Assembly (NCBI GenBank): GCA_020630215.1
Contig: JAHDBT010000009.1
Span: forward strand, 1-41,845
Direction of reading: 5' to 3'
Length of the DNA stretch: 41,845 nt
Origin: Bacteroidota bacterium
Lineage (GTDB): Bacteria; Bacteroidota; Bacteroidia; Chitinophagales; UBA2359
Program-made: the position numbers and the translations under genes
Notes under the pieces: model-generated
Databases searched by the model: none
The model's input: only the letters and a program-made list of their open reading frames with translations
Told to the model about the DNA's origin: nothing
Shown here: positions 1-41,845 of the stretch, piece after piece
How positions within the stretch are numbered: the first letter of the stretch is position 1
Layout: each line of letters begins with the position of its first letter

Positions 1-60
1 TAATAAGAAAAGAATAATCAAAGTGGTGGAGTTTATTTTTTCTCATTCACTAAGTGGTTT

Positions 61-128
61 GTCAACCAATTTATGATAAGTTCCGCATCATGTTTTATCG
101 GGTGTCAACTTATCATAATTAACTTGAC
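61..128. other. Long imperfect inverted repeat (hairpin)
   Basis: Two 22-base arms (61-82 and 107-128) are inverted copies with about 18 of 22 positions matching. The inner 12 bases (TTATGATAAGTT at 71-82 and AACTTATCATAA at 107-118) match perfectly around a 24-base loop. It could be the terminator of a gene left of the window or part of a small repeat element; there is no clean T-run, so the role is open. Confidence 0.6.
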
Positions 129-244
129 AGGCTACTAAGTAAAATGGCCCATTTTATTTGGCCACTTTCACCATCCCTAAGTAAATAAAGCGGCATGTTT
201 CTTTTTTCTAGGATTTTAGTTTACGGTCAAATTGCAGAGAAGTA

Positions 245-276
245 TTTGGAAACTAACATTTGATAACGTAAATTTG
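245..276 (+). promoter_or_regulatory. Bacteroidota-type promoter of the arginine decarboxylase gene
   Basis: TTTG at 245-248, a 20-base spacer, then TAAATTTG at 269-276. This matches the Bacteroidota primary sigma factor consensus (-33 TTTG, -7 TAnnTTTG). Transcription would begin near 283, giving a leader of about 60 bases before the ATG at 345. Confidence 0.65.
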
Positions 277-344
277 CCCGCTTTTTAAGTGACAGATAGA
301 GCGACTAAAAACAGAAACAATCACTACGAACTAAGTGCAGCAAA

Positions 345-1745
345 ATGACGAATCGTTACATTGATTTGGTGAATCAAACATTTGATTTTCCGCAAGAGGG
401 GTTTGAGGTAAAAGGAGGGTATTTATATTTTCACGATTTGCCCTTAAAAACGTTAATAGATACTTATGGCACACCATTTAAACTGAGCTATTTACCTAAA
501 ATTACTGCCCAAATTGAAAAAGCGAGAAACTGGTTTAAAACCGCAATGGCAGCCAATGATTATCAAGGGGAATACCATTATTGTTATTGTACTAAAAGCT
601 CTCATTTTAGGTATGTAATGGACGAAGTGCTTAAAAATAAGGTGCATATCGAAACGTCTTCGGCAATGGATATTGATTTGGTGGATAGATTGTTTGAGCA
701 GGGAAAAATTAACAAAACAACCATTATTATTAACAATGGTTTTAAGCCTATTTTATACACTAAAAAAATTAGCGCACTTATTAATGCAGGCTTTAAAAAT
801 GTAATGCCTGTTTTAGATAATGTAGAAGAACTAGAACAATACGAGCAGTTTACCAATGGCAGCACCTGCAAAATAGGCATTAGGGTAGCAACTGAAGAAG
901 AACCCAATTTTGAATTTTATACCTCTCGCCTAGGAATTCCTAGGGCTAAAGTACTTGATTTTTACCAAGAAAAAATTGCCAACAGCCCTAAGTTTCAGCT
1001 AAAAATGCTGCATTTTTTTGTAGACAAAGGCATTAAAGACAACATGTATTATTGGAACGAATTTAAAAAAGTGCTGAAGCTGTATTGCCAACTAAAAAAA
1101 GTATGTCCTAGTTTAAAAGCCATAAATATTGGCGGAGGTTTGCCCATTAAAAATTCGCTAGGTTTTGAGTACGACTATCCGTATATGATTAACGAAATTG
1201 TAAGTCAAATTAAAACCGCTTGCCAAGAAGAACAAATTGAAGAACCCGATATTTTTACCGAGTTTGGCAAATTTACCGTAGGAGAAAGTGGGGCGGTTAT
1301 TTTTTCGGTGCTAGGACAAAAACTGCAAAACGATGCCGAGTTATGGTACATGATAGACAACTCTATTATGAACACCCTACCCGATACTTGGGGCATTCAA
1401 GAACGGTTTTTACTACTGCCCATTAACCGATGGAACAACGAATACCGACGAGTAAATATAGGCGGCTTAACCTGCGATAATTCTGATTATTACAATGCCG
1501 AAGCACACATCAATCAATTATACCTACCCAAATACAACAACAACGATCCCGAACCACAATACATTGGTTTTTTCCATACTGGTGCTTATCAAGAAGCCTT
1601 ATGCGGATATGGAGGCATTCAGCATTGTTTAATTCCAATGCCCAAACATGTTTTAGTAGATAAAGATGCAAATGGAAACCTAAAACACTGGCTCAACTTT
1701 AAAGAACAAAAACTAGAAAATGTACTAGACTTACTAGGATATTAA
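345..1745 (+). CDS. speA: Arginine decarboxylase, PLP fold type III
   Basis: Decarboxylates arginine to agmatine, the first step of polyamine synthesis, in the cytoplasm. The 466-residue protein has the alanine-racemase-like PLP barrel and C-terminal beta domain of the Bacteroidota arginine decarboxylases annotated at about 460-467 residues. The PLP lysine is K84 in YCTKSSH, the phosphate-binding glycine loop is GGGLP at 263-267, the EFGKFTVGES motif lies at 306-315, and the active-site C377-D378 is in GGLTCDNSDYY. These proteins are shorter than the E. coli SpeA and closer in layout to carboxynorspermidine and diaminopimelate decarboxylases, so substrate rests on family resemblance. A promoter lies about 70 bases upstream. 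No other polyamine synthesis gene is adjacent, although a polyamine-type acetyltransferase lies at 37 kb. Confidence 0.85.
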   Translation: MTNRYIDLVNQTFDFPQEGFEVKGGYLYFHDLPLKTLIDTYGTPFKLSYLPKITAQIEKARNWFKTAMAANDYQGEYHYCYCTKSSHFRYVMDEVLKNKVHIETSSAMDIDLVDRLFEQGKINKTTIIINNGFKPILYTKKISALINAGFKNVMPVLDNVEELEQYEQFTNGSTCKIGIRVATEEEPNFEFYTSRLGIPRAKVLDFYQEKIANSPKFQLKMLHFFVDKGIKDNMYYWNEFKKVLKLYCQLKKVCPSLKAINIGGGLPIKNSLGFEYDYPYMINEIVSQIKTACQEEQIEEPDIFTEFGKFTVGESGAVIFSVLGQKLQNDAELWYMIDNSIMNTLPDTWGIQERFLLLPINRWNNEYRRVNIGGLTCDNSDYYNAEAHINQLYLPKYNNNDPEPQYIGFFHTGAYQEALCGYGGIQHCLIPMPKHVLVDKDANGNLKHWLNFKEQKLENVLDLLGY

Positions 1746-1771
1746 AAGTTGAGCGGGTGTTTTAGAAAGGG

Positions 1772-1846
1772 GAAAGTAGAAAGGTAAATGCTAGAAGAAA
1801 ACACACACAATAGTTTAAGTGTTCCTTGCTTTTACCTGCTACTTTC
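1772..1846. terminator. Possible bidirectional terminator between convergent genes
   Basis: An imperfect inverted repeat (1772-1791 and 1828-1846, core GAAAGTAG/CTACTTTC and GGTAAA/TTTACC) sits between the end of the decarboxylase gene and the end of the convergent lipoprotein gene. The loop is long (36 bases) and there is no strong T-run. The CTACTTTCTAC motif recurs at about 3334, so this may be a small dispersed repeat serving as a terminator. Confidence 0.4.
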
Positions 1847-1857
1847 TACAATGCTTT

Positions 1858-2439
1858 TTAATTGGTTCTAATCAACTCAAAAGTGCCATTATTAATCGCA
1901 ACAACTTGTTCATTGAGAGAGGTGTATTCGTATACTACGGCACTAAAGGTGCCTTTAATCGGTTCGCCAATTTCTCCGTATTCAGTAACGGCAATGGTAA
2001 CCTGTTTAATCGCCAAACCGCCAAACTCTTGTTGAGGCATTTGGTTAATATATACTCTAAAAAACTTATCATCTGTGGGGTATCCTGGATTGGCTATATC
2101 CTCTGGTTCGTTAAAAATAATAGTGCCTATTTCTTTACCCGGAAATTTCACTTCCATAGTAGCTACATCATCCTTCCAAGTAGCAATCATACGTAAATGT
2201 GTATAATCGCCATCGGCTTGATAACCCGCTTCCGAAGCATCGATATTAAAATTATTAAACTCAATTAATTTATTATTAAAATCGAGATTAGTAGAGCTAT
2301 TAAGTAAAAAACGAATCTTATTATCATTGTTTTCAATAACCTCTGGCGGGTCTACATCGGGATCTTTTTTGCACGCACTAAAGCTTAGTAAAACCGCTAG
2401 GAAAAATAAGAGTAAAGTATTAATTTTTAGATTTTGCAT
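1858..2439 (-). CDS. Putative lipoprotein, function unknown
   Basis: A 193-residue protein with a Lys-containing N-terminus, a hydrophobic stretch (about residues 8-20) and a lipobox ending SFSAC, so C23 is the predicted lipidated cysteine. The following KKDPDVDPPEV is charged and Pro-rich, a typical tether. The mature part looks like a beta-rich domain; its end (about 150-190) has the GEPIKGTFSAVV and INNGTFELIR segments seen in many small Bacteroidota lipoproteins of the form 'GTFSG ... I.nG.F.v.r'. No enzyme motif is visible. It converges on the arginine decarboxylase gene and has a 160-base upstream gap to the divergent membrane protein gene. It is probably anchored in the outer or inner membrane facing the periplasm. 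Confidence 0.75.
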   Translation of the reverse strand: MQNLKINTLLLFFLAVLLSFSACKKDPDVDPPEVIENNDNKIRFLLNSSTNLDFNNKLIEFNNFNIDASEAGYQADGDYTHLRMIATWKDDVATMEVKFPGKEIGTIIFNEPEDIANPGYPTDDKFFRVYINQMPQQEFGGLAIKQVTIAVTEYGEIGEPIKGTFSAVVYEYTSLNEQVVAINNGTFELIRTN

Positions 2440-2600
2440 GTTAATAAATTTAGTTGTGTATATTAATATGATTATTTTTTTATTTTAATTCATACCTGTA
2501 ATCGTTGCTGCGACTAAGGTAAAGAGTAAATTTGTCTTTTTTTAAGATTTTTTTACCGCCTTATCAGAACAAGCTATAAGTTTAGGTGTTTGTAAAGTAG

Positions 2601-3122
2601 GTGCTACCAAGCAAAATAAATCAGGATAAAAATTTTTCCTACCCAGTTTTCTTAAAGAAAAACGTATTTTTACCATTACTAGTTGCGCCAACAATCTTAC
2701 CAACAATGAGCAAAGCAGTTTTAACCTATGGGTTTATTAAAAGCATTACTCCTATAAAACAAGCTACAGCCGTTTTATTGGTAACAAGTGTAGCAATAAT
2801 TATAGCTAGTTTTATTAGTGCCAATCAAGAAATTGAATGGTTTTTAATGGTAACCGCATTAGGCTTTTACACCTGGATGAATGCTATCCTTAGCTTTTTT
2901 TGTCAAGAATTATGGATTAAGTACTTTTTAAAATCTATTGGACTTTTTATTATCCTGACTTTTCTATTAGGCTTATTGGCAAAATCATTGTCTACTACCT
3001 ACATATTTAACATCAGAGAGTATCAAATAATGTATGTTGCTACTTGCATTTTTTATATTTGCGCTTTATTAGTTGTTAACATCATTAGGCAAGTAGCAAG
3101 CCTAATGGGTATTGAAGTGTAA
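2601..3122 (+). CDS. Four-helix membrane protein, function unknown
   Basis: A 173-residue protein from a GTG start, with four predicted membrane segments at about residues 55-73, 80-100, 108-127 and 142-163. The start is uncertain: the first ATG in frame is at 2706 (MSKAVLTYGF), which would still keep all four segments and give 138 residues. Nothing in the loops suggests an enzyme or transporter family I recognise. It is divergently placed from the lipoprotein gene upstream and has about 270 bases of non-coding DNA downstream, so it is probably transcribed alone. Confidence 0.6.
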   Translation: MLPSKINQDKNFSYPVFLKKNVFLPLLVAPTILPTMSKAVLTYGFIKSITPIKQATAVLLVTSVAIIIASFISANQEIEWFLMVTALGFYTWMNAILSFFCQELWIKYFLKSIGLFIILTFLLGLLAKSLSTTYIFNIREYQIMYVATCIFYICALLVVNIIRQVASLMGIEV

Positions 3123-3395
3123 ATGATGGTTAATGGTTAAAAGTTGTTCTACGTTTTTACCTATTATCGTTAGCCTAAAACCTTTAACCCAAAACCAAAT
3201 AAACCTACTCAGCAGTAAGTATAAAGACTACTCGCTATGCTCGTTTTGCTAAATAACTGATTAGGCAATACTAAAAAACACGGAGGAAACAGTTGAAGCA
3301 AAGCCTCCTTATACCCAAAGCAAAGCATACGTTCTACTTTCTACTACTATTTAGCAATTGCTGAATAGTAAATTATTAATCAAAAATACGACCAA

Positions 3396-4064
3396 ATGGC
3401 CAATAATTATCCTTTTATTCCTTACAAAAGAGCTTATATAACAGGGGAGGAAATGTTATCTAAAAGCCAAGCTTATTATCAGTGGATGGATGAGCGTCGG
3501 ACTGTGCGTGATTTTTCGAGCGAGCCAGTACCAAGGGAGGTTATCGAAAATATTATTATGACGGCCTCCACAGCTCCATCTGGTGCACACAAACAGCCTT
3601 GGACCTTTTGTGTAATTAGCAGCGCCGAATTAAAAACGCAAATACGAGCAGCTGCCGAAAAGGAAGAACGCATTAGTTATGGCGGGCGCATGAGCGACGA
3701 ATGGCTAGAAGATTTAGCTCCTATAGGAACAGATTGGCAAAAACCTTTTATAGAAATTGCACCTTGGATAATTGTTGTGTTTAAACGTTCTTACGAATTG
3801 GTAAACGGAAAAAAAAGAAAAAACTACTACGTGTCCGAATCGGTAGGTTTAGCAGCAGGCTTTTTATTAGCAGCCATACATCATGCCGGTTTAGTTGCCC
3901 TTACACATACGCCTAGCCCCATGAATTTTTTATGCAAGATTTTAAACCGTCCAGCTAACGAAAAACCCATTTTGTTAATTCCCGTAGGATATCCAGCCGA
4001 GGATGCTACTGTACCAGACCTCGCTAGAAAAACAAAGGACAAAGTGATGGTTTTTTATGAGTAA
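3396..4064 (+). CDS. Iodotyrosine deiodinase-like flavoprotein (nitroreductase superfamily)
   Basis: A 222-residue FMN protein of the nitroreductase fold. RRTVR (34-38) is the FMN-phosphate-binding segment and PSGAH (61-65) the flavin loop. The whole length follows mammalian iodotyrosine deiodinase (IYD), including the GKKRKNYY segment (138-145), GYPAEDATVPDL (198-209) and the terminal K-D-K-V-M-V. The three residues that hold the zwitterion of iodotyrosine in IYD are present with the right spacing: E91, Y95 and K116. A reductive dehalogenase acting on halotyrosines is therefore plausible; a Haliscomenobacter homologue is known to have this activity. The mammalian membrane anchor is absent, so it is cytosolic. 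It stands alone, with 143 bases to truA. Confidence 0.85.
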   Translation: MANNYPFIPYKRAYITGEEMLSKSQAYYQWMDERRTVRDFSSEPVPREVIENIIMTASTAPSGAHKQPWTFCVISSAELKTQIRAAAEKEERISYGGRMSDEWLEDLAPIGTDWQKPFIEIAPWIIVVFKRSYELVNGKKRKNYYVSESVGLAAGFLLAAIHHAGLVALTHTPSPMNFLCKILNRPANEKPILLIPVGYPAEDATVPDLARKTKDKVMVFYE

Positions 4065-4137
4065 AATTGGTGATGGTATTGGGTAAGTAGTTTCGTTGTA
4101 TTGTTTCAACGTATTTTTTAAAAAAAACAATTAAGCA

Positions 4138-4187
4138 ATTACAGCAATAAAACTATTCAACGATTACAACAATAAAACCATTCCGCA
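4138..4187. repeat. Two degenerate 25-base direct repeats upstream of truA
   Basis: Units at 4138-4162 and 4163-4187 both begin ATTACARCAATAAAAC and agree at about 20 of 25 positions. A partial third unit (ATTAAAACAATT) follows. They occupy the A-rich leader just before the truA start codon; a role is not evident. Confidence 0.5.
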
Positions 4188-4207
4188 ATTAAAACAATTC
4201 CTTCTAA

Positions 4208-5017
4208 ATGCGCTACTTTTTTCACATAGGATACAATGGAAGTCGTTATCATGGTTGGCAACGTCAGCCTACGGTAATGAGTGTGCAGGAGGTGATAGAA
4301 ACCCAAATGCAGCAATTTTTTAAAATCCCTATCACCATATACGGCTGCGGACGCACAGATGCTAAAGTACATGCAAGCCAATTCTTTTTTCATTGGGATG
4401 CGGTAGAACCCTACGATTTCGACCTCAAATTTCGCCTCAATAAAATGCTTCCTCCCGATATTGCCGTTTTCGATATTTTTCCTTTAGAAAAAATATTAAG
4501 TGCTAGATTTGATGCCATCGAACGTACTTACGATTATTTTATTCATACCCATAAAAATCCTTTTCTTACACAAGTAAGCTCCTTGTATTCGATGGCAAAT
4601 TTACGGATGGATAAAATGCAAGCCGCCGCACAACTATTAACACAATACCACGATTTTAGGGCTTTTTGTAAAGTGCCAGATAAACACAATACCACAATTT
4701 GTAAAATAAAAACCGCCCAAGTATTTACCAGCCCCAATAATGAAAAAATTAGATTTCAAATTATTGCCAATCGCTACTTGCGAGGCATGATTAGAATTAT
4801 TATGCACCGGCTTTTAGCCGTTGGCAAAGAGGAATGCAGCCTTCAGGAGTTTGAAGCGTATTTAATTAGCAAGCAATCGCCGCCTATAAAACAAGCACAT
4901 CCACAGGGTTTGTTTTTGTCTAAGGTTGTTTACCCATCTTTAGACTGCCCCCCTAGAGATAGTTTTACGGCGATGCACCAAAATCAACAAGCCAATAACT
5001 GGATTTTAGTGAATTAA
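4208..5017 (+). CDS. truA: tRNA pseudouridine(38-40) synthase TruA
   Basis: Converts uridines 38-40 of the tRNA anticodon stem to pseudouridine. The 269-residue length is typical. The catalytic aspartate is D51 in GRTDAKVHA (48-56). The N-terminal YNGSRYHGWQRQP (9-21) and the later NRYLRGMIR segment are standard TruA signatures. The start ATG at 4208 is supported because the family begins directly with a R-Y-x-x-x-I-x-Y-x-G-x-x-Y-x-G-W-Q pattern. The C-terminal tail (about 245-269) is family-variable. The next gene begins about 100 bases later on the same strand and could be co-transcribed. Confidence 0.95.
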   Translation: MRYFFHIGYNGSRYHGWQRQPTVMSVQEVIETQMQQFFKIPITIYGCGRTDAKVHASQFFFHWDAVEPYDFDLKFRLNKMLPPDIAVFDIFPLEKILSARFDAIERTYDYFIHTHKNPFLTQVSSLYSMANLRMDKMQAAAQLLTQYHDFRAFCKVPDKHNTTICKIKTAQVFTSPNNEKIRFQIIANRYLRGMIRIIMHRLLAVGKEECSLQEFEAYLISKQSPPIKQAHPQGLFLSKVVYPSLDCPPRDSFTAMHQNQQANNWILVN

Positions 5018-5114
5018 TAACTCCTGTTTGCGGTTGAGTTTAGGAGACCTGTTAAATAAGTTAACCTTAGTTACTTGTCTTGCGCTTATTTCTAAAATAG
5101 AAAAACAAAAAACA

Positions 5115-5702
5115 ATGACGACCAAAGACGCACTTATTAAATTTTATCATTTTAATCGCCTCAATTTTACAGAGGATTTAAAATCGCATTGTGTACGGGT
5201 ATACATTGGCTGTATACTAGCACCCGTGCCTAATATTCAGGCCCGCAAAAAGTATTTGCAGTTCCACGATTTACACCACATTTTAGCAGGCTATGGCATT
5301 GATAGGGTAGGAGAGAGCGAAATTAGTGCATGGGAATTGGGTTCCCGAAGTTGTCGGAAACCCATTATTGCAATTATGAATTTATTTGCCTTATCTACGG
5401 GGTTTATCCTAGAACCTCGCAGGGTAATTGCCGCCTTTTATAGAGGATGCCGCAGCAAAAATTTATACTACTTATCAGACATTATGACTCCCGAAAAGGT
5501 ACAAGCATTAGACCTCGAAAAAATCCGTGCCAGCCATGTAGAAATTAAAGAGACCATTAGTTACAAAAAATTGCGGCAAATAGAGTTTGTTGGTTATGTA
5601 CTTATTTCTTTGGTTATTCACGTATTGATGCTAGTAGCAGGCAAGTTTATGCTAACCGCAGAATGGCTCCTCCATAAAGTTAGAAGCCCGAAGCAGCATT
5701 AA
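5115..5702 (+). CDS. COQ4-like protein with HDxxH-x11-E motif and C-terminal membrane helix
   Basis: A 195-residue protein (ATG at 5115) not previously familiar to me by name. It contains HDLHH followed by exactly 11 residues and a glutamate (H51, D52, H55, E67), which is the zinc-ligand motif HDxxH-x11-E of COQ4, a protein of ubiquinone synthesis. Bacteria of this phylum generally use menaquinone, so a quinone or lipid role is inference only. A predicted membrane helix lies at about residues 158-179 near the C-terminus. The frame is open upstream to a TTG at 5028, but that 29-residue extension looks non-coding; the ATG is preferred. It lies about 100 bases after truA. Confidence 0.65.
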   Translation: MTTKDALIKFYHFNRLNFTEDLKSHCVRVYIGCILAPVPNIQARKKYLQFHDLHHILAGYGIDRVGESEISAWELGSRSCRKPIIAIMNLFALSTGFILEPRRVIAAFYRGCRSKNLYYLSDIMTPEKVQALDLEKIRASHVEIKETISYKKLRQIEFVGYVLISLVIHVLMLVAGKFMLTAEWLLHKVRSPKQH

Positions 5703-5757
5703 ATTTTAGCAAAAAAAGCATAAATGGATTAGATGAACAGTACAGCTATTGCGCTAA

Positions 5758-5997
5758 TTATTGGCAATTATAAGTAGTGGTAGTAACCGTACTGCCTACC
5801 GTATTGCTAGAGGTATCGCCATCAACATCGTCTAAGTCGGTACCACAAAGTTCGCCTAGGTCGGTAGTTGTTGAGCTAGGACTACCGCCGCTAACAACTG
5901 TTGTAACCGTTAATTCACATTGTTTGCATTTTTCGCAAGCAGTAAAACCCAAACTCATTGTTAATAATGCCGTTGCTAATAATAATAATTGTTTCAT
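5758..5997 (-). CDS. Small Cys- and Thr-rich lipoprotein
   Basis: A 79-residue precursor with a 20-residue signal peptide and lipobox GFTAC, lipidated at C21. The mature peptide begins CEKCKQC, with further cysteines at C51 and C78, and a Thr/Ser/Gly/Asp-rich remainder. The CxxCxxC cluster at the lipidated end could bind a metal or make disulphides; only the sequence pattern supports this. A promoter on the same strand lies at 6072-6104. The gene is convergent with the COQ4-like gene. Confidence 0.7.
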   Translation of the reverse strand: MKQLLLLATALLTMSLGFTACEKCKQCELTVTTVVSGGSPSSTTTDLGELCGTDLDDVDGDTSSNTVGSTVTTTTYNCQ

Positions 5998-6071
5998 TAT
6001 GTTATTGATTTAGGGACGGAGAATAAATAAGTGTCCCTTAGTGTTGATTAAATACGATTTTTGTTTGCTAC

Positions 6072-6104
6072 CAAAAGTACTATAAAAATAACAATTGCCC
6101 AAAA
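6072..6104 (-). promoter_or_regulatory. Bacteroidota-type promoter of the small lipoprotein gene
   Basis: Read on the minus strand: TTTTG (6100-6104), a 20-base spacer, then TACTTTTG (6072-6079), matching -33 TTTG and -7 TAnnTTTG. The leader before the ATG at 5997 would be about 65-70 bases. Confidence 0.55.
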
Positions 6105-6180
6105 TAATGTTTGTAGAAATGTATTTTATTAAAAATGTTAGGCTTCCAAAAAACAAGCCATAATTTGTAATGGAAATGCG

Positions 6181-6188
6181 TATCTTTG
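6181..6188 (+). promoter_or_regulatory. Putative -7 element of the mrp gene
   Basis: TATCTTTG followed by CA fits the Bacteroidota -7 consensus TAnnTTTG. A TTTG occurs only 13 bases upstream (6164-6167), closer than usual, so the -33 element is weak. It lies 62 bases before the mrp ATG. Confidence 0.5.
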
Positions 6189-6250
6189 CAAAATTAGGCA
6201 ATCGCCATTAGTGTAAAACACTGTTTAGCCATTTTTCAATTCAACCAAAT

Positions 6251-7351
6251 ATGTCCATAAAAAAATCTGATGTACTTAATGCATTAAGTTATGTAAACGA
6301 CCCCGATCTAGGAAAAGATCTGGTTACCTTAAACATGATTGATAATATTGTAATAGCAGATAAAAAGGTAAGTTTTACTGTTATTCTTACTACGCCTGCT
6401 TGCCCAATGAAAGACCAAATAAAAAATGCCTGTATCAATGCAATTCGCCACTTTATTGATAAGGAAGCCGAAATAGAAATAGAGATGACCGCCCAGGTTA
6501 CCAGCCGCCGTAAAGACGAAGGAAAAGTGATGCCGCAGGTTAAAAATATTATTGCAGTAGCTTCGGGTAAAGGAGGAGTTGGTAAATCTACGGTTGCGGT
6601 TAACCTCGCACTAGGGCTTGCCCAACAAGGCGCAAAAGTAGGTATTATTGATGCCGATATTTATGGACCCTCTATTCCTATTATGTTCGATTTGCAAGGG
6701 CAACGACCGCAGGTAGGTAACTTTGATGGACAGCAAAAAATTATTCCGATTGAAAAACATGGTGTTAAAACCTTATCTATTGGTTTTTTAACCGACGAAA
6801 GCCAAGCTGTTGTATGGCGTGGGCCAATGGCTTCTTCGGCATTGCGGCAGTTTATAACCGATGCCGCTTGGGGAGAACTCGATTATATGGTTATCGACCT
6901 TCCACCAGGTACAGGCGATATACACCTAACATTAGTACAACTCGTACCTGTTACTGCTGCTATTGTTGTTACAACTCCGCAAGAAGTAGCAAAGGCAGAT
7001 GTGGTAAAAGCAATTGGGATGTTTAACATGCCGCAAATTAACGTGCCTATACTCGGCATCGTAGAAAACATGTCGTACTTTACACCACCCGAATTACCCG
7101 ATAATAAATACTATTTATTTGGAAAAGATGGGGGGCTAAAACTGGCGCAAGAATACCAATTGCCTTTACTAGCTCAAATTCCTATTGTAGAAAAAATTAG
7201 AGCAGGAGGGGATGACGGAAAAGCTGCGGTATTACAAACCGATAGCCCAATTTCTAAAGCCTTTGTAAATCTAGCAGAAGAAGTTGCTAGACAGGTAGCG
7301 ATGAGAAATGCTAATTTGTCTGCCAGTCAAATTGTAAAAATGAATGTTTAA
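6251..7351 (+). CDS. apbC: Mrp/ApbC/NBP35-type P-loop Fe-S cluster carrier ATPase
   Basis: A 366-residue cytosolic ATPase that binds and transfers Fe-S clusters. An N-terminal MIP18/DUF59 domain (about 1-85) is followed by a deviant Walker A GKGGVGKST (106-114) and the ParA/MinD-like fold; DADIYGPS (134-141) and the later DLPPGTGD are diagnostic. After ENMSYF, where many homologues carry a CxxC pair that holds the cluster, this protein reads TPPELPDNKYYLFG and has no CxxC. That variant appears characteristic of Bacteroidota Mrp proteins, so it is probably not a defect. It is convergent with an A-type Fe-S carrier gene, and a perfect hairpin terminator lies between them. Confidence 0.92.
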   Translation: MSIKKSDVLNALSYVNDPDLGKDLVTLNMIDNIVIADKKVSFTVILTTPACPMKDQIKNACINAIRHFIDKEAEIEIEMTAQVTSRRKDEGKVMPQVKNIIAVASGKGGVGKSTVAVNLALGLAQQGAKVGIIDADIYGPSIPIMFDLQGQRPQVGNFDGQQKIIPIEKHGVKTLSIGFLTDESQAVVWRGPMASSALRQFITDAAWGELDYMVIDLPPGTGDIHLTLVQLVPVTAAIVVTTPQEVAKADVVKAIGMFNMPQINVPILGIVENMSYFTPPELPDNKYYLFGKDGGLKLAQEYQLPLLAQIPIVEKIRAGGDDGKAAVLQTDSPISKAFVNLAEEVARQVAMRNANLSASQIVKMNV

Positions 7352-7358
7352 AATTTAC

Positions 7359-7399
7359 AAACTGGACTTTGGAAAATAGGTTTTTCCAAAGTCCAGTTT
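7359..7399. terminator. Bidirectional hairpin terminator
   Basis: A perfect 18-bp stem (7359-7376 with 7382-7399, AAACTGGACTTTGGAAAA and its complement) with a 5-base loop starts 8 bases after the mrp stop codon. T-rich sequence lies on the minus-strand side. It can serve both mrp and the convergent iscA-type gene. Confidence 0.8.
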
Positions 7400-7537
7400 A
7401 TAATTAAGGAAAGTATTATTTTTCAAAAGTTTATCAAAATACTACATGTAAAGTATTTGACACTCTAAAACGGCGAAGCGAAGCGTAGCCGTCTAAATAC
7501 CATATACTAAGTACCAAGTACCCTGTACTAATAACCT

Positions 7538-7897
7538 CTAAGCAGAAAACGAACTGCCACAGCCACAAGTAGAATCGGCATTAGGATTATTAAATACAAA
7601 ACCACGGTTATTTAAACCGCTTACATAGTCAACTTCCATACCTAAAAGGTACATACCATGTGCTTTATTCATAATCACCTTAAGTCCTTCTACATCAAAC
7701 ACCTCATCTGCTTCCGTTTGTTTGTCGAAACCTAAAATATACGATAAGCCAGAACAGCCTCCCCCTTTCACGCCTATTCGTAGGGCGTGTGTGTCGGTAA
7801 TTTCTTTCTCGTACACTAGGTTTTTTAGTTCTTTAATAGCACCTTCGGTAAACTTAATGGGTGCAACGTCAAAAATGGTTGTTTTAAATTCACTCAT
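7538..7897 (-). CDS. HesB/IscA-type iron-sulfur cluster assembly protein
   Basis: A 119-residue A-type Fe-S carrier. The three conserved cysteines are present: C48 in KGGGCSGLSY and C111, C113 in the C-terminal STCGCGSSFS. It accepts clusters and passes them to apo-proteins in the cytoplasm. Which paralogue it is (IscA, ErpA or SufA) cannot be told from sequence alone. No iscS, iscU or suf gene adjoins it, but it is convergent with the Mrp Fe-S carrier gene, which is a functional match. The short 10-residue N-terminal extension before the core domain is common in this phylum. Confidence 0.92.
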   Translation of the reverse strand: MSEFKTTIFDVAPIKFTEGAIKELKNLVYEKEITDTHALRIGVKGGGCSGLSYILGFDKQTEADEVFDVEGLKVIMNKAHGMYLLGMEVDYVSGLNNRGFVFNNPNADSTCGCGSSFSA

Positions 7898-8327
7898 AAT
7901 TAAGAGGATTTGTTTATTTTTCTTTTATTTCCTACAATAATACACTTAATAAGGGCATAATGTTGTCGGATCACTAACATTGGTCAAAAATAATAAACAA
8001 TTTCCGGTTTTAATTAGTTCCCTGTAAAAAAAGAATATGCCTTTGAATAAATTTAATGAGGCATACATGCAGTCAACCAAATATTTACTACCTCTATAAA
8101 TGAATGTTAAGAATATGGCATAAGTAGGGCAAGTACAGCAAAACGAAGACCTGTTTATTTAGCTTGTAAAAGTTTGGGCTACTTTATTTATCAGTAGGCG
8201 AAGCGAAGCAGAACCATTTAAATAGGAAGTGCCTGCTGCTCACACTACTAAAAAAGGCCAAAACTATTTCAGTAAATAGGTCTAAATTAACGGTGCTTTA
8301 CCTTAAACCAAGTAGAGGCGTTGGCTG
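7898..8327. other. 430-bp non-coding stretch with a weak inverted repeat
   Basis: No convincing reading frame. GACCTGTTTATTTA near 8147 and its approximate complement near 8268-8281 bound about 135 bases and could be the ends of a degenerate repeat element. Inside lies GGCGAAGCGAAGC (about 8198), a motif also present at about 7475, so it is dispersed in this genome. Confidence 0.35.
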
Positions 8328-8906
8328 TTAAATCATATCAAGCAATTGCCGTTTTTTTCCATGCCCTTTTTTAAATTCACTCACAGAAATACCCACAATA
8401 GCTTTAAACTGATTGGATAAGTGTTGCACACTGCTGTAACCCATTTGGTCGGCAATTTCGCTAAGGGTTAGTTCATTGTAGGATACCAACTCTTTTACCC
8501 GTTCTATTTTTTGTAAAATAATGTATTGTCCAATTGTTTTTCCTTCATGCTTTGCAAAAATCTTACTCAAATACTGATAGCTTAAATCCATCTTTTGGCT
8601 AAGATAAATGGAGTTTTTTACGGTATTAGGCTTCGAGTTGTGATAGATTAAATCTATAAGCAATGATTTGGTATCGCTTACAATTTGCTCTTCTCGGTTG
8701 TGTAATAACGCAAACCCTTTTTCTTTTAAGGCTTGGGTTAGTTTGTCAAGCTGGTTAGCACTAGGCTGTTTAGCAAGAAATATCTTACCAAGTTCAATGT
8801 TTTGAACCTCTAGACCAACTTTTTTGCAAAGTTCTTCTACAGCCCAAATACAACGCTGGCAAACCATGTTCTTGATTCGTAATATGGTCGTTTTTTCTAA
8901 ATGCAT
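8328..8906 (-). CDS. AraC-family regulator with N-terminal heavy-metal-associated-like domain
   Basis: A 192-residue DNA-binding protein. Residues 1-72 resemble a heavy-metal-associated (HMA/MerP) domain: a beta-alpha-beta-like pattern starting ILRIKNMVCQRC, with a CxxC pair C16 and C19 at the place HMA domains bind metal. Residues about 85-185 are an AraC helix-turn-helix region: the first helix-turn-helix in LSYQYLSKIFAKHEGKT, the second in LSEIADQMGYSSVQHLSNQFK, ending with the VSEFKK segment. The architecture suggests a regulator that senses a soft metal such as copper through the CxxC. No metal pump or chaperone is next to it, so its target is unknown. About 1 kb of non-coding DNA separates it from the divergent giant gene. 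Confidence 0.8.
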   Translation of the reverse strand: MHLEKTTILRIKNMVCQRCIWAVEELCKKVGLEVQNIELGKIFLAKQPSANQLDKLTQALKEKGFALLHNREEQIVSDTKSLLIDLIYHNSKPNTVKNSIYLSQKMDLSYQYLSKIFAKHEGKTIGQYIILQKIERVKELVSYNELTLSEIADQMGYSSVQHLSNQFKAIVGISVSEFKKGHGKKRQLLDMI

Positions 8907-9905
8907 TTAATACTTTTAATAAAAGGGAAATAGCGTATAAAGGTAGTCTAAGTTTAACACTATTAATAGGCAGTTTACTCAATAATCTTACGAGTTTAAA
9001 ATGCTGTTATGATGCTTGTTTTTAATAAGTAGTCTTTTTAATGCCTATGCCTTCTTGCTGCTTTGTATAGGAGGAAAAAGTACAAGAAAGTAAAATCAAG
9101 TAAAGCCTATTTACAACGTTTCTCAATGCTATTTCGTCTTATATTTTACATTCAGAAATTTTTTGCATCCATTCCTAAGTAAAAATATGGGACTAATTGA
9201 CACAAACTTAGTTTTTTAGCATACATTCCGTACCTTTGCTCCCTCATTTTCAGGTACTTAGATAGATATCCTCATTGCTCCTAGCAATATATACACCCCC
9301 AATAAACAAAACAGACACATCTCTACCAATAAAGAGAAGCAATTTTTAATGACAAATATCGAATGCTTGCTTTTTGAGAAATGTATATAAGTGGCTTATA
9401 ACCAGTACATAAGAAAGAATAATTTTGTTCGATACTACTGTAAAGTAGCCTTTTTTAAATGACAAGCCTAAAAAAATGTTATTGTTAGATAATGTATTTT
9501 TAGCGAACTTTACCCTAAAAGTATTTAATAGGTTAAGCCGGGACAAAACTATTTATTTTTTTTACTAAAAAACAAAAAAATAAGTTAGCAAAACTTAATA
9601 CACTACCTAAATAACAGAATATAATAATATAAAAATTATTTTTGTCTGTTGCAAAACCAATTTGTTTAATTATTACATTGTTTACATTTTAAACCTAAAA
9701 ATGCTCGTGTAAGGAATCGTAGAAAAATCTAACATGCTTTATTTTATGGTATGGTCTTAATACCAAGTAACTGCCAATTTTTTTTAATATAAAGGCTAAC
9801 CACTTAAAATAAACGTGTTAAAAAATGTAAGTTATTTTACGCAATTTCTAAGCTCATTTAGTGAGTTAATACACAGCAAATCCAATTAATTTATACCAGT
9901 TAGCT
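8907..9905. other. 1-kb AT-rich non-coding region between the regulator and the giant gene
   Basis: No plausible gene. The stretch holds a TAnnTTTG motif at 9231-9238, a small hairpin ATTGCT-cct-AGCAAT at about 9274-9288, a second weaker TATTTTTG at 9637-9644, and very AT-rich DNA from about 9540 to 9905. It presumably carries the control region and a long leader of the giant surface protein gene. Confidence 0.5.
9231..9238 (+). promoter_or_regulatory. Putative -7 element upstream of the giant surface protein gene
   Basis: TACCTTTG followed by CT matches TAnnTTTG. The -33 position has no clear TTTG, although TTGACA occurs at 9197-9202. If used, the leader before the ATG at 9906 would be about 660 bases. 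Confidence 0.4.
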
Positions 9906-12900
9906 ATGAAAAAAATTACCTCTCTTTTGTTTCGCTTCTTGTGTTTAGGGGCATTGCTCATTTTTTGTAATCAGCTTCAGGCGCAAAATCCCCCTTATGG
10001 AACTGTTCTAAGCGGACCTACGCTTAATGCGGGTAGTTATGAGTTTGTTATTAGAGCCGACCCTAGTGTGCTGCCAGACTGTGGCTTTTATTCTTTTGAT
10101 TGTAACGATAACGGGCTAGGCATTGAAAATTTACAGATTTACTGGGGCTTACGAGCTTTTGGTAATTGTGCCGATTGTAACGTGGATGATGTACTAGTTG
10201 GATTTGGTATCCTTGAATATGGCTTCTGGGGTACTGCTAGTGTGTTAGGTAGTTTCGACGAAGGCGTTGATTGTGCTACCCCAGGCGGAACAGACCGTAT
10301 CATCTCTATTCCTGAAAACTTATTTTGCTCAGGATTAGACTATGAATTAGTTATTTTTGCCTTTAATCCCGATTACAATAAAGGTTTGCCTGATGGTGGT
10401 ACAGTTGGTCCTGGTGGACCCTATCGTTGTTGTGACGGCGACCCCTCCATTGGTAGTACGGTAGCTATGCAAGCAGAATGTACGTTGCCAATTAATGGCG
10501 GTACGGGTGCAGGATGGTTAAACCCCTCTTATCCTACCGAGTATGCCTTTAACTTTGTAGGGGCATATGTGCCACCCATATTTAACGTAAATACTAATTT
10601 AAACGATGGCGATGTAGTACCCTGTGGTTATAATTTAACCTCCGAGTTTACCATCGAACCCAATACCGCATGTGTACAAAGTACCATTGTGTACCAAATA
10701 TATGTAAACGGAGATATTGTAACCAGCGAAGCGGCCAGTTGTATATCAGAAGAAGGAACTTACAACGCCGACTTTTCTTTTGTTACTTGTCCCGATGACC
10801 CAACTTGTACGCTCCCTCCCGAATTATATCAACTGCCCTGTGGTGAGAATACTATTAGGTGGGAAGCTTTTGAAGATTGCCCCAATGCAGAGGTGATTTT
10901 CTACGAAGCTACCTTTACCGTAGAATGCCCCGAAGCAGATGAATTGACCCTAACAGGCAATACCGTAATTTGTGCAGGAGACGATATTAGCGTAGCAGTT
11001 ACCAATCCAGCCAATGTAAACATTCCTTATACAGGCGGTTCTTACGAAATGCACTGGGATAATAATATGCCTTACACCAACCCAGGCACCAACTATTTAG
11101 GAAGCGGGCAAACCCAAGTTTTAACCAACGATGGTACTTACACGTACAATACCCCTATTACCGTAACAGGTACCGTATGGGAAAACTATAGCACCGTTGG
11201 CCCGCTTGGTTGCGAATCGCAAGCCGTATCCCAATCCTTTGTAATGCTCGAACCTATCGAAGTAAATGTGCTTGACCAACAAGCTTGTAATTTCGGAGGA
11301 ATCAATATCTCCGCAACTGGTGGTATGAATGCGTACGATGGAAGCGATTTTACTTACGATGCAACAAGCGCAGGAGTTGGTACTAATACTACGGGTATCT
11401 TTACAGACGTAACGCCTGGTATTTACGACATCATCGTATCTGATGCCAATGGCTGTTCCGAAACCGTAAGCGTAGAAGTAAATGCACCTATAGATATTCA
11501 ATTCGACCCCTTAGATTGTGCCAACCCAAATGTAATGTCTATCCTAGTAACAGGAGGACAACCTTTTAATCCTGCTTATAATGATCCGACTGCATACCAA
11601 GTACAATCGAACGTGAATGGTATTATTGGACAGTTAGATGCTAGTGGACAATTAACTACTACCTTAACCCCTGGACCTCATACCATCACCGTAAAATACG
11701 ATCACTTAAATCCAGATGGCACTTTATCTGGAATCGACTGTTCGGCAACTATCGAATTTACTGCTTTTACGCCCCTAAATATTGTGGCTAATCCCGACCC
11801 TTGTTTGTTTGGCGGACAGGCGGTTATTGATTTAGTAGAAGGAGGAGATAATACAACTTATACCGTTTTCTTATCAACTACTGCTGCGCCAGGTGCAACA
11901 AATGATGTAGCAAGTACCGAAGGTTCACTTTCGGGTGCAGGCACCTTAACAGGCGTAGCCCCGGGTGATTATTTTGCTGTGGTAGAAGATGCGCAAGGAT
12001 GTCAAACATCGGTAGCCGTAACGGTTAATGATGGTTCGGCTGCTACATTGGTAGTAGGCAACCAAGATTGTGATGCCAATACTGTAACCGTTAATACAAC
12101 AGGCGGTTTAGGTACTTGGACTTACTACGTAATAACAGTAGGAGGTACTTACAGCAATCCTGCCGACCAAATTGTTGCCCCAATTACAGGCACTTCAACA
12201 GGAGGCAATACTTCTGAAGGTTTGTTTACAAACGTGCCAGCAGGTAGCTACGAAGTAGTAGCAGTAAACTCCGATGGCTGTAACGAAGTAGCAGAACCAA
12301 TAAGCACTTTTGACCCAATAAGCATTGAGCAACTCGCTTTTTGTGGTGGTGGCGATATTGGTGTAATGGCTTCGGGAGGTTATACGGGTGCGAATTATAC
12401 CTACAATTTAATTGATGGAACAAGTACTGTAGTAAGCACCAATACGACAGGCGTATTTTCTGGCTTTGCCCCAGGAACTTATACCGTAGAAGTAAACGAT
12501 AATAACCCAAATGTAACAGGCGGTTGTACCGAAACCATTACCCTCGAATTATTTGCTGCTATTGATGTTACCTACTCCGAAGACCCTTGTGTAGGGGCCA
12601 ATGGCGTAGAAGTCTCGGCTTTAAGTGGCGGAGGCGGTACAGAATATACCGTAGTAGTTTCCGAAACTTCTGGTTCTTTAACACCAGCAACTAGTGCTAC
12701 AGGAATGCCCTTAACATTTACCTCCACTAATCCAACCGCCGATTTTCCTTATGTGTTTTTAGACCTTATCGTTGGTACCGATTATTACATTGTAGTAAGC
12801 AGCGGTATTACCGACCCTAGCACAGGCGAATTGTGTACCAGTACATTTGGACCTTTTAATATCCCGGATGCACCAGAGCTAACTTTTATTAGTGCCGATT

Positions 12901-15900
12901 GTGAAAATGATTTTTCGGTAAGCATGGAAGCAACAGCAACAACAGGACCTTACGATTTTTATTTATATACCCTTAACCAAGCATTACAAGGCGCACCTAG
13001 CTTGCCAAGTACCACTTATAACGCTACAAGTGCAACCGCAGGGGCAGCAACAAGCAGTACGGGCAGCCCTTTGGCTATTACAGGCAATAGTAGTAATGCC
13101 ATTACTTTTTCAGAGGTACCTACGGGCTACTATACCGCTTACAGCCTCGATGCAAGTGGCTGTGTAGTATCTACAACCGTAGTACAATCTTACGAACCTT
13201 TAACCCTCGAAATTGCAGCAGGCGATTGCTCTACCAATACCATTACAGTATCAACAGTTTATGGTGGTCACGACCCCGATGTTTTTAGTGATGCCAGTAA
13301 CTATAGCGTATTCTTATCAAGTCAGGACGCTCCTAATGGTGCTGCCGACATTACCAACAATCAAGGAACTTTAAATGGCGCAGGTACTTTTACCAATGTG
13401 CAAAGTGGCAGCTTTTACGCTATTGTTGAAGATGATAGAGGATGTCAATACTCAGTACCTGTCTCTATTGGTGGCGATATTAGTTTAACATATACCCCCG
13501 CTTGCGATACGCCTACAGGTAGCGCACAAGTAAGCGCAGTTGGCGGTTCTGCCGATTGGGACTTTTACCTATACAATCCTACTGGCACTTTTGATGTCAA
13601 TAATCCTACTAGTGCTGCCAACGGATGGGTAGCTAGTGATACTGGCGATGGTTCGGGTAGTGATGTTGCAGGCGATTTCTCTGGAATAACAGCAGGCCCA
13701 TATACCGCACATGCCGTAGATGCAGGAGGCTGTATTACCCAATTAACAGATGTGCAAGTTTACGACCCTTTAGCCATTACAATTGATGAAACCGCTTGTA
13801 CCTTTGGAAGTGCAGCTATTAGCAGCGCAACAGGTGGTACCGATCCTGCTTTGTTTAGCAATGGCACTTATACCATTTTCTTATCAACCGTTGCTGCTCC
13901 TGGTGCAAGTAATAATGTAACTACCAACGAAGGCACACTATCTGGTGCAGGTATTTTTACAGGTGTAGCATCAGGTAGCTACCATGCCGTACTAGAAGAT
14001 GCCAACGGTTGCCAGGTTTCTGTGCCAGTTACCGTAGATGAAGGAAACCTAGAAGCAGCCACTACCGACGATTGTACCGCACTAGCCGTACAAGCAACTG
14101 GTGGCACACCAACATGGACTTTTTATGCCTATACCACAGGAGGTACTTTTGATGCCGCAAATCCTACCAATGCAGGAAACGGTTATGTAGCTACTAGTGC
14201 AGGAGATGGCAGCGGATTAGGAACTTTTACAGGTTTAAGCGCAGGTACTTACGATGTATATGGCTTAGATGAAAATGGTTGTCAGGTAGCCTTAACTGGA
14301 TTGGACTTAAATCCTGATGGATTGAGTATTTCGGAAGATACAGGTTGTGAGTATGGTAGTGTAATAGTAAGTGCAACAGGTGGCGAAAGCCCATTTACTT
14401 ATACTTTACTTAATAGCGGAGGCGGAACAGTTGATAGCAACACAACAGGTACTTTTGCAGGTGTTGCAGCAGGTACTTATACCGTTAATGCCGTAGATGC
14501 CAATAATTGTGACGGTACAACAACCGTAACCGTTTACGACCCTATTGCCCTAGTAGAACCCTACAATTGTTATACAGGTATTTCGGCTACAGGCGGTTCG
14601 AGCAGTAGTTATACTTTTGAATTATACGATAGTGCAACGCCTCCTAATTTAGTGGCAAGCAGTATTACAGGTATTTTTCCTAATAGTGTAGCTGGCGGCG
14701 ATTATCAATTAGTGATTATAGATGATGCAGGTTGCCAATTATTAACCAACGTAAACTGCGAACCCCTTCCTTGTGATTTAGATGCAACCGCTTCCACAAC
14801 TTGTGAAAGTGGCGATGAGTTTTCGGTAAATGTAGTCATTACAGGTTCTAACACCTACACCATTAACGATGGCATGGGCGGTACTTTAACAGGACAAAGC
14901 CCTGGCACTATTAACGTAGGACCATTTCCTAATGGCGAGTTTAATATTGAGGTAATTAACGAAGATGACCTCACTTGTGTCATTCCTTTAAATGGTTCGG
15001 AAAATTGTTTTAACTGTAACTTAATGGCAACCGTAACTCCCGAATGTATCGACAGCGAAGAATTTAACCTAAATATTTTAACAAGTGGAAACGGCACTTT
15101 TGTAATTGATGATGGAACAACAACTTACGATAATATTACCTCTGGCGCATTAATCGGCCCCTTTCCTAGTGGACCCTACAACATAACAATTACCAGCGAA
15201 GTAGACCCTACTTGTGTAGAAACTTTTACAGGAGAAAGCGATTGTTCTTCTTGTGATTTAAGCTTGGATTATTATACAGAATGTATCGACAATAACAACT
15301 TTTTATTAGTAATGACCATTACAGGTAGCGATGAGTATATTGTTACGGATGGTACAATTGTACTAAGCGGCTACGAAGCTGGCGTACACGAAATTCCCTT
15401 TATTTATGATGGTACGTACATGATTGAAGTATACAGCGAAACCAATCCCGATTGTACGCAAACCATCCTATTTAATGGTAGCAATTGTATAGAATGTGAT
15501 TTGGAAACATCGGCTACTACCGAATGTGCAGGCATTGACGGCTATAATGTAATTGTAACCGTATCAGGTTCTAGTAATTATATCATTGATTCGGGTTTTG
15601 GCGCACCTATTTTTAACCAACCCGCAGGCGTGTATACCATTACGGGATTAAACAATGGCAGCTATGCCGTAACCGTAACCGACCTATCAGAACCAGGATG
15701 TTCGTTTGTACTAACAGGCGAGGAAGATTGTTTCGATTGTGAGTTAGTGGCCTCCGCTACTACCGAATGTGTAGACATTAACAATATTGAAGCAACTTTT
15801 ACCATTGCAGGTAATGGTACTTTTACGATTACTGATGGGACAACGGTTTTATCAGGCATTAGTGCAGGTACCGAAACCGTATCGCTTCCTGAAGGCAGTT

Positions 15901-18900
15901 ACAGCTTTGATGTGATAAGTGAGGAGGATGCAAGCTGTGTAGAAACCGTTACCTTAGAACAGGATTGTGTGGATTGTGATTTAGACGCAACAGCTACTAC
16001 CGAATGTGTGGGGGTGTTTAACTACAATGTAATTATTAACCTAACAGGAACAAGCACCTACACTATTTTTGATGGAACGAGTGCTTTAACAGGACAAACC
16101 GCAGGAATAATTAATGTAGGCACTTTTGCTAATGGTCCTTACACCATTACCATCTCCGACGAAAACAATTTAGCCTGTACAAAACTGCTTAGTGGCGAAG
16201 CCGATTGCTTTGAATGCGACTTAGCAGCAACCGCTACTACCGAATGTGTAGACGATTTTAACTATAGTGTAAATATAAACTTAACAGGCAGCAGCACCTA
16301 TACCATAAGTGATGGTGTTAATCCTGATTTAACAGGACAAACGGCTGGTAATATTGTAGTAGGACCTATTCCTAATGGCACTTACGCTATTACCATTACC
16401 GACGAAACGGAGGATACTTGTAACGAAACTTTAACGGGCGATAAAGATTGCCTCGAATGTAACCTCGGCGTAAGTTATACTACCGAATGTGTAGACTTCG
16501 AGAACTTTAATGTACTACTCGATATTACAGGAACAGGTACATTTAGCATCAATGATGGCACAACAACACAAACAGGAATAAGTGCAGGACAACAGACTTT
16601 AAGTTTCCCTAATGGAAATTATACAATCGTAGTGAATAGCGAATTGATTGCCGATTGTAGCGAAACCATTAGCGTTACCGAAGATTGTTTTGAATGCGAT
16701 TTAAACGCCTCCGCAATAACAGAATGTATTGACCTAGAAACCTACAACGTAATTGTTACTTTAACAGGTAGCGATACTTATACCCTTGTAGATGGACTAG
16801 GAGGTGCTTTAACAGGACAAGCAGCAGGTACGTTTACCTTTGGACCCTATCCTAATGGCCCTTACAATATCACCATTACAAGCGAATCGGATGTTACTTG
16901 TAACGAAGCTTTAACAGGAGAAAAAGATTGTTTTGAGTGCGACTTATCTGTAAATTATACCACAACTTGTTTGGACTTAGAAAGCTTCGAATTAAATATT
17001 TCTATAGCAGGCTCGGATACGTATACCATTACAGATGGCACCATTAATCTAACTGGAAATACTGCTGGCGACCGTACCATTACTTTGCTCAATGGTACGT
17101 ATGCCATAGATGTTATTAGCGAAACCGATGGCACTTGTTTAGAAACCATCAATGTAACCGAAGATTGCTTTGAGTGTGATTTAACGGCTTCCGCTGTAAC
17201 AGAATGTATCGACGATTTTAATTACAATGTAGTGGTTACCCTAGCAGGCAGCGACACTTATACCATTGTAGATGGAATAGGAGGCATATTTACTAATCAA
17301 ACTCCTGGCACTTACACCTATGGACCTTATCCTAATGGCGATTACAACATCACCATTACTAGCGAAACCGATGTGACTTGTAATGAAGCACTAACGGGTA
17401 CAAAGGATTGTTTTGAATGTGACTTATCCGTAAGTTATGTTGCCGATTGTATTGATTTAGCCTCTTTCGATTTAACCATCACCATAGCAGGCTCTGGTAC
17501 GTATACCATTAGCAACGGACCTATTAACCTATCAGGAAATCCTCCTGGCGACCGTACCATTACTTTACTTAATGGTACTTACTCCATAGATATTACTAGC
17601 GAAACAGACCCAACTTGTACCGAAACCATTAGCGTAACCCAAGATTGTGAGGAATGCGACTTACAAGCATCCGCTTCTACAACTTGTATAGATGGACAAA
17701 GCTATAATGTAGTTGTAAACTTATCTGGTAGCGATACCTATACCATTAACAACGGGCTAGGCGGTATCCAAACAGGACAAACCGCAGGGAATGTTACGGT
17801 TGGGCCGTTTTCAAATGGCGATTACAACATCACCGTAACGAGCGAAAACGTATCCGATTGCGAACAAGTATTAACAGGCTCGGAAGATTGTTTAGAATGC
17901 GATTTACAAGCCTCTGCTTCTACCGCTTGTGTCGATAATTTTAGTTATAATGTAGTCGTCAACTTATCAGGTAGTGATACTTATACTATTAATGATGGAC
18001 TAGGTGGTATCCAAACAGGACAAACCGCAGGCAATATCACGGTAGGTCCTTATCCAAACGGCGATTACAACATCACCGTAACGAGCGAAAATGTAGCCGA
18101 TTGCGAACAAGTATTAACAGGCTCGGAAGATTGTTTAGAATGCGATTTACAAGCCTCTGCTTCTACCGCTTGTGTCGATAATTTTAGTTATAATGTAGTC
18201 GTCAACTTATCAGGTAGTGATACTTATACTATTAACGACGGACTAGGCGGTATCCAAACAGGACAAACCGCAGGCAATATCACCGTAGGGCCATTTCCTA
18301 ATGGCGATTACAGCATTACCATAACCAGCGAAAATGTAGCCGATTGCGAACAAGTATTAACAGGCTCGGAAGATTGCCTCGAATGTGATTTGCAAGCCTC
18401 TGCTAATACCGAATGTATAGATAACTTTACCTACAATGTTATTGTTAACTTATCAGGTAGCGATACTTATACCATTAACGATGGACTAGGAGGGGTGCAA
18501 ACAGGACAATCAGCAGGTAACATCACCGTAGGGCCTTATCCAAATGGCAATTACAACATCACCATTACTAGTGAAAATGTAGACAATTGCGAACAAATAT
18601 TAACAGGAACTGCCGATTGTTTAGAATGCGATTTATCAGTAAGCGCAACTACTCAATGTATTGATGGCTTTAACTACAATGTAGTAGTTAGTTTAGCTGG
18701 TAGTGATACTTATACCATTAATGATGGACTAGGAGGATTGCAAAATGGGGTAGCGGCTGGCAATATTACTTTTGGCCCATATCCAAATGGCAGTTACAAC
18801 ATCACCGTAACCAGCGAAAATGTAGCCGATTGCCAACAGATACTCACGGGTAACGAAGACTGTTTTGAGTGCGATTTAACCGCCTCCGCTACCACCGAAT

Positions 18901-21900
18901 GTGTTGATGCCTCCACCTATAATGTACTACTTACCTTATCAGGAACAGGCACTTTTACCGTTAACGATGGCAACAATACTTTAGTAGCACAAACCGCAGG
19001 TATCCTCAACCTAGGTCCTTATCCAAATGGCAATTACAGCATTACCATTACCAGCGAAATCGACCCAACTTGTGTAGAAACCGTATCGGGCAGTAAAGAC
19101 TGTTTCGAGTGCGACTTATCTGTAAGTGCTGTTACGCAATGTGTAGACGATTTTAACTTTAATGTATTATTAACCCTCGATGGTACAGGAACCTTTATTG
19201 TAGACGATGGCATTAATTTACCTATTGCTGGTCAACCTTCTGGTAGCATTACCTTTGGGCCTTATCCAAATGGCGACTACAGCATTACCGTAACCAGCCA
19301 AACCGACGATACTTGTTTTGAAGTAGCATCGGGTATCGAAGATTGCTTTGAATGTGAGATAAATGTGAATGCCAATACCGAATGTGTTGATGCCTTTAAT
19401 TATAATGTAAACCTTAACCTTACTGGCCCAGGCACTTTTACTTTAGACGATGGCATTAATCCGCCATTAACTGGACAAGTGGCAGGAACAATAAGTTTTG
19501 GACCTTATCCAAATGGTGACTACAGCATCCTCATTACTAGCGAAACAGATGATACTTGTACCGAAACCGTATCGGGCAGTAAAGACTGTTTCGAGTGTGA
19601 TTTATCACTAAACGCCACTAACGAATGTATTGACCAATTTACTTACAATACGGTTTTAACCATTACCGGCCCTGGTACTTTTACGGTCGATGATGGCATC
19701 AACACGCCATTAACAGGACAAGCAGCAGGCTTACTAACCTTTGGCCCGTATAACAACAACGATAACTACAATATCCTAGTAACCAGCGAAACAGATGATA
19801 CTTGTTTTGAAACCGCAACAGGTACCAACGATTGTTTTGAATGTGATTTACAAATAAATACAAGCCCCGTTTGTATAGATGCCTTTACCTATAATGTTAC
19901 TTTAACCATTGCAGGTTCGGGTACATTTACGGTTGATGATGGCATTAACTCGCCATTAACAGGACAAACATCGGGCAATATAACTATAGGACCTTTAGAT
20001 AATGGACTAAACACCATTACCGTAACAAGCGAGGAAGACAGCAATTGTGTAGAAATAGCTAACATAAACGAAAACTGTTTTGAGTGTGGTTTAGAAGCCA
20101 ATGCCGTTACAGAATGTATCGACGATTTTAACTACAATGTAGTAGTAACCTTTGCAGGCGAAGGTACTTACACCTTAGTAGATGGCGGAGGCGAAACCCT
20201 AGCCAATCAAAGTGCTGGTACAGCTACTTTTGGACCGTATGAGAATGGCGGCTACAGCATTGCCATTACCAGCGATTTAGAAACCAATTGTTTTGAAATC
20301 CTATCAGGAACAGAAGACTGTTTTGACTGTACCTTACAAGCTTCGGCTACTACCGAATGTATCGACGATTTTACTTATAACGTCATCCTTACTTTTGAAG
20401 GCGAAGGCACTTATATTATTGACGATGGGATGAATCCTGCTTTAGTAGGGCAAGTATCTAGCACTGTTACTATGGGACCTTTCGATAATGGCAACTACAA
20501 TATTACCATTACTAGCGAAACCGACCCAACCTGTACAGAAACCGTATCGGGTACAAAAGATTGTTTTGAGTGCGACTTTACCGCCAACGCAATAACAGAA
20601 TGTATAGATGCCGAAAACTACAATGTAACCCTAACCTTAGCTGGCGAAGGTACTTATAGCATTGATGATGGTATTAATTTACCATTAACAGGGCAAACTG
20701 CTGGTGATATTCCATTGGGTACTTTTACTAATGGCGATTACAGCATTGTGGTAACCAGCGAAGTAAATGCCGATTGTTTTGAAACCATTTCTGGCAGCAA
20801 CGATTGCTTTGAGTGTGATTTAGAAATTAGCACAACAACAGCATGTACCAGCTTAGAAGGGTACGATGCCAGTATTGTTATTAACGGAACAGGCACGTAT
20901 TCCATTACGGAAGGAGATGCTGTTTACGCCCTCGATTTTGTAGGAGGCGAAACCTTTAACTGGCCATTTACAAACGGACCGCATACAATAATAATTACTA
21001 GCAATATTGACCCAACTTGTACCGAAACCATTACCGTAGAAGACGATTGTTTGGTTTGTACCTTAGAAGCATCGGCAACCACCGAATGTGAAGAAGGAAC
21101 AGGCGATTTTATGGTAACAGTAGTGATTGCAGGCGAAGGCGTATATACCTTAGATGATGGCATTAATGACCCACAAACAGGATTTACCGCAGGTACCTAT
21201 ACCGTAGGACCATACCCTAGTGGCTTATACAATATCCAAATTACCGACCCCGAAATTGAAGACTGTGAAGCAAGCCTGTCAGATGCCGTAGAATGTTTTG
21301 TTTGTGAGGTGGTTGGAAACACAAGTACAACCTGTGTAGATGCAGGCAACTACAACTTAATTTATCAATTTTCGGGCAATGGAACCTATACCATTGATAA
21401 TGGCGATGGTACACCGCTTACAGGCGTTACCGCAGGCGCAGTACTTATCGGTACCTACCCTAACGGAACCTACAGCTTTACCGTTACCAGCGAAATAGAC
21501 GAAACTTGTACCTTCGATTACAATGGCGAAAACGATTGCTTTGAATGTGATTTAGTAGCCGCCGCCTTTACCGAATGTAACGACCTAGAAACCTACAATG
21601 TTATCCTAGAAGTTAGTGGGCAAGGTACTTTTACGATTGATACGGGCATCGAAGTATTAACCGACCAAACAGCAGGATCGTTTAACTTTGGTCCTTTTGC
21701 TAGTGGCGCAGATTACAATATTAATATCATCAGCGATTTTGAGGATACTTGTATCGAAGTCTTTACAGGCAGCGAAGAATGTTTTGAATGTGAGTTGCCT
21801 ACCAATGCTAATTCGGTTTGTATTGACGAAGACAGCTATCAAATATCTTTTGTAATTGGTGGAAATGGTACGTATACCGTAGATGATGGCATTGACCCTC

Positions 21901-24900
21901 CTCAAGTAGGCGTAGAACCAGGTACGGTTGTATTAGGCCCTTACGAAAATGGCGGTTACGATGTAGTCATTACCAGCGAGTTCGACCCAACCTGTACTTC
22001 AACGGTAAGTGGCGACAACGACTGTTTTGTGTGCGATTTACAAGTATCGGCAACTACCGAATGTGTTAACGAAAACCTATACATTATTTATGTAAACTTA
22101 CAAGGTACTGGTTTATTCAGCGTACAAGGTGGCGATTTTGACCCACTGTTTGGACAAAGTGCGGGTATTATTGAACTAGGGCCAATTAGTGCAGAAAACT
22201 CTCCTTATACCATTACCGTTACCAGCGAATTGGAAGAGGAATGCCAAGCAGTAATTAATAGTGCCGTTGATTGTACCGTGCCTTTTGAATGTGATTTACA
22301 AGTAGGCGCAACTACAACCTGTGCCGACGACGGCGATGGGTATTATGTAGTTGTTAATCTTAATGGTTCTGGTTCTTATAGTATCGAAAGTGATAACTCA
22401 GACCTCGTATTATTTGACCAAACAGCAGGAACAATTGATTATGGACCTATTGAGAATGGTTCGTACAGCCTAACCATTACCAGCGACCAAGAAGAGGACT
22501 GCGAATTGTCTTTATCTGGAACGCAGGATTGTAGCGAAGAACCAGAGTGTGATTTGGGAGCCGTTACTAGTATTAACTGTATAGGAGTAAGCGAGTACGA
22601 AGTTGTATTGACCTTATCTGGTTCGGGCGTTTTTACTTTAGATGATGGCGTAAACGACCCACTAACAGGACAAACGGCTGGCGAAATCATTCTTGGACCT
22701 TTACCAAATGGCGATTTTAGTATCGACATTCAACAAGTAGGAAATCCAGAATGTGCAACAACCGTATCAGGAACAGGAGTTTGTAGTTTCGATTGTGAAC
22801 TCACCATTAATTCTGATATTGTTTGTGCACCAGATAGTACAAGTTATAATGTGGTTTTAGAAATTATTGGCGAAGACAGCTATTCTATTGTAGATGGAGT
22901 AAGCGAACCGATAACTGGCGTGTCAGGCGGTACGATTGTATTAGGGCCTTATCCTGATGGCGATTACTCCATTAGTGTAACCAACGAAACCAACTCTTTT
23001 TGTAACCAAGGTATTAGCGGTAACTTTTTCTGCTCGCAAACACAAGTATGCGATTTAGAAGTAGACCTCGAACCTTATTGTGATGATGGCGTATTGTACA
23101 TCGTCATGACGCTGCAAGGAAGTGGCGTATATACTATTTACGATGGTTTCTCTGGCGAATTAAATGGGGCAACCGCAGGGACCTACGAATTTGATATGGG
23201 TACCTCTACGGTATTTGAATTATACGAAATTGTAGACGAAGACAACCCCGATTGTAACGTTACCCTAGAACTAGGAAATGGCTGTGATGGCAATTGCGAC
23301 CTAGAAGTTTACTATGAAGTAGAATGTTTACCAAATGGCGACTACAACTTAATAGTAGAACTAGTAGGAACAGGTACTTATGATATACAAGCACAAAGTA
23401 GCTTTTTCGACCAACAACAAATTAACGATGTAGGCGCAGGGTTTTATACCATTGAAGGTTTAGTAAACGACGATTTTGATTTATTTGTTGACCAAAACGG
23501 ACCAGGACTTTGCCAAGCAGACATTGAAGGGAATGGCGATTGCGAACCTTTTAATGATTGTGATTTAGGCATTAACCTAGTAACAAGCTGTTTAGCAGAT
23601 GGGCAATTTATGATTACCGCCTTTATTGAAGGTAGCGCACTATACACCATTGATGATGGAACAGGCACTTTAATAGAAGACGTTCCTGCTGGAGAGTACG
23701 AACTCGGCCCTTACGAAGCAGATGCCTACTTCTTCCAAATATACGATGCTAATAATACCTTCTTCGATTGTATTGCTACTAGCTTAATTTCTTTTGGTGG
23801 ATGTGATGATTTTTGTGCGTTTGATATCGCTTACGAAACCATCTGTACAGGACCGGATACTTATTTCATCAACCTAACCATTAACGACAACGACAGCGGA
23901 GGCAACTACGATATTAACGATGGCTTTTTCACCTTTATAGAGGATGTGCCTGCGGGCGAATACGAACTCGGTCCTTACACCGAAGATTTCTTCTTCTTTG
24001 TAGTAGTAAGCATTGCCGACGAACCAGATTGTTTCCAAGACTTTTTTGGCAATAGCAATTGTACCGATAACCAAGCCTGCGATTTATCCGCTAGTATCGA
24101 ACCCGTTTGTTTAGACGATGGTTCTGGTTTTGAAATTACCCTAAGCATTACAGGTACGGGACTTTACTCCTTCGATTATGGCGATGGCTCGGAAGATGGA
24201 CTGGCTGCAGGTGATTACACTTTCGGACCATTCGAAAATGGAGCCTATAATATCGAAATTAAAGACGAAACACAAACAAGCTGTTTCCAATCTTTTGAAG
24301 GTTCTTACTTCTGTGAACCGCCACCTCCTTGCGACTTAGCAGCTTCGGCAGCACCCGTATGTAGCGACGAAGGCACCTTTACCCTAGCAGTAGATATTTC
24401 TGGAACAAGTGTTTATTCCATTTACCAAGACGATATCCCGCTAGTAACAGGCATTTCTGCCATCGAACTAGAAGTAGGAAATTATCCTAGCGGTAGCGAA
24501 TACGAAATTAAAATTGTAGACGATAATAACAGCGCTTGTTTCCAATACGTAAGCGGTGTGTTCTCTTGTGGCATATTACCTGTTTGTGATTTAGTGGTAA
24601 CGCCAATTGTACAGTGTGAAGGAAACGATTATAACCTCTTAGTAGAACTAACGGGTAGTAGCACCTATACCATTATTGTAAATGGAATAGCATTAGAAGG
24701 ACAGACAGAAGGCAGTATTGGCTTAGGGCCTTTTAGTGGCGATGTATATGATGTAGAAGTATTTGACGAAAACGACGACCAATGTACACAAGCGGTATCT
24801 GGTTTGGCAAGCTGTGGCGAAACGCCATTATGTGATCTAAATGCCAACTTAACCATAGAATGTATTGGCAACGATGAGTACATCGTAACCTTGGAATTAG

Positions 24901-27900
24901 AAGGCTCAAGTACGTACGATATTTACGATGGGCTAGAAGTAGGATTCCCTGATTTTACAGATTTACTCATAGAGGATATAACAGCAACAGACAGTCCTGT
25001 TTCTGTTGGACCTTTTGATAATGGTACTTTTAGAGTACTGGTAATTGACCCAGAAAATACAGATTGTTTTGTTGACTTTATTGGCTTCCGTGATTGTGAA
25101 AACCCAGAGGTTTGTGACTTAAATGCATCTGTGCAAACCTTATGTAACGATGATGATACTTTTGATGTACTCGTATCGGTAGAAGGTTCTTCTACTTACT
25201 GGGTACGATTATTTGATAGCTGGGGCGGACCCGAAATTGACGAACTAGTAGGGGTTAATGGAGGCGAAACGGTACAACTTGGTGCGGTAACTAGTGGCGA
25301 ATATTACATATTTATTCAAGATGAAGAATTTGGACCTTGCGACCAAGACTTCCGTGGAACGGTTTCTTGTAGCGAAGGTGGCAACCCTTGTGATTTAGTT
25401 ACCAACTCGCAAGTTGTGTGTGTGGATGATGGAACTTTCTTTGTGGTAGTAACCATAGAAGGCGACGAAATATACGATATTGAAACTGGCTTTGGCGGCC
25501 CTGGTGGCGGCGGCGATGTGAACAATGTAGAAGCAGGTACTTACGAACTAGGACCCTTCTTCGAGTTCTTTGGTGGTTTCTACAACTTTACTGTAGAAAG
25601 CGATCAAAGCGATTGTTTCAGCACTACCAGCGGAACCATTAATTGTTCTGACCCGCCACTAGGTTGTGATTTACAAGCCAGCGTGGAAATTGATTGTGTA
25701 GAAGGTGATACTTACAACTTGGTCTTAACCATTGAAGGTTCGGGCACTTATTTTGTAGAAAGCAACGTATCTAACCAAGACGGTTTAACCGCAGGCGAAT
25801 ACACCATTGGCCCACTAAGCTTAAATACCTACGAAATATTTATTGAAGAAGAAGGCAATGACGGGTGCTTCCAAAATTTATCGGGTACCGAATCGTGTGA
25901 AGAACCCGACCCGAATTGTGATTTAGTACTCGACCCAATAATTGACTGTATTGATGAAAATAGCTTTAATATTACCATAGATATTGCAGGCTCGGATACC
26001 TATATTGTAGACGATGGCAATGGCAATGTGTTAACAGGGCAATCGGCTGGCGACTTAGACCTAGGCGAATTCCCTAATGGCGGATATAGTATTACCGTTA
26101 CTAGCGAAGCCAGTCCTAATTGTATACGAAGCGTAGCAGGTAACAACAACTGTTCGGACCCACCAGTAGCTTGTGATTTACAAGTGAGTGCTGGTTCGGC
26201 ATGTGAAACAGAAGACAGCTACGAATTGATTATTATTATTGAAGGTTCTAGCACCTACTGTATTGACTTAGGCGATGGCAGCGACCCAATTTGTGGACAA
26301 ACCGCTGGTGACATCAGCGTAGGATCTTTACCAAATGGTTTCTTCGAAGCAACCGTAACGGATGAAGACAGTCCTGATTGTTTCCAAAGTATTTCTGGTT
26401 TTGAAGATTGTAGCAACCCATTTATATGCACATTAGAAGTAAATTCAACAACCAACTGTTTAGCAGACGGAACAACTTATAATGTAGTACTCGATATTAC
26501 TGGCGAAGGCAACTATACCATCGAAACAGGATTAGGCGAAGACTTAACAGGACAAACCGCAGGAACAGTAACCGTAGGACCTTATCCTAACGGACCTTAC
26601 AATATTGTAGTAACACACGAGGAGGAAGCAACTTGTTTCCAAGAATTATCGGGTATCAATATTTGTGAAGAACCTACCGTTTGTGATTTATTAGCCTCCG
26701 CAGCTACCGAGTGTATTAACACCGATACCTACAATGTGCTTGTCGAATTAGCAGGCTCTAGTACTTATACAATTGATGATGGTATTAACGAACCTCTAAC
26801 CGCACAAACCGCAGGTACCATTGCGGTAGGGCCAATTCCTAACGGAACCTATGGCGTAACTATTACCGACGAAACCAATGGAGCTTGTTTCCAATTACTA
26901 GAAGGCGCAGGCGCATGTGCCGTACCTGTTGAGTGCGATTTGTTAGCAGAAGTAAGTACCGAATGTATTAGTGAAGAAGGATTTGATGTAATACTAGAAA
27001 TTACAGGTACAGGTGTTTATTGTGTTGATTTTGCAATTGATGCAGCACCAATTTGCGATTACATAGAAGGGACCTATAACATAAGAACTTATGGTAATGG
27101 CAACTATTTCTTCCAAGTTTATGAAGCAGACAGTGAAGAGTGCCAACAACAATTCTTTGGCAGTCAAAACTGTGCGCCTCCTGCCGAATGTGATTTAGAA
27201 GCAGGCGGTTTGGCTCTTTGCGATCCAAGTTCGGAAGGTTATGTAGTTTCTTTAACCATACAAGGTTCTAGCACCTACCGTATTGATGATGGTGTAAATT
27301 TTGTAATAACAGGCGTTAATGGTGGTGCAGTAATTACCGAACTTATCCCGAATGGCGATTATGAAATTGTAATTACCGACGAAACCAATCCTGCTTGTTC
27401 GCAAACCTTAGAAGGTACACAAGATTGTGAGAATCCAATTAGTTGCCCGTTACTAGTAATTCCTAGTACCGAGTGTGCCGATGAAGATGGATACATGTTA
27501 TCCTTAAACATTGCAGGTAATCCAGAGGTAACCTATTGCGTAGACTTAGGAAATGGCGAAGACCCAATTTGTGGTTTAGAAATAGGGGAGGAAGAGTTTG
27601 GCCCATTACCAAACGGCGATTACGAAGTAAGCGTTTACGATGAAACAAATCCCGAATGTTTGCAAACACTCTCGGGAACACAAAGTTGTAGTGTACCTGT
27701 TAGCTGCGATTTACAAGCAAGCGGACTCGCAACCTGCGAAGAGGATGGTACAGGATTTATCATAAGCATTACCATAGTAGGTACTAGTAGTTATACCATT
27801 GAGGATGGTGTTAATGAACCAATAACAAGCGTAACTGCAGGTGTTGTTGATACAGAAATGCTTCCTAATGGCGATTATGAAATTGTAATTACCGATAACA

Positions 27901-30884
27901 ATAATCCAACCTGTACACAAACCTTAGCGGGTACACAAGTATGTACACCTCCTACCGAATGTACTTTACTAGTAATACCTGCTGCTATATGTGAAGATGA
28001 TGAAACCTACACCTTAAGTATTGAGGTAACAACAACAAGTGGATCGAGCTATTGTATTGATTTAGGTAATGACGAAGACCCAATTTGCGGATTAACAGAT
28101 AGTGATTATGAGATAGGTACTTTCCCGAATGGCGATTATGAAATAAACGTTTATGAGGAAGACAATCCAACCTGTTCGCAAACCATTTCGGGTAGTCAAA
28201 ACTGCTCTGAGCCTATTTGTGATTTACAGGCAGGCGGTATAGCCGTTTGTAATGCCGATAATGATGGATATGTTGTAGAACTAGTAATTGTTGGTGCAAG
28301 TGTTTACACCGTTGACGATGGGGTAAATGACCCAATAGGAGGCATTACTGCTGGAAACCTTATTACCGATTTTATTCCTAATGGCAACTACGAAATTGTA
28401 ATTACTGATGAAAACAATCCAGGTTGCTCACAAGTTTTATCAGGTTCGCAAAACTGTGCAGAACCAGTAATTTGTACCTTAACCGTACTGCCAATTACAG
28501 CATGTATAGACGAAGGCAATTATTTACTAAGCCTCGATATTGGAGGTAGCGAGGATGCGACCTATTGTATAGATGCAGGAACGGAGGACCCAATTTGTGG
28601 TTCGATAGGTATAGTGGAAGTGGGTACTTTCTCGAATGGCAATTATCAAGTAATTGTTTATGAACAAGACAATCCTGGTTGTTCGCAAACCATTACTGGC
28701 TTACAAGATTGTTCAACTCCTCCAGTAGGATGTGATGCCCAACTCAACATCATTAGCACTGCTTGTGTAAATACCGATAGCTATAATGTAATTGTAGAAG
28801 TATTAGGCGGCGGCAGCTATACTATTGATGATGGCATAAATGACGAAATAACGGATGTAACGGCTGGCGAAATAACCGTAGGACCAATTCCTAATGGCAG
28901 CTACTTTATAACCCTTACCGACCAAGCTAATCCTGGCTGTATACAAAGTAGAGGTGGCAATGCAAGTTGCGACGAAGTTTTTGTTTGTGATTTAGAAGCA
29001 TCGGCGCAGCCAATATGTTTAACTGCGGCAGATTATAGTGTGGTAATTGATTTAACAGGCTCTAGCACCTACACCATTGATGATGGCAACGGAAACCTAC
29101 TAGAAGGACAAGTAGCTGGAGAGGTAGTACTAGGACCATTCCCGAATGGCGCATATACTATTAGTATTGTAGACGAAGCAGAAGAAGCTTGTTTCCAAAA
29201 CATTTCGGGTACTTGGAACTGTGCTGGTCCTTGCGACTTAGCAGCTATACCAGAACCTGTATGTTTAAACAATGCCTTCTACGAAATAGAACTGACCATA
29301 TCTGGTAGCAGTACCTACACCATTGACGATGGCATTAACAGCCCTCTCGAAAGTCAAACCGCAGGTACCATTATACTTGGACCTATTCCAAATGGTTTTT
29401 ACGAAGTAAGCATTATCGACGATGCGAATCCAGATTGTGCCTTAGTATTATTTGGGCAACAAAACTGTAATCCAGGTTGTGATATAGTAGCCGACGCAAC
29501 TTCTACCTGTACCGAAAACGGAGAGTATGAGGTAACAATTACTTTTGAAGGCAGCAGTATTTACACCATCGACGATGGCATACACGAACCTTTAACAGGA
29601 CAAACAACCAACTCTTTAATTTTAGGCCCATTTGTAAGTGGCGTTTACAGCATCACGATACAAGACGAAAACAATGCTTCGTGTTTAACCAATATTCAAG
29701 GCGAGCAAAATTGTTTAGCAGCATTAGAATCGGGCATTGGTTTATTTGTTTTCCTAGATATGAATGAGGATGGTATTTTTGATGAAGCAGAAGACGGTTT
29801 AGAAGGAGTAGAAGTAACCCTTTATAGTTTAGATAATGAAGTGGTAGATGTTACTACAACCGATTCTAATGGCGAATTTTTATTCCCGAATGTGCCACCA
29901 GCAGAATATTACCTAGCATTTGATATTCCTAGCGGCTACATAGTATCGCCACAGAACGAAGGAAACGACGAAACGCTAGATAGTGATATTGACGAAGTTG
30001 GTAAAACCGAAGTGTTTGTATTAGCCGATGGAGAAGTAGTACTAGACTATGGCGCAGGGGTTTATCCTGATCCAGTTTGCGAGGGCTTATTTGCCAATAT
30101 AACCGAAGTATGCGAAGGCGGCGAAGGTTTACTTGGTGTAGTAATAGTAGAAGGCACACCACCTTACATTATTGATGGCGGCGACTTATATTTTGCCGAA
30201 GTTGGGCCAGATGATTTCCCATTAGATTATATCGGTCCTATTCCAAATGGCAGCACCTACAGCTTTGTAATTACGGATGCGAATGGTTGTCCTGCTGGCG
30301 AGTTTGCTGGCGAGTTTAATTGCGAAACCGTACCCGTAGAGTTAATCAGCTTTAGCGGTCAAGTGCTAGTAGATGGCAACCAATTAAAATGGGTAACCGC
30401 CTCAGAGTACAACAACGATCACTTTAAACTGATGCACTCTATTGATGGCACTAACTTTAACCCAATTGCCATTGTAGAAGGCGCAGGCACAAGCAGCAGC
30501 AGCAACAACTACGCACACCTACACAAAGAAGCACCAAACGGGTTAAGCTATTACCGCCTAGACCAATTTGACTACGATGGTTCCATGACCCAATCTAACA
30601 TCATCACCTTAATACGTGGCGAGCTAGTATTTGGTATCAACGACATACACCCTGTTCCATCAAGCGATTTTGTGGAGGTTAACTTTAGCACCGATTTACA
30701 AACTATCCAAGTACAAGTAACTATTTACGATGTAATAGGCAGGGTAGTAGCGGTACAAGATATACCCGTTATTAACGGTAATAACACCCATCGTTTAGAT
30801 ATTCGCAACTACGCAGCAGGCACTTACATTATTAGCCTTAATAATGGCAACAGTATTGTAAGTAGCAAGTTTGTGAAAGAATAA
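9906..30884 (+). CDS. Giant T9SS-secreted repeat protein (6,992 residues), SprB-like surface adhesin
   Basis: One uninterrupted frame of 6,992 codons. Residues 1-26 are a signal peptide (MKK start, hydrophobic core, cleavage near LQAQN). Residues about 27-450 are a unique Cys-containing region. About 13 SprB-like units follow (about 450-1620), each with a GTYTVxVxDxNGC-type ending. From residue 1623 to about 6605 there are about 60 tandem repeats of 75-85 residues that open with CDL and TEC, pass through a G-x-Y-T-I-x-D-G strand and G-P-x-P-N-G turn, and close with two more cysteines: four per unit. An SdrD-B-like domain (about 6608-6722) comes next, then a degenerate 61st unit, a linker domain beginning VPVELISF (about 6817), and a T9SS type A sorting domain (about 6910-6992, ending KFVKE). 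It is probably exported through T9SS and attached to the cell surface. SprB of Flavobacterium (about 6,500 residues, gliding adhesin) is the nearest analogue in size and layout; adhesion or gliding is inference. Confidence 0.85.
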   Translation: MKKITSLLFRFLCLGALLIFCNQLQAQNPPYGTVLSGPTLNAGSYEFVIRADPSVLPDCGFYSFDCNDNGLGIENLQIYWGLRAFGNCADCNVDDVLVGFGILEYGFWGTASVLGSFDEGVDCATPGGTDRIISIPENLFCSGLDYELVIFAFNPDYNKGLPDGGTVGPGGPYRCCDGDPSIGSTVAMQAECTLPINGGTGAGWLNPSYPTEYAFNFVGAYVPPIFNVNTNLNDGDVVPCGYNLTSEFTIEPNTACVQSTIVYQIYVNGDIVTSEAASCISEEGTYNADFSFVTCPDDPTCTLPPELYQLPCGENTIRWEAFEDCPNAEVIFYEATFTVECPEADELTLTGNTVICAGDDISVAVTNPANVNIPYTGGSYEMHWDNNMPYTNPGTNYLGSGQTQVLTNDGTYTYNTPITVTGTVWENYSTVGPLGCESQAVSQSFVMLEPIEVNVLDQQACNFGGINISATGGMNAYDGSDFTYDATSAGVGTNTTGIFTDVTPGIYDIIVSDANGCSETVSVEVNAPIDIQFDPLDCANPNVMSILVTGGQPFNPAYNDPTAYQVQSNVNGIIGQLDASGQLTTTLTPGPHTITVKYDHLNPDGTLSGIDCSATIEFTAFTPLNIVANPDPCLFGGQAVIDLVEGGDNTTYTVFLSTTAAPGATNDVASTEGSLSGAGTLTGVAPGDYFAVVEDAQGCQTSVAVTVNDGSAATLVVGNQDCDANTVTVNTTGGLGTWTYYVITVGGTYSNPADQIVAPITGTSTGGNTSEGLFTNVPAGSYEVVAVNSDGCNEVAEPISTFDPISIEQLAFCGGGDIGVMASGGYTGANYTYNLIDGTSTVVSTNTTGVFSGFAPGTYTVEVNDNNPNVTGGCTETITLELFAAIDVTYSEDPCVGANGVEVSALSGGGGTEYTVVVSETSGSLTPATSATGMPLTFTSTNPTADFPYVFLDLIVGTDYYIVVSSGITDPSTGELCTSTFGPFNIPDAPELTFISADCENDFSVSMEATATTGPYDFYLYTLNQALQGAPSLPSTTYNATSATAGAATSSTGSPLAITGNSSNAITFSEVPTGYYTAYSLDASGCVVSTTVVQSYEPLTLEIAAGDCSTNTITVSTVYGGHDPDVFSDASNYSVFLSSQDAPNGAADITNNQGTLNGAGTFTNVQSGSFYAIVEDDRGCQYSVPVSIGGDISLTYTPACDTPTGSAQVSAVGGSADWDFYLYNPTGTFDVNNPTSAANGWVASDTGDGSGSDVAGDFSGITAGPYTAHAVDAGGCITQLTDVQVYDPLAITIDETACTFGSAAISSATGGTDPALFSNGTYTIFLSTVAAPGASNNVTTNEGTLSGAGIFTGVASGSYHAVLEDANGCQVSVPVTVDEGNLEAATTDDCTALAVQATGGTPTWTFYAYTTGGTFDAANPTNAGNGYVATSAGDGSGLGTFTGLSAGTYDVYGLDENGCQVALTGLDLNPDGLSISEDTGCEYGSVIVSATGGESPFTYTLLNSGGGTVDSNTTGTFAGVAAGTYTVNAVDANNCDGTTTVTVYDPIALVEPYNCYTGISATGGSSSSYTFELYDSATPPNLVASSITGIFPNSVAGGDYQLVIIDDAGCQLLTNVNCEPLPCDLDATASTTCESGDEFSVNVVITGSNTYTINDGMGGTLTGQSPGTINVGPFPNGEFNIEVINEDDLTCVIPLNGSENCFNCNLMATVTPECIDSEEFNLNILTSGNGTFVIDDGTTTYDNITSGALIGPFPSGPYNITITSEVDPTCVETFTGESDCSSCDLSLDYYTECIDNNNFLLVMTITGSDEYIVTDGTIVLSGYEAGVHEIPFIYDGTYMIEVYSETNPDCTQTILFNGSNCIECDLETSATTECAGIDGYNVIVTVSGSSNYIIDSGFGAPIFNQPAGVYTITGLNNGSYAVTVTDLSEPGCSFVLTGEEDCFDCELVASATTECVDINNIEATFTIAGNGTFTITDGTTVLSGISAGTETVSLPEGSYSFDVISEEDASCVETVTLEQDCVDCDLDATATTECVGVFNYNVIINLTGTSTYTIFDGTSALTGQTAGIINVGTFANGPYTITISDENNLACTKLLSGEADCFECDLAATATTECVDDFNYSVNINLTGSSTYTISDGVNPDLTGQTAGNIVVGPIPNGTYAITITDETEDTCNETLTGDKDCLECNLGVSYTTECVDFENFNVLLDITGTGTFSINDGTTTQTGISAGQQTLSFPNGNYTIVVNSELIADCSETISVTEDCFECDLNASAITECIDLETYNVIVTLTGSDTYTLVDGLGGALTGQAAGTFTFGPYPNGPYNITITSESDVTCNEALTGEKDCFECDLSVNYTTTCLDLESFELNISIAGSDTYTITDGTINLTGNTAGDRTITLLNGTYAIDVISETDGTCLETINVTEDCFECDLTASAVTECIDDFNYNVVVTLAGSDTYTIVDGIGGIFTNQTPGTYTYGPYPNGDYNITITSETDVTCNEALTGTKDCFECDLSVSYVADCIDLASFDLTITIAGSGTYTISNGPINLSGNPPGDRTITLLNGTYSIDITSETDPTCTETISVTQDCEECDLQASASTTCIDGQSYNVVVNLSGSDTYTINNGLGGIQTGQTAGNVTVGPFSNGDYNITVTSENVSDCEQVLTGSEDCLECDLQASASTACVDNFSYNVVVNLSGSDTYTINDGLGGIQTGQTAGNITVGPYPNGDYNITVTSENVADCEQVLTGSEDCLECDLQASASTACVDNFSYNVVVNLSGSDTYTINDGLGGIQTGQTAGNITVGPFPNGDYSITITSENVADCEQVLTGSEDCLECDLQASANTECIDNFTYNVIVNLSGSDTYTINDGLGGVQTGQSAGNITVGPYPNGNYNITITSENVDNCEQILTGTADCLECDLSVSATTQCIDGFNYNVVVSLAGSDTYTINDGLGGLQNGVAAGNITFGPYPNGSYNITVTSENVADCQQILTGNEDCFECDLTASATTECVDASTYNVLLTLSGTGTFTVNDGNNTLVAQTAGILNLGPYPNGNYSITITSEIDPTCVETVSGSKDCFECDLSVSAVTQCVDDFNFNVLLTLDGTGTFIVDDGINLPIAGQPSGSITFGPYPNGDYSITVTSQTDDTCFEVASGIEDCFECEINVNANTECVDAFNYNVNLNLTGPGTFTLDDGINPPLTGQVAGTISFGPYPNGDYSILITSETDDTCTETVSGSKDCFECDLSLNATNECIDQFTYNTVLTITGPGTFTVDDGINTPLTGQAAGLLTFGPYNNNDNYNILVTSETDDTCFETATGTNDCFECDLQINTSPVCIDAFTYNVTLTIAGSGTFTVDDGINSPLTGQTSGNITIGPLDNGLNTITVTSEEDSNCVEIANINENCFECGLEANAVTECIDDFNYNVVVTFAGEGTYTLVDGGGETLANQSAGTATFGPYENGGYSIAITSDLETNCFEILSGTEDCFDCTLQASATTECIDDFTYNVILTFEGEGTYIIDDGMNPALVGQVSSTVTMGPFDNGNYNITITSETDPTCTETVSGTKDCFECDFTANAITECIDAENYNVTLTLAGEGTYSIDDGINLPLTGQTAGDIPLGTFTNGDYSIVVTSEVNADCFETISGSNDCFECDLEISTTTACTSLEGYDASIVINGTGTYSITEGDAVYALDFVGGETFNWPFTNGPHTIIITSNIDPTCTETITVEDDCLVCTLEASATTECEEGTGDFMVTVVIAGEGVYTLDDGINDPQTGFTAGTYTVGPYPSGLYNIQITDPEIEDCEASLSDAVECFVCEVVGNTSTTCVDAGNYNLIYQFSGNGTYTIDNGDGTPLTGVTAGAVLIGTYPNGTYSFTVTSEIDETCTFDYNGENDCFECDLVAAAFTECNDLETYNVILEVSGQGTFTIDTGIEVLTDQTAGSFNFGPFASGADYNINIISDFEDTCIEVFTGSEECFECELPTNANSVCIDEDSYQISFVIGGNGTYTVDDGIDPPQVGVEPGTVVLGPYENGGYDVVITSEFDPTCTSTVSGDNDCFVCDLQVSATTECVNENLYIIYVNLQGTGLFSVQGGDFDPLFGQSAGIIELGPISAENSPYTITVTSELEEECQAVINSAVDCTVPFECDLQVGATTTCADDGDGYYVVVNLNGSGSYSIESDNSDLVLFDQTAGTIDYGPIENGSYSLTITSDQEEDCELSLSGTQDCSEEPECDLGAVTSINCIGVSEYEVVLTLSGSGVFTLDDGVNDPLTGQTAGEIILGPLPNGDFSIDIQQVGNPECATTVSGTGVCSFDCELTINSDIVCAPDSTSYNVVLEIIGEDSYSIVDGVSEPITGVSGGTIVLGPYPDGDYSISVTNETNSFCNQGISGNFFCSQTQVCDLEVDLEPYCDDGVLYIVMTLQGSGVYTIYDGFSGELNGATAGTYEFDMGTSTVFELYEIVDEDNPDCNVTLELGNGCDGNCDLEVYYEVECLPNGDYNLIVELVGTGTYDIQAQSSFFDQQQINDVGAGFYTIEGLVNDDFDLFVDQNGPGLCQADIEGNGDCEPFNDCDLGINLVTSCLADGQFMITAFIEGSALYTIDDGTGTLIEDVPAGEYELGPYEADAYFFQIYDANNTFFDCIATSLISFGGCDDFCAFDIAYETICTGPDTYFINLTINDNDSGGNYDINDGFFTFIEDVPAGEYELGPYTEDFFFFVVVSIADEPDCFQDFFGNSNCTDNQACDLSASIEPVCLDDGSGFEITLSITGTGLYSFDYGDGSEDGLAAGDYTFGPFENGAYNIEIKDETQTSCFQSFEGSYFCEPPPPCDLAASAAPVCSDEGTFTLAVDISGTSVYSIYQDDIPLVTGISAIELEVGNYPSGSEYEIKIVDDNNSACFQYVSGVFSCGILPVCDLVVTPIVQCEGNDYNLLVELTGSSTYTIIVNGIALEGQTEGSIGLGPFSGDVYDVEVFDENDDQCTQAVSGLASCGETPLCDLNANLTIECIGNDEYIVTLELEGSSTYDIYDGLEVGFPDFTDLLIEDITATDSPVSVGPFDNGTFRVLVIDPENTDCFVDFIGFRDCENPEVCDLNASVQTLCNDDDTFDVLVSVEGSSTYWVRLFDSWGGPEIDELVGVNGGETVQLGAVTSGEYYIFIQDEEFGPCDQDFRGTVSCSEGGNPCDLVTNSQVVCVDDGTFFVVVTIEGDEIYDIETGFGGPGGGGDVNNVEAGTYELGPFFEFFGGFYNFTVESDQSDCFSTTSGTINCSDPPLGCDLQASVEIDCVEGDTYNLVLTIEGSGTYFVESNVSNQDGLTAGEYTIGPLSLNTYEIFIEEEGNDGCFQNLSGTESCEEPDPNCDLVLDPIIDCIDENSFNITIDIAGSDTYIVDDGNGNVLTGQSAGDLDLGEFPNGGYSITVTSEASPNCIRSVAGNNNCSDPPVACDLQVSAGSACETEDSYELIIIIEGSSTYCIDLGDGSDPICGQTAGDISVGSLPNGFFEATVTDEDSPDCFQSISGFEDCSNPFICTLEVNSTTNCLADGTTYNVVLDITGEGNYTIETGLGEDLTGQTAGTVTVGPYPNGPYNIVVTHEEEATCFQELSGINICEEPTVCDLLASAATECINTDTYNVLVELAGSSTYTIDDGINEPLTAQTAGTIAVGPIPNGTYGVTITDETNGACFQLLEGAGACAVPVECDLLAEVSTECISEEGFDVILEITGTGVYCVDFAIDAAPICDYIEGTYNIRTYGNGNYFFQVYEADSEECQQQFFGSQNCAPPAECDLEAGGLALCDPSSEGYVVSLTIQGSSTYRIDDGVNFVITGVNGGAVITELIPNGDYEIVITDETNPACSQTLEGTQDCENPISCPLLVIPSTECADEDGYMLSLNIAGNPEVTYCVDLGNGEDPICGLEIGEEEFGPLPNGDYEVSVYDETNPECLQTLSGTQSCSVPVSCDLQASGLATCEEDGTGFIISITIVGTSSYTIEDGVNEPITSVTAGVVDTEMLPNGDYEIVITDNNNPTCTQTLAGTQVCTPPTECTLLVIPAAICEDDETYTLSIEVTTTSGSSYCIDLGNDEDPICGLTDSDYEIGTFPNGDYEINVYEEDNPTCSQTISGSQNCSEPICDLQAGGIAVCNADNDGYVVELVIVGASVYTVDDGVNDPIGGITAGNLITDFIPNGNYEIVITDENNPGCSQVLSGSQNCAEPVICTLTVLPITACIDEGNYLLSLDIGGSEDATYCIDAGTEDPICGSIGIVEVGTFSNGNYQVIVYEQDNPGCSQTITGLQDCSTPPVGCDAQLNIISTACVNTDSYNVIVEVLGGGSYTIDDGINDEITDVTAGEITVGPIPNGSYFITLTDQANPGCIQSRGGNASCDEVFVCDLEASAQPICLTAADYSVVIDLTGSSTYTIDDGNGNLLEGQVAGEVVLGPFPNGAYTISIVDEAEEACFQNISGTWNCAGPCDLAAIPEPVCLNNAFYEIELTISGSSTYTIDDGINSPLESQTAGTIILGPIPNGFYEVSIIDDANPDCALVLFGQQNCNPGCDIVADATSTCTENGEYEVTITFEGSSIYTIDDGIHEPLTGQTTNSLILGPFVSGVYSITIQDENNASCLTNIQGEQNCLAALESGIGLFVFLDMNEDGIFDEAEDGLEGVEVTLYSLDNEVVDVTTTDSNGEFLFPNVPPAEYYLAFDIPSGYIVSPQNEGNDETLDSDIDEVGKTEVFVLADGEVVLDYGAGVYPDPVCEGLFANITEVCEGGEGLLGVVIVEGTPPYIIDGGDLYFAEVGPDDFPLDYIGPIPNGSTYSFVITDANGCPAGEFAGEFNCETVPVELISFSGQVLVDGNQLKWVTASEYNNDHFKLMHSIDGTNFNPIAIVEGAGTSSSSNNYAHLHKEAPNGLSYYRLDQFDYDGSMTQSNIITLIRGELVFGINDIHPVPSSDFVEVNFSTDLQTIQVQVTIYDVIGRVVAVQDIPVINGNNTHRLDIRNYAAGTYIISLNNGNSIVSSKFVKE
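14772..29720 (+). repeat. Array of about 60 cysteine-rich protein repeats
   Basis: I counted 60 units by their opening CDL-type motif (variants CNL, CEL, CTL, CGL, CPL). Most units are 225-260 bp. Conserved positions are four cysteines, the D-G before the central turn, T-A-G, G-P-x-x-N-G and a Y-x-I-x-I-T-x-E strand, which suggests a disulphide-linked beta-sandwich. Up to unit 31 neighbours are joined by a tight C-x-x-C junction (typically DCFECDL); from unit 32 the junctions are longer and often Pro- or Glu-rich. Confidence 0.85.
17655..18869 (+). repeat. Five tandem units of exactly 243 bp each (array units 13-17)
   Basis: Unit starts at 17655, 17898, 18141 and so on to 18869 give 1,215 bp, exactly 5 x 243. 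Units 14 and 15 are almost identical in DNA, including synonymous positions, whereas distant units share only protein motifs. This is the youngest part of the array. Confidence 0.85.
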
Positions 30885-30951
30885 TTTGAGTAGCGGGTAG
30901 TTAGTAGTAGGTACTTGGTACTTTAGGCTTGATTTAAAAGTAAGCAAACAG

Positions 30952-30987
30952 AAACGGCACTTTCCTTTTGGGGAGTGCCGTTTTTTT
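30952..30987 (+). terminator. Rho-independent terminator of the giant gene
   Basis: A 10-bp perfect stem (AAACGGCACT at 30952-30961 and AGTGCCGTTT at 30974-30983) is followed by a T-run ending at 30987. It lies 67 bases after the stop codon of the giant surface protein gene. Confidence 0.9.
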
Positions 30988-31074
30988 GTGGAACGAGTTT
31001 TGACTCGTTTATTTTGTTGAGAAGATGCAAGCTTAACGTGAACGAGAGATTAAAGTATGAAGAAAGTAGTTCAC

Positions 31075-31203
31075 CGGTCATTGAGCGTAGTCGAAATGTG
31101 AGGTGAACGGGCTTAAAGATAACGAAAAACGGTGTTTCCATGCATCCTTTCTAATACTTCGACTTCGCTCAGTACAGCGCATTTCGACTACGCTCAATGA
31201 CCG
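31075..31203. repeat. Short element bounded by perfect 24-bp inverted repeats
   Basis: Arms at 31075-31098 and 31180-31203 are exact reverse complements (right arm begins CATTTCGACTACGCTC). The 81-base interior holds a related motif, CTTCGACTTCGCTCAGTAC. Sequences of this type are widely dispersed in Bacteroidota genomes and have no coding capacity. It occupies the 508-bp gap between the giant gene and the ATPase gene; the rest of the gap (31204-31392) is AT-rich and contains the small palindrome ATTGATTATCAAT near 31228. Confidence 0.8.
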
Positions 31204-31392
31204 AAAGGGTTTCTCTTAACGATAGATTATTGATTATCAATAGGTTCTGCTACATCTAATCTCCAGCTCAGGTTATATAGGTTAGAAATGAGAAAATAAA
31301 ATAGCCCAATTCGCAAAACTATTAGTGAAAAACCTTGCTATCTACAAAAAAAGACCTTATTTTACAGAAAAAATGCAAAAAGACTATCAAAA

Positions 31393-32661
31393 ATGCTGAT
31401 AAAATTTACTTTTGAAAATTATAAGTCTTTCCAAACCAAGAATACACTTAATGTTATAGCGGCTCCCATTTCAGAATTAGAAGCGTCTAATATTCATGAA
31501 ACGAATAGATTAAGGTTGTTAAAATCTATTTCCATTTATGGTGCTAATGCTAGTGGAAAATCTAATCTTCTTGATGCGCTTAATTTTATGCGTTGGTTTG
31601 TCCTAAACTCTTCCAGAAACACGCAAACTGATGAACCTATTGATGTAAAGCCATTTAGACTTAATACCGCAACAGAAAATGCCCCTTGTTTTTTTGAAGT
31701 TGAGTTTTTAATAAAAAAAACTCGGTATCGTTATGGTTTCATGGCGACCTCAAAAAAAGTAGAAGCGGAATGGTTGTTTATTAGCCCTAGAATAAAAGAG
31801 TATGTGATGTTTGTAAGAAGGGGAAATGAATATCAGATTGATGACCGTTATAAAGAAGGTAAAGATATTCAAGATAAAACCCGAGATAATGCATTATTCC
31901 TTTCTGTTGTAGCCCAATTTAATGGAAAAAAATCGTCAGAAGTACTTCATTGGTTTAATAATATAGAACCTATTCATGGTTTACGATCTAAAGAATATAT
32001 TGATACAACAATTAATATGCTATCAGATGCTCGGTATAGCAACTCAATAAAAAAATTAATTGCTGATGCTGATTTAGGAATAGATGATGTGCGATACCAA
32101 AAAGGGAAAATCTTAGAAGATATAAAAGATCAAATAGATGAGTTTGGGATAGAAGACTTTGAAACTTTAGAAAGTCTTAAAAATGCAATTCAAAGCGATA
32201 ATAAAGGGCATAACGTTGTTACTTTTCACAAAAAGTATGATAAATCACAAAAGCTTGTTGGGGAAGACAATTTTATTCTTAGTAAACAAGAATCTGCAGG
32301 AACAGAAAAGTATTTTAATATCATTGGAATTCTACTAAAAGCAATTAAAGAAGGTAACATCGTAATAATTGATGAACTTGATGCAAGGTTACATCCATTG
32401 TTGTGTAAAGGAATAGTAAAAATGTTTAATTCGGTAGAAAACAAGCAAGGACAATTAATTTTTGCTACTCATGATACTAATATTTTAGACAATAAGCTTT
32501 TAAGAAGAGACCAAATATATTTTGTAGAAAAAAATGAATATGGTAGTTCCAATACTTATTCTTTAGTGGAATTTAAACCAAGAAAAGAATCTTCTATTAG
32601 ACATAATTATCTAAAGGGAAAATTTGGCGCAATTCCTTTTATTGGTGAATTTAAATTTTAA
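31393..32661 (+). CDS. AAA_15/21-type ATPase of an RloA/AbiLi-like defence pair
   Basis: A 422-residue cytosolic ATPase of the OLD/RloA/AAA15 group with an SMC-like head. Residues 1-20 (MLIKFTFENYKSFQTKNTLN) are the typical first strand; Walker A is GANASGKS (50-57); the ABC-like signature is near SKQESAGTEKYF; Walker B is IIDELD with D327 and E328; a switch histidine is H360 in FATHD. It stops 10 bases before the RloB-family gene, so the two form an operon. In known pairs of this kind (RloAB, AbiL, the related PARIS system) the ATPase senses infection and controls a Toprim-like effector. No restriction-modification genes are nearby. A role in phage defence is inference from family and pairing. 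Confidence 0.85.
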   Translation: MLIKFTFENYKSFQTKNTLNVIAAPISELEASNIHETNRLRLLKSISIYGANASGKSNLLDALNFMRWFVLNSSRNTQTDEPIDVKPFRLNTATENAPCFFEVEFLIKKTRYRYGFMATSKKVEAEWLFISPRIKEYVMFVRRGNEYQIDDRYKEGKDIQDKTRDNALFLSVVAQFNGKKSSEVLHWFNNIEPIHGLRSKEYIDTTINMLSDARYSNSIKKLIADADLGIDDVRYQKGKILEDIKDQIDEFGIEDFETLESLKNAIQSDNKGHNVVTFHKKYDKSQKLVGEDNFILSKQESAGTEKYFNIIGILLKAIKEGNIVIIDELDARLHPLLCKGIVKMFNSVENKQGQLIFATHDTNILDNKLLRRDQIYFVEKNEYGSSNTYSLVEFKPRKESSIRHNYLKGKFGAIPFIGEFKF

Positions 32662-32671
32662 TCTGTAAACG

Positions 32672-33382
32672 ATGGCTAAAAGTAAAAAAAATAACAAAGG
32701 CAGTGATTTTTCGTTTGCAGATTTTGTAAAAAAACTAAAAGGAGATAAACCAACTGACGTACGAGCGGTTGAAACAACTAAAGAGCGAAAATATTTTTTG
32801 ATAGTATGTGAAGGAGAAAGAACAGAACCTAATTACTTCAAGTCTTATAAAAAGAAATTGCCCAAAGATATGCTTGATACGATTGATATTTCGGGAGAGG
32901 GAGATAATACAATAGGAGTAGTGCAGAAAGCAATTGCGTCTAGAGACAACAGAGCAGTATCTGTTACTTTGCCTCCTTATGACGAAGTATGGGCGGTGTT
33001 TGATAGAGATAGTTTTCCTGCTAAAAGAGTTAACGAAGCCATTCAAATTGCAAAAGCAAATGGAATACATGATGGTTTTTCAAATGAAGCATTTGAGCTT
33101 TGGTATGTATTGCATTTCCAATACCTAGATACAGGTATAAGCCGACACCAATACATTGAAGTACTCAATAGGATATTTCAACATAATTTAGGGAAAAAAT
33201 ATACAAAGAATGATCCTAATATCTACAACGATTTAGAAGAGATTGGGAACAAAGAATTAGCCAAAAAGTTTGCCCAAAAACTCCGCAATCTATTTACAGC
33301 AGACTTGCCTGCTGATTCTAAACCATTAACTAATATAGATTTGCTTGTATCAAGTTTAGAAGAATATATTAACGAGAGTTAA
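32672..33382 (+). CDS. RloB-family protein, Toprim-like putative effector
   Basis: A 236-residue protein of the RloB family (AbiLii-like). The N-terminal 35 residues are basic and probably disordered. The core has CEGERTEPNYF (46-56), where E47 occupies the Toprim-type acidic position; FDRD (110-113) supplies the D-x-D pair D111 and D113; SNEAFELWYVLHF (137-149) is the family signature. Together these suggest a metal-dependent nuclease acting on DNA or RNA. It follows the ATPase gene with a 10-base gap and should be co-translated with it. Similar proteins occur in abortive-infection loci. The exact substrate cannot be read from the sequence. Confidence 0.85.
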   Translation: MAKSKKNNKGSDFSFADFVKKLKGDKPTDVRAVETTKERKYFLIVCEGERTEPNYFKSYKKKLPKDMLDTIDISGEGDNTIGVVQKAIASRDNRAVSVTLPPYDEVWAVFDRDSFPAKRVNEAIQIAKANGIHDGFSNEAFELWYVLHFQYLDTGISRHQYIEVLNRIFQHNLGKKYTKNDPNIYNDLEEIGNKELAKKFAQKLRNLFTADLPADSKPLTNIDLLVSSLEEYINES

Positions 33383-33667
33383 AAAAGCCAGCACGTACAT
33401 CCCCTAACATTTCCTACCTAATAACATACTACAATCAAACAAAATCCACATTTGTTTTCCCTTAACATTCTTATCATTTAGAAGGTTTTCTCGCCTAAAT
33501 TCACGTTTGTTCATTTGTTAATATTAAATAAAAAGTATAGTTTTACTTTTAAATAAGTCCAATACTGTTACTAAGCACCTCACCAATAATAGTGGAAATT
33601 TTCTATTCCATCCTTTATAATTACGCATGTGCGTTAAATATATTGTTCTTAACCTAAAATTACCATC

Positions 33668-35866
33668 ATGAAAACCAACAAACATTTTTCTCTTTCCTGG
33701 AGAACCTTAATGACCTATTTACTCCTTTTCTTTGCATCCATAAACATTGCATTTGCCCAAGAGGGCGAGGACGATGTAACAGAATGTCCGTATTTTAGCG
33801 TGTCTAGTACCGATTCGATAGGCGTTGGGTTTTCGCTTATCTCTACAGATATTGAGGCAACAATTAGTGGCGTAATAGCCAATGTGGTAGTTGAGCAGAC
33901 TTACTACAATGCAGGAGATGTGGAAGTTGATGCAACTTATGTTTTTCCCATGTCTACAAATGCCGCTATTTATGGTATGGAAATGATACTGAATGACGAA
34001 ACCATTGTAGCAGAGATTAAACGGAAGGCAGAAGCGGAAACCATTTTTGAAAACGCAGATAGTACTGGACTCACCGCCTCCCTCCTAGAACAAGAAAAAC
34101 CCAATGTATTTCAAATGAGCCTAGCCAATATTCAACCTGGAGATGACTTGAGCATTAGAATGGTGTATACCGAATTATTGATTCCAACCAATGGCGTTTA
34201 CCAATTTGTGTTTCCTAGTATTGTAGGACCAAGGTTTACTACAGGTGGAGAGCCATGGGTCAATCAAGCTGCTATTGATGCCATTCCGTTATCTGCAACC
34301 GCCCTCAACATCAACCTAAAAATAAATGGGGGAATGACGGTCAATGCAGCATGTACATCGCACAGCACTACTTTTGACTATGATGGAAATTCGGCAGAAA
34401 CCATTTTAAATACCAATCCCGGCAACGATTTTATTGTTAATTACACCCTCGACCATAATGACATAGAAACAGGATTATTATTATACGAAGGGGAGGAGGA
34501 GAATTTCTTTTTATCTATGATTCAGCCAGCAATGCCCGATGTAGCATTTGATAGTCCGCAACGAGAATACGTTTTTATTATGGATGTATCAGGTTCTATG
34601 AGTGGCACACCCATTGAAACATCGAAAACACTCATTACCAATTTATTGAACGACCTAAATCTGGAGGATAAATTTAATATCCTATTTTTTGCAGGTGGGG
34701 CAGCTACCTTATCGCCAAACTCCTTACCTGTTACTGGCGAAAATATAGATATGGCGATTGATATGATTGAGGGAATAAATGCTGGAGGTAGTACGATGCT
34801 TTTACCTGCTATGCAACAGGCATTAGATATGGAAGGTACAGAAGGTTATTCAAGAACATTTGTGATACTGACCGATGGCTACGTTACTGTAGAAAAAGAA
34901 GCCTATGAGTTAATTCGAGACAATCTTAATGAAGCCAATTTCTTTTCTTTTGGTATAGGAACCTCTGTAAATCGATTTATTATTGAAGGCATTGCTTATG
35001 TAGGAGAAGGCGAACCTTTTATTGTTACAGACGAAACTGATGCGGCAGAAATGGCAGCAACCTTTAAAGAATATATTGAAAAACCAGTGCTTACCAATAT
35101 TGAGGCTATTTTTGAGGGCATTGATGTATATGATGTAGAACCGCTTACTATTCCTGATGTATTTGCAGAACGACCTATTATTATATATGGCAAATACAAC
35201 AGTCCTGCCGAAGGAAGTATTGCTATTTCGGGCGACTATGCAGATGGGGGAGTTGCTAGTTCTTTAGACTTTGCCGATTATACCGATAACATGGAGGAGA
35301 ATATTGCTTTACAATATTTATGGGCTAGAAAAAAGATTAAGCTAATGTCGGATTATGGAATTGCAAGTAATGAAACAGACACCATTAGTATTGAAGAAGA
35401 AATTACTCAACTAGGATTAAAGTATAGCCTAGTAACCGAATTTACTTCCTTTGTTGCGGTAGATAGTAGTGCCGTAACTACTACTAGTGGCGGTACTGAT
35501 GGCACAACAGGAGACGATTTTAATGGTGTTGGTATTGGTTTTGGTGGTGGTATTATTTCTGATGTAAAGGAGTCATACACTATGGAGACAGGAAAAGATT
35601 ATATGCAAATTTTAGGGCAAGTTATTGGAGCAGAAAAATTGCTTAAACTCCAATTACAAGGAATTAAATCTTTTGAAGATAAAAGCCTCTCTTTACAAAT
35701 TACCAGTTTAAACGGACAAGTACTTTCTATACATACTTTAAATGTGGAAGGGCTAGAAGATATACTAAGCCTATCAGTAGGGGAGTTACCTTCTGGACTG
35801 TATTTAGCATCGCTCAAATATGATGATAAAGAGATATTGGATGTTGAAAAATTTATAGTTAAGTAA
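33668..35866 (+). CDS. Secreted VIT and VWA domain protein with T9SS sorting domain
   Basis: A 732-residue exported protein. Signal peptide about 1-31 (cleavage after AFA). A VIT domain (about 45-165) as in inter-alpha-trypsin inhibitor heavy chains: VVVEQTYYNAG, YVFPM, and the E-I-K-R-K-A-E-A segment. A von Willebrand A domain (about 300-460) has an intact metal site, D306-V-S308-G-S310, and ILTDG. Residues about 650-732 are a T9SS type A sorting domain with SLNGQVLSI and LPSGLYLASLK. A Gly/Thr-rich linker (about 600-640) precedes it. VIT/VWA proteins mediate adhesion or matrix binding; here it would be displayed on the surface by the same secretion system as the giant protein. It is followed by a strong terminator and is probably monocistronic. 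Confidence 0.88.
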   Translation: MKTNKHFSLSWRTLMTYLLLFFASINIAFAQEGEDDVTECPYFSVSSTDSIGVGFSLISTDIEATISGVIANVVVEQTYYNAGDVEVDATYVFPMSTNAAIYGMEMILNDETIVAEIKRKAEAETIFENADSTGLTASLLEQEKPNVFQMSLANIQPGDDLSIRMVYTELLIPTNGVYQFVFPSIVGPRFTTGGEPWVNQAAIDAIPLSATALNINLKINGGMTVNAACTSHSTTFDYDGNSAETILNTNPGNDFIVNYTLDHNDIETGLLLYEGEEENFFLSMIQPAMPDVAFDSPQREYVFIMDVSGSMSGTPIETSKTLITNLLNDLNLEDKFNILFFAGGAATLSPNSLPVTGENIDMAIDMIEGINAGGSTMLLPAMQQALDMEGTEGYSRTFVILTDGYVTVEKEAYELIRDNLNEANFFSFGIGTSVNRFIIEGIAYVGEGEPFIVTDETDAAEMAATFKEYIEKPVLTNIEAIFEGIDVYDVEPLTIPDVFAERPIIIYGKYNSPAEGSIAISGDYADGGVASSLDFADYTDNMEENIALQYLWARKKIKLMSDYGIASNETDTISIEEEITQLGLKYSLVTEFTSFVAVDSSAVTTTSGGTDGTTGDDFNGVGIGFGGGIISDVKESYTMETGKDYMQILGQVIGAEKLLKLQLQGIKSFEDKSLSLQITSLNGQVLSIHTLNVEGLEDILSLSVGELPSGLYLASLKYDDKEILDVEKFIVK

Positions 35867-35890
35867 TTAATCAACTTTATAATAAAAAAA

Positions 35891-35962
35891 GTAAAATGTA
35901 CTTTGAGTTTTCTCATTCACTAAGTGAAAGTGGAAAAATAAAGTGCATTTTGCTTTTTTTTT
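35891..35962 (+). terminator. Hairpin terminator of the VIT/VWA gene
   Basis: A 14-bp stem with G-U pairs (GTAAAATGTACTTT at 35891-35904 and AAAGTGCATTTTGC at 35940-35953) is followed by nine Ts (35954-35962). The loop contains TCTCATTCACTAAGTG (35911-35926), an exact 16-base match to 41-56 at the left edge of the window, so part of it is a dispersed repeat. Confidence 0.8.
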
Positions 35963-36015
35963 ATTGCCAATAAAAATTTTATTTATAGTGGTAGGACTTG
36001 ATTAATTAAACAAAT

Positions 36016-36798
36016 TTAAACCGTTAAATCCCAAGTATCCTCCAACCATTTTTTATCCTTATGCGCCGTTAAATCAAACTGAATAGGGCAAACCGAAACA
36101 TAATTATTTTCTAAAGCATATTCGTCTGTATCAGCTGCATTATCATGATTAACAAACTCGCCCATCAACCAATAATATTTTCTACCAATAGGATCGGTTC
36201 GTTCCTCAAAAGCTTCTACCCAATTAGCTTGTGCTTGTCGGCAAATTTTTAGTCCTTTTATTTTAGTTAAAGGTCCATCTGGCACATTTACATTTAGCAA
36301 ATGGCAGGGCGGCATTCCTTGTGTATCTATTTTTTTAATAATCGTTTGCACAATGGCTTTAGCAGCCGTTAAATCTGCTTTGTGGTCGAAACTTAGGTGA
36401 GAAAAACCAATAGACGGAATGCCACTCATAGCCGCTTCCATAGCTGCCGCGATTGTACCCGAGTAAATTACATTAACCGAGCTATTGCTCCCATGATTAA
36501 TACCCGAAACACACAAGTCAGGTTTTTCATCCAGTACTTTATCGAGGGCTAATTTTACACAATCTACGGGCGTACCATAACAGGCATAAGCCGTCACATT
36601 CTCCAAATCATTAAATACCGATACTTCCTTTAGGCGCAAAGGCGTACGAATAGTTAATGCCGAACTCATCGCCGATTGTGGTTCGGCAGGGGCTACGACT
36701 ACTACTTTTCCAAAAGGCTGCACGGCTTCTACTAATGCACGTATACCAGGTGCGTACACACTATCATCGTTGCTTACTAAAATGATTTTTTCTTTCAT
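36016..36798 (-). CDS. surE: 5'/3'-nucleotidase SurE
   Basis: A 260-residue metal-dependent phosphatase acting on nucleoside 5'- and 3'-monophosphates (and in some bacteria short polyphosphate or RNA ends). The metal ligands are in place: D11 and D12 in SNDDSVYAPGI, S42 in PQSAMSS, and N101 in VSGINHGSN. The usual NDDG has become NDDS (S13), a minor variation. The YSGTIAAAMEAAMSGIPSIGFS segment is the conserved dimer core. The C-terminal part (about 160-260) is the variable swapping arm. A -7 promoter element lies 27-34 bases upstream of the start. It converges on the VIT/VWA gene. Confidence 0.93.
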   Translation of the reverse strand: MKEKIILVSNDDSVYAPGIRALVEAVQPFGKVVVVAPAEPQSAMSSALTIRTPLRLKEVSVFNDLENVTAYACYGTPVDCVKLALDKVLDEKPDLCVSGINHGSNSSVNVIYSGTIAAAMEAAMSGIPSIGFSHLSFDHKADLTAAKAIVQTIIKKIDTQGMPPCHLLNVNVPDGPLTKIKGLKICRQAQANWVEAFEERTDPIGRKYYWLMGEFVNHDNAADTDEYALENNYVSVCPIQFDLTAHKDKKWLEDTWDLTV

Positions 36799-36824
36799 TA
36801 CTGCACTATTTTTTTTAAGAGGAA

Positions 36825-36832
36825 CAAAGGTA
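36825..36832 (-). promoter_or_regulatory. Putative -7 element of surE
   Basis: Read on the minus strand, TACCTTTG followed by TT fits TAnnTTTG. It lies 27 bases upstream of the surE ATG. No clear TTTG is found at the -33 position. Confidence 0.5.
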
Positions 36833-37029
36833 CATTTTTTATTTTAAGTAGGAATTATAGGTTGCTGATGTTTGTTAAGACAAAATAAAAACGATTACTC
36901 AAAAAACGCTAATGAAACTTAATTTTAGTCAATGAAGTTAATAAGGTGAATGCCAGCCATTTTGTAAGCTTTTTTCTGCAAAATGGGTAGAACTGGTGAA
37001 TGCTAAAATACTTAAACACCAAATTAACA

Positions 37030-37470
37030 ATGATAACATTTAAAGAAATTACCAAAGAAAACCTATTTAGTATTTTAAGACTAAAAGTGCACGACCATCA
37101 AAATGATCAAGTAGCCTCTAATGCGGTTTCGATTGCCGAAGGGCATTATGATAAAAATGCTTGGTTTAGGGGGATTTTTAAAGAAGACGAAGCGGTAGGT
37201 TTTGTGATGCTAGATTTTGATCACAAAGAAAAAGAATATGGCGTATGGCGTTTTATGATAGATAAAAAACATCAAGGAAAAGGATATGGACGTGCCTCGA
37301 TGGATTTGATTAAGCAAGTGATAAAAGAAAAAGTGCCAGAGGTTACAGAATTTTATTTGTCGTATGTACCAAAGGAAGAGGGCGGCGCAGATGAATTTTA
37401 TAGAAAGATGGGATTTAAAGATACAGGGGAAATTTCTCATGGAGAAAAGGTGATGTGTTTTAAGTACTAA
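37030..37470 (+). CDS. GNAT acetyltransferase, BltD/polyamine-type
   Basis: A 146-residue GNAT enzyme. The acetyl-CoA pyrophosphate loop is Q82-G-K-G-Y-G-R87 within FMIDKKHQGKGYGRA. The N-terminal LRLKVHDHQNDQVASNAVSIAE (17-38) and the later YLSYVPKEEGGADEFYRKMGF closely follow Bacillus BltD, a spermine/spermidine acetyltransferase. Acetylation of a polyamine is therefore the best guess. The start ATG at 37030 is preferred over the in-frame ATG at 37000 because the conserved domain begins with ITFKEIT. A 222-bp repeat element begins directly after the stop codon. Confidence 0.82.
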   Translation: MITFKEITKENLFSILRLKVHDHQNDQVASNAVSIAEGHYDKNAWFRGIFKEDEAVGFVMLDFDHKEKEYGVWRFMIDKKHQGKGYGRASMDLIKQVIKEKVPEVTEFYLSYVPKEEGGADEFYRKMGFKDTGEISHGEKVMCFKY

Positions 37471-37692
37471 GTGAAAGTGACAAAATAAAAGGAACCATTA
37501 TTACTTATCGTATGTTTGCCCAATCCTGCGTTACAAATGCTCGCAATAGCTCGCTATTGGCCATTCGTCCGCAAGCGGTTCTCTACACTTAAATATCAAA
37601 AGGGATATTTATTTTACTGCGTAAAAACCGTTCGTTCATAGCTTGAACAAAACAATCGCGCATAATGGTTCATTTTATTTATCCCTTTTCAC
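37471..37692. mobile_element. 222-bp non-autonomous element with inverted ends
   Basis: Ends at 37471-37501 and 37662-37692 are imperfect inverted copies sharing GTGAAA, AAATAAAA and GAACCATTAT. The interior carries ATCCTGCGTTACAAATGCTC (from about 37514), which matches the interior of the element at 40386-40544 in the opposite orientation with two differences. No coding capacity. The right end continues as CACCATCCCTAAG, also found at about 170-182 near the left edge of the window. No clear target duplication is visible. Confidence 0.65.
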
Positions 37693-37710
37693 CATCCCTA
37701 AGGATAATTT

Positions 37711-37807
37711 TCTAGCCATCCGAGCAACAATTAACTAGTAGGAACCTATCGCATTTTATTTGCTAATATCAAATAAAATAGATAGCTTTACATTTAAACA
37801 AACTAGT
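37711..37807. repeat. 97-bp direct repeat, copy A
   Basis: Begins TCTAGCCATCCGAGCA and ends ACAAACTAGT. It is about 85-90 percent identical, without gaps, to 38934-39030. It lies upstream of the histidine-kinase fragment. Confidence 0.8.
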
Positions 37808-37853
37808 GGCTCAGAACATAAGTTTCTGATGATTAAGCCGCAGGATATACTCA

Positions 37854-38015
37854 ACCACATTGGGTTTTGTGCAAATAGTTGTTTAATTATTACATCAAGC
37901 GAGACGCTTGAAGCCCGTTACGCTCCAGCCGGTAGGCTTGTAGCAAAAAAGATAACCTACTGTAATAAATATCGAAAATAGTAACTTATAGAAAATGCAC
38001 AAAACCCAATGTGGT
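37854..38015. mobile_element. 162-bp non-autonomous element with perfect 20-bp inverted ends
   Basis: The ends are exact reverse complements: ACCACATTGGGTTTTGTGCA at 37854-37873 and its complement at 37996-38015. The interior contains GCGAGACGCTTG and GCCGGTAGGCTTG, motifs of dispersed repeats, and no gene. It sits between copy A of the 97-bp repeat and its second conserved block (about 38067-38117). The corresponding stretch of copy B is only about 22 bp and lacks it, so it appears to be an insertion into copy A. Confidence 0.75.
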
Positions 38016-38066
38016 CTAGTATAAAAAGCCAAGGCTTGGGTCATCAAGAACTTAGGTTTTGAGTCC

Positions 38067-38117
38067 CTAAGTAATGTAGTTGGGTTTGCTTGGGGGAGTT
38101 GCGTATAGAAACAAGTT
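38067..38117. repeat. Second block of the leader repeat, copy A
   Basis: CTAAGTAATGTAGTTGG through ACAAGTT matches 39053-39104 (CTAAATAATGTAGTTGG through ACAAGTT) with a few changes. Each block ends about 45-100 bases before a gene start, so the two-block repeat behaves as a shared leader. Confidence 0.7.
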
Positions 38118-38162
38118 AGCTGTAATAGTGCTTGAAAAAAAACGTACTAAAAATAACGTTGA

Positions 38163-38819
38163 ATGAAGGTGAAAAAAAACGAATTCAGTAGCGAAAGTCG
38201 AGCACAAATTGCACACGATTTTCGAATTGTAATTGGGAATGTATATAATTTAAACGAACTTCTTTTTGAAGAAATCGGTTCTCAAATAAATCCAGAAGCC
38301 AAAAAAATTATCAAACTAATCGTCGAACAATGTAAGTTAGGATTTGAACTTACGGAAGAAATTATTTCTGAAAGTAGCGTGAAAACTATATTGCTGAACG
38401 AATTATTGGAACAACAAATTCGATTATATAAATATCGTGTAATTCCCAAAAACATAAACTTGAAAACCAAAGTTGCAGAAAACTCCATTTTTATCAAAAC
38501 AAATCCAGTCAAATTAATCCGAATATTGAACAATTTTATTGATAATGCAATTAAATTTACACACAGAAATGGCGAAATAGAAATTTGTTTGAGCGAAAAC
38601 AAAATAATAAGCGTAAAAGATTCGGGAATTGGAATAAAAAAAGAATTTCACAACAAAATCTTTGAACTAAAAAATCAATATTTAAGAAACGGAACAGAAG
38701 AAGAATTATCGAGCGGTTTAGGGTTAAATATTTGCAAACAATTAGCGGATGAATTAAACGCAAAAATTTGGCTTGAAAGTAAAGAAAACGAAGGGACAAC
38801 ATTTTTTTTAGAACTATAA
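38163..38819 (+). CDS. Orphan histidine kinase core without sensor domain
   Basis: A 218-residue protein made only of kinase parts. QIAHDFR places the phospho-acceptor at H18 in a degenerate HisKA-like helix pair (about 10-75). The ATPase domain (about 105-218) has the N box with N124 and N128 in NNFIDNAIKF, the G1 box DSGIG (153-157), and the G2 box SGLGLNICKQLA (184-195). There is no sensor, membrane segment, HAMP or receiver domain, and no response regulator beside it. It may be a captured or truncated kinase, or a soluble kinase that joins another sensor. It sits between two copies of a 97-bp repeat, which suggests cassette-like acquisition. Confidence 0.75.
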   Translation: MKVKKNEFSSESRAQIAHDFRIVIGNVYNLNELLFEEIGSQINPEAKKIIKLIVEQCKLGFELTEEIISESSVKTILLNELLEQQIRLYKYRVIPKNINLKTKVAENSIFIKTNPVKLIRILNNFIDNAIKFTHRNGEIEICLSENKIISVKDSGIGIKKEFHNKIFELKNQYLRNGTEEELSSGLGLNICKQLADELNAKIWLESKENEGTTFFLEL

Positions 38820-39201
38820 AAAATGAAGAAATTCACGGTAGGAGGAACAATCACTTTCACCTGTCAAGACTTCATTTGATTTTTGAATATGATGTAAAGT
38901 GGACTTATGAACAATCACCAAAATTTAGCGATTTCTAGTCATCCGAGCAGCGATTAATTACTAGGAACCTACCGTATTTTATTTGTTAATATCAACTAAA
39001 ATAGATAGCTTTACATTTGCACAAACTAGTTATCCCAACACTAATAGAAGGCTAAATAATGTAGTTGGTTTTTTTGGGAGGGGAGTTGTGTATATAAACA
39101 AGTTGTGCACCATTAGAAAAAAAACAAAACGCTGAAACCAAGAAATAACGATAGAAAATAAAAATTAAATATCTATTTTGTAACGAAAAAAAATTGTGAA
39201 T
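38820..39201. other. 382-bp non-coding stretch with repeat copy B and a possible gene remnant
   Basis: Bases about 38822-38937 can be read as a short open stretch ending in FEYDVKWTYEQSPKFSDF and a TAG, which looks like protein but has no recognised family and no start; it may be the tail of a lost gene. Copy B of the leader repeat follows (38934-39030 and 39053-39104), then an A-rich run before the DUF3703 gene. TTTACATTTGC at about 39010 contains TACATTTG, a possible -7 element. Confidence 0.45.
38934..39030. repeat. 97-bp direct repeat, copy B
   Basis: Begins TCTAGTCATCCGAGCA and ends ACAAACTAGT; the partner of 37711-37807. It lies between the histidine-kinase gene and the DUF3703 gene. 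Confidence 0.8.
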
Positions 39202-39576
39202 ATGAAATTTTACACTTCCATTCCAATAGGTTTGAAACCGTTCTATAATTCAGAATTAGAAAAATATAAACATGAATATGTAAACGGAAATTTGAATGCT
39301 GCATGGAATCATTTAGAACGAGCACATATACTCGGTCAAAAATATCCATATGCTCATACTTATGTTCATTGGAAAATGCTTCAATTCGGAATTAAAATCA
39401 AGAGTGGAAAAGAAATCATTGGTCAAATCCCAAGATTGATATTCGGCGGAGTAAAATCGTTTGTAGGAAAGATTCCTGTTGGAAATCCAGGAGGAGTAAA
39501 TGTTCCTCCACTCAAACCATTTCCAATCGAAAAAGAATTGCAAGAAATATTTATTAAGGCAGGTGTCGAAGAATAA
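39202..39576 (+). CDS. DUF3703 family protein
   Basis: A 124-residue cytosolic protein of unknown function. The family pattern is clear: LERAHILGQ (about 38-46), then a histidine-rich H-x-x-x-H-W-K-M-L region (about 52-63), GQIPRL, and the end GNPGGVNVPPLKPFPIEKEL. The conserved histidines and Glu could bind metal, but no activity is established. The ATG at 39202 is preferred; a GTG lies two codons earlier. An attC-like structure begins 12 bases after the stop codon, and a matching GTTGTGC lies upstream at 39102-39108, so the gene resembles a mobile cassette. Confidence 0.8.
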   Translation: MKFYTSIPIGLKPFYNSELEKYKHEYVNGNLNAAWNHLERAHILGQKYPYAHTYVHWKMLQFGIKIKSGKEIIGQIPRLIFGGVKSFVGKIPVGNPGGVNVPPLKPFPIEKELQEIFIKAGVEE

Positions 39577-39588
39577 AAAAGAAAACGG

Positions 39589-39655
39589 TGCACAATAATT
39601 AAAATAATTAAGTCTGAATGTGGCTGGCAAGCCTAACATTCAGATAGTGTTGTAC
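39589..39655 (+). repeat. attC-like foldable site after the DUF3703 gene
   Basis: Outer arms TGCACAA (39589-39595) and TTGTACA pair with one G-U; GTTGTAC is at 39649-39655. Inside is a hairpin: TCTGAATGT (39613-39621) pairs perfectly with ACATTCAGA (39636-39644), and GGCT/AGCC extends the stem with a TA bulge (39634-39635). Two short arms, a stem and unpaired bases over 67 bp recall integron attC sites, although GTTGTAC deviates from the GTTRRRY consensus. Confidence 0.45.
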
Positions 39656-39907
39656 AGAACCGCTTGTGATTCGGAGTCATTAATTACTATTTTTTTGGAA
39701 GTTTGATTTTGCTATTATGGGGATTCAATAGCTTAGAGGGATGGATTGGCGCTTGCTTGGATATTATATTTTTCAAAATATCTATTGCCTTTTGCTAGAA
39801 AAAAACACTTTTTGTACTTTTTCAAAACCCTAAATGACCATTTAGAGGCATTTTTGTTGGATAGCGGCCATAGCTATGCCATACCTCTAAAGAAGTTCAA
39901 AAAAAGA
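39656..39907. other. Non-coding stretch between the attC-like site and the IS91 remnant
   Basis: Together with the attC-like site this forms a gap of about 330 bp. No plausible gene. It contains small palindromes (ATATTTTTCAAAATAT near 39770 and TAAATGACCATTTA near 39831) that may belong to the end of the IS91-type element. Confidence 0.35.
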
Positions 39908-41386
39908 CTATATGTTACCCGTCAGGGCTAGGAGTTGGATTACCGTAGGTGGCGCTCTTTTGGGAAGCAAGGTTTCGATAATGACCAACGCCTTTTCGCC
40001 ACAATGCCTGCAAGCATTGGGCGAAAAATTTAATCGTTCTTCGCAAAGCTGCTGCCAGGATTTTTTAGGTTCGTGTACTAGCGGTTTCATTCCTAAACTT
40101 TTCCTTGCTTTAGCCAGCTTTAGTGCTTTAAACCTCGAACACAAAAAGCCATAATGCCTAATGCGCCTAAATCCTGTGGGGAGTATGTGCATAGCATATC
40201 TCCGGACGAACTCAGCTTTACTTAATCGCATAATCTTGGGCTTTGCTGCCTGCCGATAATCTTTGTAAGCAAAGGCAATATGGGTATCCGTAATTTCCAA
40301 AATTCGGTTATTGGAGATGGCTACTTTGTGAGTGTATCTACCTAAATACTCAATAACTTGCTTAGGACCTAAAAAAGGTCTTTTAGTAACGTTTAAAAAA
40401 TAAATCCGACAATTTGTACGTAGAGGTTTTGTGCTTAGACAAGGCGCAAAACGCAGCCATAGCCTAAGCTACGGCGAGTATTTGCAACGCAGGATAAGTG
40501 CAAAAGATCAAGTAGAAATGACGGATTTATTTTTTATGCGTTACTTAGCATAAACGACCCACTTTTTTTGAAACAGTTGCTTGAACAATATATTAGGAAT
40601 AGGGATATTTTCCTGCTTGGATGCTTTTCGTAACAGAGCTACAAATTTGGCTCTAAATACTAGGCTCATCGCTTTTACTGGAAACAAAAATTTGCCTTTT
40701 CCACGTCCCATTTTCCATTTGCCACTCGGTGTTAATCCGCCACCAGGCACAATTAAATGAACATGAGGATGTAGGCTTAAATTTTGTCCCCAAGTGTGTA
40801 AAACGGCAGTTGCGCCAGTTTGTGCTCCTAAGTGTTTAGGGTCCTTGGCAAATACATGCAATGTTTGCCATGCTGCTTTTAATAGTATGTTGTACAAGAC
40901 TTTTGGGTAGTGTAAACAGTAGAGGTTGAGTTGTTCAGGAATGGTAAAAACGACATGGAAGTAAGAGGTATTTAATAACTCTTCTTCTCTAGCCATTATC
41001 CATTTTTCTCGATTGAGATTTTGGCATTTATTGCAGTTCCTATTGCGACAACTATTGTAACTTACTTGGACGGTTCCGCAGGCAGTACAAGCATCAATAT
41101 GTCCACCTAGTGCAGCGGTTCTGCAATCGGAATAGCTCAAACTTGGGGCTTGCGTATCATTGAGCATTAAAAGGTAGTCGTTAATTTGTGCATCCGATAA
41201 GTGAAGGGGAATACAGCCAAAATGCAAGCTCATTTTAGCTAAACATTTGCCATAGTTTTGGAGTGTTGAAGCACTTTGCCCATTGAGTTTAATTTGGGTG
41301 TGCATTTTGTCGAAAAAGCTTTGAAATTCGGGTACCTTGGTACAGGCTTGTTCAATTAAAGTACGCTGGTTAACATTAAAAGTCAT
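39908..41386 (-). pseudogene. IS91-family (Y2 HUH) transposase, recombinase-fused and disrupted by an insertion
   Basis: The first part (41386 to 40541) gives 281 residues. Residues about 1-84 look like the core-binding domain of a tyrosine recombinase (STLQNYGKCLAKM, then INDYLLMLN and PSLSYS). From about CRTAALGGH (88-96) the sequence is IS91 transposase: zinc cysteines C100, C103, C113, C118 and C121, and the HUH motif H208-V-H210 in LHPHVHLIVPGG. The frame stops at YAK because a 159-bp element is inserted at 40386-40544. Beyond it the same frame resumes as KRPFLGPKQVIEYLGRYTHK, carrying the catalytic pair Y-x-x-x-Y, and runs to the stop at 39908. Removing the element and one TAA restores about 438 codons. 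As it stands neither half can be active. Confidence 0.85.
40386..40544. mobile_element. 159-bp MITE-like element inserted in the IS91 transposase
   Basis: Terminal inverted repeats of 23 bp (40386-40408 and 40522-40544, 21 of 23 matching, outer bases GTAACG/CGTTAC). A TTA triplet directly flanks each side (40383-40385 and 40545-40547), i.e. a 3-bp target duplication. The interior contains a GCGAGTATTTGCAACGCAGGAT-type core (written here as GCGAGTATTTGC then AACGCAGGAT) shared with the element at 37471-37692. No coding capacity, so it must have been moved by an enzyme encoded elsewhere. Its right end supplies the premature stop codon of the transposase. Confidence 0.85.
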
Positions 41387-41696
41387 AATAAAAATGATTT
41401 AGTTACTAAAAATAGATTCCTTTACTAAATCATTAAAATACATTATTTGGCAATGAGAATGGCTTTAGCTACCTTTAGGTTTAGTACAACATTGTGTAAA
41501 ACGGCAATAGCGGCTATGCGCCGCTACTGCGTTTATACGAGACCGTTCCTTCTGAAATTCCTCGCACGCAAACCCACAACTATTCTTATACAAGACCGTT
41601 GTGGGGAATGATGAAATACGCAATCGACAGATTTGTACAATCAAAACGATATTTGTAAATGTTTGATAGCTAAAATTTTACAAAAAATAGAAGCGC
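41387..41696. other. 310-bp non-coding region with hairpin and direct repeats
   Basis: Holds a hairpin (GCAATAGCGGC at 41504-41514 and GCCGCTACTGC at 41520-41530) and a direct repeat, TTATACGAGACCGTT (41533-41547) and TTATACAAGACCGTT (41586-41600). GTACAAC at 41484-41490 and GTTGTGG at about 41599-41605 could be outer arms of a second attC-like site in minus orientation. Confidence 0.45.
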
Positions 41697-41845
41697 ATGT
41701 ATCCACCAATATTAAAATCAAATCAATTTACGCTTAAGCCATATCAACAAGTTGATGAGGACAGAGCGATTGAGACCGCTTTAGACCCAATCTCAAAGCG
41801 ATTTATGGGAGGCAATAATGAAAACCCATCACTTAAGAAAGTGTT
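41697..41845 (+). CDS. N-terminal part of a probable GNAT acetyltransferase (runs off the window)
   Basis: An ATG at 41697 opens 49 complete codons and stays open to the edge. The peptide has FTLKPYQQVDEDRAIETALDP followed by ISKRFMGGNN, the usual opening of GNAT acetyltransferases of the form 'R-x-x-L-R-P-Y ... D-x-x-S-x-x-F-M-G-G'. The acetyl-CoA loop would lie beyond the window. It follows the attC-like region and so may be another cassette gene. The assignment rests on a short stretch. Confidence 0.5.
   Translation, partial: MYPPILKSNQFTLKPYQQVDEDRAIETALDPISKRFMGGNNENPSLKKV

Follow-up and report, generated by a model that had tools for sequence, protein, structure and literature searches.

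A giant T9SS cargo protein of an uncultured Bacteroidota bacterium with a two-zone array of four-cysteine units probably related to the SprB repeat

The SprB protein of F. johnsoniae, a giant T9SS cargo of 6,497 residues (PMC9870892), rides the gliding track together with its own carrier, SprF (PMC12635249). Such type B cargo remains on a carrier of its own, whereas PorV carries type A cargo, which is subsequently either anchored or released (PMC12635249); when SprB of F. johnsoniae is given type A signals it becomes static or is released (PMC12618676). A further set of described giants comprises the subunits of multi-chain grappling hooks, namely GhpA of Aureispira, a protein of 5,898 residues (PMC13319060) that is also exported by the T9SS (PMC11205867), and GhlA of Litorilinea, which is made of DUF11 domains and whose 49 beta-domains give filaments of about 180 nm (PMC13319060). 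The protein described here is a giant T9SS cargo of a size similar to that of SprB, and resembles GhpA and GhlA in being a string of beta-sandwich domains some 6,000-7,000 residues in length. It differs from SprB in bearing a type A signal with no adjacent SprF, and from the hook proteins in having no sequence match to them and, with respect to GhlA, in being devoid of DUF11 domains.

The window analysed, a stretch of 41,845 nucleotides, comes from an uncultured Bacteroidota bacterium represented by a draft genome of 767 contigs that is 90 % complete. A single open frame at positions 9906-30884 of the + strand encodes 6,992 residues with zero internal stops. From the N- to the C-terminus, and including a putative signal 3' of the gene, its layout is as follows:

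9906..9983 (+), residues 1-26: signal peptide, a hydrophobic N-terminus by inspection, with a predicted cut before QNPPY
9984..10928 (+), residues 27-341: cysteine-rich head, delimited by alignment and conserved in five of the genomes
10971..11285 (+), residues 356-460: linker beta domain, by sequence inspection
11286..14756 (+), residues 461-1617: about 13 SprB-like repeats with two cysteines each and a DANGC motif, by hhalign
14772..22031 (+): array zone A, four-cysteine units 1-30, with two-residue linkers between Cys4 and the next Cys1 (CFEC)
22032..29723 (+): array zone B, four-cysteine units 31-60, with linkers of 3-6 residues
29736..30053 (+), residues 6611-6716: SdrD_B-like domain (PF17210, 1.7e-26)
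30078..30323 (+), residues 6725-6806: stand-alone 61st four-cysteine unit with the SprB signature DANGC, by profile comparison
30330..30635 (+), residues 6809-6910: pre-CTD beta domain (VELISFSG...NIITLIRG), conserved in a tail alignment of seven orthologues
30645..30875 (+), residues 6914-6990: T9SS type A C-terminal sorting domain (PF18962, 7.7e-14; TIGR04183, 1.7e-12)
30991..31010 (+): terminator-like hairpin 3' of the giant gene, from a consensus scan only (1 found against 0.3 expected)

The sorting domain exceeds the cut-offs of both of its models (47.1 bits against 23 for TIGR04183 and 52.2 against 27 for PF18962, Por_Secre_tail), and the host genome encodes SprA (2297.9 bits), GldM (327.5 bits) and a full-length PorU sortase (1369.5 bits). 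With a sorting domain over cut-off and genes for the translocon, motor and sortase all present, the protein can be placed among the T9SS type A cargos. The initial annotation had presented it as a giant T9SS surface protein, which is borne out; likewise, PF17210, Por_Secre_tail and TIGR04183 match where it had positioned the SdrD_B and sorting domains. The mature start (QNPPY or ENPPY) lines up across five orthologues in an alignment. The cysteine-rich domain that follows is probably the distal tip, and no recognisable binding domain was found in the head. Its AF2 model, obtained from an alignment of three sequences, reaches a pLDDT of only 61, and matches of the head to arrestin/RbmA-type folds were set aside for this reason. 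As to the head units that had been termed SprB-like, the Pfam SprB model detects none of them at E up to 1, but profile-profile comparison by hhalign relates them to SprB repeats of the same order at 98.1 % (E 6.9e-14).

The array itself consists of exactly 60 tandem units of 79-94 residues, extending from residue 1623 to about 6606 (nucleotides 14772-29723, when split at the CDL cysteine). Each follows the pattern Cys1-x9-Cys2 ... Cys3-x9/10-Cys4, and all four cysteines are present in 60 of 60 units despite a mean pairwise identity of 36 %. A previous count of about 60 four-cysteine repeats is thereby made exact for the tandem array, and has to be corrected for the 61st unit standing alone after the SdrD_B domain. 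Across ten genomes the four cysteines are retained in 522 of 554 distinct units; clean losses are few, with one event in which Cys2 and Cys4 were lost together, and the candidate pairings are 1-3/2-4 versus 1-4/2-3. Unit 61, as well as single four-cysteine units that sit between other domains at two other loci (L036 and L037), have no neighbor to bond with, which favors disulphides within units and disfavors a bond from Cys4 of one unit to Cys1 of the next. On sequence grounds, two intra-domain disulphides most likely brace each array unit, suggesting a way in which cysteines might brace giant T9SS proteins. Units 47, 50, 52, 54 and 56 (26172-28730) bear an extra cysteine pair (YCID...PICG), whose recurrence in the alternate units 52, 54 and 56 suggests that unit pairs were duplicated and that there is an additional hairpin disulphide.

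The composition of the array is strongly skewed, with 0.38 % K+R, 16.3 % D+E and 5.0 % C; there are 9 lysines and 10 arginines in its 4,984 residues, and the homologues are similarly depleted (0.25-0.70 % K+R in all). This depletion could serve as protection against trypsin-like proteases. The K+R content is also low, if less extremely (0.8-2 %), in giants of the same genome with repeats of the SprB or DUF11 type, which indicates that the depletion is in part a general trait. An AF2 model of units 18-20 yields three sandwiches of seven strands each at a pLDDT of 96, in agreement with the beta-sandwich form first proposed for the units; its pTM of 0.63 leaves the inter-domain geometry open, and the stiffness of the fibre thus gains no support from it.

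To place the unit among known domains, the 60 units were compared with the Pfam and NCBIfam models, none of which fits, so that the main repeat is indeed uncatalogued, as had been claimed. Scattered matches to models such as Iron_transport and the Stp1 phosphatase were rejected, since they are short, at best just attain the cut-off and do not recur from unit to unit. HYR_4C (PF23237) resembles the unit in being a four-cysteine Ig-like extracellular domain but is absent from the Pfam matches of the array and from the best 25 families for the 60 units. The SprB repeat model PF13573 has no match in the array pieces at E up to 1, and hence none reaching its gathering cut-off. No PDB chain of note was related by sequence to the unit profile or, in phmmer searches, to the head and array, and no published description of the four-cysteine repeat was found in the literature outside subscription papers, the latter including the original GhpA paper. 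In profile-profile comparison, the array units of the window match the SprB repeats of the same order at 64.8 % (E 6.2e-5) and a set of 506 non-redundant array units does so at 87.9 % (E 3.2e-6), with shuffled and reversed controls reaching at most 7.7 %. The alignment pairs the cysteine of the SprB DANGC motif with Cys3. Taken by itself this direct similarity is weak and lies below conventional certainty, the array units being SprB-like to a lesser degree than the head units and differing from the SprB repeat in their second cysteine pair.

Unit 61 matches both the array-unit profile (95 %, 2.9e-8) and the SprB profile (96 %, 1.4e-9), and its four-cysteine form is retained alongside SprB-type features in four other orthologues; as judged from these profiles it is transitional between the SprB repeat and the array unit. 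Moreover, the best viral fold match of the model of units 18-20 is a phage protein annotated as "SprB repeat" (4.6e-8), which leads the next one by about two orders of magnitude. Taken together with the weak direct match, these two observations make a kinship with the SprB superfamily probable, though not certain; the array unit would accordingly be a divergent Ig-like domain of the SprB type that carries a further pair of cysteines. The suggestion of an undescribed class was accordingly too strong, given this probable relationship and the presence of the domain elsewhere in the class Bacteroidia. The unit adds an uncatalogued extracellular domain to the surface-protein toolkit of the Bacteroidota. 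The PDB fold matches of the same model are immunoglobulin and fibronectin strings, with fragments of GhpA prominent among them, and include the giant tandem-Ig proteins SiiE and GhpA. SiiE, the giant calcium-binding adhesin of Salmonella, thus resembles the window protein in its tandem Ig-like domains, but it employs type 1 export and calcium-stiffened linkers where the window protein uses the T9SS and cysteines.

Homologous giants, or parts of them truncated by contig ends, are carried by nine other genomes, together spanning eight genera including that of the window. Their ORFs, some of which are cut by contig ends, attain up to 11,190 residues and 27-111 units; in the annotation of Chitinophagales MAGs such genes are met as nameless proteins of 4,000-11,000 residues. 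Among the matches listed, the unit profile recovered 17 of the 20 listed family members, 12 of them below 1e-15, and gave five weak matches in the rest of the 249 genomes of the order. No conserved gene neighborhood is shared between the window and the homologues. One homologue has a head differing from that of the window and matching HYR_4C (L044:14013-17236), and two others have DUF11 domains in the head. As the head domains differ while the array and tail are kept, heads appear to have been swapped among the homologues. In two genomes of a single genus the four-cysteine giant adjoins another giant ORF (no less than 2,350 and 3,819 residues, respectively) that ends in an apparent type B gliding-motility C-terminus. 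Short four-cysteine arrays are also found in five genomes of another family of the class, one with 13 units within a stretch of 1,085 residues and several using CTPPC-type linkers. The occurrence of the domain elsewhere as short arrays and single copies makes the giant arrays look like the amplification of an existing domain.

The subdivision of the array into two zones is a new finding, absent from the initial annotation. In the window protein, Cys4 and the following Cys1 are separated by a linker of two residues at the first 30 junctions and of 3-6 at the other 29. This design is conserved, with two-residue linkers being followed by linkers mostly of 3-7 residues, and the short-then-long order is seen in every homologue that holds both kinds of linker; the split falls after 51 of 111, 36 of 84, 22 of 71, 20 of 49, 20 of 49, 23 of 34, 13 of 27 and 4 of 16 units, each of these arrays showing 3-6 exceptions. 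Of the nine arrays with both linkers, seven, among them that of the window, had 0 of 2,000 shuffles reach the observed linker order; the remaining two gave 2 of 2,000 and, for the shortest array, 120 of 2,000. The nearest foreign relative of a zone A unit is itself a zone A unit in 237 of 242 cases when the whole unit is compared and in 214 of 242 when only the core is used, and the overall same-zone fraction of nearest foreign relatives is 0.77 as against 0.51 with shuffled labels. Relatives being thus nearest within the same zone, the division into zones is probably older than the divergence of these genera, after which the lengths of the zones would have changed independently. Zone B linkers are longer and often contain proline, and the switch from two-residue to longer linkers might be a specific design rule for the mechanics of the fibre.

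The combination of a type A signal with the lack of a SprF neighbor makes a static or shed extended fibre most likely. Our preferred reading, to which we assign a probability of about 0.6, is that the giant T9SS cargo forms an extended adhesive stalk, static or shed, of cysteine-braced units of the SprB type; its disulphide pairing, length, orientation, anchoring and adhesion are what we infer. The signal peptide would take the protein across the inner membrane and the SprA translocon would pass it through the outer one; it would then follow the type A route of PorV/PorU and become either attached to the cell surface at its C-terminus or set free in the matrix. Some 75 small Ig-like beta-sandwiches in a row would make up the chain, which, were the C-terminal end anchored, would carry the head (the cysteine-rich domain and SprB-like repeats) about 200 nm outward, with zone A as the distal shaft and zone B as a looser proximal part. 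A rise of about 3.7 nm per domain, as in GhlA, gives an estimate of about 220 nm for 60 units, in keeping with the order of 200 nm proposed from the outset. Such a structure would most likely serve to hold particles, neighbors or flocs, as an adhesive stalk of long reach or as a fibre of the matrix.

Of the competing explanations, the idea that the long frame is a repeat-assembly artefact, a possibility that the initial annotation had itself raised, derives from the draft state of the genome with its 767 contigs and from one exact repeat of 139 bp. The 15-kb array contains just one other exact repeat of at least 40 bp (50 bp in length), its units are well diverged, and the architecture recurs in the nine other, independently assembled genomes; we therefore discard this idea as extremely improbable. 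The near-identical units 13-16 diverge mostly at synonymous codons, which fits protein-coding duplicates under selection, and the number of near-identical units in the region of 17854-18327 may still be wrong by about one. A mobile gliding adhesin working like SprB or RemA and carried along the GldJ/GldK track is suggested by the SprB-like repeats of the head, by the presence in the genome of GldM, of a gene resembling GldJ and of ten PorP/SprF proteins over threshold, and by RemA itself, an adhesin associated with gliding whose sorting signal is of type A (PMC12618676). Yet the contig of the window is absent from the 45 type B (TIGR04131) matches of the genome, its tail being of the TIGR04183 type, and the neighboring ORFs encode AAA_21, RloB, VIT/VWA, SurE and AraC proteins but no PorP/SprF, matches to which lie on other contigs. 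Furthermore, of the gliding genes proposed for checking, GldM is present whereas the GldJ match falls below the family cut-off, and SprB given the type A signal of RemA is immobile (PMC12618676), albeit the conclusion from this F. johnsoniae chimera may not carry over to the window protein. We hence consider a gliding function unlikely, and the kinship to a gliding protein put forward earlier is not upheld by the type A signal and the gene neighborhood.

The notion of a hook subunit like GhpA or GhlA, catching prey or neighboring cells, draws on the comparable size and shared export route mentioned above, on the fact that fragments of GhpA, the top structural matches of the window units, account for 8 of the best 22 Foldseek PDB matches, and on the DUF11 domains, the building domain of GhlA, in the heads of the two homologues. 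It is made very doubtful by the absence of any GhpA chain from the phmmer matches of the head and array and from the unit-profile matches, by fold matches that are level with those to ordinary fibronectin and Ig strings (Z 8-10), and by the failure to find the T6SS sheath protein VipB in the 90 % complete genome, though the model used may miss the T6SS of Bacteroidota. A separate DUF11 giant on contig C674 of the same genome is also a better counterpart of GhlA; it spans positions of about 9177-20400 and has 4,234 residues, with about 20 strong DUF11 domains, about 20 % D+E and no cysteine in the stretches read. A shed structural protein of the biofilm or floc matrix, rather than an adhesin attached to the cell, would be compatible with type A signals that can end in release (PMC12618676) and with the very acidic array, which could bind cations or matrix polymers. 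Sequence alone tells neither release nor anchoring, and the conserved head suggests a specific function at the tip; we hold this option to be improbable. More speculative, and rather unlikely, is an extension to the entire family, whereby a two-zone disulphide-braced fibre of a domain absent from Pfam, encoded in most members by one giant array gene per genome, would have a tight distal shaft and a loose proximal stalk, the lengths of both being tuned by the number of units, with several chains possibly running in parallel in a hook- or cable-like organelle.

Beyond the static or shed adhesive stalk that we favor for the giant protein, the rest of the window presents some additional genes. Directly downstream (31393-33382) are an AAA_21 ATPase (PADLOC AbiLi, 4.4e-93) and an RloB-like protein (AbiLii, 1.2e-26), which by these matches constitute a candidate AbiL-type, abortive-infection-like phage defence system. 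A protein with VIT and VWA domains is encoded further downstream (33668-35866). At 39908-41386, an IS91-type transposase is distributed over two ORFs, one comprising Zn_Tnp_IS91 and the start of Y2_Tnp and the other the end of Y2_Tnp, and is probably a broken insertion sequence.

Follow-up and report, generated by a model that had tools for sequence, protein, structure and literature searches.

The window studied here, a stretch of 41,845 nucleotides that forms one contig (JAHDBT010000009.1) of the fragmented Bacteroidota bacterium assembly GCA_020630215.1 (7.41 Mb in 767 contigs), raises the question of what has cut an IS91-family transposase gene in two, and of how the geneless sequence lying in the cut is moved. 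We propose, with a probability of roughly 0.8, that a non-autonomous miniature inverted-repeat transposable element (MITE) hit the transposase gene and that it belongs to a group of elements with a constant core, moved in trans. The insertion itself is ordinary; what is new here is that the centre of the element is common to families with different ends, which the preliminary description of this locus had missed.

Table 1. The interrupted transposase gene and the inserted element (positions in the window).
Feature	Position	Strand
Split IS91-family transposase, C-terminal part with the YLGRY pair	39908..40382	-
TTA target duplication, left copy	40383..40385	.
159-bp MITE (end family F1), orientation CAAGGC to AACGCAG	40386..40544	+
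Left terminal inverted repeat	40386..40408	+
Conserved core, 5' half (CAAGGCGCAAAACGCAG)	40440..40456	+
Core apical stem-loop CCATAGC-CTAA-GCTACGG	40457..40474	+
Conserved core, 3' half (CGAGTATTTGCAACGCAG)	40475..40492	+
Right terminal inverted repeat	40522..40544	-
Split IS91-family transposase, N-terminal part with the zinc-binding domain and the HUH motif HPHVHL; ends at the duplicated TAA	40541..41386	-
TTA target duplication, right copy	40545..40547	.

The element cuts a pair of minus-strand open reading frames, of 281 amino acids (40541-41386) and 130 amino acids (39908-40300). Both match the Pfam profile Y2_Tnp, over positions 1-97 and 126-178 of its 183, so that the break falls between positions 97 and 126; the first also matches Zn_Tnp_IS91. 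Alignment with homologues places the insertion point between HPHVH, which we take to be the HUH motif, and YLGRY, presumably the YxxxY pair, and it is by these two domains, the HUH motif and the two tyrosines that the gene is assigned to the IS91 family. With the flanks joined through a single TTA, 438 codons are read without a stop across the junction ...WVVYAK-RPFLGPKQVIEYLGRYTH... (YAK-RPFLGPKQ); in the present coding strand a stop lies at the duplicated TAA itself. The 162 inserted bases amount to 54 codons and the frame number is thus unchanged: deleting the element removes stops, not a frame shift. The preliminary description, which had the insertion part the HUH motif from the tyrosine pair and the frame restored by removal of 40386-40544 and one TTA, was therefore correct in both respects.

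An empty site, which that description suggested seeking, is provided by four aligned plasmid-borne homologues, from Arenibacter, Myroides, Sphingobacterium and Chryseobacterium (49-59% identical to the window transposase), all of which (4/4) are contiguous at the insertion point. Their lack of the insert bears on whether the 159-bp stretch could be a natural part of the IS91 transposase gene or, in an assembly of 767 contigs, an artefact, an explanation that we regard as refuted and of negligible probability: the stretch carries stops in the transposase frame and recurs, identical or at 99% identity, at at least 39 other places, and 28 of the 29 other copies examined have duplications of their own. 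The frame, the four uninterrupted homologues and the duplicated flanks of copies elsewhere also uphold the proposed order of events, the IS91 gene first and the element later. The IS91 event thus allows an exact comparison with the empty site and gives the events a direction.

The IS91 gene has no further match in its own genome, so the broken copy is the sole one seen. IS91 transposases on Bacteroidota plasmids, which lie beside a tyrosine recombinase gene, have the same order of zinc finger, HUH motif and YxxxY pair, and the window gene differs from them in being cut by a MITE. It also differs in its neighbour: the first ~80 residues of the split transposase (window 41139-41386, minus strand) match the N-terminus of the tyrosine recombinase encoded ahead of IS91 transposases on those plasmids (36% over 73 residues), and the recombinase gene is otherwise missing. 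The absence of its catalytic part suggests that it was lost in an older in-frame deletion. On Myroides and Sphingobacterium plasmids (L110, L111), relatives of the IS91 gene are found near aadS, blaMYO-1 and erm(F).

Nearly all the structural tests run identify the 159-bp element as a MITE. It is short and non-coding, with stops in all three minus-strand frames, and its ends, GTAACGTTTAAAAAATAAATCCG and GTAACGCATAAAAAATAAATCCG, are terminal inverted repeats of 23 bp with inverted identity at 21 of 23 positions. Near-identical copies are numerous and dispersed: all 40 scored (from 372 candidates) are full length, 35 at 100% and five at 99% identity, and the 184 matches of the 23-bp end pattern in the genome (99 forward and 85 reverse, against 0 for the reversed control pattern) indicate roughly 90 or more copies. 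We fetched 31 rows by exact element match, with the flanks unused in the search; as the window copy was among them twice, they represent 30 distinct insertions, of which 16 are flanked by TTA/TTA, 13 by TAA/TAA and one, near a contig end (L004), by TTA/TAA. The exact ends and the 3-bp duplication claimed in the preliminary description are thus confirmed, and further copies with duplications, which it had proposed to look for, do exist (29 of 30 distinct insertions); the target, which it gave as TAA, is really TWA. The one F1 copy in 30 with unequal flanks counts against our account. Because the testable defining features of MITEs are present, we file its group as a new MITE variant and not as a new kind.

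Of 42 complete elements from several families, two have an open frame of 60 codons or more on each side, namely the window copy and L123:5471-5629; taken with the near-identity of the copies, this marks a recent burst, mostly into intergenic DNA. The copy at L123 is another of the F1 family that interrupts a reading frame, with 178 and 91 amino acids on either side, and the split protein looks, we presume, like a SIMPL/DUF541 protein.

It is usually by the ends that a MITE is recognised; its interior can decay freely. In this genome, a CAAGGC...AACGCAG module around a covarying stem, ~55 nt from the tips, is present in many elements with differing ends. Elements 231 and 233 bp long share their arms with the 159-bp element and differ from it in the centre; with one of them as query, elements bearing other ends were found. 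Within an own-genome sample of 0.80 Mb (61 pieces including the window, partly chosen for holding copies), the same centre lies between ends of the types GTAACG-, GGGATGG-, GTAGTTGG-, GTAGTGG-, GTGAAATG-, GTGAAAAG- and GTGGTTTG-, and a more divergent centre between GGGACGG-, GTAATGG- and GGGAAGCC- ends. To avoid circularity, TWA-flanked inverted pairs of 60-400 bp were also sought in the sample by their ends alone, which gave 48 pairs against 4 in the reversed control. The core motif is present in 38 of these and one half of it in two more, and the covariance model matches five of the other eight, so that a core or half-core is found in 45 of the 48; the remaining three measure 189, 282 and 358 bp. 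Across eight representatives of the end families, identity is 0.90 in the core, 0.58 and 0.61 in the two arms and 0.48 when an arm is shuffled. In own families whose arms are whole, each tip lies 53-56 nt from the core, the exceptions being the hybrid F4_L131, at 54 and 59, and two elements carrying the cassette on the 3' side, at 125-126; in other genomes, where ends were sought only 35-85 nt from the core, the distance is 52-58 nt in 19 of 21 accepted elements and 58-61 in L212 and L224. The 159-bp element thus belongs to a group with a constant folded core and exchangeable ends.

This group comprises hairpins of 155-160 bp and longer ones with a second hairpin cassette. A triple-hairpin cassette of ~72 bp lies in the apex of F1, F4, F5, F6 and F7 elements and on the 3' side in F1d_L142 and F5_L142, and the F4 element of L131 (~8914-9072) is a hybrid with the same core between unrelated ends, GTAGTGG- on the left and GTGAAAG- on the right. 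Core cassettes have clearly been exchanged, as would be expected if these were ordinary MITEs belonging to a number of IS5-like insertion sequences, with a separate transposase for each end family, and the core passed between families by recombination or template switching with no role in movement. The TWA targets, which would suit IS1031/Harbinger-like transposases, fit this explanation too, and we give it a substantial chance, though one clearly below even; the folding of the core and the search for a transposase, considered below, argue against it.

The ~72-bp cassette may be mobile by itself; in the sample it was always within such elements so far as examined, and it is seen in tandem or outside the apex at L115:19042-19325, L137:70-360 and L142:15898-16126. 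Elsewhere in the window there is a second, more decayed hairpin element with this cassette at 37471-37698, with TAA on its left side; the stretch 1-135 has a GTGAATGAG-kind end at 50 and, at 54-135, two GTGGTTTG-type ends that form a TAA-flanked pair of 82 bp. A single plus-strand open reading frame of 6,992 codons occupies 9906-30884.

The core extends beyond this genome. Of 248 genomes of the order, 18 contain the pattern AAAACGCAG N(9-39) GAGTATTT, the own genome among them with 87+63 matches, and the reversed pattern gave one match overall. The stem is visible by eye in 13 of the 17 other genomes; in G131, G596, G107 and G012 no stem was seen by eye and the matches were counted as chance. 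In G020, which is of another family, the covariance model finds 48 copies in 0.90 Mb, and in 20 own contigs taken by number (~0.20 Mb) it gives seven matches at E < 1e-6. Counting against our account, small pairs sought by ends in G020 were not in excess of the control (15 against 14), and the ends are therefore less alike there. The F1 ends are more restricted: the strict end pattern is in 0 of 148 other genomes and the relaxed pattern in 1 of 394, a match judged to be chance, with no mate or core in the 320 bases read. A scan of contigs for the ends returned at least two loci, of which L072 was judged chance and L073 is real. The latter lies in the Saprospiraceae assembly MAG-96, which has 23 F1-kind ends; of 11 loci read there in the forward direction six have a partner end, at exactly 159 bp in five cases and at 167 in the other. 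Viral contigs gave 0 and 0 matches for the end patterns; for the core pattern they gave 31, two of which have support from the model (E 0.00025 and 0.07); plasmid and phage records gave no match to the element group.

Does the core owe its constancy to its structure? Its half-sites were in the search pattern, and the constancy of these comes partly by selection of the sequences; the stems were not in the pattern. RNAalifold places 26 pairs in 26 core sequences, 17 of them with compensatory change. For a named structure of 29 pairs, 91.5% of 753 cells are paired, against 73.5 in shuffles and 39-46 for slid partners; 127 cells are changed on both sides (45.5 in shuffles) and the covariation score is 0.471 (0.156 in shuffles), none of these values being reached in 500 shuffles. 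The stems thus covary far beyond the controls.

One strand appears to be favoured. In all 20 representatives (20/20), the strand that reads CAAGGC to AACGCAG gives the better RNA fold, and it still does so in 20/20 once the shared module is removed, although these are not independent. Arm mismatches that would pair as G-T on this strand outnumber those on the other by 26:7 with one element per end family (p 0.0013), by 62:18 in 21 elements from other genomes and by 70:25 in 18 non-redundant G020 elements (15 elements to 1); the three sets agree in direction, and their p-values are too small, as the elements are related by descent and the last two sets have a few G020 elements in common. The 21 elements were kept from 28 (L198, L199, L204, L205, L206, L213 and L225 failed the end rule), and ten of them lack equal TWA flanks (L201, L203, L212, L214, L216, L217, L218, L223, L224 and L227); the G020 set is what remained of 42 used model matches, out of 48, after near-duplicates were removed. 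Elements whose ends were chosen by the equal-flank rule are no test of the duplication, for which the 30 exact-match insertions serve. In the apical stem no such bias is seen (13 against 11), and an A-C cell that is frequent there would pair on the other strand; both count against our account. The wobble bias suggests selection on a folded single strand, which could be RNA or single-stranded DNA. Compensatory changes in the core across genera, the near-fixed distance from tip to core and the one-strand bias together suggest selection on folding, which mere exchange of a core among plain MITEs does not give.

Strand-specific pairing, and an RNA z-score of -9.6 on the plus strand against -7.4 on the minus, would also be expected if the elements were kept for an RNA function, as RNase III substrates or small RNAs in the manner of Correia elements, with mobility secondary. 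We think this unlikely, as the copies have no preferred orientation relative to neighbouring genes (12 same, 12 opposite, which also counts against our account), the 159-bp copies are near-identical and hence recent, and the module is without an Rfam family: no match was found for the element in L020, L033, L034 and L073 or for the core in ten other loci, and a MIR7504 match on the element was rejected as below the gathering score. Flavo-1 RNA (RF01705), also a structured RNA family, differs from the module in sequence and structure, and was not found at the element in those four loci nor at the core in the ten others. Two Flavo-1 matches do lie close to a core element at L207:2093-2183 and 1329-1416 (49.6 and 31.2 bits, one above and one below the gathering score).

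An intact transposase with matching ends, which the preliminary description suggested seeking, was not found. The own genome has no match to PF01609, PF13586 or PF13359, and holds no DDE_Tnp_1, DDE_Tnp_1_2 or DDE_Tnp_4 partner of the kind that an IS5-group or Harbinger-like MITE would have; a single 15-bit match to PF07592, sought in two genomes, in a stretch without a matching open reading frame, was rejected as chance. Inverted TWA pairs 500-4000 bp apart showed no excess over reversed ones, either in the own 0.80 Mb (77 against 87) or in 0.90 Mb of G020 (139 against 197). An autonomous partner with the same ends, usual for MITEs though no strict part of their definition, was thus seen neither by four Pfam families in the own genome nor by end pairs in 0.80 Mb, from a bin that may miss short contigs. 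This counts against our account and also against a separate IS5-like transposase for each end family, but the absence of a partner is weak evidence, as the shortest contig fetched has 2,601 bases and an insertion sequence present in many copies could have dropped out of the bin if its contig was short.

To return to the constant-core group moved in trans, the 159-bp element went into a TTA of the sole IS91-family transposase gene seen in this genome and produced the 3-bp duplication. From the duplications and the inverted ends, we infer that it is most likely moved in trans, by a transposase making cuts at TWA with a 3-base stagger. The tips vary between families, and the central structured module is kept at its near-fixed distance from both. 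We tentatively suggest, at not quite an even chance, that this module is a handle, recognised folded and single-stranded (as RNA or as one strand of DNA) and needed by the mobilising machinery or a host factor. More speculatively, and doubtfully, there may be a class of order-wide mobile hairpins, defined by the structured internal loop (CAAGGC / AACGCAG) ~55 nt from freely changing tips and mobilised via one folded strand, in which the core would serve as the address, arm length as the ruler, and the tips only as the place of TWA cutting. If the core is needed for movement, it would represent a new recognition principle for small bacterial transposons and its covariance model could be used to find the enzyme; if it acts as RNA, it would be an unlisted structured RNA family spread by transposition.

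A constant-core group of MITEs in Bacteroidota was not found in the literature searched, which does not cover most subscription journals. In a review, the bacterial MITEs Correia/NEMIS, ERIC, QMITE and Chunjie are given as less than 500 bp long and mostly intergenic, with inverted ends and a short target duplication; bacterial MITE transcripts are said there to fold as stem-loops, the elements being thought to be moved in trans, and likeness among type II MITEs to be confined to their ends (PMC10969869). The elements described here share the size class, inverted ends, duplication, intergenic bias and folding of the named MITEs, and depart from type II MITEs in that the ends differ between families and the centre is common. 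Unlike in usual MITEs, then, the ends vary here, and structural selection across genera acts on the middle. In REP/RAYT systems and at attC-type sites a folded strand is recognised and sequence change that preserves pairing is tolerated. By analogy, the folded-strand recognition that we propose, with its tolerance of pairing-preserving change, would resemble these systems, whereas the present element has a 3-bp target duplication, which to our knowledge they do not make.
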